A model generated the notes under the pieces. The model made no database searches. It saw nothing but the letters and a program-made list of their open reading frames with translations, and was not told the origin of the DNA. From Mya arenaria (lineage: Eukaryota; Mollusca; Bivalvia; Myida; Myidae), in the NCBI RefSeq assembly GCF_026914265.1, contig NC_069131.1, forward strand, positions 8,386,001 to 8,450,000: 64,000 nucleotides of DNA. The letters run 5' to 3'. Positions 1 to 64,000 of the stretch are shown piece by piece. The number at the start of each line of letters is the position of its first letter. Within the stretch, counting starts at the first letter, position 1. Position numbers and translations under genes: made by a program.

Positions 1-693
1 GTTTATCTGGCAAGGCGGAGGAATTTATCGGGTGAGCCGAGTATTCTCTATATACTGTGAACAGAAAATGCAAATGGACAACACAAAAAACATTGAAGTA
101 AATGCAATACAACATTGGACATAGTTCTGTCTACAGATAATGTTCCAAACAGGTAAATAGATCATTGAATATAGTTTCATATTACCAGACTTGTGTTTAA
201 AGAGACACTCATATTCAAAATCAATACATACACATGTTTAACAATTATTAATTTTGACTGATAAACCTTTAACTACTTACTAAATAATGCATTAATGGAA
301 AATATTAATTACTGATAAGATTGTAACCGTGTATTTAATTGCAGAAAGCGCAAAAAATAAATAATGATTGGTGAATGTTTAAAGATTTACTGTGGTCTAC
401 TATAGTCTCCTAAGGTAGAAATAGCGTGTTTTATACTCATTTCTTTCAAATTAAACTCGACATCCTTCATAAGAACCATTGTTTTCGACATTTATTCATC
501 CTTTTTTGAACATTTAAACAAAATTATTAATTTGGTAAATCTTATCTGGGAGTAAGAGTGTATCTTTAAGTAATTAAGTACGTGATTTAGTTTTCAATAT
601 ACTTGTATTTTGTATGCATCTTATGAATTGAACTTTTATTCTAGTTATATAGTCTTATATTATGATTACAATCTATGTCTCAACAAAGGGAAA

Positions 694-879
694 TGTGTAG
701 TGTTCTCTGATATGCTCTGCATGATCTGATAAGCTCCGCCTACCAGCTAGTAGTCAGCGCATAGCATTCTCTCCATTATATTCATGTATTTCAAGAATCA
801 TAGTTAGTTGTTGTTAAACTGTTGTACAGAATAAACCTATTATACAAATCCCGTTTCGGGTCTGACTTACTCCTTTACA
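694..879 (+). repeat. Possible solo-LTR-like repeat
   Basis: This 186-bp segment begins TGTGTAG and ends TTTACA. It contains a poly(A)-signal-like AATAAA followed by a stretch with CCCGTTTCGGG, a layout seen at retrotransposon LTR ends. It has an equivalent at 47116-47300 in copy B. I see no convincing target-site duplication and no internal retroelement coding region next to it, so this is a weak call based on layout only. Confidence 0.22.
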
Positions 880-1999
880 TACAAAAGGATCAGTTACTTA
901 ATATTCTCATTATACATAACACAGAACATTAAAGTGAATGCATATCCAAATGACTTCTCTTAACCTTTTTGACATATATTTTAAATTTAGCAAGGGAAAA
1001 GTAAAAACCAAATTTGTATATCATATGACTTTCTTAAAGGCCCATTGTGTTTTAGTTGACATGTGCCGATTTATCATCGAGTATTTATACAGAAACGACT
1101 ACTCTGTATCCTCATAAAATAATTTCACCCACAGGATAGTAAAAGAAATGCATATATCTCAATAAAAATTAATGTTTAACAGATCCGAAAGCATATTAGA
1201 CATTTAGTGCCTAAATAGCATATAGCGAATGAGAAGTTGAGTCAGTGGTAGACTTTCATAGTTTATACACACTTATTTCAATTTATAAGTAAGAACCTGA
1301 TTTCATATGAAATAAGAATAAGGACAAATATCACAACAAGCAGCTGAGCTTAGTATGCACTATTTTATACTTGTACACGCATTTTAGGTTTAAAATCTGT
1401 AAGTTGCTATTCTTTTGTTGACTGTACATGCAAACAGAGCGACATTTCTTTTAGCAAACCTATTCATTTATTTTTATATATTTTTTACAGTGATAAAATT
1501 ACATTCAATACACAAAATGCCTTAATTCCTTTTTCAGGTTTATTATGTTCATATGATAACAAGACAAAAAGTAAGGCCACATTTATTTTATAACATATGC
1601 TTTAAATAGATTAGTCTGGATGAATATTTGCAATACAGTGTCACATTATTCTAAGCAAACACAGCACCTGTCTCATTACTTTCATTTCTATTTTTTATAT
1701 TCAGTGTTCTCAAACAGAACCAGCTGCTGTTCAAAATAGACGGATCAAATGGCAATTTGGAAAATAAGTGAATTCCTGGTAGCTGGTCAACAAATTTGCT
1801 ACTTCATTCGAAAGTTATTGAGATATATAATCAAAAACACAGTATCGTTTTTGACAAAATCGAGTTTTAAACATGCTTCATTTCATTTTAAGGCTAAATG
1901 CAACAAAACTCAAAGTTTGACAATAGTCTATTCAATACTTTAAATAATGAGAAAGTAAAAAACCATAACAGTCCTTTCTAGTGTTGTTGACTATGTCAT

Positions 2000-3780
2000 A
2001 GTAAATTACAATTTATTTACTTGCTTAGATAGTTTTAAAGTTCTAGAGGCTACAGAGTTTTCCGACCATTGCCCGATTGATTTTTCTTTGAATTGTAATA
2101 CTCTTTATAATGATAAAAACTTGAATTCTACTTATGATAAGATGATTTGGGATACCTGCGAAGCAAATGCGTTACAACATGCGATAGATGGTAAAAATCG
2201 ATTATTTGATGAAATTACCAAATATTTATTACATGACAATGTTGACTGATGTATGTATAAATAAACTGTGTGATATTATTTATGATATATCTTTTCAGCT
2301 GAATGGAAAGTCTTTTAATGTAAACCCTCCACGTAAATGCAATAATAAAAAATCAATGTGGTTTTATGTAACTTGCAAAGAACATAAAAAGATATTTTAT
2401 CGTTGTAAAAGGGTATTTAAAGATTCACCTTCGAATGAAAATCGTTTAGCTTTTTTAAATGCTAGAGCTAGCTTTTGTGATGTTAAACGCAAAGCAAAGC
2501 GTGTTTTTATACCACGGAACATAATACATTATGCACTCTAAGTAGGTCTAGCCCTATTGTCAGTGAATTCTGTTACCTAGGAATTAAATTTTATTACAAT
2601 GGTAATTTATCACGGGTAATAAATACTTAAAATGAGCAAGCTTTGAAAGCATATAACCATTTATTATCGATATTTAGTCGTGTCAATATAGATGTTAATA
2701 CAAAACTCTCTTTGTTTGGTGCGCTAGTTGTACCAATAATTATATATGGCTCTGAGGTATGAGGGGATTTACAACACACATGATGTCGACAAGTTGCACT
2801 CAAAATTTTGTACATTGCTGTTATGAGTACGCCCCCAAACTTCAAATGCTGCTGTTTTTTGGTGAGCTGGTTAGACTACCATTGTCTGTCATATGCAAAC
2901 AAAGAGCTTTAAGCTACTGGGCTAAGGTTATGAAAACCCAGATTCACTTATGTTTAACATTTTCACTGAACAATGTAATTTATATAATGGTTTAAATAGA
3001 AATATCGCTAATAACACAAATATAATCTATGGTGTTTATCAATCAAGCGGGTGTTAGATTTAATGCTGGTATCAATTATATATCAAATTTGGTGCAAAGA
3101 CTGAGAGATCAATACGTACAACAATGGAGTGATGTATTGTCTAATCAACCCAAAATGGAATACTATAAAACATTTAAATGCGAATTTAAATACGAAAAAT
3201 ACTTAGATTGTGTTTATAATACTAAATTTAGACAAAAGTTGTCACAATTTCGATTATCTACACATAATTTGGAAATTGAAAGAGGTAGATTTGATAATGT
3301 TATTAGGGCAGAACGTAAATGTGAATTATGTGCACAGAATACTGTTGAGTCAGAATTTCACTTTCTACTATGTTGTTCTGCTTATAGTGATATACGAAGA
3401 AAACATGGAATAAAATCACACTGGCCTAGCTTACTTAAATTTAATAATTTATTATCCTGTCAAAATGTTATGGTTATGCTTCTTAATTTTACTTAAATAA
3501 TAATAATAGTAATGTCAATAATATTGATTATAATTATAGTTATTATGAAAATGATAGAAATGACAATAATTAATCATGATATAGTTTGTATAACTCGTTA
3601 ATTTAGTATATTTATTATATCAATTGTCAATATATATATGCATTTTCATATGCATTTTATATCATATTTGTAATATTTGTTCATGTACGTTTGTGTCTTG
3701 GCCACATCGATATTTATGCAATGTGTAAATGGCCAAGGGCAAGATGCCGATTTGCCAATAAAAACTTGTAAACTTGTTAG
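2000..3780 (+). mobile_element. Decayed LINE ORF2 fragment with 3' UTR
   Basis: The plus strand encodes broken pieces of a non-LTR retrotransposon ORF2. Near 2070 is an endonuclease-end SDHCPIDF motif. The lysine-rich endonuclease-RT connector lies at 2330-2540. From 2640 comes the post-RT region (IIYGSEV near 2740), and 3029-3496 encodes the Cys-rich C-terminus with CELC and a downstream HFLLCC. The RT core is deleted and there are several stops and frameshifts. The tail at 3540-3780 ends in CCAATAAAAACTTGTAAACTTG, typical of a LINE 3' UTR. In copy B this element is cut at the equivalent of 2370 and resumes at the equivalent of 3538. Confidence 0.75.
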
Positions 3781-5174
3781 TCAAATGAAAATGTGCAAAC
3801 TTTTGCAACAACCATTATGTTCGTATGAATTAAATTGATTTAAGCTTTCTGAAATGCATAAATTTATCAACTTTTCTAGTTTTTCATATATACATTTATA
3901 ACATTTGCTGTTTTCTTGAAATATGGAATTCAGGGCTGCATCTTCCGACTTCCGATTGCTTGATTTATGGCAGCTTTTTGGCAAATCAAAATCTGCAAAT
4001 AACATCACAGCAATATTTAACACATACTTAAAATACACACCCCTACTTTGAAAGTATGCAAAATGCCTGTAAACAATCATTTGAGGCATACACAACTCTA
4101 TAGCTATGTAGTAATACATTTGATGAAAAGTGCAGAATCAAATATTTTGAAGATCCAAGTTTATGAAATAAATTATCATTTTGATATTTTGCGATGAGGT
4201 TTAACAACAAAAAATAAATTATTAAATTAAATTATTAGTTTGGTGCATCCAAACCACACATGCTTAGAATCTCCTCTAACTTACAGATGATGTTCCCTTA
4301 CCTCGAGGTATGAAATTCCGGACAGGACTATTCTTTTACCAGCACAGCTTCTTGTTCTTAAAAGGTTCTCTTGAACACAGGCAACCAGACTGGCTATAGA
4401 AAAATAAACAAATCATTTGCATAGTTTACAGGAATTTGAGTGAATTTAGGTGTATGGAGGGAAAAAGCAATACACTTGATGTTACCGGAAACCTATCCCC
4501 CATTTTCCATAAGAAACCCTTTGTAATTCAATGGAATACACTGAATGTATGAATGATTGAAATGAAAGGTATTTTCTCTTCAAAAAAGACTTTTAATAGG
4601 GGTGTTTGGCTGTGATTGTGGAAGTTGATGTGTTTGTTTTTCTATAAGCTGAAAATCAAATATATACTACATTAATCATTATTCTACATTATGTATGAAG
4701 TATGGTTTGTTCAACTTATAATAGAATTTGCATTTAAAAAATGCTCGCATAAAACTTTAAAACAGCATTTGTTTAGATAAAACGGATTCACAATACTGAC
4801 CAATGACAGAGATCAAATAAAAATGATATCATGTCAAAGCCGCCCCCGCAAACGGCATTGAACACAATCATTTATGAATAGAACCAGCATGATAAATTTA
4901 CTTTAAGATCCAAACTCACATATAAAACTACAGTTTTGATAAAATTTCCAAATGTGAATGTGATATAATGCAATATTACCACATGATGTTGTACACCAAT
5001 TAAAATTGGGTTGGCTGGTCCGTCATCATTACCCCCGGCCGGTTCAAAACAAAAACAAAGTTATATTTAGGAATTGGATAATAAATATCCTCAATAATAA
5101 TTACCACAAAATACAATCATTAGAATCCTGATATACAATACGTGAGTCGCTTGCACGAGTTAGTATGTCGGTTT

Positions 5175-5595
5175 AACAAGAAACGTAAGTCATTTATTAT
5201 TATTTGTTTTATTGATAAGTTTCCTCAAGTTAATGCATACTTCGATAAGATTAACCTTTTGCGTTTTATCTTTATTAAGGATTGTTGGGATAAGAGTGAG
5301 GTTTGTGCACAAAAACTGGTTTAAACCCCCAGTAAATTTACATTTTACTGACCGTTCAAAGTCGGTACCTAACAATTCTTGATAAAAAATACCTATATTT
5401 TTATATATAGTATGTATGCACTGTGCTGTTTGTGGAGTTTTGTGCTGTTTTTCTATGTTTCTTGTTTGTGATTTTATGTTCTATGTCTTTGGCGTTTACC
5501 CAGTGCCACTAAACCGGGTCTATGTTTAAACTTTTTGCTACTGGGCTTGTTTCTGTAGCTTTTTGCATAAATATTAACAAGAAACGTAAGTCGTT
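5175..5595 (+). mobile_element. SINE-like retroposon with ~20-bp TSD, copy A
   Basis: A repeat of about 385 bp is flanked by near-identical direct repeats, AACAAGAAACGTAAGTC at 5175 and at 5576, which read as a target-site duplication. Related copies occur at 60493-60915, at 42848-43325 and inverted at 28957-29275. Diagnostic internal strings are TCTTTGGCGTTTACCCAGTG and a short (TA)n patch. It has no credible ORF; the translations seen are incidental. It could be a SINE or a 5'-truncated LINE tail. Confidence 0.7.
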
Positions 5596-6175
5596 ATCAA
5601 AGCGATAAAAATATAAGACATACCGGGCGTCAACAAATGGCATGAAACAAATCATAAATGAATAAAACAAACATGATGAATATACTTAAAGAACACAAAA
5701 TTTCACATATTACTATAGTTTTGATTCATTTCCAAAATGTGAATGTTAAATACTTAAATATTACCACATGATGTTGTACACCAACAATAATTAACAAAAC
5801 ATACAGTCATTACAATACAAACTACATTTTCAGGCGATGAAAATCCAGAAATGCAATCAAGTAGTACTAGGCGTAATCATTAAGAATTTTTACGGGTGTT
5901 TATAAAGTCCGCCTGCTGCCACTCAACCGATACACTATCCCAGTGTTACAGTTTGCCAATGAGGTAGAATTCCAAGACTGTTGTGTCATATGTAAAACAG
6001 AGCAAAACGTGATGGTTTTATTTAACCTGAAACTGCCTATAGAATAATGAATATATTGGTCATGTGTTGTTAACTTTGGTTAACTTGTTACTGCAAACGG
6101 ATATTTAATATTTAGTTTTCTAGACTGGTGGTTATAACAATAACGTTAATACAATAAAAATGTGTATAATTTTCA

Positions 6176-6760
6176 GATCTAATCGATCAATTCGTGCCAG
6201 GAAATGTTACTGAAACGTCTCATAAGTATTTGGCAATTATTAATTTATCGTGCGGTTTTAGAAGCTCATAACCAACCAACTTAATGGGCAAAAGAAGAAA
6301 CGGGAACTGGTTCTTGGATCGTTGAAGTGGTTGGTGGTGTGCTTTTGTCTGAAGTGATTTATAAACCTACCAAAAGATGATGTAAATGCAATACGGAAAA
6401 GATAAATATTATATTTTAGCAACACTGTGTTTTTTTCGAGCTTATAAAAGCTTGCTCTTATTAACTTCCTGTTTAAAGCCTATACTCAACATTTTAACTA
6501 AACATTCAAATGATAAGGTAAGACTGTTACGAATTAAACTACTTATATGATCAAAATTGAAAAAAAAACACAAGGCAGATAAGATATAAAACAAATTGTC
6601 AATTTTTTCCAAAGAGTCTGAAATCAATAAGTGTATGGACTACGCTACTGGCGACATTTTTCTCGGGAAAATTACAAGTATTGGATTATGTACTGATTTA
6701 GTAAATCATTTGATAAGCCGGTGGGGTACAATGAAGATAGCGTCATTGTAAACTGATAGC
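6176..6760 (+). pseudogene. Decayed TM exon of the EGF receptor family, copy A
   Basis: After an acceptor-like TTTTCAG, the DNA aligns with 17465-17690 of gene 1. Shared strings include GTGCCAGGAAA, ACGTCTCATAA, TTTTAGAAG, CATAACCAAC and GTTGGTGGTGTG, the last from the Gly/Val-rich membrane segment. The helix is cut short and frameshifted. Homology continues into the following intron (6500-6730 against 17850-18040). This is the remnant of another member of the tandem receptor family. The same remnant lies at 61515-62060 in copy B. I found no EGF or phosphatase exons attached to it. Confidence 0.75.
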
Positions 6761-7099
6761 GTGTTTTATTTTTCTTGAACATTTTCATATTGGGCATTGG
6801 CAATTAAATACTTAATATTACTTATTAACTTAAATAAGCCACTGGTAGGCTATGTTTGCGGGAACTAAAACAGAAGGCAGTGTCTAGCAGAAGAAGTCGT
6901 TAGCAGGGCGCAGCGACAAACCGGAAGGGGGAGCTGGCATGCCACGTGGACATGGAGAGCAAGGTAGGCCCTCGGCACACAAAGAAGATGTATTAAAGGC
7001 ATTTTGCCTTTTCCGAGAATACTTTGATGCACACAGACACGCTTTACAACTAACTTTGTAGTAATAAAAGAACGTAGGACAAACTGGCCATTCCTAGTG

Positions 7100-8990
7100 T
7101 TTAGAACATTTGTACACGTGTAACATTCAATTCAGGAAAAGAAGGAAATTTCTTCTTTTTGCCAAGCTGTTATTGATTACGCGATTTTGGACACGGCCAA
7201 AGCAAAAGCTAATGAATCATTAAAGAAAAATAATCATAGAAACAAACTTGTGCGTCTTGCAGATTCTTCTACCGGGGTCAGGGACTACGAAATTCCAAAC
7301 ATGGGCTAAGACAGCAATGATTAAAAGAAAATTCTCAAGGCCGTGTCCTAGGGAATCAAAAACTAAAATCTGATAATTCCAACACCGCCAACGGCCACCG
7401 TTACGTCAGAGACTCTGACCAAGGGCTACTTTTCCTGTCCTACGTTCTGCAATCGAGTGAAATCCATGGTCATGTGTGGGGAAAGACAGCAACTTTTTCG
7501 CCCCTACCACACTAACCAAGCCAGTTCCAACGCCAACGCAAACACCATACGCTTCGGTTGCGGACGCTAATGACACTTCCAGTGTGATTGCGAGTTGGTC
7601 GGCGGTTCGTCAGTCAAATGAAAGAGCTGCATCGCAGAGCTTAAACAATGTGAGGTATGTTCATGACCATAGTGACTGTTGGGGCGAAAATGACATTGAT
7701 ATGCATCGTTTAGACAAGTACAGTCCAGTTTCAGGCATACGTGTAAATGTGAATTTAAAAGCACATGTTTCGTTTTGGCGAAAATCCATATGTTATAGAC
7801 ACTATAGAAAATGGGTATAAAAGTCCCTTTTTGAAAAGTCCTGATGAATCATTTCCAAACAATAATAAATCGGCACTGTCTTTGTTGAGGAAACTGTTTG
7901 TGATATGCTCAAAATTCCACACGTGGTGAGTCCTTTAAAAGTGTCAATTAATTCTGTATAAAATACATACTTTAGATCTTAGTATTGTAAATAAATGTAT
8001 TTGAAAAAAAGACATTTGAACATTGGAAAAACAGTAATAGAATATTTTGACAACAACAATGTCTTTGTTTTATGTTTGATTTGCCTAAAAGATACTGACA
8101 ATTTCCGAGAGCATCATACGTGTTTAGGCTTAAGTTTAAAGGAAAAATACTATTGTTATTCATTCGTACCTTTTGAATTGATCTGTGCCCCTTTTTGTTT
8201 TGTTTAAACATTACGTGAAATTGTCAAATATTGGAGATACAATGCAATTAAGGTTGCAATGTTTCTCGACGATGGATGGGGTACTAAAAAGAATTTTGAA
8301 AGTACAATGAAGGATTCCCTATTTGTCAGAAAACGTTTATCTGATGCAGGTCTTGTGGTAAATGAAGAAAAGTCAGTTTGGATAGAGTACAAAGACTTGA
8401 ATGGATAGGTTTAGTCTCGGACAGTGCACATTTTCCTATTTGCATTCCTGAAAGGAGAGTTGCAGATTTAAAAACGGCTTTGTTCCGTTTAACAGATCAC
8501 TTGCAAAATGTACAAGGTAAATGGTTTCCATGGTGCACATTATTGGTTATATCGCTAGACTCATAACTATATTTCTGTATTTAGAAATTATCTCTAGGAT
8601 TTCTTGGGATCAAAGAATTGCTTTATCGTCTGAAAATTGGTGTGTTTCAAAATTTGAGTTCTGGATGGATCTTATAGACAACATAAATAGGTTTTTGAGT
8701 CAAGATACATCAATTGATGTGTTGAAAGTCTTTTGCGATGCTAGTGGTTTTGCATTGGGTGCGTACATTGCAAATTTTCCAGGTTTCATTTCTCATGATT
8801 ATGTGGTCTGACGAAGATTGTCAAAAAAGTTCAAATAGAAGGTAGCTAAAGGCGGGTTGTTTTTATCTTGCATTTAGATCTCATTGCGATGTGCATGCTC
8901 ATCAGTCTGTTATATAGTTTTCCGACTCACAGTCGTGTGTGCAAGTAGTTAAGGAAGCAGTCCCAAGTTAGGGTTGCACGAATTAGCTTT
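7100..8990 (+). mobile_element. Decayed DIRS-like retrotransposon (pre-RT, RT, RNase H), copy A
   Basis: The plus strand holds broken reverse transcriptase coding of the DIRS/Ngaro type. Residues 1-114 from 7476 are the pre-RT region, ending in a segment (VNVNLKAHVSFWR) typical of these elements. The catalytic LDDGW-like motif (FLDDGWGT) is near 8264, the connector EWIGLVSD near 8402, and the RNase H start (FCDASGFALGAYI) near 8731. Stops and frameshifts separate the pieces. No tyrosine recombinase is attached here, though an orphan fragment of one lies at 12300-12605. Confidence 0.75.
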
Positions 8991-10394
8991 AGGTATTTCC
9001 GGCATATGTTTCACAAATAATACGGACCTCGAGTTTTAGTGGGTGCCGAGAAATTAAAATAGTATCGCTGATGGCATTTGTAAGCACAGAAATACAGCAC
9101 GCCGTTTTGAAAATTCCGTATCATGATACTGTCGTTTTCTGATTCCGTATCATGCGAGTATCGTGTGTAATCTCGGAACTACTTTCACGTTAAAATAGCA
9201 TGACCAAAAACAAATGGCAAAACCTGTCAACTTTTAAATGCATTAAACTATCTAACTAGCATGTATTTATACAGGAACATGGTTCTCAAATTCTTCAAAG
9301 AACCATCAGGATAAGCGCGAAGCAAAGATTAAAATTTACACTTCTAATTTAGACTGCTACTTCAGTGAACTAGTTGTTTGCCATTTCGAAGTTTATAAAT
9401 TGATGCATTATCCATTTTTTTTATCATAAATATAAGAAACTCGCCAATACAAAGAAGAAGGCTTCTTTTGTGCTGTGACATGTAATAATTGTTCTCGTAC
9501 AAGCAATTTGTTAATTTTGCTAAAACACAAACATTTTTGTTCTTAACTTGCTCAATAAAGTGAATTCTGTAACTTCTGGTTTCGTTTCGCTGTAGCAGCC
9601 TCCCTTGGCTTCATCACACAAAACTACATAACACATTCGAATTCATACGCGCAATTGACAGATGGTGGTAAATCAAATTGAAACAGAAAAAAAGGAATAA
9701 TTATATAGGCAAGTACATAATAAATGGAATATTACGATAAAACGCTTTTCTGGTGACCTGTATCACGTCTGCGGTCTCGATAGATACGTGATTACACACC
9801 GAACTCGACGTGATACGGGTCACAAGAAAAGCGTCCTATCATAATATCCTTTATATATCATTAATTGTGCATCGTAATAAGTAAATTTACATTATCATTT
9901 AGAATATTTAAATCACGTTCTACCCTTATGTTTAGATATTTCATTCTATTTTCGTTATGTATTCAATCATATTTTGAAAATGATTGTTCCAACATGTATA
10001 CATATACGAAAGTCAAATTATATTCTTGTACTACTTTGATAATTGCAATGGTACTTTTTCAGTTCTTCCTTGATATGTCAATAATATGAGTCGCTCACCG
10101 CATAGTTTAGTTGTAATGTTGATACATTTAAATGTAAATCTAACACACAAAAAATGTAAAGTTTACGTGTAATAAAATATGTTCTTCGGAGTTCATTTTT
10201 GTTCAAGAGTATACTTATTAGTTTTTTTAAACGTTTTGATACGAAAGTATCAGTGGTTTCCTTTCATTTTAAGAAATGGCAACTCCCGTAATAGTACAAT
10301 TCAAAGTATGTTAAAATATAGTATTTATCAGATAAGATATTTTCTGACGAATAAAACATGTTTTTCTTCTATCGATCCTGTACTCGCTTAAAGT
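8991..10394. other. Intergenic stretch before gene 1
   Basis: Apart from the hairpin at 9726-9849 I see nothing with coding character here. The 9550-9610 stretch contains AATAAA followed by GT/CT-rich DNA. The AT-rich ORFs at 9865-10391 show no recognisable protein and are probably chance. Confidence 0.5.
9726..9849. repeat. MITE-like hairpin
   Basis: Two arms of about 48 bp, 9726-9773 and the reverse complement of 9800-9849, match except for a few bases. Both contain ACGCTTTTCT and GTATCACGT. The loop is about 26 bp. The structure fits a small non-autonomous DNA transposon or foldback. I could not define a target-site duplication with certainty. Confidence 0.65.
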
Positions 10395-10503
10395 CATTGA
10401 CGATGTGCAGTTGACTGTAACATATACACCGTACTTTATTTTACATTCTAACTTCCTGGTTAACCTTGTTAAAGTTTCACAACCCTTCGAGTAACCTTAA
10501 GCA

Positions 10504-10618
10504 ATGAACATATTCGGACTTAATGTTTCATCAAAATTATGCTTTTACAAGATGAATCGATTCGCGGTGGTTTTTATTTTTACATTATACCTGACTTTGG
10601 ATATATGCAAGTCTACTG
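10504..10618 (+). CDS. Gene 1 first exon, upstream version
   Basis: It encodes a classic signal peptide (MNRFAVVFIFTLYLTLDICK from 10552, with an in-frame ATG 48 bp earlier at 10504). The exon ends in phase 1 at CTACTG followed by the donor GTAAGA. It joins cleanly to the EGF exon at 15444 to give Gly-Thr-Gln-Cys. The Met at 10552 is the one shared with the second copy at 12788, so it is the more likely start. Confidence 0.75.
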
Positions 10619-13600
10619 GTAAGAGTTTACGTTTATTTTACATAAAAATGCGATATTTATTGGTTATGAAGTTATTTAAAATAATTTATTCTCTGAAGTA
10701 GCCCATCCTCGTTAAATATATAATTGTCAATAATTGACTCAATACAATTGATAGTTATTTGTTCGCCTCCAAATTCGCAACCATTCCACTACATGTGTGT
10801 ATTCATTTATACTCAATAAATCATTCTAATGTAAGAACATTTTAATAACATTGACATCTTTTCAATAAATATTTGCGCTCTCCGATTTTGTCAATATATA
10901 GAGTATTTAATATTGCCAACTCACGTTTGATGTTATTTACAAGAATAATTAAGATTATTATTTATATAGATATAATCGTTTAAGTGGGAAAAAAACGATG
11001 AAATTGTCCTCTCAAATTGATTGTTTCAAAAATTATTTGTTTATATTATATAAAAGAAGGCGGATATTACAATAATCTTTTATAAAAGGAAAATAGGGCC
11101 CCGCAAAAAATAGGTGCCGTATAGTTATAAACCTGTTCGTTTGTCTTGCTGTATATATGTCGGTCTGTCCACATCAATATGCTTTTTAAGAACTTGAAAA
11201 CCGTTTAACATGGCACCCAACCACACACATTTGATCACAATAACAACACAACCTGTTATAAGAAGTACCAATTATTTTTCATAACAACTTGAACATTTTT
11301 GGAAGGAATTGAATAATACTTTGAGCATCAATCGATTGCTAAATTGTGTGTTATATAAGAGCCATAACTTTTTAACTAATTGTTTCAAAAGAGCTTCCCT
11401 TGATAGGAAAAAACAACAAAATATTCATGCTCTTTACGTATAGTGAAAGAAGGGAATGGAAATTGAAAATATGATCAACATATATACATGTATTAATAAG
11501 TTAAAATCATGCACATTTTTTAACCATTACAGGGCGCAATTTTCCCCGAATTCATTTACTTTTCATCACAACTGATAAATGCCTTGATACACATTTTGAG
11601 AACCATAAGACTAGTTTTAAGGCATGTATGCAAATTTGAAATTGGTTTATGACAATATATATATATAATATATGTTTGTAGTCAATAGTCGATCTAATAG
11701 TTAAAGAAATATTTGTTGTACAACGATTTCCTCTGTAAAACATGCTTTTGCGTAATATCGTGCCAACGAGAGTGATTAATATAATGATGTCATTACTTTT
11801 TTCACAATCGAAGTAAAATAAATCAGTTTAGTCCGAACTTGCTTTTATTCGGGTTTCTTATAATTATGTGATGGCTCTTGATGGTTTCTCTTAAATATGC
11901 ATAGTTTGGTCATTTATTCTGTTGTATTACATCATTACTTTGATCATGATAGCAATGTAATGTTAATTAACAGAAAAAGCTAATGATGGCAGGTCTGGAG
12001 TCATTCTAAAACAATAAAATGTCAACCCTTCATTGGTTTTTGTATCTTTTCCAATAATGCAAATTGCCTTCTCTCTGGCCCACACCTACAATTCACATAG
12101 TTTTTATTATAGCCAGATGTTATGAACAAAAATATGCCTCCTCAACAATTTGTACGTACGTTTCGTGTCTTAGATTTTACCATAAACTACATGGTTGAGA
12201 AGAACTATGTGGCGCATTTGTGGTTAGATGTTAGAGGTTTGACGTTGTTCGCGCAAAAGGCATGACACAAGGGCCCCTTGCGCAGTCCATATTGTTGAGA
12301 AAATCACGCCACTTTGGGCAGTGTTTGTTATTCGCATTTTGAAAGTATATCATTTAGGGCAGCATATGTCCTGGCTTTTTTTGGTGTATTTAGAGTAAGC
12401 GAGCTTGTGTTATTGAGTACTTCACCAAAACCGCATCGCAGGAGCGATCTTGTATTCGAAGCGACAAATAGAGCCTTGTCAGGTCATCTAAAACTAGCAG
12501 GAGTCCTAATGATTTGCTACACTTTATTTTGTCATACAAAAAGTGCATTTTACAAAAAAAATCAGCGAGTCCCTTTAAAACAAGGAAACCTTATGTATCT
12601 GTAGCTCTTTTGAATTTATTCATGATGTGCAGTTGAATGTAAAATAAACACTGCTTGAAAAATCTTAGTGTATTTTACAATCGAACTACCTGGTTAAACC
12701 ACGTTTTACTTGTTAAAGACTTTCTATAAGGAACAAGGAACATAATCGGACTTCATGTTTCATCAACGATATTTATTTGGTTATAAGATGAATCGCATTC
12801 GAATCAGGATCGGTTATATTTTTATATTGTACCTGACTTTGGATGTTTGCAAGTCAAGTGGTAAGGGTTTATCTTTCTTTTCCAGCTAAATACTGTATAT
12901 CTTGGTAAAGAAATGAATTTACAATTATGTATCCTATAAAGAGACTTATAGTAGACAATAACATTGACTCAATAAAATCGACAATAACTGTTTTGCTACT
13001 TAAGCCTCAATAATTTCACTAAATCTATACTAAAGAAATAGAAATTAAATGCTTTTTGCAAAGTGTCCATCAATTTCTGCAACCTCTGATTTCATAAATT
13101 TATTTATCAAGTATTGAATATTGCCAACATACATTTAATTGTATTGTAAATATCCTATGTCAATTTCATTGATCGTCGATGAGCTGCTCGATGCTTTAAA
13201 GATTGGACTTAATACGACGGATATAAAATACATGACAATTTACATAATAAATTTAGCGAATTTATATATAGAGGAAGGCCGGATTACACACATGCATTTG
13301 AGATACTATATAATTGTATTCTAGGAAACCGGAAAAAAATGGCGTGCCTTATAGTAATCATCCTGTCTGTCCTCTGTCTGTACCATCCTTATTTTTATGT
13401 GTTTTTTTAGTTGAAAAACAATATGTCACCTTTAAACTTCACACATTTCATCACAGTATTGACAGGCTATGTTATCACAAGTAACATTATTCTTAAATTA
13501 TAATTGTCCTATTTATGATGTTTTGTCAAACTAATCAAAGTCAATATATGAAATCATATTTCATCACAACTTGAGCACAATCGGAAGGAAGTGACCAAAA

Positions 13601-16600
13601 TCTGCTACATCAATAACTTATGTGTTATATTAGAACCATAATCCTGTGACAAACTTGCATAAAGCCTCCATTGATTTAAAAAACAAAATGTTCAAGCTTT
13701 ATTACTAAATATTTCAAAGAAGTGAAAAAAAAGTAGATCAATAGCTCTAATAATATGTGGCAATCTGGCACATTTCTAGAACCATAAGTATATGACCCGT
13801 TTCTTCCAAATTTCCTCCCTCGTCATAAAGTGTTTTATTGAATCAGTTTACTTTCAACGAAAAAAAAGTAAGTGAATGTATTTTGATGAATTAACCAATG
13901 GTGAATGCATTTTTATAATTGTTTGTATTTATAAGTTTAAATGGTGACCCGCTGTTTCCAAAATGCCTCACGTGAAAAAAACATATTTAAAAGGTTTATA
14001 AGGCACAATTTATAAATTACTAATGACAATATACACAGTTACCCAGATGAGGATCTACTTGTTTAAGCTTCTACATTAAAACGAATTTGTTAGCTTTTCA
14101 CGCGTTGTTTTGTCACAAGTTAATTAAGTTGTTATCTTAAACCAAAATAAAAACAAAAATTCTGTATTAATCTTTACCTAGCATAAAACACATGACGTCG
14201 TTTGGCCACTTCATATAAAAAGCATCAAGGCACAGTGAACGCTCCTTTACTTTTGATAAGCAGTACAGATATAAAAATCTTTCTGATCAGTTAAGACACA
14301 TTATTTTTCACTGAAAAGCATTTTTTTATATTGACTTTAACATAATAAATACCGTATTTTGAATTCGCCCATTTTTAGCTCACCAGAGCACGAAGTGCTC
14401 AAGGTAAGCTATTGTGATCGGTCTTTGTCTGGCGTCCGTCCGTCCGTTTGTCCGTCCGTCAGTCCGTCCGTCAACAATTGCTTAAAAAACATCTCCTCTG
14501 AAACTATCTGGGCAAATTCACGGGAAACTTCCTTGGGTAACCCTCTACAAAAATACAAGTGGTCACGATTGATCAAAAACAGCAAAATTGCTGACTTCCT
14601 GTTTTGCTTTAAAAAACATCTCCTCTAAAACTACTAGTCCGAATTCAATGAAACTTTACCTGAAGCTTCCTTGGGTGACCCTCTACAAAAACAACAACAA
14701 GGGGTCACGATTGATCAACAAAATTGCTGACTTCCTGTTTTCCTGTAAAAAAACATCTCTGAAACTACCACTCCAAATTCAATGAATCTTTACAGGAAGC
14801 TACCTTGGGTGACCCTCTACAAAAATACCACAAGGGGTCACGATTGATCAGCAACAACAACAACCGCAACAACAACAAAATGGCCGACTTCCTGTTTTGC
14901 TTTAAAAAAAACATCTCCTCTGAAACTACCAGTCCAAATTCTATGAAACTTTACAGGAAGCTTCATTAGGTAACCTTCTACAAAAGTACAACAAGGGGTC
15001 ACGATTGATCGACAACAATAACAATATGGCCAACTTCCTGTTTTGCATTAAAAATCATCTCCTCTGAAACTACCAGGCCAAATTCACTAAAACTTTACAG
15101 GAAGCTTCCTTGGGTGACCCTCTACAAACATACAACAAGGCATTGAGATTGATTAACAATAACAACAACAAAATGGCCGACTTACTTTTTTGTTTTAAAA
15201 AAAAATCTCTGAAACGACCAGGCCAAATTCAATGAAAATTTACAGGTAACTTAATTACATGACTCTTTACAAATATAAAACATATGTTTAAATTGCAACA
15301 TTTGTATTAATGCTTTATCACAGAGTTGTGGCCCTTTCCTTAGGTGAGCGTTTTAGGGTCATCATGGCCCTCTTGTTTTATATATTGGCTTTGGAAACAA
15401 ACACAATTATAATAAACACGACTTTTTTATATTTCATTTAAAGGTACACAGTGCCCTGACTCTTGTGAAGCGTGTATTGATGCCGGTACCAATTTCGTGT
15501 GTAACTGCAGTAAAGGGGCGTATTATATTAACGGGGACTGTGCTCCATGTAGTACTTTTGGGATTAACTGCGAACGCTGTAGCAATGCGTCTCAATGTGA
15601 AGAATGCTTCCCTGGAAAATGGGGACCACATTGTATCAAAGACTGTGGAGATGGTTGTAAAGATGGTAAATGTTATTTTAAGGACGGGTCATGTACATGC
15701 ATTCAAGAATATTATGGATCTGACTGCAAAAATCAATGTTCAAAGAACTGCCTTTGCAGCACTTGCTTGGACAATGGTCACTGCAATTGCACACCAGGAC
15801 ATTATTTACAAACATGTAGTGCACCATGTTTCTCAGCATGTGAAGAATGTACTAACAGTTCTTCTTGCACTGTATGCCCGTTTGGGAAATTTGGAAACTA
15901 TTGTCAAAATAATTGTCAATGCAGTAACGAGACTAGCTGTGACATAATAACGGGTGACTGTATTTCTCGGACGTGTCCCCAAACGTGCACATCATGTGTT
16001 GACAGTGAACACTGCACTGGGTGCACTGTTGGTTGGTTTGGAGGTACATGTGGCTACGCGTGTTCCAGTAATTGTTTCGGGGGATGTGTTCAGTCGTCTG
16101 GTTTTTGTAATGCATGTTCACATCGATACTTCGGTTCAAATTGTGACCTAGAATGTAGTTATTGTAGTGACAATGATTGTACTCGAAATGGAGAATGTAA
16201 CAACTGCTACCCGGGATACTTTGGGACCTTTTGTAATTTAAATTGTCCTTCTACATGTCCTTCAAAATGCAATCAAGCGGACGGATCTTGTACTTTTTAT
16301 TGTCCTGCAAACTGCTTAACCTGTTCAGAGAGTTATTCATGCACTCGATGCAAAGACCTTTACTACGGGTATTTCTGTGGTTTATTGTGTAGCACTACGT
16401 GTAAACAGGGAAAGTGTGACATACAGTCAGGACATTGTGTGGAATGCAATTATCCATCGTACTACGGCGACTTTTGCAACACCAGCTGTAGATCAGCATG
16501 TTCAACAAATCGATGCGAAAGGCAAACTGGTAGCTGTTTTGGGTGCAAGGATGAGAAAATGTATGGAACGTTTTGTAATATAACATGCAACAGAAAATGC

Positions 16601-18993
16601 AAGGATGAAATGTGTTCACAAGAAAACGGTCACTGTATAAATGGATGTATACCTAATTATTATGGGTCAACGTGTGAAAATGTCTGCTCTAAGAATTGTG
16701 TCGGCTCCACAACAGAATCAAAATGTGACTCAAACGGAATGTGCATCAACGGATGTATCGACGGATTTATTGGCGATACATGTACAACGGGTATGTACCA
16801 AAATTGCATTTGTGTATTTACTCGTGTGTAATCTATGTCTGTCAGATTTCCATTATAATCTCTATAAATGCCTAAACCTTTATTTTTCATAGCAAATAAG
16901 CAGGACCCGTTTTCATATGCTATATATTACTACTTTAGTAATCATTTATGATATATATAAGGAACCCCGTTTTCTACCAACGAAATCAATTTTATTGATA
17001 AACTTGAAATCTTTTGTGTTAGTTCTTGCTTGTTTCATGAATACCTTTAATGGGGAGTACTCTTATTACTATATATCTTGGAAGGATAAACAATAAGCAA
17101 TAATAAGACTAATATATGTAAGACAAATTAGTGCAAATGAACATGAAATTAATATTTTTTGTCATTTAACACGCATTTAGGATTATTAAAATGTTTAGAA
17201 AGAGATGAAGTCGAAAAATGAATAATTTATTTTTAAAAAGTCGCAAAATTTAAATTTAAGACTAACAAACGTTAATCATGTGTTACAGCTATTAAAATTT
17301 CTGACAAGTAGAGTCAAAGACCATCACAAATAATACGGAGTAAGGAACTTGTTTAATTTGTTAACACATGAATGTATTATGTTAATTGATATATGTATCT
17401 GTATCAGAGGAAATAAAGAGCCTATGACTGTACGGTTGACACAATAATTATGGTCCCCTTGCAGCAGCCGTCGAACACATTGTGCCAGGAAACGTTAATA
17501 CAACGTCTCATAATTCTAGATAATCAATTATTTCATCATGGGTTTTAGAAGGCCATAACCAACAAACGGAAGAAACTAACTCTGGTTCTGTGATCGGTGG
17601 AACGGTTGGTGGTGTGATTGGCGTGTGTATTGTCGTAGCGCTGGTGGTGGTTGTGCTGGTATTGAAGAAAAAAGGGATTGTTCGGTAAAGTTGTCTTTTG
17701 AAACCTACCAAAGCTTAATAAACGTAAATGCATAAAGAATCACCATAAGTTTTTTTTTCTCGGATTACTGAACTTCACCGCTGTGTGTTTTTATCAATTT
17801 CATTTTACAATTGTTATTATAACGTTCTTGTTTTTTAAAAAAAATGTTAAGGTAAGACGGTTAAGAATCAATCTATTTTATGACAAAGACAAATAGAAAA
17901 GAAAAGAATTACTTGAAATCGGTAGCTCTGATTCTGGAGTCAATAACTGTATCGACTACACTACTTGGGACTTATACGTGGTGGATATAAGATTATAAAC
18001 ACATTCCTTATTGGCGGCGGAATTAGTCAAGTTACATTGTGTTGTTTAGGCAAATTGAATCTTCAGTTCTTTAGAACAAAGTTATTATGTTGCCGACGGT
18101 TTTCGTGACAAGCTGTTTGGTTATTTGAAGTGTTAAACAGGTCCAGTCTACCCTTTTCTGTAAAACATCGTTTGTGCATATCAAATGAGAGCGAATAAGC
18201 CGGAATATCGATGCCATTGATACTTTAACGTTTTCCTGTTCATTTTCCATACAGGAAGGAGAGCAAGAAGACCTATGAGGATATATCACCAGGAAAAATC
18301 CAAGATGAACCGTATACAACATTGGCAGTTGAGAGCACGAGTATATACATTTTGTTCCTTGCATTTTTGGTATACTGTCAGTGTATAGTTAATACATTAT
18401 AGTACAAAGTGTTTAAGTGACAACATGTCATTCCTTATTATTTGAACTTTTATCAGAATGAAAGCTAACTGTGACTATAGTTGAGTTTACTGGTACATTT
18501 TAAAAAATTGCCTTCGAATACAACAGGTAACAGGATATCATTTTATAAACGCTTTTCAGATACATTGAAGATTTGAAGATGCTCATTTTGGCGCATGAAA
18601 TTTTCAAGTTTAAATGGTACAGAGAGTATTCAAAAATGTTTTGGACAACAAAATAATGATTATATGCAAATATAATAGTTCCTATATAAAACAATCTTAA
18701 ATCAAATTACGCAGGTGTACACACTAATAAAAACAAATATTAAACCAATTCAAACTATTTCTGTTGGCCAAAATGTATGAGATCGAGAGCATTGTTAATA
18801 CTTACATCCTTCCATACTAAATGTTTTAGATGCTTAGTTAATAATCAGCATCATTTCCGTTACAGCCGAGTACGAAATACCCGATTCGGAGGCAAGGTCC
18901 GAGCTGACCATCGAAGGTGAAGACAACAGGGTGTATTACAATGATGAGATGGCCTACTACAAGAATATCGGGGGAAATGTTCATAAAACATGA
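10504..18993 (+). CDS. Gene 1: EGF-repeat transmembrane receptor with ITAM-like tail, no phosphatase
   Basis: Five exons join in phase: 10504-10618, 15444-16790, 17549-17684, 18255-18340 and 18866-18993. All have GT-AG borders and intron phases 1, 1, 2, 1, giving 603 residues. Order: signal peptide (about 1-38, a better-conserved Met being residue 17 at 10552), about ten Cys-rich EGF-like repeats of the MEGF/CED-1 type (39-487), a membrane helix (about 502-528), then KKK and a short cytoplasmic tail. The tail holds YEDI at 540-543 and YTTL at 553-556, an ITAM-like pair, then further tyrosines (EYEIP, VYYNDEMAYY). Family knowledge suggests a cell-surface recognition or engulfment role; that is inference. 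The ectodomain and tail resemble gene 2, but no phosphatase exons follow before 25186. The start exon could instead be the one at 12788. Confidence 0.82.
12300..12605 (+). mobile_element. Orphan tyrosine recombinase fragment (DIRS-type)
   Basis: The translation contains FRAAYVLAFFGVFRVSEL, which carries the first catalytic Arg region typical of tyrosine recombinases of DIRS-like retrotransposons. A polar stretch (KPHRRSDLVFE) and a degraded continuation follow. No reverse transcriptase is next to it. It lies between the two duplicated first-exon units of gene 1. Confidence 0.7.
12788..12860 (+). CDS. Gene 1 first exon, downstream paralogous version
   Basis: It encodes a second signal peptide, MNRIRIRIGYIFILYLTLDV followed by CKSSG. 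It ends in the same phase 1 at the donor GTAAGG and could join the same EGF exon at 15444. Residues match the upstream version at MNR, ILYLTLD and CKS. It may be an alternative first exon with its own promoter, or a relic of a partial gene duplication. The hydrophobic core is intact but three Arg precede it. Confidence 0.6.
13860..14372. other. Gene 1 intron, unassigned
   Basis: AT-rich intron DNA between the tandem duplication and the 14373 element. I see no gene, RNA or clear repeat structure. Confidence 0.5.
14373..15378. repeat. Interspersed element with ~125-155-bp internal tandem repeats
   Basis: It opens with TTAGCTCACCAGAGCACGAA and a (GTCC)n-like run at 14436-14471, and closes with TAGGTGAGCGTTTTAGGG and GGCCCTCTTGTTTT. 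Between them are about six diverged units starting near 14485, 14610, 14748, 14904, 15050 and 15198. Each has CATCTCCTCTGAAACTA, a GGAAGCTTCCTTGGGT-like string, CAAGGGGTCACGATTGAT and ACTTCCTGTTTTG. I have seen this layout as a non-autonomous repeat in bivalve DNA. The short ORFs across it are incidental. Confidence 0.7.
15444..16790 (+). CDS. Gene 1 EGF-repeat exon
   Basis: One 1347-bp exon encodes the whole ectodomain of 449 residues. Cysteines recur in a CxxxC..CxxC..GxxGxxC pattern with about ten units and Tyr/Phe-Gly pairs (YYGSDC, YFGTFC, YYGSTC). This is the MEGF10/Draper/CED-1 EGF-like or EGF-laminin type. N-glycosylation sequons such as NCS, NSS and NET are present. It starts after AAAG in phase 1 and ends before GTATGT in phase 1, so it could be swapped between family members without breaking the frame. 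Confidence 0.9.
17465..17523 (+). CDS. Alternative gene 1 exon start ending at a stop (secreted form)
   Basis: A pyrimidine-rich acceptor, CCCCTTGCAGCAG, precedes this segment and is a NAGNAG pair whose two cuts differ by one Ala. Joined in phase 1 to the EGF exon it reads AVEHIVPGNVNTTSHNSR then TAA at 17521-17523. Use of it would give a soluble ectodomain. The same stretch is retained in the decayed copies at 6176 and 61515, so it was probably once true exon sequence. Whether this acceptor or the one at 17549 is used cannot be told from DNA alone. Confidence 0.45.
17549..17684 (+). CDS. Gene 1 transmembrane exon
   Basis: It starts after GGGTTTTAG in phase 1 and avoids the in-frame TAA at 17521. 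After EGHNQQTEETNSG it encodes a Gly/Val-rich helix (VIGGTVGGVIGVCIVVALVV) and the stop-transfer KKKG. It ends in phase 2 at CG before GTAAAG, the same phase as the TM exon of gene 2 (28284-28437). Confidence 0.8.
18255..18340 (+). CDS. Gene 1 cytoplasmic exon with ITAM-like motif
   Basis: The acceptor is TTTTCCATACAG and the phases are 2 in, 1 out. It reads RKESKKTYEDISPGKIQDEP then YTTLAVEST. YEDI and YTTL are separated by nine residues. That fits the relaxed ITAM pattern YxxI/L-x(6-12)-YxxI/L known from Draper and immune receptor chains. The matching gene 2 exon (28626-28702) has PYEEYTD but no second YxxL, so the pair is specific to gene 1 here. Confidence 0.8.
18866..18993 (+). CDS. Gene 1 last exon
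   Basis: The acceptor is TTCCGTTACAG and the entry phase is 1. It encodes 42 acidic, Tyr-rich residues including EYEIPDSE, EDNRVYYNDEMAYYKN and GGNVHKT, then TGA at 18991. The VYY and YY spacing recalls the juxtamembrane exon of gene 2 at 30068-30234 (ENVYYIRLQ, LAYYEEEF). This suggests gene 1 is a family member that lost its phosphatase exons. Confidence 0.75.
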
Positions 18994-21900
18994 ACATGTA
19001 CACAAACAGATAGAGCACATGTGTTTATAGCATGTTTCCACCGGTGAATATGTTTACAACCGCTTACTTATTGTATCAGCGCTATGTTTGGTTTAGATTT
19101 AACTGCATTACGAGGGTGTCCATGTACACTGCACAAATTATAAAAATGTTTCGAGTCATTAAAATAATTTTGTAGGTCTACATGAACGACTCGTTCCAAC
19201 ATTTGTATTATATACCTCATGCTATGTGTTTTTTCATGCAAAAATAGTCTCATAGTCTTATGCTTCTGTAATGGGCAGATTCATGGGGACTGGAGTATAT
19301 GCATAGTATTGAAGCTGTACATGTTAATGCTTGAACAAGATATATGATGGTCCTCCTAGTGGTTGTAATAATGCAGTTTTAGCTGAATTAGTCCGAAACC
19401 CTATTAATATGATATGTTTTTTACTATGATAACATTGGTTTTTGATGTAGGTGGTCAAACATACAATAATTTGTATACCAATGGGTTTGAATATATATGG
19501 GAACGACAAAATGTTGGTATTCAAAAACTGTTTGCATATCAATATGTTCAATGAAACCAAATAGCATTGCATCAAACGAATGGTCGCTGTTCAAACCCTA
19601 AACACTAAATTCACCCAATAGACAGTTATTTAACAAAATATACACTGCAACAAACTAAACAGACACTGACGAAATCAAACAGACACTGAATAGACAAAAA
19701 TAGATACTGAACAAACGAACAGCATGCAAACACTAAACATACTGAACACACGCTGATAAAATATACATAAAACTAAACAAAGAAACAGGAGATGAAATGG
19801 CCGAACTAACACTGAACACATCAAATATACATTGTTAAACCACACACATACTAAACAATTCATGTAGACATTTAACAAACGAACATACACTGCAAATTCA
19901 AACTGATATTGAACAAACAAAATATACACTAAAACAAATCTAGCACACACTGAACAAACCAAACGGACACGGAATACACCACATAAAAACAGACAATAAA
20001 TATCAATAAATAAAGCAAACAGACGCTAAGCATCAAAAGGACAATGAACCATACATACAGATAGTGTTCAAACTGACACTGAACACGACAAACACTGAAC
20101 AAATTAAACATATACGCAACACACTAAACACTGAACAAATGAAACATGCACCTAACAAACAAATCGGACACTTAACCATATATAACCAAAAAACATACAC
20201 TGAATAAACACATATTTACTTAACATACAAAGCTGATACTGACAAATAAACAGGCAATAAACAAACCATACAGACTCTCATGAAACAAAGTATTTGCTCA
20301 ACACCGGACAGATACTTAACATATCATACAACTATTGAACAAGATAAATTATAGTTAACATACAAAACAAACTCTTAACAAAATGAGTTAAACTGTACTA
20401 ACCAAGCAGACAATGAATACGTAGGAATTCCACGGGGATTAAATCAGTGTTTAAGAGCAGCTAAACTTCATAGGCTTACAAAATGCCTTAATTTCTTAGG
20501 TTCTTTACAATATTTACAAGCAAAGCCAACTATCTGTTTTCTTTTGGAACAATTTTTAAAGAGTTATGTGATCGTCAAATTCAATGACTTAGTCTACATT
20601 TGGACCTTATACAAACATAGAATAAAAATACACCTGTAAGGATGTCTGCCTGTATTGATCAACTGTTAGTACCAATTACTATTAATCAACTACTACGTAC
20701 TTGACGGCAGTGATTTAACGGTTGACGACAATACTTGCCAAACCTCACCCAATTTCGACCAATTTTGGCCAATACGAGTTTCTGCCGTTTTAATTGGCTA
20801 CTTAACTCGCCAAATACGTGATTAGAGGAATGGACCATTTTCAACTCGACCTAATATTTTTAAGGTGAAACGAGATAAATGTTGAAGCAAAATGTTGTAT
20901 TACCCCGTTTTTAGGTCATATAATGTAACTTATTACCGTTGGTATATTGTTATATTCAACAGTGAATTTATTATTCGTAATTGTTAACCTGTAATCTTAA
21001 ACCAATACGGTGTAACGTATAAATATACATTTTTATCTTCACCCCATAACGAATCCTACAGAAAAACAATTTAGAATAAAAACAGGAAACGTCGTCCATA
21101 AAACTTGCAAACATCATTAGTCAAGTACAATGTAAAAGAAACAACCGCCGTATAAGTGTTAAACTTTTGAAAGATATAGTTTTTCATCTGATAAATAATA
21201 TATTAAAAAGGTATGTTGAGATATAAATCATAATGGAGTTGCCATCTGTAACCATTTCTTTACAAATTTAATACAAATACAAATTTAAATTGCCGAAACC
21301 TTTGTTTAAGCGAGACATTCATATCGAAGAATTTTAAAACCTACAATTCAACAAACTATCATAACAATACGACCCTTTAACAAACTCATATACTTAAGTA
21401 AAAATACATAACAATCAGTCCAATTTGATTAATGTTAAAGGGACTAGACACCATATGAAACCATTGCAAGGAAAAAATAGAATTGTCAAACACTTACATA
21501 AAATTGAAATCGTTGTACATTTGAGCCACGCAACACCGTTCTGTCGGGATCTAGATGATGGTAGGCTACATTGGGGCGCTGCTGATATATTCATAATATT
21601 CTTCTGTATCTTATACAATACCGCGGTGGAAGCATGGGCAGGGCGAAGATCAACTGTTATTTAATTGTTTTATTGGCGGTATTTCAACAGACAGCGAGGG
21701 TAGTCAGTACTAGTTGACAAGAGCGGTAATAGCGACGATTACAATGGTAACAATACTGTAAAAACAACGGCGATGGGGCATACATCAAAACTGACGAAGT
21801 GAACAAATGACGCCGACTGGTGATGTTGACGTCGACGGCAAAAATGACGTAGGAAGCAGAAATATCGGCCACCAAAACGTACACAGAGGTTTGCATATAT

Positions 21901-22560
21901 CTTGTAAAACTGCATGTAATGACAACAGTGAATGTAGAAATAACATTTTGCTTTAATAACCACATTCAAAAATAAAGAACATAAGTTCAACTTTCGCTCT
22001 TATATGAAAACCTTATATCCTTTTGACAAATGATATGTTAAGGCTCATCGATATTAAAAATTCATGGTCAGATATATTTTCAACAGTTCGATGCCACATG
22101 AGGCTATTGTCTTAATTGTTTCCTCGTGCAAATAAGTGGATACAACTGGATTATGCCATCAAGATGATGCATTGTGAGGACAATGACAAAAACGCTTGTT
22201 TTACTTTTTTACAACCTTCGTTAATACTGCATAATATTAATAGTGTGTCTTATATTCGAGTCTTGCTCTGATAGTTTGCGTTAAGTGAGAAATGTGTCCC
22301 AATATAAACTAACAACTGGCGGTACTTTTCACATTTTTCTTATATTATAACGGTCGATTTCTATAACCATAATTGTCAATTTTCCACTCAATGCAGTTGT
22401 GTTGCAATAATTCAACCATGCATTGCAAGTTGCAAGGGAGATAATGATACAAGTAAAATATCATCTGCAAATAAAGAATTAACTTCCATGGTTAAAAGAA
22501 CAGAGCATCCTTGGTTGCTATGGTCCAGTTGATAGACAGATATATACAGTTGTCAACATT
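18994..22560. other. Intergenic DNA between genes 1 and 2, first part
   Basis: No gene recognised. It contains the low-complexity tract at 19590-20430. The repeat-like stretch at 21430-21660 starts TTAAAGGGACTAGACACC, a string I associate with interspersed repeats in bivalves. No AATAAA lies close after the gene 1 stop. Confidence 0.5.
19590..20430. repeat. Degenerate A/C-rich tandem tract
   Basis: About 840 bp of very imperfect repeats of a core like CAAACAGACACTGAACAAA, with variants every 10-25 bp. Long minus-strand ORFs rich in Val, Cys, Phe and Tyr (19675-19962, 19929-20111) are by-products of the composition, not genes. Confidence 0.65.
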
Positions 22561-22814
22561 CCTCCTTGTTTGACGGATTTAAAGATTGCGATTGCTTCTA
22601 ATAAATCAATGATGCATATAGTCTCATGCAGGTTTAATGCAGCAGTGCCACAAATTAATTTTATCTGAAAGTCCTGTTATTGGCTTAACTCAAACAATGC
22701 AGATAAAATGTTATATAAACCCTTGCAATTATTTAACTAAAATATGGCACCTAAGAGACAGGTCTATTGATACGCGGTTGGGTTATAAATTTCGTCTTAT
22801 TTTAAAGCGGGATT

Positions 22815-23290
22815 ATTAAACTGGCTTTCCAATTAGCAGGATACTTCTCCTGTGCCAAAATGAAATTAAGTAGAGCAGATAACATACCCTCGCCGCCATG
22901 CATTACATCTTTAATTGAAATATGTTCTATTCCTGGGCTTTTACCCACTTTAATGACTTGATCGCGCACTGTACCTGCTCAATGTATTAGTCCGGTCATA
23001 GCTATTCATTTTTATCACAGTTTTTTAAATATCAGTCTAGCTTTTTCACTGTAATTATATCATTATTCGGCATTAACGCTTTCATAAAATAGCGTTTGCA
23101 AACTTTGATAAGATTTTCATCCGATTTTGATATCATTTTCACTGTCATCTCATTGCTAATGAATTTCCTCCTGCTGCTTCTCAGCAGCTTCCAGTACAAA
23201 TTTTAATCAAGCTATGCCGCATGTAAGCCATCACAAACTTTTGTTTTATAATATCTTCTCATTTTCCCAGTCACGTTTGGCGGCTTTGTA
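22815..23290 (-). mobile_element. LINE ORF2 fragment, minus strand
   Basis: Reading the minus strand, 23290 to 22815 encodes a broken connector and early RT region. It includes RYFMKALMPNN and then VIKVGKSPGIEHISIKDVMH, with the KSPGIDxI-type start of the RT domain, and EKYPANWKASLI. Several stops interrupt it. Confidence 0.6.
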
Positions 23291-23369
23291 TGATGTATGC
23301 TGCTTAGTTCATGGGCGCCCTTCATCAATCCACAGTCTTTGCCTGAATCGAGCCTTGCTGTGGGTGTCG

Positions 23370-24460
23370 CTTACGTCACGGAGGCAGTAGGGTTGCGCCT
23401 CATAATTGAATTACTTGATCCAATTATAATATCTAACAATATATATGTTCAAGATAGCGGTATAATAAAATCTCCAGAGAACACTGGTGACCATTTTAGC
23501 ACTTACGTATAAATTAAATTTAAATCTCTAAGAAATAATTGTTACAAGAGAAAAGATTGGTTATATAAAAATGGAAATTACGATCAGCTTAATAATGACA
23601 TTAATGAGTATAACTGGTCATTTATTGATCAAAATTTTGTAGATGATGCATGTTGTGCTTTCACAAAAGCTATTATTGAGTAAGCTGAAAAACATATTCC
23701 ATGAAAAGAAGTAACTATTAGGCCAAATGATAAACCGTGGTACGACTCTGTAATACGGAACTTTTCTCGAGATAGAAACCGACAAAAACGTAAAGCTATA
23801 AGAACAAAGTTACCTAGCGACTGGAATAAATATAAAACACTTAAAAACAAGGTTAATAACTTGATAAAACATGGAAAAGAATCTTTTTACGGAAATTTAG
23901 AGAATTCTTTAAATGATATGTCTCAAAATTATTCGAAAAAATACTGGAAAACAATAAAAACACTTGGAAAAGAAAATAAGGACTGTGAAACAATTCCACC
24001 TTTATCATTAGATGAAAACAATTGTATATTTACTGATAGAGATAGGGCAGACGCACTTAATTAATATTTTACATCTATTTCTACAATTGACAAAAATGGA
24101 ATGGAGTTACCTCCATTCGAATTAAGGTCTGCTGAAACTATTAGAAATTTTGAAATAACAGAATTACAGCATGTTCTTATAAGGAACCATTGTGGTAATC
24201 TTAATTTTGACCTCTATAATAACCATTTGCTTTATAGCACTAGATGCCAGTGTGGTTACCCAGTTGAAGATGCAGAGCATTATTTCTTTAGGTGTAATCT
24301 TTAAACTCAGGAACGTATGTCCATGTTTCGTGGAACACGTGCGTTTCACCCACTTAGCATTACGTCGTTATTATTATTTGGAAAGCCCTAACTCTCCGAC
24401 GATGAAAATATTTTATTATTCCATTATGAACACTTATTTATAAAACACTCTAAACGGTTT
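23370..24460 (+). mobile_element. LINE ORF2 fragment with RT core deleted, plus strand
   Basis: The plus strand encodes an endonuclease end (near 23485), a long Lys-rich connector including PWYDSVIRNFSRDRN and NNLIKHGKESFYGN (23730-23900), and SKKYWKTIKTLGKENKD near 23935. It then jumps at about 24115 to a C-terminal Cys/His segment (CQCGYPVEDAEHYFFRC). The whole RT domain between is missing. It lies head to head with the minus-strand fragment at 22815-23290. Confidence 0.7.
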
Positions 24461-25185
24461 ACGGATTAGCCCCTTTTTTAATTATAACTGAACCAGGCTG
24501 TTTTATTGATCAGTTTACAACATATCACCTGTGTAGCAGTGAGTCAGAATTATTCTTATTTTCTTTTTACTTCCTGTCTTTTACCAACATTTCTTTCACT
24601 TATCCATTTCCTTACCTTTTTCTTATTTATATTTATCGCCAAATACTTATCAAGTTTACGTGCTCATGGGGAACATGTTACTAATGTTGTTAGAACTTGT
24701 CAACCCATTTGCTTTTTGTATACGCTATATCATTGCTGTAAATACCGATCATGTTGAAAGAAAAAAGGCAATGAAATATGTTTAAATCAAATTGAATTTG
24801 ATATGCGGCAAGTGAGAGTTTTAGTTATCACGTTGCTGAGAACGTCAGGGGATCCATTGTTGGTCTAGGCGTTGCTCAGACCCCGTGACTATTTTTGACA
24901 GGCTACATTGCTGTATTTGGATGGAGCTGGCCGACATATTACTTTTCCGCAATATAAAACCGGGAGTATTTAGATGGTTAACCCTCAAATGCGGTACATG
25001 AAAGTACACCTCTGCTCTATATCACTAAAGCGTATCGTTTACCAAACCAGTATTTAGGATCAATAAATTTCCACTCGCATCATAAATGATATACTACGCT
25101 GTTGCGAACTTTCTGGTTTGAATTTAACATTGTGGATATATGAATTATACAAAATTTGTTGAGTTTAAAGATAGAAACAAATAGA

Positions 25186-25261
25186 ATGCAGATAAAGGCT
25201 CAACACGTTCTTTTGAAAACAGTATTATTCGGGGTTCTTTTCGGATTTTATCTGTGCGGTG
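25186..25261 (+). CDS. Gene 2 signal-peptide exon
   Basis: It encodes MQIKAQHVLLKTVLFGVLFG then FYLCGG, a signal peptide. It ends in phase 1 before GTAAGC, as do both gene 1 first exons. It joins to 26686 as Gly-Thr-Gln-Cys, the same junction residues as gene 1. Confidence 0.75.
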
Positions 25262-28200
25262 GTAAGCTGAATATTATATTGTACTCAATTCCAAAATTAA
25301 TTTGATTTTTACAACAGTTTTGTACTTAAAAGATAGGTAAATACTATAATAGTATGTTGAAATTATAGTAATCTTTATATCAAGATAAATATAGTACAGA
25401 AAGTCGTCTCTCCGATTTTATTTGAAGACGTGTAAACGTGTACCAGTAAAACAAAAAGTATTTTTTTAATCGCGCTGCAGACAATTTATAGTTGCCCATT
25501 ATGTATTTCTAAGTGTTATGACATGTTTTTGCATTAACTTAAGCGGCAGGGACTTCTTTTTTGTTTACATATATTCCCTTACAAGAGATATTCGACGATA
25601 ATTTCGCATATTTCTATAACTCTTTTGGGAGTAAATATTTGAACTAATTATACATGATAGCTCTTCAAATATACGAATTCCCGTGCAAAAAAACGGTGGT
25701 TATATCTCGTGTTGATCACTGTGGCTTTATAATATATCAACGTTAAAAGTGAAACACATGAGTGATTAATATTTTGATTTTTTCGCGATACATCGCATCA
25801 TTGAAACCCCGGGGTCCCATTTCTTCCTCGTTAGTCTCCACATCTTCTGAAGCATCATCTTTTCTTTTGCTTATAACTCGGAAATGATAAGCACTTCTTG
25901 GTTTGGGTAAAATAATATAATCCGTCATTACCGTCATGTATAACTAAACACGACGTTTAGGTTACGTCATGATTAACAAGCCGTTAATTACGGCGTTAAG
26001 TGATGTGTTCCAAATCACTCTAATTTACATGTCGATAAATAATGGTTTTAGATGCATTTTTGTTATTTTAAACAAGTATTCGTTCACGTTAGCATGTACG
26101 ATTTTGAATTCTCGTAGATGTTGTTTCAAGTTAACCTATTTTGTGACGTGCAGATTAATGGTAGGGCTGAGACTCTCCCGTAAATATTCTAATTGACCAG
26201 TACACATTCATATACACAACAGCACATTTAAAGTGTTGTAACCACACAATAAAGCATGAACCGAACTTTTTATAATGGGTTCCCTCGAAAAGTACGGATT
26301 ACTTTTATATCATTGGAAAAAACAACAATTATGGTCGCTAGACTAATGATTTGATATCAAGCAAATTGTGTTTACCAGAATAAAAAGCACTTTGACTCAA
26401 ACTCGAGCTGCATCCGCCGCGTATGTACTACGTTTCTTTTTGCTCCTTTATTTCGCATATTGTAAAACCTTTAACAAATATCCCTGGTATTACTTGGCTA
26501 CAAAGCCATAAACGATCGTAAAGAAGCAATTCATAAAATAATAACTTATTTTACCCTTTTTGACGTTTACGTGTATTCATTTACGGATATGATTTTGATA
26601 TCGTTGAATCAATCAAAGAGCCGTAATGAAGTGATAATTTGTTTCGACTTTTGAAGGTCATACTAATATTTCATATGATTCAAAGGTACCCAATGTGATT
26701 CAAACTGCACTGAATGTGACACAAGTGGGTCCTCTGGAGTATGCCTTACGTGCAAAGACGGCTTTTATCCAAACCAGTTTAATTGTCAACCTTGTACTTA
26801 TCCAAATTGCAAAACATGTTCTAATCTGTCAAATTGTGACTTATGCGAAGACGGTTATTGGGGTGAAAGCTGTATTGGAATATGTGCAGTAGGGTGTGTT
26901 GATAGAAAGTGCAATACTACTAACGGGTTTTGTTCTTGTCTTACGAACTATTACGGAAATAAATGCGATGGACAATGTTCCGACAATTGCGTTCCTTCCA
27001 CTTGCGTGGGTGATAGCGGTAATTGTGTATGTAAACAACGTTATTTTGGGGCAGCGTGTCGCTCAAAATGTGGCAATTATTGCGCCGATTGTACAAATGT
27101 CACGTCATGCTCATTGTGTGAAACAGGGAAGTTCGGTGATACGTGTCAATCCTTTTGTCAATGCGATGGCAATGCAGAATGTGATATTGTAACAGGGGAG
27201 TGTCTCCCTTGTGGAACAGACTGTTTGTCTTGCAATAATAACGTGTGCACGTCATGTGTAACTGGAAAATATGGAAGTCGATGTGAGCATACGTGCTCGT
27301 CTACTTGCTATGATGTGTGTAACATTGAAGGGAATTGTCAGTCGTGTAAGTCAGGGCATCATGGTCATCGCTGTGAATTTGAATGCAATTGTGAGTTCGG
27401 GTGCGATCAACTTCAAGGCCAATGTTTGAATGAAGCTTGCCCAAGAAACTGTAATGGTAGCTGTGATGTTTCTTCACAGACATGTAATTCATGTAATCTT
27501 GGTTATCACGGAACATATTGCAACTTAACTTGCCCTGGTAAATGTGCTGATTCACGTTGTTATACAAATGGTAGCTGTTTGTCATGTGAAGCGGGATATT
27601 ACGGTAACAGTTGCAACATGGAATGCAAACAGAGCTGTAAAAGTAATACTTGTCGTCGGAATGATGGATTATGTGAGGTCTGCCCAGCAAACTGTGTATC
27701 ATGTGAATCCAAATCTACTTGTACGCATTGCAGAGAATCTAAATATGGACAAATCTGCCATTTATCTTGCAACGACGAGTGTACATATAAAATGTGCAAT
27801 ATCAAAGGTGTCTGTTTCAATTGTTCTTCGTTATCTGCTTTTGGTAGTTACTGCAATTTATCATGCAATCATGACTGTTATTTGTCTACTTGTGATAGAT
27901 ACACAGGTACTTGTAATAGCTGTAAAAATAACTCAGTGTTTGGAATGTTTTGCAATGAAGCATGTAGTCAGTATTGTCTTGGTAACGAATGTAAACGAGG
28001 GAGTGGGGTGTGCTTAAACGGATGCAGTGATGGTTACTTTGGAACTAAATGTGATCAGGAATGTTCTCAAGGATGCCGAAATAATTCAGGAACAATATGT
28101 GATCTAGAAGGTGCATGTCTTGGAGGATGCACTGAAGGATACGTTGGCAAACGATGCATATCAGGTACAAAGCTTCTTATTTTTGCAATAATTGGCCTGT

Positions 28201-31200
28201 AAAATACCGAAGATGTTTAACATTTATAATTAAGTTAAAGAAGTTTTATTGACTTTCTAGACATATACTCCTTGTAATTTAAGAAATAAGACACATAAAG
28301 ACTGAACTATTAAATACAGACACCAAAACGGATGAGTTATCAAATACTACAACTATTGCTGCAATTGGTGGAGGCATAGGAGGTGTTGTTGTGATTGCTG
28401 CCATTGTAGTGACGATCCTTTTCTTACTCAGAAAAAGGTAGTTACCGTATTTGATCAAGCACTTAATCAATTTAGATATATTTTTCCAATGATTGTGCTT
28501 TTAGATTTACTAGTTTATTTATATAACATGAATTGATATTATGTTTGATGACAAGTTATAATTGCAATCTTTCTCTAAAACACTTATATAGCTTTTGCTG
28601 AATGGATATTTCTGTTCAATTTTAGGAGAACACGAAAACCGTATGAGGAATACACAGACGGTGTTGGTAACGAACATCACTTAATCGGACCTGTTTCTGA
28701 AGGTATCAAAATTGATTTAACAACTTACATTGACAGAATGCTTTCACGATACCGTGACAAGATTATTGAGAAAAAACTATTAATATCAAGAAAATCAACA
28801 AAGCTTTTATTACTTTCTTTTAATCAAATTATGTTCTCAAAAGCACTACTTTTTCCAACAATGGACAATGTGTTTCGTGTATTGCAGCAAATGCTATGCA
28901 TTTTGCATGTTGGAATTGTGCACTAAAAAATAAGGTTATTAAAATATGAATACTTATTTGAAAAACTACAGAAACAAGCTCAGCAGCAGAAAAGTTAAAA
29001 CATAAACCCGGTTTAATGGCACTGGGTAAGCGTCAAAGACACAGAACACAAAAACAAACAATCAGTAACAAGAAACAAGGAAGAACAGCACAAAACTCCA
29101 CAAACAGCACAGTGCATACATAGTATATATAATAAACTAGGTATGTTTATCAAGGATTGCTCACTCTTATCACAACAATCCTAAATAAACAAAAAACGTA
29201 AAAAGTAAATCTTATCAAAGTATATATTAACTTGATGAAAAAAATAATAATAAACTTATAGGTAAACCCCAAGTACTTCAATTATAAGAGATCCCAACTC
29301 AATTTGTAGACGGAGAAAAACAATTCAGAGCACCTTATGCAACAAAAATCAAAGATATGATGCAGTCAATGTTTGAAGCTATGAGCATCACACACAGTCT
29401 GCCTTATAAAATAAAAGGTTTAAAACTGTGCGATCATAGAGTTTCAATATAAAAAGGATCATTGAACTTAAGCTGGGAACAAATAAAGAAAACATTATTA
29501 AAAATAAACGCGACATATATTAGCTAATCCTTTCTTCCGAATGATTACCTATGAAAAATATATGAAGAAAATGACGTCACATGCCAAAACACTCCGAGTC
29601 GAACGATCGAAAACATTTCGTTGGTTGAATGTTTTCAGGATGTCTTACATTTGTATTTTACAGACAGTCTAATGTCTAATTATTTGAACAAAGCATATTA
29701 TACCAAGCGAAAAGAAAATGCGACTGTGTTCGTGCCACTGTTAATAATTTTATCATCTTGTTGTATTTCTCAGGAGATAATAAAGCGAAAACATCACCAC
29801 AGACATCAGGATATAGTCCTGCTAGGTATGACACAGCTGCAAATATTGTAAGGATCGGTGAATCTTTGGAAGCCCGCGAAGAGGATGAACTTGAAATAGG
29901 TACAAAGGATAATTATATTTTGCTTAGCCTAATTTTTCAATGTTTTCAAGTTGATAATTGCTCCGATTAAGTTTTAAAGAAATATTTTTTGAAATCATCA
30001 ATAAATGTTAAATTATAGCGCTGATTCGGCCAAGTTTCTATAAACTAATGTACTCCTTCTTTAACAGACTTGGGCGAAGAGAGGAGAACACAGAAAAGGA
30101 AACTGGCCAAGAAGGTTGAGGAGAACGTTTACTACATCCGGTTACAGGATATCGAGAAACGAAAAGTGAAAGTGGAGGAAATGGCGGCTTTTGTTGCTGA
30201 AAAGACTCTGGCCTACTATGAGGAGGAATTTGATGTAATTTTGTATTAAATAACTTTAAAGCATCACAAGTTCATTGTAGTTTTGTTTAAGTATCTCCAA
30301 AAATGTTTCTCCAGAAAAACAAATAAATAAAGCTATAATTCCATGAAAGCAATTAATATTATTGTCACAACAACGCAAATTACGTTTACCACTTGTTTTG
30401 CTTCTTTTTCCCCCAGAAATTCTCTGACGGCCTCACAAGAAGCTGTGACGTTGCCAAATTACCTCTAAACAGGGCGAAAAACAGATACAAGGGATTATAT
30501 GCCTGTAGTTCTACCTTTTAAGTTTTTTTATCATTACACTGTTCCATGTACAATATATATCAATTAACATTTATTACACAGTAGTTCATTGACAAGTTCA
30601 TTTGGAAGCTAATGTTTGAAACAAAAAAACAACAAGTCTACAACTTTATCTGGAAATTATAATACTGTAGTAGTAGTAGTAGTAGTAGTTGCATTGTTAT
30701 TATTATTATTGTTATTATTAGTATTATTATTATTATTATTATTAGTATTATTTATTCCAGATGATGATACAAGGGTGAAAGTGACTGGTTTTGACACTGA
30801 CTACATAAATGCTAACTATATCGATGTATGTAAATTATAAATTCAAATACGGATATTCGTTGACTATAATAGTTTAATTATAATTATTTGAATTTTGAAG
30901 TGGAAGTGAAATAAATCACAGACGTATCAAGTATACTAATAACAATTACTATATTGATACTCTATTTGCAGGGCTTCAAGGAGAGAAATGCGTATATTGC
31001 TTCGCTTGGTAAGAATATAGGTTATACATTATTTTACATATCTATTGTGTCCTTCTATCTTTGATCCTCGAGTGATTTGGTTTAACAGAACCATTGCATA
31101 TCAGATACCTGTGTAATATTTCTAAGAGTGAGACAAACTACAGTATTACATTATTCGTCAAAGAGACAGGACCACGAAAAACAATAGTTATATACAAGTA

Positions 31201-34200
31201 TGAATAAAGGGACACTACTTGTAAGATGATTGCTATTCTATATTATCTAATCCTAGGTCCAATGTCGAAACAGATGGGAGACTTTGGCATGTTTTGGAAT
31301 ATGATTTGGCAACAGAAGGTGGAGAAGATCGTCATGGTTACAAACTTGATGGAGGATGGGGTCTGAAGACATCTCTATTGCTATGTTAAATATGTATTGA
31401 TTGACCAAACTTAAGCCCGCGTTTATAAGCTCACGCATATGAAACAGATACTCTTATTTTAACATTCAAGTACACCAATACTTATAAAAAGTATAAACCT
31501 ATTTAAATGGTTTCATTCACTGAATAATTGCTTATTGAATGATTGCTACTTTAACGTATAACATATATGCAATGTTAACATTTGAATTTGACATACAAGA
31601 ATATGATCAGTCAAATTTAATTACTGCACTCTCTGGTGCGATGGATGACAATAACCCACGGCAACATAACAAGATAACTAAATTGAAATCAGATTATATA
31701 ATTGGAAATTAAATCCCTTTTCCTTTCATTCAGAAAGAAAAATGCGAGCAGTACTGGCCCAATGTTGGGATCACTATAAACTACAGCGGGGTGATGGTCA
31801 CCTGTCAGAGCGAGAATGAGTATGCAGATTTCACGAGAAGGTTGCTGCTCTTAAATGATGTAAACATATTTCAATGTTGTTTTAACATATTGTGACATAC
31901 ACAATCTTTATTTATTGCAATCATAATTTGCATCCGTATCTAAAATCACATTGTTTTGATCACGTGAATGAAGGGAAGTTTAAGAAATTATTTAATATGA
32001 GTTAAAGTTGTTTTCAATGTATACATCTCTCATTTCAATTTAAATCTCAACAACAACAATTATTATTATTATTATTATATACATGAACACAAATCAGTTA
32101 GACGGATGTGCCCACTTTACAATTTAAACACTTGAACGTTACAAATAGTTTCCATAACTTAGCGAAAATTTGGTTAAATACACGGAAGATTAAATAGTAC
32201 TCAAACTTAATGTAAAGCTTCCGTAAATAATGATGATTCACTTCACACTTAACAAACACAAAGGGATTGCCATTGTATGGAAGATTGCTTAATTAACATA
32301 TTTTCGTTTAAAGTCCTTTGCTGAATTACATGAATTCCACGATATCAATATAAACTTACAAGGAAAGATAACACAAATTCACTTGTTTGAAGCATTCTTT
32401 CGAGTTTTGGTCGCTGCCCAAATTATAAAAATTAGTGCAAACTGACATATGTACTCGATCTTATTAGATTTTGGTATTGTTTTCTTCAGCACGGAACCTT
32501 AAATGTATGTGACACTTCAAATATATCAGAGTTTAAAAGCAATAACTCAATATATTTTCTTAATACACTATATAGGTTAAGAATGAAACAAAACACACAT
32601 TAACAATAACTGAAATATTAAGGTCAACTACAGCGGGGTCTAGATCACCTGTTAGGGCAAGGAAGTGTAATTTAAAAGTGACGTTGTTGCAGCTGCATCA
32701 AGATACATTACCATTAACCAGTGTGCTTAGAAGACCAATTTAAAACTTAAGAAACATATTCGTAGTCATCAAATTATTGAAATATTCGGATAATTCCACC
32801 TTAAAATTTGAACACTTGAACGTCTAAACCATTCACTTGGTAGTTTGACAAGGTTTAATAATAATATAGACAAAATACACGGAAGTTTAAATAGTACGCA
32901 AAACAAAATTTAAAGGCCCCGTAAAAGATGATGATTGTTTTGAATGCACGCTTCCGAAATAAATACGACAGACTTACGGAGAGATAGACACGTTAATGAA
33001 TATTTTTTTTTTAACTTCCGTGTTCAATGAGATTGAAGTAATACGTATTTTTTTACTATTTACGTATTATATAACGTTTTAAAATATATGCGTCCTAGTG
33101 ATTCTGCTGAAAGTGCTTTGTTGAATTAGATGAAGCACTTGACATTAATATCAATATATTACCAGGAAAGATAACCAGGTTTTACTCGTTATAAGCTTCA
33201 TGATGAGTAACAGTTTAAAATTTCACACAATTAATACAAACCAATTAAATAATGATATTGTTATTGAAAGATCAAAAGCAGTGAGTTGGTTGTTAAATGC
33301 TGTTAAAAACGAAGTTGCGTTATATATTATACCTAGAGTACACTGACATTTAAATATTGTAAAACTGCACTTCTTTAATGGCGTTTTATAAAATAGAGTG
33401 AAGTAATTAGGTCGGTCAGGATACATGTGTTCAATAAATACAAACACATTTAAGAACTACATCAAATGAAACTTGGCAGCAGTATGCTTTCCCCTGGACT
33501 ACGGCATCATAACTGTATGGAATCAACAAAAGGACCAAACTAACAACGATCAATTGTTTCAGTTACAGTCGAAACCCGTTAACTCGAACTGATGTTAACG
33601 GGCCGATTTCATTATACTGAAGGAAAACATTACCGCTTGGCTCGAATTTTTCGAGGCTCGAGATATTTTCGCCGGTCCCTTGGAGTTCGAGCCAACGGGA
33701 TTCGACTATATATACAATGAATAACTATGTACCACCTATGACAAACTGTACAAAGTCTTGTCAGTGTACAGGCAACTGCACAAAGTCCTGTCGGTGCGCA
33801 GGAACCTGTCTCAATAATGTCAGTGTGCAGGCAACAGTATCAAGTCCTGTCAGTGACTATGCAAGCAATATGTATTATCATTTTGCATGCAAGAAGTTTT
33901 GTAATCGTTCTGACAACGCAAGAATGCAAGCAAGAAGTCCTGTCAGTCGATAGGCAAGAAGTTGTGTCAGGGTGCAGGCAAAATGTAATTTCTGAGTACA
34001 GTCAAGAAGTCCTGTCAGAGTGTATGCGGGAAGTCCTGTCAGGGTACAAGCAAAACGTATGCAGTCGAATACAAAGAGACATTACAAGACTGTGATTGTA
34101 ATATTGATTTGCAGTATAATGCAAGAACATGCATCATTGTTAGATAACACGACTTGTGCTGTTTTGACCATATATGATAACAGTCAATAGTTATGATCAT

Positions 34201-37200
34201 TGTGCAATTTATTTTTCAAATTATACTGTACAGACTTTATAAATAATAGATGAAGATCATATTCATGCAAACCCTTTTAAGATTTATTAATAAATATATA
34301 TTCGTCTTAAAACATTTCCACTAAGACACAACTTATCGGATTTAAAAATATTTCTGAATGTTCCAATCTTCCACACTTGCTCAACCCGTGTCAATTGGTA
34401 AAGTCAACACGTAAAACAGCACAAATTCTACAACATTTGACATTACTTATTCATTATCCATAGTTTAAGTTTAAAGTTGCATTGCCATTAATCAGCAGGC
34501 CCAGAAAAGGTTGGGGTGAAATAAAGAGGGAGAAATAGTGAGAGAGAAAAAGGTGTATGGGGGGGGGGTCTGTAAAGTTTTAAAACTATGCCAATATGGA
34601 GTCAGCAAACAAAAGGCAATTCAACAAATAGGTAGGTATATCTTGATAGAAAGTACATCACTTAAGTATGTTTTTATAGTTATATTCGGGACATAGACCA
34701 TCAGCTAAAAGACATAATACAAATTATTTCAGGGCAAATCTGAGCGGCAGCTGCACCACCTCCACTTCACGGCCTGGCCTGATAGGGGAATCCCAGAGGA
34801 CGTAACAGCGCTGATTGAGTTCCGACATAGAGTGCTCCATTCTCCTGCCCTTCTCGGCGGTCCAACGCTGGTCCATTGCAGGTGTAGATTGTTTATAAAT
34901 TATTATTCATTTGCTTAGGCCTCTGCTTAGTTTTAAAAAAGAACCATTCGAGAGCGTCGCTGAGCGGTCCAAAAGTATAGGTATGTTGTAACATTGTACA
35001 GTTAATGATGGTAAAAGAGCGGAACGTTAATGCACTGACTAAATTGAGACAGATAGTCCTTTTTGCTCCTGCTTATCTTGGAGGCCAGTTACAGTCGATC
35101 CCCGTTGGCTCGAGTCCCAGGGTCCGGCGAAAATACCTCGAGCCTCGGACAATTCGAGCTTAGCGAGACTGCATACATTCAGTATAAATACGGTCTTTAT
35201 ATCAAGTTCGTGCCAACGAGGAAATCTGCCAAGCGTGTCACGGTGCTGATTAAGTTAAGAAAGATGGTTCTTATTGCTGATTGTCCTAGTACATGTTGAT
35301 GTCCCAAAGCTGGTCAAGCATAGTCATATTTGACTTCTCTTATTATAATGAGTTTATAATGAGTTTGTCCTGAACTGATTGTCTTACAACACGGGTAACA
35401 ATATTACGGACCATTTAAAAGAAACACATTACTAAGGGGCCTGAAATCTCTCTCAAGTTCATGAGCATTAAGTCAGACAAAGATTAATATATCACAAATG
35501 CCCTGAGTGTATTATTTGTACGCGTTGAAACAGAACCAGCGATAAACACGTCTTAAGCTATATAATTATGTGTCCCTTTAAAAAGCTCTTGCAAAAGGTT
35601 TTTAAGTGGTCTAATGGTATTGGTGTCCACCTCTCACTCAAGAGGTCGTGTGTTCGATCGCCATCAGTGGAACCATTTCTTGGCCTCTAAAATATGACAT
35701 AGTATGGGTACCGAACGACTCAAATGATTTATATTAACTGTCAGCACTCTTTACAATGGAGCTGAAAATATTTTGTATAAATAAATAAAGTACCTCATTT
35801 TACCATATGTTACGAATGATATCTTCATATCTGGCTCTACCTTTCAGTGCGGGAATCGGTATAATCTATTAAAGGAAGGTAATTCGAACAAGGCCATTGA
35901 GATTCCAGGATGCATCATCAATATGAGACAGAACAGGCCAAACATGGTCCAGACTGCGGTAGGTTGACGTTTGAAATCCATGAACCACATAGAACATAAT
36001 ATTAATGACAAGGTAATAGAGAAATGCATATTTAACTGTAGGAATGTGCAGGAAATATCGATACAAACTGAATTCTTGCTTTATATCGTGCCTTAGATAT
36101 TGAGTGCTATATTTTAGTTACTCAGTCATGAACGTCTTGAAGATAATGCCTATTGTATAAGTACTGTACACATTATGTTCTTTGCAGCCTCAATGGCTTA
36201 TTAGTTGTATATTTTCTCGAAAGAGTTTGTTTGTCTACGTTTACATGTCATATTTGAAGTACACACTGTTTATGCTTGATTTCTGATATGCGTTTCTATA
36301 GAACCAATGAACACAGTAACGGACCATGAGTAAAATATATATTCGTTTCCTGATTTCAGGAACAGTACAAGTTTCTACACCTTGCCCTGGTTCACACCCT
36401 GACCTTAAACAGTGAGCAGATATCACGACAACAGTTCCAGAACTACATGATCGAGACCAACAAGGACGATCTTATCACGCAGTTTAAGGTAACGGAACTA
36501 AATTTTTCCTTAATGTAAGTAAAACTATGAAATAATCTTCAGTCTATAAGTAGTGTTATACTTAAAATTATATGTCGCTGTTAACTTGGTATTTAAAGTG
36601 TATTTGTCCAGATACAAACACTCAAATGAAAGTGATGTGCACAAAACTCTAATCAGGCTAATATTGGCAGTTAAATTCTAAATGTATTTAATTCCTGTTT
36701 CTGGGAAAAATATGCATATGTATATATGCTTAGAACGCAAACGCAATGGTACTTAAAAATACTGCTCCTGTGCAGAAAATAACGGACACTCCCCACGTTC
36801 ACACTGACGATGAAATCGTTGCTATAGAACGAAACAAGTCTGAGAAAGGAAGGAACAGAAGTGGAGCAGATATTCCAGGTACATTTATGTAAACTATATC
36901 GCGCACATTCTTTGCTAAGTTTCCCATTGTTTTTTTTAGTATCATTTAGTTTTCATTTATTACACCTAATTATGACTGACAATTTTGGGTTGAGCATTAC
37001 ATCATGGACAATGCATTGTTTAATATACACTAGCGAGTATTAAAATGACTGAATTGACACATCGCATGTTGAACAAATGCAATTAATACAATGGACAATA
37101 AATGAAAGATGCACCACAGATCATCATGTAATATAAAGCTGCAATTAATACAATTATTGCATTTCGGGAAGTCCGGATCTGCAACAAATTACTCGAGACG

Positions 37201-40200
37201 AATATTAAATCCACGATCAGAATGGAGTAACAATAACCTACTTTATGATATACCAATCAAATATATACAAGCCATACGTATCGGAAAATACGCTTCATCT
37301 CTGCTGACCTCATGCCATAACAAGTATTATTGCGCGATGTAAAACTGACGTCCTATCAAAATGTAAAATAATGTTATACAACGCTACTTAAAAATGATTT
37401 AACTTAAAATGTATATAATAAAAGGTTTATTATCTTCAGGCGATGAAAACCGCCCTCGACTTTATCTGGGCATAAGACATGGAGCTTCAGACTATGTCAA
37501 CGCTGTCTTTGTTCATGTAAGGGTAGATAATATTTTATATAATATATTATACTCTTAAAGAATATAATTATTTTCAAACAGGCTCTGAAATAATATTTGC
37601 TCATATAAATGGCAGTTTTTCAAACATATAAAGCCAGTTAAAGTTGATGACTATTAACGTAATCAGAACATTTGTTTGAAAATCATGTTCTGTTTACTTG
37701 TATAAAAATGTCATACCGGCACCTTTATCTCCAGTAATATATTCGTGTATCTATCGCCGTGTATTCAATTTGATTTGCAGGCGTTTCAGGCGAATCGGAA
37801 ATACATTCTCGCCCAGTCTCCGATGCCAAATACTGTACAGGACTTCCTTACTTTGGCATACCAAGAAAATTGCTCCTGCATTGTCAGCTTTGAACAAAGT
37901 GACGGCACAAAGGTACGATAAAGAAAAATAATCGTCCTTGCCTCATCGTCAAAAGTCTGTAATAAGTCGAATCGATGAAATAACATGATATGAACTGTTC
38001 TCTCTTGCTGCCATTTTATACCCAGACAGAAGAGCATGATAATTTTCATTAATCTCCCACTGTAGAAGATACCCTCAAAGTCTTAATAAAATACCTCTTA
38101 TGTTCTCCTTATTTATGGAATTTCATTGAAAAAACATTAACATTAATTTCAACAGGATATGGGTGAATATAATCCAGCGGACAATCAAGTGCTCAAGAAA
38201 GGTCAACTCTCTGTTACATGTGGTAGGGATAAGGTCGCGAACGAGTATAGTATCCAGAAAGGACTAACTATTGAGTTCACTGGAAGCACACAGGTTAGTT
38301 TCATATCGTTTAAATATAGCTAAATTTACATCATTTGAAAGAAGATTACCTTTTTAAAAACAAGAAGGTAATTTCGACGTAAAAATGTATAGGGATGCAA
38401 TCAAGAACAGATAGTTATTTTAATACTTGCTTTGCTTTGATAAGAAATAAAATGGTATACGAATAGAAGAGCATATGCCCAGTTAGGGACTGTTTTTACA
38501 TTTTCAATACTCGGAACAGTTTTGAAACTACGACCCTTCAAAATATACCACTGACATCAATTTTGAGACGTATGTCATATTTTTGTGTTCCAGATACAAT
38601 AACCGATATTTTCATCAATTCTTCGTTTACCGCTATGAAATTTCAACCTCAAGTACGTCTTGTGAAAACGTTCACGCACATATATTTTTCTGTCGCTTGT
38701 TTTACGTTTTTTATTTTAAATTCGTCTAAAACGTCATTTTTCGCGGGAAAAACGGCGTCGTGTTTCGCTAAAAATAGTGCTAGTTTAATTTTTGATTTTT
38801 TTTAAATACATGTATTCAATGTTTTGTTACAAATCGCCTGATATCAAGAAAAGGGAACCTTACCGACTTCGTTTTTGCGCAGTATCAAATAAAAACAAAC
38901 CAAAAAAAATAATCGACAAAAATCTGCATTGTAATAAGCACAAACGGATCCAGGCAGTAGAGGGGTGCAAACGCCCCCCCCCCCCCCCTCACCTCCCCCC
39001 CTCTTAAAATCATCCAAGTTTACTTCTGTATGTCACTATCGGAGAAAATTATAAAAATATACAGATCTATAAAATACGCGACTATAGAGTTCAGTGTTTC
39101 GAATCAAAGTTTGATGTAGCCAATCGGTTATTATTGACTAAGTTTGGTAGTGAATTCAACTCTTGAACAACTTTAAATGAGAGCCATTTGTTACGCAACG
39201 GTTGGGGGAGAGGTGGGGGATGGTCAGTTCTTGACGTTAACAAATGATCGGTCATTCTTTGAACAGAAAGAAAATGTTTCATGTGGTCAATATCGAGGGG
39301 TAAATGCGAAAAGGCTCTTAGTGACATTAAATAAAGAATCAGATAGAATTTTTTCGCTTTCACCCGTCGATATATAACGGGGTCAGAATTGAATGTAACA
39401 TCTGCGTTAATTTAAAACACACTAAAATTATAAAGTGAAACTCTTATAAAAAATCAATATTTCACATGTATAACAAACATCAATTTTGACTGATAAACCC
39501 TTACATCTTACTAAATAATAAATTCATGCAAAATGTTTTTCACTGATTACAAGATTGTAACTGTTTATTTAATATTAGAAAGCGCAAAAATGATTCATTT
39601 GTTGGTGAATGCTAAAGGATTTACTATGGTCTCATAAGGTAGAAATATCGTGTTTTATGCACATTTCTTTCAAATTAAACTCGGTATACTTCATAAGAAC
39701 CATTGTTTTCGATATTGTTTCATTCTTAAAGGCATATTAAAACAATAGTATTAGTTGTGGTAAATCGTATTTGTGTTTAATACTTGCGCTTAAATGATGA
39801 TCTTATAGTGAATGTTTTTAGTGCAGTAAATGTTTAATTTTGTTTATCAACGCATTGTTTGTTTTAATCCATAACGAGTTATTCTGTTTTCTTGACTTTA
39901 CCACGCAATCAAAGCTTCTTGTGCTTACAAGCAACTTCATGAAACAACTTTCGGCGATGCATTCAATGCCCATTATACAGAAGCCAACATAGCTACCTTA
40001 TCCCACAGTCAAGGTATCTGCCGTGCGTACAATGGCTGTGCATGTGTGTGTGTGCGTGCGTGTGTGTGTGTGTGCGCGTGCGCGTGAGCGCGTGCGCATA
40101 CATGCATGCGTGTGTACGCGTGCTTGAGTGTGAGATGGTGTGTGTGGTGCGTTTTTACGCGTGCTTGCATGCGTGACTTTATTGTACGTCTTGTGTGTGT

Positions 40201-42530
40201 GTTTGTATGTAAGCTATAACCACCCTTAACAAAATGAGATTATAGTAATATTTAAAGATGCACTCTTACTCCCCCAACTCAACTTAACTCAACTCAATAA
40301 CTTTTTCCAATTGGCTGGAGATATTCATAATATATACAAACATTGATAGACATAGAACATAAATAATATTATATATATATACGTATATGCAAGAATAGTA
40401 CAGTTTAAAATTATAGCATATTGGTGTCAAAATATTTATACAAATATTGTACGATATAGCTTCATATCTAAGTATAAATAAAAAACTTATATTCTACATG
40501 CAAATAAAATTAGTCTATTTGACTTCCATGACAGTAAGGTCGTATGAGATCCGCCGCTTGGATGCAGAAATCTTATCGAAAACAATGGTTCTTATGAAGA
40601 ATACCGAGTTGATTTGAAAGAAATGAGCATAAAACATGGTATTTTTACGTTATCAGATTAGAGTAGACCACAGTAAATATTTTAGCATTCACCAATCATT
40701 TAATATTTTTGCGCTTTATGTTATTAAACACGCGGTTAAAATCTTGTAATCAGTAATTAATAGTTTCCATCAATGCATAATTGAGTAAGAAGTTTTATAA
40801 GACAAGATTGATATTGTTTATGTATTGATTTTGAATAAGCGTGTCACTTTAACTATATAGTTCATTTATCAGTGCTATAATAATTTAATAATGTTTACAA
40901 TTAACGTAAATAATAGTTCGATTAACATCATGCAAAACGTTTTAATACAATACGTATTGAAAAAGAAAAGGTATAGGGGTTAGAGTATTTGATACTGCGC
41001 AAAAAAGAAGTCGGTAAGGTACCCTTTTCTCGATATCAGGCGATTTGTAATAGAACATTGAATACATGTATTTAAAACAATCAAAAATTAAACGAGCATT
41101 TTTTTCAATAATTAAAGAAAGGCGCACTTTTTTCAGCGAAACACGACGCGGTTTTTCCCGCGAAAAATGACGTTATAGACGAATTTAAAATAAAAAAAAC
41201 GTAAAACAAGCGAAATAAAAATATATGTGCGTGAACGTTTTCACAAGACGCACTTGAGGTTGAAATTTCATAGCGGTAAACGAAGAATTGATGAAAATAT
41301 CGGTTATTGTAGCTGGAACGCAAAAATATGACAGACGTCTCAAAATTGACATCAGTGGTATATTTTTAAGAGTCGTAGTTTCAAAACTCTTCCGAGTATA
41401 TGCTCTTCTATTCGTATACCAATTTTCAGACAGTAACTAGAAAATTCGTTCATAGTCGCGTTCCACCTTAAGTTTTTCTATGACATTAATGAAAGTATAC
41501 GTTTAAATATGATTGTAGCATTGGTTTTCGTTACAGAATGAAGGTGGCAAGAGTACATTGCGACACTTTGAGTTTACAGACTGGAACCGGACTGGAAATG
41601 TTCCATGCAGCCCTGCTAAATATGTTGCATTTCTGAAAGATGTCAAAATGGCATCGTCCAATGGGCCTGTTCTTGTCCACTGCAGGTAGTACAAAAACGA
41701 GCTACGAAATACATGCGTTACCGTTGGATTTTATTCCCGAACTCATTTTACATCTCTGGATTGCGAAAATAATGAATTTTATAAATACTCTTATTTTTAA
41801 ATTATAATTATTTGTCTTGTTTTAGTTTATCTGGTATAAGGGGATTTGGGACAAAGTATGTTTTTGTTAACTTACATTCATTTTAACCAATCTAATATAC
41901 TATATCATATAGGGATGGGGGTAGTAAGAGCGGGATGTTCTGTGTTATGGCATTCCTCGTGGAGAAGATGGTAGTAGAGCACGAGGTCAGTGTGGTAAAT
42001 GCCGTCAGGAAGGTCAAGGCCAGGAGACCCAACGCCGTTCCCAATCAGGTACGCTTAACCATTCTAATTGGTTTCGATTCTGAAATCCCAAATATATGTA
42101 CTTAATTCAATTGGGCATTTAGCCTATGAACGAAATATTCAAAATAAATAAATCCAATATATGTTTAATTTATAACGGTAATGGCTTATACGCAAACTAT
42201 GTATGCGTAATACGGGATAAAATAATGTTTGGTTTTTCTTTGAAACCTTTTTTTCTCTTTTGTAAATAATAAGCGTAATTTAAGCTAAGTATTTTCAGGG
42301 AATAACGATGACAACCCCAATCTTTCCAAGTAGTGTGCGATATAATATCTTCAACTTAATATCCTTTAGAAATAATGGAAATAACTGTGAATCATAACTT
42401 AAAGTAATGCGTGTAACCTAAGTGTCTTGATATTCTCAATTTGTAGGCACAGTTCGACTTCTGCCATGATTGTGTTCTGGAGTTTGTCCGTTCGTTCAAA
42501 ACATACTCCAATATCGGCGGAAATACATAA
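25186..42530 (+). CDS. Gene 2: EGF-repeat receptor tyrosine phosphatase (D1 broken)
   Basis: Twenty-one exons join in phase: 25186-25261, 26686-28164, 28284-28437, 28626-28702, 29774-29899, 30068-30234, 30417-30504, 30761-30825, 30972-31008, 31257-31360, 31734-31859, 34733-34881, 35848-35958, 36360-36488, 36776-36878, 37440-37516, 37781-37912, 38156-38293, 41537-41685, 41913-42048 and 42447-42530 (stop TAA). Only 35848-35958 breaks the frame. The product would be about 1245 residues with the missing piece. Order: signal peptide (1-25), EGF-like repeats (26-518), membrane helix (about 541-565), juxtamembrane region, PTP D1 (about 694-930), PTP D2 (from about 960). Family knowledge: a surface receptor whose D1 removes phosphate from tyrosines. 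As read here, D1 has lost its catalytic Arg and D2 is inactive, so this copy is a pseudogene, a damaged allele, or encodes a truncated form. Confidence 0.82.
25262..26685. other. Gene 2 intron 1
   Basis: AT-rich. A minus-strand ORF at 25743-25937 (64 residues, acidic middle EDVETNEEEMGPRG) is compositionally less random than its neighbours but matches nothing I recognise. Nothing else stands out. Confidence 0.4.
26686..28164 (+). CDS. Gene 2 EGF-repeat exon
   Basis: A single 1479-bp exon codes for 492 residues of about ten to eleven EGF-like repeats, with the same Cys spacing and Tyr/Phe-Gly pairs as gene 1 (YFGAAC, YYGNSC, YFGTKC). The frame is open from the acceptor TTCAAAG to the donor GTACAA, phases 1 and 1. 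The repeat order aligns with gene 1 to the last unit (the ENVCSKNC segment against DQECSQGC). It probably binds an extracellular ligand; which one cannot be said. Confidence 0.9.
28284..28437 (+). CDS. Gene 2 transmembrane exon
   Basis: After a short stalk (DTKTDELSNTT) it encodes a helix AAIGGGIGGVVVIAAIVVTI and LFLLRKR. The acceptor at TAATTTAAG is the only nearby AG that keeps phase 1. The exon leaves in phase 2. Gly-rich start and phases match gene 1's TM exon. Confidence 0.8.
28626..30234 (+). CDS. Gene 2 juxtamembrane exons
   Basis: Three exons (28626-28702, 29774-29899, 30068-30234) encode the link between membrane and D1. The first has RTRKPYEEYTDG. The second has SGYSPARYDTAANIV and an acidic run. 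The third is charged and likely helical (RKLAKKVEENVYYIRLQ, ending LAYYEEEFD). Tyr residues in PYEEY, VYY and AYY are candidate phosphosites. There is no ITAM spacing here, unlike gene 1. Confidence 0.75.
28957..29275 (-). mobile_element. SINE-like repeat, inverted copy in gene 2 intron
   Basis: The reverse complement matches the element at 5175-5595, including CACTGGGTAAGCGTCAAAGA, GCACAAAACTCCACAAACAG and AATAAAC-rich ends. It sits in the intron between 28702 and 29774. Confidence 0.7.
30417..35958 (+). CDS. Gene 2 phosphatase domain D1 exons
   Basis: Seven exons (30417-30504, 30761-30825, 30972-31008, 31257-31360, 31734-31859, 34733-34881, 35848-35958) encode D1. Visible landmarks in order: KNRYKGLY, TDYINANYIDG, IASLGPMSKQ, FWNMIWQQ, KIVMVTNLMEDG, KCEQYWP, the WPD loop HFTAWPDRGIPED, and the P-loop start LVHC-SAGIG. 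After SAGIG the expected Arg and about nine following residues are missing. The frame then shifts to YNLLKEGN, IPGCIINMRQNRPNMVQT. Deletion size must be 1 modulo 3, about 28 bp by comparison with normal PTP domains. The Q-loop MVQT remains. Confidence 0.85.
30667..30750 (+). repeat. Trinucleotide microsatellite beside a splice acceptor
   Basis: A (GTA)n run then a long (ATT)n run end just before TTTATTCCAG, the acceptor of the D1 exon at 30761. The ORF across it is an artefact. Length changes here lie in the branch-point and pyrimidine-tract region. Confidence 0.85.
31760..33200 (+). repeat. Tandem duplication of a D1 exon with its intron; second copy decayed
   Basis: The exon string AACTACAGCGGGGT..ATGGTCACCTGTCAG in 31734-31859 recurs at 32624-32660 as AACTACAGCGGGGTCTAGATCACCTGTTAG, now with stops. 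Intron DNA that follows also recurs: 32100-32280 against 32795-32960 (AACACTTGAACGT, TACACGGAAG, TTAAATAGTAC) and 32303-32370 against 33100-33175. The second exon copy is unusable. Confidence 0.7.
33566..33712. mobile_element. MITE with TIRs, Tc1/pogo-type
   Basis: About 147 bp with inverted ends. CAGTCGAAACCCGTTAACTC on the left matches, with a few changes, the reverse complement of the right end GAGCCAACGGGATTCGACT. TA occurs at both outer borders, consistent with a TA target. A related partial copy lies at 35090-35175. It is non-coding and presumably moved by a transposase elsewhere. Confidence 0.65.
33736..34075 (+). repeat. Diverged minisatellite
   Basis: Imperfect units of about 24-30 bp built on AAGTCCTGTCAGTGTGCAGG repeat about a dozen times. 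The overlapping Cys-rich ORF (33717-33953) is produced by the repeat and is not an EGF exon. Confidence 0.7.
35090..35175. mobile_element. Partial MITE related to 33566-33712
   Basis: TACAGTCGATCCCCGTTGGC and CCGGCGAAAATACCTCGAGC match, in inverted sense, the right half of the MITE at 33566-33712. The other end is not preserved in recognisable form. Confidence 0.5.
35600..35795 (+). mobile_element. tRNA-derived SINE
   Basis: The head resembles a tRNA. An A-box-like TGGTCTAATGGTATTGG lies at 35610-35626, and a B-box-like GTGTTCGATCGCC at 35650-35662. The anticodon-arm-like stem ACCTC/GAGGT lies between them. A non-tRNA body follows to an A/T-rich tail (ATAAATAAA near 35780). No closed acceptor stem, so it is not a functional tRNA gene. 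Confidence 0.6.
36360..42530 (+). CDS. Gene 2 phosphatase domain D2 exons
   Basis: Eight exons (36360-36488 finishing D1, then 36776-36878, 37440-37516, 37781-37912, 38156-38293, 41537-41685, 41913-42048, 42447-42530) all keep frame. D2 landmarks: DYVNAVFVH, RKYILAQSPMPNTVQDF, ENCSCIVSFEQ, the WPD position read as FTDWNRTGNVP, the P-loop HCRDGGSKSGMF and ARRPNAVPNQAQFDFCHDCV. The P-loop keeps Cys but has Lys where the catalytic Arg belongs, and the WPD Asp is absent. This is the usual state of a regulatory D2. The end is SFKTYSNIGGNT and TAA at 42528. Confidence 0.85.
38454..41423. repeat. Three-kb foldback in a gene 2 intron
   Basis: Outer arms 38454-38893 and 40989-41423 are inverted copies (sharing GGTATACGAATAGAAGAGCA at the tips and TTCAACCTCAAGT inside). 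Inner arms 39465-39735 and 40575-40840 are also inverted copies. The inner arm family also occurs at 198-530 and 46620-46950. The loop holds a C-run at 38975-39000 and the (TG)n tract. It splits D2 between exons 38156-38293 and 41537-41685. No transposase seen. Confidence 0.75.
40040..40205 (+). repeat. TG/CG dinucleotide microsatellite
   Basis: An imperfect (TG)n/(CG)n run with GTGCGTGCG variants, in the loop of the 38454-41423 foldback. Alternating purine-pyrimidine of this kind can adopt Z-DNA. Confidence 0.85.
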
Positions 42531-42847
42531 TGTGCATTTGAAATAACTACCTTGACTCCTATGATTTCAAATAGTTTGCATAGGTAATCAATAAGAAGAT
42601 TAGCTAATATGTGTCGCTTTTAATTTTAACAATGTTTTCTTCATTTTTTCCCAGTTTTAGAACAATGATGCTTTTTATTATAAAACTCTATGACCACACA
42701 GTTTTAAACCTTTTAATTTCTAAAGCAGACTGTGTGTGATGCTCATAGTTTCAAACAATGTCTGCATCGTAGTTTGAAAAACAATGCATTAGGTACTCTG
42801 AATTGTATTCCTCGGTTTCAGAAAGAGTTGGGATCTTTAAACATTGA

Positions 42848-43092
42848 AGTACTTGGGGATTACCGATTAGTTAATTATTATTTGTTTAATTATTAAATTT
42901 CCTCAAGTTAATGCATATTTTGATAAGATTTACCTTTTCCGTTCTTTTTCCTTATTCAGAATTGGTGGGATATGAGTGAGGTATGTGCACGTAAACTGGA
43001 TTAAGCCCCCAGTAAATTTATATTTTACTGACCTTTCCAATGCGGTACATAACAATCCTTGATATACACCCCTAGTGTTTTTAAATATATAT

Positions 43093-43170
<78 letters not shown>

Positions 43171-43325
43171 TGTAATGTTTGTGGAGTTTTGTGCTGTTGA
43201 TCCATGATTCTTATTTGTGCTTTTTTTGTTTTTGTGTTCTATGTCTTTGGCGTTTATCATGTGCCATTAAACGGGGGTTATGTTTAATATTTTGTCTACT
43301 GAGCTTGTTTCTGTGGTTAGTCCTA
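42848..43325 (+). mobile_element. SINE-like repeat with an expanded (TA)n
   Basis: It matches the 5175-5595 element from TTTCCTCAAGTTAATGCATA to TGAGCTTGTTTCTG. Where other copies have a short TATATATA patch, this one has an alternating (TA)n of about 85 bp at 43081-43166. Confidence 0.75.
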
Positions 43326-45056
43326 TTCATTTCGTCACTTTGATATATATATTTGTTTATCTGATATTGCATACCATTATGTTAAGTAGTTGGCACTTCA
43401 AGTTAAGCGGTTCCCACGACAACATATAACCTAAAGTTCAATCAGTCAACACACTTATTAGGGCGTTCTTTAGAATATACAATTACAACAGTTATTTGGG
43501 GCTACCAATCTCAGCTGCCACTTATTCCCGAACTCAAATAATTTTAATCAACTCTGTACAAACGGGGACAGCTGAAATAGTATCTACACAAAATACTTAT
43601 GTGAACAGACGTTTTGCATATCTAGTTATATCTACACGTATATAACTATGATGTATTTATGTTAAATCAAACAAATTGCTTCGTTTGTATATTATATTAC
43701 TGTTTCGTATTTGGATTTTGTTTAGTTGTAGTTATGCTTCTACCAGTACAATTTATATGTTACTTCTTCCACAGATGAGATATATTCATAAAAACTTTCC
43801 TGCATTCATCAGCCTTATGCTAATTCTATAAAAACTGATCGTGTTTTCTTTTTGTGTAAACTTAATAGAATGTTTAAGGACTACTGCAACGTGTTTATAG
43901 GTTTATTCGTATATTGGAATAACATATTCATATCTACCCATGACGTACGCAGTTTCGACTACGTCAAAGACTGGTTCCGCACATGGGAATAATAATTAGT
44001 AATGTATAATCTGAATGTCCATAAACTGCTGTTTTTTTTCTCTTTTTCCTAAAAATAACATGTGCGTTTGTGGTAAAAATTATTTGAATGAGTGTTGTAT
44101 TAAATGGAAAGCTGAATATGTGTCGTTATATTTTTAAATACATCATCATGCGGACACTTGTGATGGAGTGTATGAAACCTAAAAGGAGTTATAAAATGAG
44201 TCGGTCAAACCGACCAACATAATATTCCCTTTATATTGGAAGTTTATAACAGGCGAAATATATAGGTAATAACTCGGCACCAAACGTAACCAATTTAAAC
44301 ACTTTCATCAGATGAATAATAAGATGATATAAGCAACTATGATTTATAACAAATACATTTTATTGCTTGTTAAAACAGTGTTTGCGGTAAGGAATGTTAT
44401 AAGTAATACCCTTTGTAATGCTAAAGGAATAACATTTCGATCGTATTAGTGCGCCATTCTAACATGCAAATGAGTCGTGTCCCTTTCACGATATAGGGCT
44501 TTAAGACATACACTTGCTTTTCGTGTTTTTACAATTATTTCAATTTCGTAATATTTTGGAAAGACCTCTAAAATTATGACGATACCAAACAAGAATTCAC
44601 AAGATATTTAAACAACCAAAGAACATTACTTTGACATTGTAATTATGATTAACTGAATAAACGTATTCAGTTTTGTTTACCTATGTCCAAAAATAATACT
44701 CTAAAGGAATAGTTTAAGTAATAATTGTTTATGCAATGATATCAATTATGAAGACCGCTTTAAATTATCTGATTATCACCATATACCAGTAGCAATACCA
44801 TTAAAAGCACCGCAGTATTTTAAAATTTGCATGTGTTTAATATAGTGGTCAATAAACATATCTATGTACACATGTAATAGAACAATGGCTCTTATGTCAA
44901 TTATTTAAATAAGAATATTTGAATTATTAAACAGTTTTAAATGTATATAAACGTTTTTACCTTACCTTTACACTGTAAACACTAATGCTACTTTTGAAAA
45001 GAAACCATTGACCAATTAATGCAATTACAAATGTATATCCAAAAAAGTACAATTCG

Positions 45057-45745
45057 TTGCTAATTGAGCATTGCAATAATCGTTATATGATAAATTGATC
45101 ATTGCAATAATCGTTATATGATAAATTGAGCATTGCAATAACCCTTATATGATAAATTGAGCATTGCAATAATCGTTATATGATAAATTGAGCATTGCAA
45201 TAATCGTTATATGATAAATTGAGCATTGCAATAACCCTTATATTATAATTTGAGCATTGCAATAATCGTTATATGATAAATTGATCATTGCAATAATCGT
45301 TATATGATACATTGAGCATTGCAATAACCCTTATATGATAAATTAATCATTGCAATAATTGTTATATAATACATTGAGCATTGCAATAAGCCTTATATGA
45401 TAAATTAATCATTGCAATAATCGTTATATGATAATTTGAGCATTGCAATAAGCCTTATATGATAAATTGATCATGGCAATAATCGTTATATGATACATTG
45501 ACCATTGCAATAACCGTTATATGATACATTGAGCATTGCAATACTCGTTATAATGATAAATTGAGCATTGCAATAATCGTTATATGATACATTGAGCATT
45601 GCAATAATCTTTATATGATCAATTGAGCATTGCAATAATCGTTATAGTGATAAATTGAGCATTGAATTAATCGTTATATGATTAATTGAGCATTGCAATA
45701 ATTGTTTATGATATATTGAGCATATGCAATAATCGTTATGTGATA
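45057..45745 (+). repeat. 31-bp satellite array
   Basis: About 22 head-to-tail units of 31 bp, core GAGCATTGCAATAA then TCGTTATATGATAAATT. Variants alternate GAGCATT/GATCATT and ATCGTTA/ACCCTTA, showing a partial higher-order pattern. The units abut with no spacers. Confidence 0.9.
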
Positions 45746-48489
45746 CATTGACCATTTATTTCTTCAAGCGCAAAACATACTCGATTACGGAGTCGATAGC
45801 GCCACCACTACTCGACAGCGCCACCACTTTTATAAATATGTGCATTTTTCCTTTTTAAGAAGTGCTTATCAGTTTTGTTGTGTTCCGGCATAGGTACTCT
45901 ACATAACAGTTATGTTTGCATGCGTTAGAATGTCCTTACGGGGTGTGAAAGCACCGAAATGCACTTGCTATGCAGTCAGATCTCATCATATGCACAAGTC
46001 CGATTCGGGAGAAAAGCTCCTGGCACCACACGCAGTAGAAGTGTTCTTACACGGTACCACATTCTCCGATTTTCGAAATATGTCCGTAAAATGAAATTAT
46101 CAAATAAAATATAAATCATATCCACGTTTGTAGGGCACAGCTCCACCACGGAAGTGTCGACAGCTCTTTTTTTGCACCACCGTAAAGTGGTGGAGCTGGC
46201 GTTTAGAGGCCGTGTATAAGCGTATTGAAAAAGTTAAATAATTCTGAGAACTATTTTTGAGGCGATTTAAACATGGTTACCTAGTATGCTGACGTCACCA
46301 GGGAAAAACAAATGTCCCCCTTATTTTCAAAGATACATAATAATTTTAAGGTAATTTATAGTGTTTGAATAACACAGTAACAGGATAAATAGAATACTAG
46401 GTAAGTGCCGTGGATGGAGGAAGTTTATCTGGCAAGGCGGAGGAATTTATCGGGTGAGCAGAGTATTCTCTATATACTGTGAACAGAAAATGCAAATGGA
46501 CAACACAAAAAACATTGAAGTAAATGCAATACAACATTGGACATAGTTCTGTCTACAGCTAATGTTCCAAACAGGTAAATAGATCATTGAATATAGTTTC
46601 ATATTACCAGACTTGTGTTTAAAGAGACACTCATATTCAAAATCAATACATACACATGTTTAACAATTATTAATTTTGACTGATAAACCTTTAACTACTT
46701 ACTAAATAATGCATTTATGGAAAATATTAATTACTGATAAGATTGTAACCGTGTATTTAATTGCAGAAAGCGCAAAAAATAAATAATGATTGGTGAATGT
46801 TAAAAGATTTACTGTGGTCTACTATAGTCTCCTAAGGTAGAAATAGCGTGTTTTATACTCATTTCTTTCAAATTAAACTCGACATCCTTCATAAGAACCA
46901 TTGTTTTCGACATTTATTCATCCTTTTTTGAACATTTAAATAAAATTATTAATTTGGTAAATCTTATCTGGGAGTAAGAGTGTATCTTTAAGTAATTAAG
47001 TACGTGATTTAGTTTTCAATATACTTGTATTTTGTATGCATCTTATGAATTGAACTTTTATTCTAGTTATATAGTCTTATATTATGATTACAATCTATAT
47101 CTCAACAAAGGGAAATGTGTAGTGTTCTCTGATATGCTCTGCATGATCTGATAAGCTCCGCCTACCAGCTAGTAGTCAGCGCATAGCATTCTCTCCATTA
47201 TATTCATGTATTTCAAGAATCATAGTTGTTGTTGTTTAACTGTTGTACAGAATAAACCTATTATACAAATCCCGTTTCGGGTCTGACTTACTTCTTTACA
47301 TACACAAGAATCAGTAACTTAATTACTTAATATTCTGATTATACATAACACAGAACATTTAAGTGAATGCATATCCAAATGACTTCTCTTAACCTTTTTG
47401 ACATATCTTTTAAATTTAGCAAGGAAAAAGTAAAAACCAAATTTGTATATCGTATGACTTTCTTAAAATCCCAGTGTGTTTTAGTTGTGCCGATTTATCA
47501 ACGAGTATTTATACAGAAACGACTACTCTGTATCCTCTCAATATAATTTCACCCACAGGATCATTAAAGAAATGCATTTATCTCAATTACAATTAATGTT
47601 TAACAAGCCGAAAGCATTTTAGACATTAAGTGCCTAAACAGTATATAGCGAATGAGAAGTCGAGTCAGTGGTACTGTTGGAAACTTTAATATATTCCTGT
47701 TTAATAAAGCATTGTATGGACAACAGGGTTTTCATCAGACTTTCATAGTTTATACACACTCAATTTATAAAGCCTAAAACATTTTGGGTCTTAAAGTAAG
47801 AACCTGATTTCCTATGAAATAAGAATAAGGACAAATATCACAACTTGCAGCTGAGCTTAGTATGCACTATTTTATACTTGTACATGCATTTTAGGTTTAA
47901 AATCTGTAAGTTGCTATTCTATTGTTGACTGTACATGCAAACAGAGCAAGCGCTATTTCATTTAGCAAACCTATTCATTCAATTTTTTTTTCATATGTTT
48001 TACAGTAATAAGATTACATTCAATACACAAATGCCTTAATTCCCTTTTGAGGCTAATTATGTTCATATGATAATAAGACAAAAAGTAAGGCCACAGTTAT
48101 TTTTAATATATGCTTTAAATAGATTAATCTGGGTGAATGTTTGCAAAAAGTGTCACATTATTTTAAGCAAAAACAACACCTGTCTCATCACTCATTTTTA
48201 TTTTTTCATATTCAGTGTTCTCAAAAAGAACCAGCTGCTGTTCAAAATAGACGGATCGAATGGCAATTTGGTAAAATAAGTGAATTCCTGGTAGCTGGTC
48301 GACAAATTTACTACTTCAACCGAAAGTTATTGAGATATATATTCAAAAACACAGTATCGTTTTTGACAAAACCGAGTTTTAAACATGCCTCATTTCATTT
48401 TAAGGCTAAATGCAACAAAACTCAAAGTTTGACAATAGTCTATTCAATACTTTAAATAATGAGACAGTAAAAAACCATAACAGTCCTTT

Positions 48490-48860
48490 CTAGTGTTGTT
48501 GACTATGTCATAGTAAATTACAATTTATTTACTTGCTTAGATAGTTTTAAAGTTCCAGAGTTTCCGACCATTGCCCGATTGATTTTTCTTTGAATTGTAA
48601 TACTCTTTATAATGATACAAACTTGAATTCTACTTATGATAAGATTATTTGGGATACCAATGCGTTACAACATGCGTTAGATGGTAAAAACGATTATTTG
48701 ATGAAATTACCAAAAATTTATTACATGACAATGTTGACTGATGTATGTATAAATAAACTGTGTGATCTTATTTATGATATATCTTTTCAGCTGAATGGAA
48801 AGTCTTTTAATGTAAACCCTCCACGTAAATGCAATAATAAAAACTCAAAGTGGTTTTATG
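48490..48860 (+). mobile_element. LINE fragment of copy B, left part
   Basis: Equivalent of 2000-2370 in copy A, holding the TTCCGACCATTGCCCGATTG endonuclease-end stretch. It is cut at 48860 by the inverted LINE. Its 3' part resumes at 53602-53870. Confidence 0.75.
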
Positions 48861-51439
48861 CATGTTATGCGCAGTAAGGTTACACCATAATTCACAACCA
48901 TAAAGAGCTATAGGCTTGATTATTTTCTTGTAAAGATCGGCGCTTACCAAAGGGTTCACTCCGAAAGGGTGGACACCCTGTGCAGCCATAGAAAAAAATG
49001 CATTTTTAGCCTTTTGCAGTCTTTCCTGAATTCTTAACGAAAACTTTAAATTGGAATCCTGTCTGATTCCTAAGTGGTTTACATTGTCTGCTTGATCTAT
49101 ACATATATCTCCATAAAGGATTCCTACAATTGGTATCGTCCTTTTACTTGTAAAGGCCACAACGCTTGATTTGGCTACGCTTATATCCATTTTCCAGTCT
49201 TTGCAATAAAAGTACACAATGTCTATTAACTTCTGGAGGTAAAGGGGGGTAACTGCAATCAGTGCTATATCGTCTGCGAATGATGGGTTACCTGCCTTGA
49301 CTGACATGACACTGCTTCCGTAGTTACTGTTCTCGAGTGTGACGAGTAGTTTATTGATGTGTACTAAATAGAAAAAAGTTAACAAAACTCCTCCCTGCCG
49401 AACTGAGCGTTTAACGTTAATGGCCTTTGATGTACTCCCGTTTGTGCGAACTACGCATTTAAGACTGCTGTATGATTGTATTATTAAGCGCAAGAGTTTT
49501 CCACATATTCCCAACTGTCCAAGTTTGTAAAATAGACCACCGTGCCACACCGAACGCAGCTTTCTGGTCGAGACAAGCGGTGTATGCATTACTGCCACTC
49601 TCAATCTGTGTATAAACTGTTTCCTGGAGGTTGAATGCAGTTGTAATGCAGCTAAGTCCTTTCTGGAAGCCTTATTGCTGTGCCGACGGGAATGGAAAAT
49701 TAGAGGTGGTCACATGGTTGTTAATTCTTGTCAGCAGTATCCGTTCAAATATTATACAGGTACACGGAAGTAACGAGACAGGTCTATAGCTGTTAGGGTC
49801 GCTTTTAGTTTTACCCTTTCCTTTGTATATGGGAATAATTATGCTAGATTTCCATATATCTGGGACTTTCTCGTTACGTAACACAGAGTTAAAAAGCTTG
49901 ATAAGCGCATCTCGAATAATCACGCCACCATGTATAATGTGTTCGTTGAGAACATTGTCTATTCCTGGCGATTTCTGTTTCTTAAGAGTATGTATAACGT
50001 GGTCTATTTCCTTGATTTCAATGTTTGCTAACAAGTTTGGGTTGTTTAAATTATCATTTGCGGTAAAAATATTTACGCAGTTTAGTGTTTCAATATCGTT
50101 TGATGAAAGCGGGTATTCCTGATCAAATACACTTTTGAAGTAATCCTGGAAGCCGTCTACCACTTTATCGTCACTGTACTTGGTGCCATCAATAATTAAA
50201 TCACTGCAAATATCAGGACGCTTCCCACTTTTACGCTTAAGTGTTTTTCCAAAATAACTTGTAGTCAAATTCAGCGGTTTTGTTAAGCTCATCAAAGTAA
50301 TTATTTTCGCTCTCATCTTGCTTTTTCCTTTGTATGTTTCGACAGTTTGCTTTGGCCTGTTTGTACTGTCGGTATGACACATGGTCATCCCCCTTGGGCG
50401 CCCTGCCGCCATCCACATTCTACGCAGGCGCCTCGCGATGGTATGTGCGACCTTAACCTCCTTGCACCAGTAGGGTTTAGCCCTCTTGTTAAACTTACTG
50501 ACCGGCAAACGACGCGCAGCACTGTGAAGCGCTTCTGTGATCAGAGTGTTCAAAAAGTTCGGGTCGCATTTTTCACTTGCTGTTTCTAAAACACATTTAA
50601 GGTCACATTGTATAGAGTTTTGATAATTTCCAAACTGCTCGCTAGTACACTTGTGCCATGCAATGCATTGCCCCCTAATGTTTAATGTCTGCGTTTTAGG
50701 TTTAACATGAAATGTCATGATAAGCGGAAGATGGTCTGACGTAAATATCTCTTCACTTTCCATTATCTTGAATGATTCTATATGATCTCTGAATGTTGGC
50801 TCGATAAATATATAATCCAATATAGATCTAGTTGGTACAAATGTATGAGAATTTTTCGGATTACAGGACAGTAAATTGTTTTTCCGGATGAAATGTGTGA
50901 GCTTTCGTGATTTCTGACTCCCTTTACCACCATCCTGAAGAAACTGGCCGTTGAAGTCCCCTGCGGCTATAACGCTCCCCATTTTGCCGTAGTGGCATAC
51001 GAATGATTCTAAATCACTTAATACTGATTGGTAAAAATCTAAGTCGTTACATCTATAGAGGCGATGTGTTTAAACACTTAACTTCTATACCTATGATCCT
51101 ATCACTAGAAATATTCTCAATCAACTCTATACAGTTAGCTAATGATTTTTTGTACATAATTGCTACGCCCGATTTGCCACACGTAATCGATCCATATTGG
51201 TCTGAACTGTTATCGATAGTAACAAATGAGCTATAGTCTTGATGTATGGACTCGAAAAAGGTCGCAGACCGTTGTAACAACTTATGCTCATTAATCAAGC
51301 AAATATTAATGTTATGTTTGGTCAACATTTCAGACAAAGGATATGCTGACGACATGATACCACGACAATTCCAGCTTAACAAACTAAACATCAAAAATAG
51401 TAGTATAAAAATATAGAGTACAGTAATCATTGGTAACAT
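48861..51439 (-). pseudogene. LINE ORF2 (endonuclease and reverse transcriptase), disrupted
   Basis: Reading from 51439: the endonuclease start LLSWNCRGIMSS and NEHKL; a frameshift near 51060; GDFNGQF and the SDHLPL catalytic end by about 50700; a Lys-rich connector; RT start KKQKSPGIDNV and SYRPVSLLP; an in-frame TAA at 49672 right after SAQQ; another frameshift near 49605; then SVRQGGVL, FADDIAL (catalytic FADD) and NHLGIRQD. It ends in IALYGCELWC without the Cys/His tail. At least three lesions, so it is not active. Confidence 0.8.
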
Positions 51440-51625
51440 AGTTAGTTCACAATTGTGTTAAATGTTGCAATATTTATAAACACACTAATGTTGCTCAGTA
51501 TATGTTTCTCCGATCCCTCCACGATGCCCGTGTATTCTTCGTGTAATCGTAGTTGGGGTCATAGTCGCGAAAAGGTCCACCCTCGTCTTCCTGTTCATTG
51601 TTTTCACTGCGTCGATCCCAATAAC

Positions 51626-53209
51626 TTAATCCTTTATGTCACAATGGTAGCGATCATCGTATCCGGAATCGCCCCTATAGCCCGTTTCATGTCCATATGC
51701 CCGGAACCCTCTAGCCTTGTGGTTGGGGCGGTTATGTCGTCTGTCACGGTGACGTGGCGGATTGCGCTGCTCGTCCCACTCTTCCCTCGTCACCCACTTC
51801 CGGTACTTGATCCCATTTGGCCAAACCATGTCGTCGTTGATGATAGGCTCCAGTTCTTCTGGCACGTTTATTTTAGCTGATGAGCCATTTTTTCCGTAAA
51901 ACATACGGACGTGAGAAATGTATACGTTGTTAAGTTGAAAGTAGTCGTAAATGTCTTTTTCCATAGTGTGACTATCAATATTTGAGATATAGTACGAAAC
52001 GTTTCGGCGTCTTCGGACTGCCTTAAAATTAGTGTCCGCTGCATCTTGTCTACTAGTATTTGCATTGTCATTTCCTGGATCTTTTACTGGAGTGACACTT
52101 ATTTCCATGGAAAGACTTTCCGGACGCGCGTGAGCAATTCCGGTCGGCGAGCCGTCGTGCGCCATTGGGACGCTCGTCTGCACTTGTCTTTCATCTGCTG
52201 CACGTTTTGAAAGCATAGTCTCGCGACGTTTTTCAGTTGACAACATGTTCTTGTTTGGAACCAGCCTTGTCATAGCCGTGTTTCCGGAGACATTTTCTTC
52301 CCGAGCTTCCGAGTGGTTGATGTTCTCGGTCATTATAACTTCTGCGTATGACTTCGACTGTGGGCTGTTAATCACTTTGTCCCCATTAGCATCTGGTTTA
52401 TCAATTGGGGTGGTTGCGGTAACGCCGCTGTTGTCTAGGAGCCGTTGGTTAACTGTTGCTATTGAGGACCCAAGCCGTTTTACGTCGGTCTGTATTTTGC
52501 TCAGTTCAGAGCCTGCGGTAGATTCCGGCATCCTGGATAGAATACTTCTAACCGTTCCGTTCAGTACTCTGTGGTTGACTGCTAGCTGCGCCATATCCGA
52601 CTGAATTGAAGCTATAAGCACCGAATCCTTTGCCTGCTGTGCAGATATTTTCAATATTTCTGAGTTCATGTTAGAAAGGATGGCGAATAGATCGGGCTGA
52701 GTTAGTATATCTTTTGACGATAAACAGTCGTTGCTTAAAAGTATTGTGTCGTTTGAATTGGCTACGTTTACAAATATGTCCATTATTTCCCTAGTCTGTT
52801 CTCCACAATTGAAGGCATTGAGCACATAACAGTCTTATGCGCATTTCTTTTCCTTTGTAGCATGAGAAGAGTTCCTACGGTTCACGAGACGAGTGGTCGG
52901 GCAATCCGGAAGTACTCGCACCCGTTCCGCCAGTCTTTTTCTATATTCGTCAAGCCTAGAGTAGTCGTTTCTGCAGAGCCGTAGAATCTCCCGTACATAG
53001 TTTTCACGCGCCATTCCCGCAAGCTTTTCATCCGTCTCTTGGAAAAACTGTTGCGGGAGAGGGGCCTGTGAAAGCTCCGCATCCGGGTCCTCAAATGATG
53101 CGTCCTCGTCGTATATGGTCGAGCACTGGCTCGCAGATCGTTCGTGCTTAATCCTTAAAATGCTTTCATTCACTAACATTTTCGGATCCGTTTCGTCGGG
53201 GTCCGACAT
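51626..53209 (-). pseudogene. LINE ORF1 with one nonsense codon
   Basis: From ATG at 53209 an acidic N-terminus (SDPDETDPKML) runs 124 residues to a TAA at 52837-52835, right after KEKKCA. The same frame then continues through DCYVLNAFNCGEQT to a stop at 51626. So ORF1 was one frame of about 527 codons. The C-terminal part has an RRM-like segment (VSYYISNIDSHTMEKDIYDY, then HVRMFYG) followed by an Arg/His-rich basic tail, fitting an RNA-binding ORF1 protein. Confidence 0.8.
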
Positions 53210-53601
53210 CTTGAATGTGCACTAATCCCGTTACGTGAAACTAACTGTATCTTCAATCATTACATACAGTTAGAGGGTAATCCTGCCCTGCGGCTATTCA
53301 GATAACCAAGCGACGTGACCGCTGGGAAGTCAGCCTATTTTCAGCAATTAACTTTACACCTAGGCAACTGTTCATTCTCCAATGTGTGTTTACATATTTC
53401 AAACAAAGAACTTTTTTCTATTTTCGTAACAGCTTGCAAGTTAAGTTATAGTTTACAAAAATGTATTTTCGACAAGGTGGAAGACACTTATCTCTACAGT
53501 TTTATCCCAAATTTAATCACTTATATCCAATATATCCATGAATAAACACTTTTTTTCTATCCCACAGAATTTCGCTCAACTTTAACAACCGGAAGCGGAA
53601 G

Positions 53602-53953
53602 TTATTATGAAAATGATAGAAATGACAATAATTAATCATGATATAGTTTGTATAACTCGTTAATTTAGTATATTTATTATATCAATTGTCAATATATATA
53701 TGCATTTTCATATGCATTTTATATCATATTTGTAATATTTGTTCATGTACGTTTGTGTCTTGGCCACATCGATATTTATGCAATGTGTAAATGGCCAAGG
53801 GCAAGATGCCGATTTGCCAATAAAAACTTGTAAACTTGTTGGTCAAATGAAAATGTGCAAACTTTTGCAACAACTGTTATGTTAGTATGAATTAAATTGA
53901 TTTAAGCTTTCTGAAATGCATAAATTTATCAACTTTTCTAGTTTTTCATATAT
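53602..53953 (+). mobile_element. LINE fragment of copy B, 3' UTR part
   Basis: Equivalent of 3538-3890 in copy A, with the CCAATAAAAACTTGTAAACTTG end at about 53815-53840. It stops at the DNA transposon. Confidence 0.75.
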
Positions 53954-56900
53954 GTGACGTCGTCAGCGAAAATGAGTCCTGTTGAGGTAATCACGTTACC
54001 GAGATAAAGCGAGATTAAAAAACACAACACGTTTTCTGAGCAATTATCGTTTTGTCAATTAACTAATTTGGCATTAGTTTGCAAAGTATTTACATAATCG
54101 AAGTGTATAAACAATATAAAGGCACATCACTCTGTTATCAGTTGATTATTGTCGATAATATTCATGCTGCCTGACCTTAAATCATGATTAATCGCCCTTG
54201 ATCTGAAGGTGTCGCTCTCCGCCATTTTGATGGAAACATGTCGAAACCCGTACTGAAGATATGACGGTTTTGCCGGTTTATCCACACGGCATTAGAATGC
54301 TTTTCGGATTAATTACACGGAAACAATTATTTGGAAGGTAATGTATGCAGTTATCTATGTTGTCATCCTTTATTTAAATTGTCATTTGATGTTTATTTTA
54401 AATAACCTTTTGACAGTTTGACCCGGAAGTATTTTTCCGTAACAAAATACGGTTTACTAATAGCAACAGATATTATGGCGGAAAATTTGAAAAACACTTG
54501 AACATTTTATGAAAATGTCCCAGTTGAGTGAAGCAAGCACCACCCCTTACGAATTAAGCCAAGACCATTTATTTCGCGAAGAGTTATTAGAAGTTGATAG
54601 ACTTTATTTTCATGTTTTGTGTCCAGAGAGTTCTGGTGCAAGTGATTTAGTCAATCTGATTCAGAAAATGATTCTAGCCATGAAAGTAATGCTGTCAATG
54701 ATGAATCAGATGATGATATATGTAATGCAGAGACTGTTCAGTGTGAAAGTTTTGACCATGATTTAGAACCTTCTGCAAAGTATTTAAGACAGAGAAAGAA
54801 AACTGATGATTTCTTTGCTCAGACCTGCAAGTGTGAAAAACTTTAGGCAAACCATGCAGTCAAGTTGTCGATGGTAATGATATAACTGACTTACGTATGT
54901 ATGCAGCCGGTATGCAGACAGATGAACTTGATCTTGTTATTAAATCAGCCATGTTGTGCCACAGAAAAAATGGCCAACAAACTGACAGTTGTAAACATAA
55001 ACGGCAGGAGAGGGTTAGGCCCAGTCAGTAGTTTTATATTAAGGGAGTTGAAGTTTGCCGTGAGGTATTCTGTTTCGCATACAACATCGGAAAGGAGAAA
55101 CTAAAAAGAATTGGTCGCTCTCTTGACAATGATGGATTGATTGCTAGGACTCATGGTAATACCAAAAGACTACCTCATAATGCAATCACATTTGAGGAGA
55201 GAACACATAAGAAAATTCCTTATCTGCTATGCATCTGACAATGCAATGCCCGTTCCCGGAAGACTTCCAAACCACCGCAATAGTAAAGTGTTGTTGTTGC
55301 CATCTGATAAATCACAAGCAGACATTCATGTTGAATATGAAAAAAATAGAGGGTGCTAGAAGCTATGGCATGAGTTGTGCCCACATATAGTCTTAGCTAA
55401 ACCAAAAACAGACTTGTGTTTTAGATGCCAAACCTTTTCTTTTAATATGTCACAAAGTGGTGCCCTTTCTGAAGATGATAAAATGACACTTTTTGATGAA
55501 TATGAAAGTCATGTTGAAAGTGCTAGACATCAGAGGGAGCAATATAGAATGCAGTGTGATTACTCTAAAGTTACATGTAGTGAAAACATGAAGTTGAAGG
55601 TGTGCTTTGGTTAATAAATTTCTATGCGCTATAGTTTTAGCTGTCTTATGTCATGCTTCAATATTTTCTAGTCTAAAAATTAAAATATATGTTAAATTCT
55701 ATTTATATTTTAGGTTCAGAGTCATGTTCCTTAGATGCAACCGTCCACTACAGCTGGGACTTTGCATAGCAGGTTCATATTCCACACCATAGCCAACAGG
55801 TTAGTTGATTTTTTTCTATCAAGTACAAGCAAATAATCAAATGTTGTTTTTTTTTACTGAATTTATCAACTTATTGCAAGAGATTATTTTTTTAAAGGAT
55901 TTATTGTGCAGTAATTTGCATGTGTATCATACTTGTGAGTGCCTAAGGTTTACTGCAGTAAATGTATGCTTCTACTTAAATGGTTACATACCTGGTAGTG
56001 TATTCATTGAATGTAAAGTGTTTATGTTAGAATTCTTTTTACATGATTTAGAAATTGAATCTTTCAATATTTAGAATAAAATGCTGGTTCTAATTACCAG
56101 ATACTGTTGTCAAATTTAATGCAAGCTTTTATCTACTAGGTTGGACCCCTGTATTTCAAAACTGCCGGAGGAGATGTGAGGTATTTGGAGTTTGCTGTGA
56201 AGGATCTGGTAAGCTTATTCATTTTGACTGAGACTCACTACTCATATATAAATCTGAATTCACTTTTTTACAGTTTTAAATTGCAATCTGTTCTGTGTCA
56301 TTATAAGATGTCCTGATGTCAAATGTTAATAATTGAGAATTGAAGGGGCACTTCTTAGCAATAAATGTTTTACTTCATTAAAACAAACTGATTAAGAATG
56401 TAACAGTTCCATTGGTCAATAGCCATCATGCACATCTCACAATCTGGAATTGGATGTGTATCTGAACATTTATTTGGTATATGTTAGTTATGAGAAATGT
56501 TTTAAATGTTTTGTTGTATTAATGTTAAATACTGGTGCTGTTAAATTTTTGCTTCTGTTGCTGATGATGGTGATGACTAAGAATAGTGATAAGAAGGATA
56601 AATATTTTTCAGAGAAACAGGTGTTTTGCCTGGGTGAGGCACATGCTCAGTTCCACTTTGACAATTGCCAAGGACAACAAAAATAATGCCGTTCTTGGTT
56701 ATGCTGTGTGGAGAACATTGACAGGTGAGAGTTGTTGTGTTTTAGTGGAAAAAAAATATGTTTCATGATGTAAACTAAATTATGTTATTGCTTTTTAAAT
56801 ATCTCACAAGGTTTTCAGTAACTCTTTAGATGAGTGAAACAGATGTGTAGCTTTAAAAGATTTTGATTTGTTGTACTTATAAAATAAACAACATATATAT

Positions 56901-59213
56901 TTCAGAGTTTAATTTGAAATAAAGAGATCTTATTAACAATTAACTATTCTATTCCAGGAGGGCATAAGACAATCCAATACTCACTGATGCTAGCCGGCCA
57001 CACCAAATTTTCATGCGACTGGCATTTTGGAGTTTGGAAAAACAGAATGAGATACATGGATGCAGAGACAGTTGAGGTATTCAGGGAGTTAGATTTTTAC
57101 CACACAAATAGTTTAAAACAATTATAGACATAAATTACTTACACATGTTTCAAGATTGATTAATTTCCTTCTTTTTAATACAGTTATAAACTAATAAGAA
57201 GTGGCATGAAGAAAATGGGATTTTTTATAGTTAAGATTGAAAATAATCATATATGACTAATGTTATATTAAATTGATTATTATATAAAATAAGTTCATTT
57301 ATTATCATGTATATTTAGATATAATAGGTAATTAATAAATTCACTGATGTTATATACTTCATGTAGGCATTACATAGTGCAAGGGTACTGCTCAGTATAA
57401 TCACAATAGTGAAATAAGACGATAACTGCATATAGAAATTGAAGCAGATATTGAGTTCTTGCACTAAGGTGACAATATAATATGTCATATTGGATCGTTT
57501 CTGTCTGAAATTCATTCATCATGTAATGCTTTTCTTCAATACAGGAGGTGGCTTCCACAGAAGCCATGTCATCCCGTAATGGCCACAACATTCCACATAT
57601 TGTTGATGGCAACAGCAAACAAGTGTCGTTCTATGACTGGAGCACCTTCTTCAAAGGCATTTTCAAACCATTGAAGAACATTTCGAAATACCATTCATTT
57701 GAGGTGTCTTCTAACGAGCCTGGGGTTTTAAGAGTAAGGAAGTTTGTTGATGCCCCTGGGGAGAAAATTAACATACTGAAAAACTGCCAAGTGGATATTG
57801 GTGTTCTGCCAGAGCAGATCTTTGGTGAGGGAATAAGTGCAGAAAGGCAATGGTACTTGCATGATGTAAAAAGAGACTTTTGCGGATCAGATAATGCAAA
57901 AAACACAACATGCCATTAGTTGCAAAAGAAGGCTATTCAAAGGCCAAAAAACAAAAGTTGAAATAGGCAACTTTATTGAGAACACTTTCTGTGTGTGTTT
58001 CAGCAAAAGTTATAGTTTGTTTCTTGCTATAAATATATTGGCATGTGTAAGTGGAAGTTTTATGTTTTCATTTACATTCAAAGAATATATTTCTTTGTGT
58101 TACATTGATAAAATATTCATGATCTTAGGAATGTATGGTTTCCTTGGCAACCAAAAGTAACACACTTGATTGATCATTAAATACTTATGTATAAACATGT
58201 ATTTCAATTATGGGAATATCATTGAACAGTCGGCCATCTATAAGTAAAGTATGATGGCATTCATATTTTCCATACACGACTCCAGTATAATGTGAAAGTG
58301 TACATTTATAAGTCTATATGTTAATAGTTATACATTAATATAGTTTCAATAATCCTTGCATGCATATGTTTGTTGTCAATTTTGTCAAATAAGGCATGTG
58401 TCAATGCTTTCCTTGTAAATACATTTCATTCTGTGTCATCTTACAACTCCAAAAGAATGAAATGAGCAAAAAAAAAGAATTATTCTAGGTATAAGTCAGT
58501 TGCTATGGCAACCAAGTATAACATTCTTATTGATTTTAAAAATAATTGATTTCACCAGACAAGTTACATCTTTTAAATAATTGCTTGTTTTAAAATAATA
58601 TGTTTTTTGTTTTGATTAATACAAGGATAAGCTGCACTACTTTTGAACAATTAACCTTGTTTTAGAAAAGTTGCAGATTTTCTTTACAGGGTCTATGTAA
58701 AATTGCTGTTAACATTCTATTTTACTACATAGCTGGCTGAAATTTTAATGCTGTACTAAATATTTCCTGCAAACATAATCTATCAAATTCAAATGTGATT
58801 TTGTCTATTTGAGCTGCTTTTGCGTTTATTTGGATAAATTTCTCGTGAAAAAATTGTAGTCATGGCAACCGTTTCTATGAAATGTACATGTAGTGTTACA
58901 TTTTCCATAAATGATGTTATTGATGTTATGATAATGTTTCCACAGAAATAAAAAATGCTGGATTCAATTTTAATGGAATACAGACTCTTAAAATCAAGGA
59001 CGTTGTATTTACTTATGTTTCCATTTCCTTCATTTTTTTCGCCATTTTATAACAAATAGTGGTATCGCGAAATTTGTCCTCAATCAGTCAATTTTAAAGA
59101 TATCAGCTTAAAACTTCAGGACTTTATTTCTGAAACATAGCACATTCAGAAAATGTAAAAACCTGAAAATGTCATTTTTCCTCATTAGGACCCATTTTCG
59201 CAGACTTGGTCAC
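53954..59213 (+). mobile_element. 5.26-kb cut-and-paste DNA transposon (Sola-like, tentative)
   Basis: The ends are inverted: the first 34 bases from 53954 match the reverse complement of the last 34 (ending 59213) at 27 positions, sharing GTGAC, GCGAAAATG, GTCCT and GAGG. ATAT flanks it on both sides (53950-53953 and 59214-59217). Copy A at 3884-3896 keeps the empty site with a single ATAT. A TA duplication with one extra terminal base is equally possible because the flank is palindromic. Inside is a decayed transposase (54509-57919). The 58160-59160 stretch is noncoding. Confidence 0.85.
54509..57919 (+). pseudogene. Multi-exon transposase of the 53954-59213 element, decayed
   Basis: A start at 54509 gives MKMSQLSEASTTPYELSQDH, then an acidic region with a frameshift near 54640. 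Further pieces include RLPHNAITFEER-type coding and LCFRCQTFSFNMSQSG near 55430. GT-AG introns separate exons ending 55599, then 55714-55799, 56140-56208, 56613-56724, 56958-57076 and 57545-57919. The probable catalytic area is FHFDNCQGQQK (56660), with LAGHTKFSCDWHFG and FYDWSTFFKG downstream. Breaks include a TAG at 55767 in the HYSWDFA segment and a missing A after QGQQK. The HxDNCxGQNK-type motif and 4-bp duplication resemble Sola-like transposases; I hold that name loosely. Confidence 0.7.
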
Positions 59214-60492
59214 ATATACATTTATAACATTTGCTGTTTTCTTGAAATATGGAATTCAGGGCTGCATCTTCCGACTTCCGATTGCTTGATTTATGGCAGC
59301 TTTTTGGCACATCAAAATCTGCAAATAACATCACAGCAATGTTTAACACATACTTAAAATACACACCCCTACTTTGAAAGTATGCAAAATGCCTGTAAAC
59401 AATCATTTGAGGCATACACAACTCTATAGCTATGTAGTAATACATTTGATGAATAGTGCAGAATAAAATGTTTTGAAGATCCAAGTTTATGAAATAAATT
59501 ATCATTTTGATATTTTGCGATGAGGTTTAACAACAAAAATTAAATTATTAAGTTAAATTATTAGTTTGGTGCATCCAAACCACACATGCTTAGAATCTCC
59601 TCTAACTTAAAGATGATGTTCCTTTACCTCAAGGTATGAAATTCCGGACAGGACTATTCTTTGACCAGCACAGCTTCTTGTTCTTAAAAGGTTCTCTTGA
59701 ACACAGGCAACCAGACTGGCTATAGAAAAATAAACAAATCATTTGCATATTTTACAGGAATTTGAGTGAATTTAGGTGTATGGAGGGAAAAAGCAATACA
59801 CTTGATGTTACCGGAAACCTATCCCCCATTTTCCTTAAGAAACCCTTTGTAATTCAATGGAATACACTGAATGTATGAATGAAAGGTATTTTCTCTTCAA
59901 AAAAGACTATTAAAGTGGGTGTTTTGCTGTGATTGTGGAAGTTGATGTGTTTGTTTTTCTATAAGCTGAAAATCAAATATATACTACATTAATCATTATT
60001 CTACATTATGTCTAAAGTTTGGTTTGTTCAACTTATAATAGAATTTGCATTTAAAAAAATGCTCGCATAAAACTTTAAAACAGCATTCTTTTAGATAAAA
60101 CGGATTCACAATACTGACCAATGACAGAGATCAAATAAAAATGATATCATGTCAAAGCCGCCCCCGCAAACGGCATTGAACACAATCATTTATGAATAGA
60201 ACCAGCATGATAAATTTACTTAAAGATCCAAACTCACATATAAAACTACAGTTTTGATAAAATTTCAAAATGTGAATGTGATATAATGCAATATTACCAC
60301 ATGATGTTGTACACCAATTAAAATTGGGTTGGCTGGTCCGTCATCATTAACCCCGGCCCGTTCAAAACATAAACAAAGTTATATTTAGGAATTGGATAAT
60401 AAATATCCTCAATAATAACTACCACAAAATACAATCATTAGAATCCTGATATACAATACGTGAGTCGCTTGCACGAGTTAGTATGTCGGTTT

Positions 60493-60915
60493 AACAAGAA
60501 ACGTAAGTCGTTTATTATTATTTGTTTTATTGATAACTTTCCTCAAAGTAATGCATACTTCGATAAGATTAACCTTTTGCGTTTTATCTTTATTAAGGAT
60601 TGTTGGGATGAGAGTGAGGTTTGTGCACATTAACTGGTTTAAACCCCCAGTAAATTTACATTTTACTGACCGTTCCAAGGCGGTACCTAACAATTCTTTA
60701 TTAAAAATACCTATATTTTTATATATATTGTATGTATGCACTGTGCTGTTTGTGGAGTTTTGTGCTGTTTTTCTATGTTTCCTATTTGTGATTTTATGTT
60801 CTATGTCTTTGGCGTTTACCCAGTGCCATTAAACCGGGTCTATGTTTAAACTTTTTGCTACTGGGCTTGTTTCTGTAGCTTTTTGCATAAATAATAACAA
60901 GAAACGTAAGTCGTT
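60493..60915 (+). mobile_element. SINE-like retroposon with ~20-bp TSD, copy B
   Basis: Same insertion as 5175-5595, here with a cleaner duplication: AACAAGAAACGTAAGTCGTT at 60493-60512 and again at 60896-60915. It therefore inserted before the segmental duplication. Confidence 0.75.
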
Positions 60916-61514
60916 TTCAAAGCCATAAAAATATAAGACATACTTGGCGTCAACAAATGGCATGAAACAAATCATAAATGAATAAAACAAACATGATGAA
61001 TATACTTAAAGAACACAAAATTTCACACATTACTATAGTTTTGATTCATTTCCAAAATGTGAATGTTAAATACTTAAATATTACCACATGATGTTGTACA
61101 CCAACAATAATTAACACAACATACAGTCATTACAATACAAACTACATTTTCAGACAATGAAAATCCAGGAATGCAATCATGTAGTACTAGGCGTAATTAT
61201 TAAGAATTTTTAAGGGTGTTTATAAAGTCCGCCTACTACCACTCAACCGATACACTATCCCAGTGTTACAGTCTGCATTGACAATGTGTCAGCCAATGAG
61301 GTAGAATTCCAAGACTGTTATGTCATATGTAAAACAGAGCAAAACGTGATGGTTTTATTTAACCTGAAACTGCCTGTAGAATAATGAATTAATTGGTCAT
61401 GTGTTGTTAACTTTTGTAGGAAACTTGTTCTTGCAAACAGATATTTAATATTTAGTTTTCTAGACTAGTGGCTATTACAATAACGTTAATTCAATAAAAT
61501 ATGTGTATAATTTT

Positions 61515-62060
61515 CAGATCTAATCGATCAATTCGTGCCAGGAAATGTTACTTAAACGTCTCATAAGTATTGGGCAATTATTAATTTATCGTGCGGCTTT
61601 AGAAGCTTATAACCAACCAACTTAATGGGCAAAAGAAGAAACGGGAACTGGTTCTTGGATCGTTGAAGTGGCTGGTGGTGTGCTTATTGTCTGTAGTGAT
61701 TTATAAACGTACCAAAATATGATGTCAATGCAATACGGAATCGATAAATATTATATTTTAGCAACACTGAGTTTTTTTTCGAGCTTATAAAAGCTTGTAC
61801 TCATTAACTTCCTGTTTAAAGCCTATACTCAACATTTTTAAACTAAAAATTCAAATGATAAGGTAAGACTGTTACGAATTAAACAACGTATATGATAAAA
61901 AATAAAAGAAAACACAAGGCGAATAAGATATAATAAAATCGTCGATTTTTTACATTGGGTCTGAAATCAATAACTCTATCGTCTACACTACTGGCGGTAT
62001 TTTCCTCGGGAAAATTACAAGTATTGGTTTATGTACTGATTTGGTAAATCATTTGATAAG
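61515..62060 (+). pseudogene. Decayed TM exon of the EGF receptor family, copy B
   Basis: Equivalent of 6176-6760. It follows TTTTCAG and holds GTGCCAGGAAATGTTAC, ACGTCTCATAAG, TTTAGAAGC and GCTGGTGGTGTG. Stops and deletions have removed the helix. Confidence 0.75.
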
Positions 62061-62339
62061 CCAGTGGGGTACAATGAAGATAGCGTCATTTTAAACTTAT
62101 AGAAGACATTGTCTTGCGGAAGGAGTCGTTAGCAGGGCCCAGCGACATACCGGAAGGGGGAGCTGGCCACGTGGCCATGGAGAGCAAGGTAGGCCCTCGG
62201 CGCACAAAGAAGATGTCTTAAAGGCATTTTGCCTTTTCCGAGAATACTTTGATGCACACAGACACGCTTTACAACTAACTTTGTAGTAATAAAAGAACGT
62301 AGGCCAAACTGGCCATTCCAAGTGTTGAGAACATTTGAA

Positions 62340-64000
62340 CACGTGTAACATTCAATTCAGGAAAAGAAGGAAATTTCTTCTCTTTGCCAAACTGTTATTG
62401 ATGGCGAGAACTTGGACACGGCCAAAGCAAAAGGTAATGAATCATTAAAGAAAATAAATCATAGAAACAGACTTGTGCGTCTAGCAGATTCTTCTACCGG
62501 GGGCTCGGTCATCGCCAGGGACTACGAAACTCCAAACATGGGCTCAGGCTCAGACAGCGATTAAAAGAAAATTCTCAAGGCCGTGTCCTAGGGAATCAAA
62601 AACTAAAATCTGATTATTCAAACACCCCCAACGGCCACCGTTACGTCAGAGACTTTGACCAAGGGCTACTTTTCCAGTCCCACGTTCTCCAATCGAGTGA
62701 CATCCATGGTCATGGGTGGGGAAAGACAGCAGCTTTTTCGCCCCTACCACACTAACCAAGCCAGTTCCAACGCCAACGCAAACGCCATCCGCTTCGGTTG
62801 CGGACGCAAATGACACTTCCAGTGTGTTTGCGAGTTGGTCGGCGGTTCGTCAGTCAAATGAAAGAGCTGCATCGCAGGGCCTAAACAATGTGAAATATGT
62901 TCATGACTTTAGTGACTGTTGGGGCGAAAATGACATTGATATGCATCGTTTAGACACTTACAGTCCAGTTTCAGGCATACGTGTAAATGTGAATTTAAAA
63001 GCACATGTTTCGTTTTGGCGCAACTCCATATGTTATAGACACTATAGAAAATGGGTATAAAAGTCCCTTTTTGAAAAGTCCTGATGAATCATTTCCAAAC
63101 AATAACAAAATCGGCACTGTCTAATATGGATTTTGTTGAGGAAACTGTTTGTGATATGCTCAAAATTCCACACGTGGTGAGTCCTTTAAAAGTGTCAATT
63201 AATTGTGTATAAAATATATACTTTAGATCTTAGAATTGTAAAGAAATGTATTTGAAAAAGTGACATTTGAAGATTGGAAAAACAGTAATAGAATATTTTG
63301 ACAACGAAAAATGTTTTTTGTTTTAAGTTTGATTTGCCTAAAAGATACTGACAATTTCCGAGAGCATCATATGTGTTTAGGCTTAAGTTTAAAGGAAAAA
63401 TACTATTGTTATTCAGTCGTACCTTTTGAATTGAGCTGTGCCCCTTTTTGTTTTGTTTAAACATTACGTGAAATTGTCAAATATTGGAGATACAATTAAG
63501 GTTGCATTGTTTCTCGACGATGGATGGGCTACTAACAAGAATTTTGAAAGTACAATGAAGGATTCCCTATTTGTCAGAAAACGTTTATCTGATGCAGGTC
63601 TTGTGGTAAATGAAGAAAAGTCAGTTTGGACAGAGTACAAAGACTTGAATGGATAGGTTTAGTCTCGGACAGTGCACATTTTCCTATTTGGATTCCTGAA
63701 AGGAGAATTGCATATTTAAAAACGGCTTTGTTCAGTTTAACAGGTCACTTGCAAAATGTACAGGGTAAATGGTTTCCATGGTGCCCATTATTGGTTATAT
63801 CGCTAGACTCATAAGTATATTTCTGTATTTAGAAATTATCTCAACCATTTCTTGGGATCAAAGAATTGCTTTATCGTCTGAAAATTGGTGTGTTTCAAAA
63901 TTTGAGTTCTGGATGGATCGTATAGACAACATAAATATTTTTTAGTAAAGATACATCAATTGATGTGTTGAAAGTCTTTTGCGATGCTAGTGGTTTTGCA
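62340..64000 (+). mobile_element. Decayed DIRS-like retrotransposon, copy B, cut by window end
   Basis: Equivalent of 7100-8757. Pre-RT ORF at 62716-63060, RT catalytic FLDDGWAT near 63512, connector EWIGLVSD near 63650, and RNase H FCDASGFA at the very end. Lesions are shared with copy A, so it was dead before the duplication. Confidence 0.75.

Follow-up and report, generated by a model that had tools for sequence, protein, structure and literature searches.

Candidate tail swapping in a Cys-rich receptor family of the soft-shell clam Mya arenaria

Fly Draper is a receptor with an EGF-like ectodomain. According to the part of PMC8092387 cited here, it occurs in an ITAM-tailed form (Draper-I) and an inhibitory form (Draper-II), and for Megf10 and CED-1 signalling the listing there gives the erasers as not reported. 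In mammals, the ITIM-bearing CEACAM1 stands beside ITAM-like relatives with similar ectodomains, and gene conversion and recombination between them are described in the excerpt of PMC2832619 drawn on here. The best-known paired activating and inhibitory receptors belong to the Ig and lectin families of vertebrates, and passages of PMC3533184 define paired receptors by a conserved ectodomain, activating and inhibitory members, gene clusters, overlapping immune cells and related ligands. Among bivalves, an expanded PTP-like gene family has been reported in Mercenaria (in an extract of PMC8905726).

We analysed a stretch of 64,000 nucleotides from Mya arenaria (hereafter the window), in which two genes with opposite tail types, gene 1 and gene 2, lie in tandem. 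We regard it as close to an even call that they are two members of a single-pass, Cys-rich (SCARF/MEGF-like) receptor family in which tail cassettes swap between like ectodomains. The family resembles Draper-I and Draper-II in having an EGF-like ectodomain with ITAM-like and putatively inhibitory tails, but the fly inhibitory form, in the account excerpted above, arises by splicing and binds Corkscrew, a cytosolic phosphatase, whereas the Mya tails belong to separate genes and the phosphatase lies in the receptor. It differs from the CEACAM family, which uses Ig domains and an ITIM (in the excerpt cited for it), by its EGF-like ectodomain and intrinsic PTP. Among solved structures, LAR and PTPRS come closest to the PTP half of the Mya paralogue P0025 (1lar, E 1.2e-98; 4bpc PTPRS, E 1.9e-101), but their ectodomains consist of Ig and fibronectin III domains, in contrast to the EGF-like ectodomain of the Mya family. 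Molluscan receptor PTPs with EGF ectodomains (for example Mercenaria P0045 and Mytilus P0052) likewise combine a Cys-rich ectodomain, a membrane segment and a PTP tail.

Gene 1 extends from 10504 to a stop at 18993 in five exons, and its product of 603 aa is 100% identical over its whole length to the public model P0001.

10504..10618, + strand: exon 1, signal peptide with a phase-1 donor (100% to P0001)
15444..16790, + strand: exon 2, entire Cys-rich EGF-like ectodomain in a single exon (gene model; best predicted fold match SCARF1)
17549..17684, + strand: exon 3, transmembrane segment (gene model)
18255..18340, + strand: exon 4, ITAM-like pair YEDI-x9-YTTL (gene model)
18866..18993, + strand: exon 5, tail end TEYEIP...VYYNDEMAYYKN and stop (gene model, tail alignment)

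The ectodomain of gene 1 shows tandem EGF-like Cys modules of the class F scavenger type. Human SCARF1 is its best solved-structure match by sequence (E 0.0048) and, for the predicted structure, also by fold (E 4.2e-7, TM-scores 0.07 and 0.24); the fold search matched Delta-like, Notch and laminin EGF as well, TM-scores being low. We know of no PTP-tailed relative of SCARF1. Two PROSITE-type EGF patterns gave 1 and 0 matches, and a CxxC variant gave 9 against 1.1 in shuffles. Pfam found no domain in either ectodomain ORF at 1e-3. Draper, CED-1 and MEGF10 have an EMI domain at the N terminus; a Pfam search of P0001 with E up to 1 returned no hit of any kind, EMI included, a weak test in that no EGF was called in gene 1 either.

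The gene 1 tail does contain the YEDI-x9-YTTL pair that the preliminary description reported. Shuffling this 77-aa tail 20,000 times produced a YxxL/I pair at x6-12 in 2.8% of cases and one at exactly x9 in 0.4%. Since the ITAM consensus is YxxL/I-x6-8-YxxL/I, the spacing of gene 1 lies outside the strict form and fits only a relaxed x6-12. Tails of Draper, CED-1 and MEGF10 carry NPxY and/or YxxL motifs; in the gene 1 tail YxxI/L is found but NPxY is not.

Gene 2 occupies 25186-42530 and has 21 exons.

25186..25261, + strand: exon 1, signal peptide (gene model; P0024)
26686..28164, + strand: exon 2, ectodomain (identity about 40% with gene 1 and 82% with the short-tailed P0028)
28284..28437, + strand: exon 3, transmembrane segment (gene model)
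28626..28702, + strand: exon 4, juxtamembrane, with YEEY...HHLI at the site of YEDI...YTTL in gene 1 (gene model, alignment)
29774..30234, + strand: exons 5-6 (29774-29899, 30068-30234), juxtamembrane and start of D1 (gene model)
30417..34881, + strand: exons 7-12, D1 with KNRY and WPD motifs up to VHC (identical to P0033)
35848..35958, + strand: exon 13, broken D1 P-loop, net 25 nt short, Arg absent, frame lost (paralogue comparison)
36360..36488, + strand: exon 14, Q-loop side of D1 (EQYKFLH; gene model)
36776..42530, + strand: exons 15-21, D2 in open frame with pseudo-catalytic HCRDGGSKSG, stop at 42530 (gene model)

In both genes the ectodomain is one exon that closes in phase 1, followed by the 77-aa twin-tyrosine tail in gene 1 or by a tandem PTP tail, broken, in gene 2. 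The D1-D2 phosphatase that had been described for gene 2 stands as an inventory of exons but not as a working enzyme in the present assembly. Exon 13 measures 111 nt, against 136 needed in all six of the six intact paralogues, and reads in frame as SAGIGIIY-stop, so that the catalytic arginine of the D1 P-loop (HCx5R) is lost; in D2 (HCRDGGSKSG), Lys replaces the catalytic Arg. P0024 ('PTPRF-like protein, partial'), a public model of this gene, departs from the exon immediately past the catalytic Cys and runs on through about 20 residues of intron sequence before it stops. Extra residues in GDFGMFWNM were considered as a lesion and ruled out, other members carrying them too. Judged by its sequence, gene 2 as assembled cannot be an active phosphatase, and it would be at best a broken PTP member serving as an inactive or decoy receptor. 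Because of the broken D1 and the Lys in D2, the window does not pair a kinase-coupled receptor with an active phosphatase.

The two genes share, as had been noted before, their intron phases, which run 1, 1, 2 and 1 after exons 1-4. Their ectodomains, previously called matching, are identical at only 182 of 440 positions (41%) between the EGF-like exons, with 85 of 87 aligned Cys kept. When the two gene regions were compared with blastn, there was no match at 1e-3, so neither gene is a recent copy of the other in its DNA. For each, the closest ectodomain belongs to a paralogue of opposite tail type, the phosphatase-tailed P0003 for gene 1 (77% identical) and the short-tailed P0028 for gene 2 (82%), and the two neighbours were rejected as each other's pair at about 40% ectodomain identity.

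Tails other than those of gene 1 and gene 2 were taken from public protein models. The gene 1 type of tail is found in nine Mya proteins, gene 1 included, with 26 positions, six of them Tyr, invariant among the six that were aligned; gene 1 as an isolated dead truncation, one of two outcomes that the preliminary description had named as refuting it, is ruled out by the eight others. Of the 9 short tails, 8 carry the ITAM-like motif; it is absent from all 12 PTP-tailed family rows with a membrane segment found, rows that include some second models of one gene. For the short-tail comparison, the ends of P0028, P0032 and P0010 were trimmed where the models leave the tail. The short membrane segment and tail of P0028 and P0032 are 79-92% identical to those of P0001, P0002, P0004 and P0005, which are of the gene 1 type, and the ectodomain of P0028 is 37-40% identical to theirs. 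Both cassettes are present in all three ectodomain clades of the public protein models, short tails in the gene-2-like clade occurring only in P0028 and P0032, two odd models of which the former closes in unrelated sequence and the latter has its tail in mid-protein.

Among 15 PTP-type rows, six (P0006, P0007, P0008, P0025, P0026 and P0030) have D1 HCSAGIGRTG and WPD, and the D1 P-loop is missing from the model in nine, of which six skip the exon, two stop at VHC and one is cut earlier. The in-frame skipping (P0003, P0009, P0011, P0014, P0027 and P0031) was not counted as biology because the exon is there in P0008 and P0030, which by eye model the same genes as P0014 and as P0027/P0031, respectively. 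NPSY is found in 3 of 7 aligned PTP-type juxtamembranes.

An ectodomain tree of 18 Mya rows requires at least 6 tail changes, 5 of them forced by starred branches, and shuffled labels give a mean of 6.2; this comparison of ectodomain phylogeny with tail, a check set by the preliminary description, is favourable at the level of the family. A single short-tail clade is rejected on this tree (p-AU 1.2e-8). It excludes P0030, whose in-frame part is too short, P0032 and P0033, whose ectodomains are scrambled or partial, and P0014, P0024, P0027, P0029 and P0031, each judged by eye to be a second model of a gene that is included. The relatives that entered this tree are listed on a contig of one and the same length, 74,570,910 bases. 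A 13-row tree without five models named in the style of another annotation, P0028 still being in, has 4 changes (2 forced; shuffled mean 4.7; p-AU 3.3e-37). Opposite-tail sisters with branch support are P0001/P0003 (100/99) and gene 2/P0028 (96/85), which show the conserved shared ectodomain of paired receptors (77% and 82%); P0004 and P0006 are likewise sisters, one short-tailed and one PTP-tailed. Two more such pairs, P0048/P0034 and P0058/P0042, appear in a wider tree that omits P0012 and P0026, uses 13 of the other hits and has long branches outside Mya; P0034, P0038 and P0054 are called PTP-type there from juxtamembrane or D1-start sequence alone. The idea of a paired-receptor system fares better for the family, in which tails are mixed across the ectodomain tree, than for the window pair itself, in which gene 2 is broken.

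An ordinary birth-and-death family, in which EGF-type receptor phosphatases duplicate, lose exons and decay, and in which short tails are unpaired RPTPs minus their catalytic exons, seems to us somewhat unlikely. It would account for the juxtamembrane exon of the same phases, with a K-x-Y-E/K-D/E stretch, that opens both tails, and for the several members that look broken (gene 2 and, by eye, P0027/P0030 with an out-of-frame stretch and P0013, which is cut short). However, the short tail is conserved across paralogues at the 26 invariant positions, although recent homogenisation could give the same pattern, and hhalign of the short tail against the PTP juxtamembrane region aligned only 7 columns (probability 0.5%), with no extended homology. 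That gene 2 is an intact phosphatase receptor, with a P-loop exon shortened by assembly error or in a rare allele, is unlikely: its remaining 20 exons are open and their splice phases fit, but a net loss of 25 nt would be atypical of a base-calling error, and the protein model P0033, whose D1 exons 7-12 are identical but whose ectodomain marks it as another locus, breaks off at this point too.

Very unlikely, in our judgement, is that the apparent swaps come from gene models, or real splicing, joining the ectodomain exon of one gene to the tail of its neighbour. The phase-1 ectodomain exons of gene 1 and gene 2 are compatible with either membrane exon, P0032 and P0028 are odd fusions, and a second signal exon lies within the first intron of gene 1, all of which such joining would fit; yet the ectodomain exon is less than 0.8 kb from its own membrane exon in both genes, and tail mixing holds without the five models in the other naming style (P0028 still in the set).

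On the reading of swapping cassettes, this is a putative paired-receptor-like family with a built-in phosphatase. Recombination in the phase-1 intron behind the ectodomain exon, gene conversion and tandem duplication may have swapped cassettes repeatedly, which would explain why like ectodomains occur on both tail types. Ligand clustering could lead a Src-type kinase to phosphorylate YEDI...YTTL, on which a tandem-SH2 kinase (Syk/Shark type) might dock and drive engulfment or adhesion signalling, and PTP-tailed siblings from the same clusters could strip those phosphates or tune the kinase, which would make a Draper-like writer-reader-eraser system with the eraser built into a sibling receptor. 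More tentatively, and at less than even confidence, the family may be a modular invertebrate paired-receptor array, in which the phase-1 intron is the joint, each EGF-like specificity soon exists in an 'on' (ITAM-like) and an 'off' (tandem-phosphatase) form, and the inhibitory member bears its own phosphatase and not a recruited SHP. The terms immune, haemocyte, shared ligand and opposed are ones that we infer for this family; receptor PTPs are also able to activate Src kinases, so that opposed action of the tails is not a given. Circulating agranulocytes of oyster have higher levels of draper-like as well as receptor PTP transcripts than mucosal ones do (as given in a portion of PMC13070813). 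If true, EGF-like ectodomains and built-in phosphatases in a clam would suggest that the paired on/off design can arise independently, and the family would be a system for asking how phagocyte receptors acquire an 'off' partner.

Three further features were observed around the two genes.

12599..12941, + strand: second, orphan signal exon together with its flanks (70% identical to 10378-10698)
1..8754, + strand: left-hand copy of a duplicated segment, upstream of gene 1 (main blocks 92-99% identical to 46423-64000)
46423..64000, + strand: right copy, downstream of gene 2 (self-comparison of the window)

The orphan signal exon, which lies inside the first intron of gene 1, is possibly an alternative first exon of that gene or a relic. 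The left copy of the duplication lies 1.75 kb ahead of the first codon of gene 1; with the repeat still matching at 64,000, another receptor unit is predicted at about 65,700 in window coordinates. The right copy of the duplication is broken by stretches missing from the left copy, and the match continues to the end of the window.

Genes 1 and 2 had been taken in the preliminary description as neighbouring receptors with matching ectodomains and opposed tails (ITAM-like in one, tyrosine phosphatase in the other). The features concerned are as follows:
1-8754, left copy of a direct repeat, before gene 1
10504-18993, gene 1, receptor with a short tail (public model P0001)
12782-12862, second signal-peptide exon in the first intron of gene 1
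25186-42530, gene 2, receptor with a tandem phosphatase (PTP) tail
44970-45756, tandem array of a 31-nt unit
46423-64000, right copy of the direct repeat, after gene 2
48807-53221, minus strand, LINE-like element (labelled by eye)

Gene 1 comprises five exons with GT-AG introns (phases 1, 1, 2, and 1) and encodes a signal peptide, an ectodomain carried by a single 1347-nt exon, a single membrane segment, and a tail of 77 aa containing the motifs YEDI-x9-YTTL, TEYEIP, and VYYNDEMAYYKN. In its structure model (mean pLDDT 68.2, pTM 0.29), 371 residues have a pLDDT of 70-90, residues 510-528 form one membrane helix, and the tail (526-603) lies below pLDDT 50. Among solved structures, SCARF1 gives the best match both in sequence (E 0.0048) and in fold (E 4.2e-7, with low TM-scores). 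The second signal-peptide exon (63% over 27 aa, followed by a GT donor) is possibly an alternative first exon.

Gene 2 has 21 exons, and the phases after its first four are the same as in gene 1. Exons 1-12 are open as far as VHC of the P-loop in the first phosphatase domain (D1), and exons 14-21 are open, with HCRDGGSKSG as the loop of the second (D2). Exon 13, however, measures 111 nt rather than the 136 nt needed in all six relatives compared (P0006, P0007, P0008, P0025, P0026, and P0030), and reads in frame SAGIGIIY and then a stop. The public model of gene 2, P0024, departs from the exon after the Cys and terminates within intron sequence; the family member P0033 ends in the same way and has identical D1 exons 7-12, yet its ectodomain differs. 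Judged from sequence, phosphatase-intact copies are present in the family and gene 2 is not among them. The receptor pair as first described is half right: the shared layout stands; matching ectodomains (about 40% identity, 182/440 in one alignment) and an intact phosphatase in gene 2 do not.

Relatives beyond the window are known from public protein models alone, without genomic positions, those of the main tree being listed on contigs of 74,570,910 bases. Their ectodomains form three clades (gene-1-like, gene-2-like, and a third). The main tree, with 18 rows (8 short-tailed and 10 PTP-tailed), requires at least six tail changes, five of them forced by starred branches; when the PTP labels were shuffled 500 times, 289 of the permutations needed as few changes (mean 6.2). 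A single short-tail clade is rejected (p-AU 1.2e-8). In this tree, the sister of gene 1 is PTP-tailed P0003 (77% identity; support 100/99) and that of gene 2 is short-tailed P0028 (82%; 96/85). When five models with names resembling those of another annotation were dropped, the resulting 13-row tree shows four changes (two forced), the mean for shuffled labels being 4.7. In that tree, the sister of gene 1 is not resolved and the program flags long branches meeting. A wider 29-row tree has nine changes (shuffled mean 9.5) and further short/PTP sisters, P0048/P0034 and P0058/P0042, with SH-aLRT support only and long branches elsewhere. This family-wide pattern, drawn from protein models outside the window, is of more interest than the pair claim.

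The membrane segment and tail of P0028 and P0032 match their counterparts in P0001, P0002, P0004, and P0005 at 79-92% identity (86-92% for P0001 and P0004), although both are odd models (the terminus of P0028 is unrelated sequence, and the tail of P0032 sits mid-protein). Since the P0028 ectodomain is 37-40% identical to those of the same four, the short cassette seems to have arrived at a gene-2-like ectodomain recently. PTP tails of gene-2-like and other clades share 28-38% identity over the membrane segment and juxtamembrane, while the compared D1 stretch reaches 86-96%; moreover, exons 11, 12, 14, and 18 of gene 2 are nearest to P0006 or P0003 (95-98% in the valid rows of the exon comparison, P0033 set aside), which bear the other ectodomain type. 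D1 is therefore conserved or homogenised.

HCSAGIGRTG of D1 is found in 6 of 15 PTP-type rows of public models; the P-loop exon is skipped in another six, P0024 and P0033 stop at VHC, and P0013 is truncated before that point. The D2 loop, where modelled, is HCRDGGSKSG or similar (HCRDGGSRSG in P0009). The six skipping models (P0003, P0009, P0011, P0014, P0027, and P0031) have a common in-frame junction, PTL/EQYEF, reflecting either annotation practice or genuine splicing, the latter of which would yield inactive phosphatases. NPSY occurs in the juxtamembranes of P0003, P0006, and P0008 (three of seven PTP-type sequences aligned) and is absent from genes 1 and 2; an NPxY motif occurs in CED-1.

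A motif scan detected YxxL/I-x6-12-YxxL/I in eight of nine Mya short tails (the ninth, P0012, has YEDM-x10-YSTL) but not in any of the 12 PTP-tailed rows whose membrane segment could be recognised, a set from which P0011, P0024, and P0033 fall out. In PTP-tailed rows the first motif is YEDR, YKDR, YEDQ, or YEEY-like (YEEY...HHLI in gene 2). Such a pair arises in 2.8% of shuffles of one tail. Other molluscs also have short-tailed relatives with comparable pairs (P0023, P0047, P0057, and P0063 among them), and thus the motif does not by itself set Mya apart.

The anatomy, conservation, tail mixing within models, and broken gene 2 are shown by the data. With regard to mechanism, the tail tyrosines would be phosphorylated, a tandem-SH2 protein may be recruited, and sister receptors might dephosphorylate. 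Draper combines an activating ITAM with an inhibitory isoform, generated by splicing, to which the phosphatase Corkscrew binds, and erasers for Megf10 and CED-1 are given as not reported (excerpts of PMC8092387). The defining traits of paired receptors are similar ectodomains, signalling of opposite sign, clustering of the genes, and expression that overlaps (excerpt of PMC3533184); the Mya family shows the first, and may show opposed signalling and clustering in part. Gene conversion and recombination keep CEACAM pairs alike (excerpt of PMC2832619). In oyster, agranulocytes in circulation have higher levels of both draper-like and receptor PTP transcripts than their mucosal counterparts (excerpt of PMC13070813). 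Among the matches listed in the open-licence literature, no paper deals with mollusc EGF-type receptors alternating between ITAM-like and PTP tails.

The direct repeat flanking the two genes is a segmental duplication whose main blocks match at 92-99% identity; stretches absent from the left copy break up the right one. Because the match persists to the window end, 1.75 kb before the expected site of the next first exon, a further receptor unit is predicted beyond the window. Within the right copy, the LINE-like element has long minus-strand frames resembling endonuclease and reverse transcriptase, and a Pfam search of three of its frames gave no match at 1e-3. The 31-nt tandem array lies between gene 2 and this copy.
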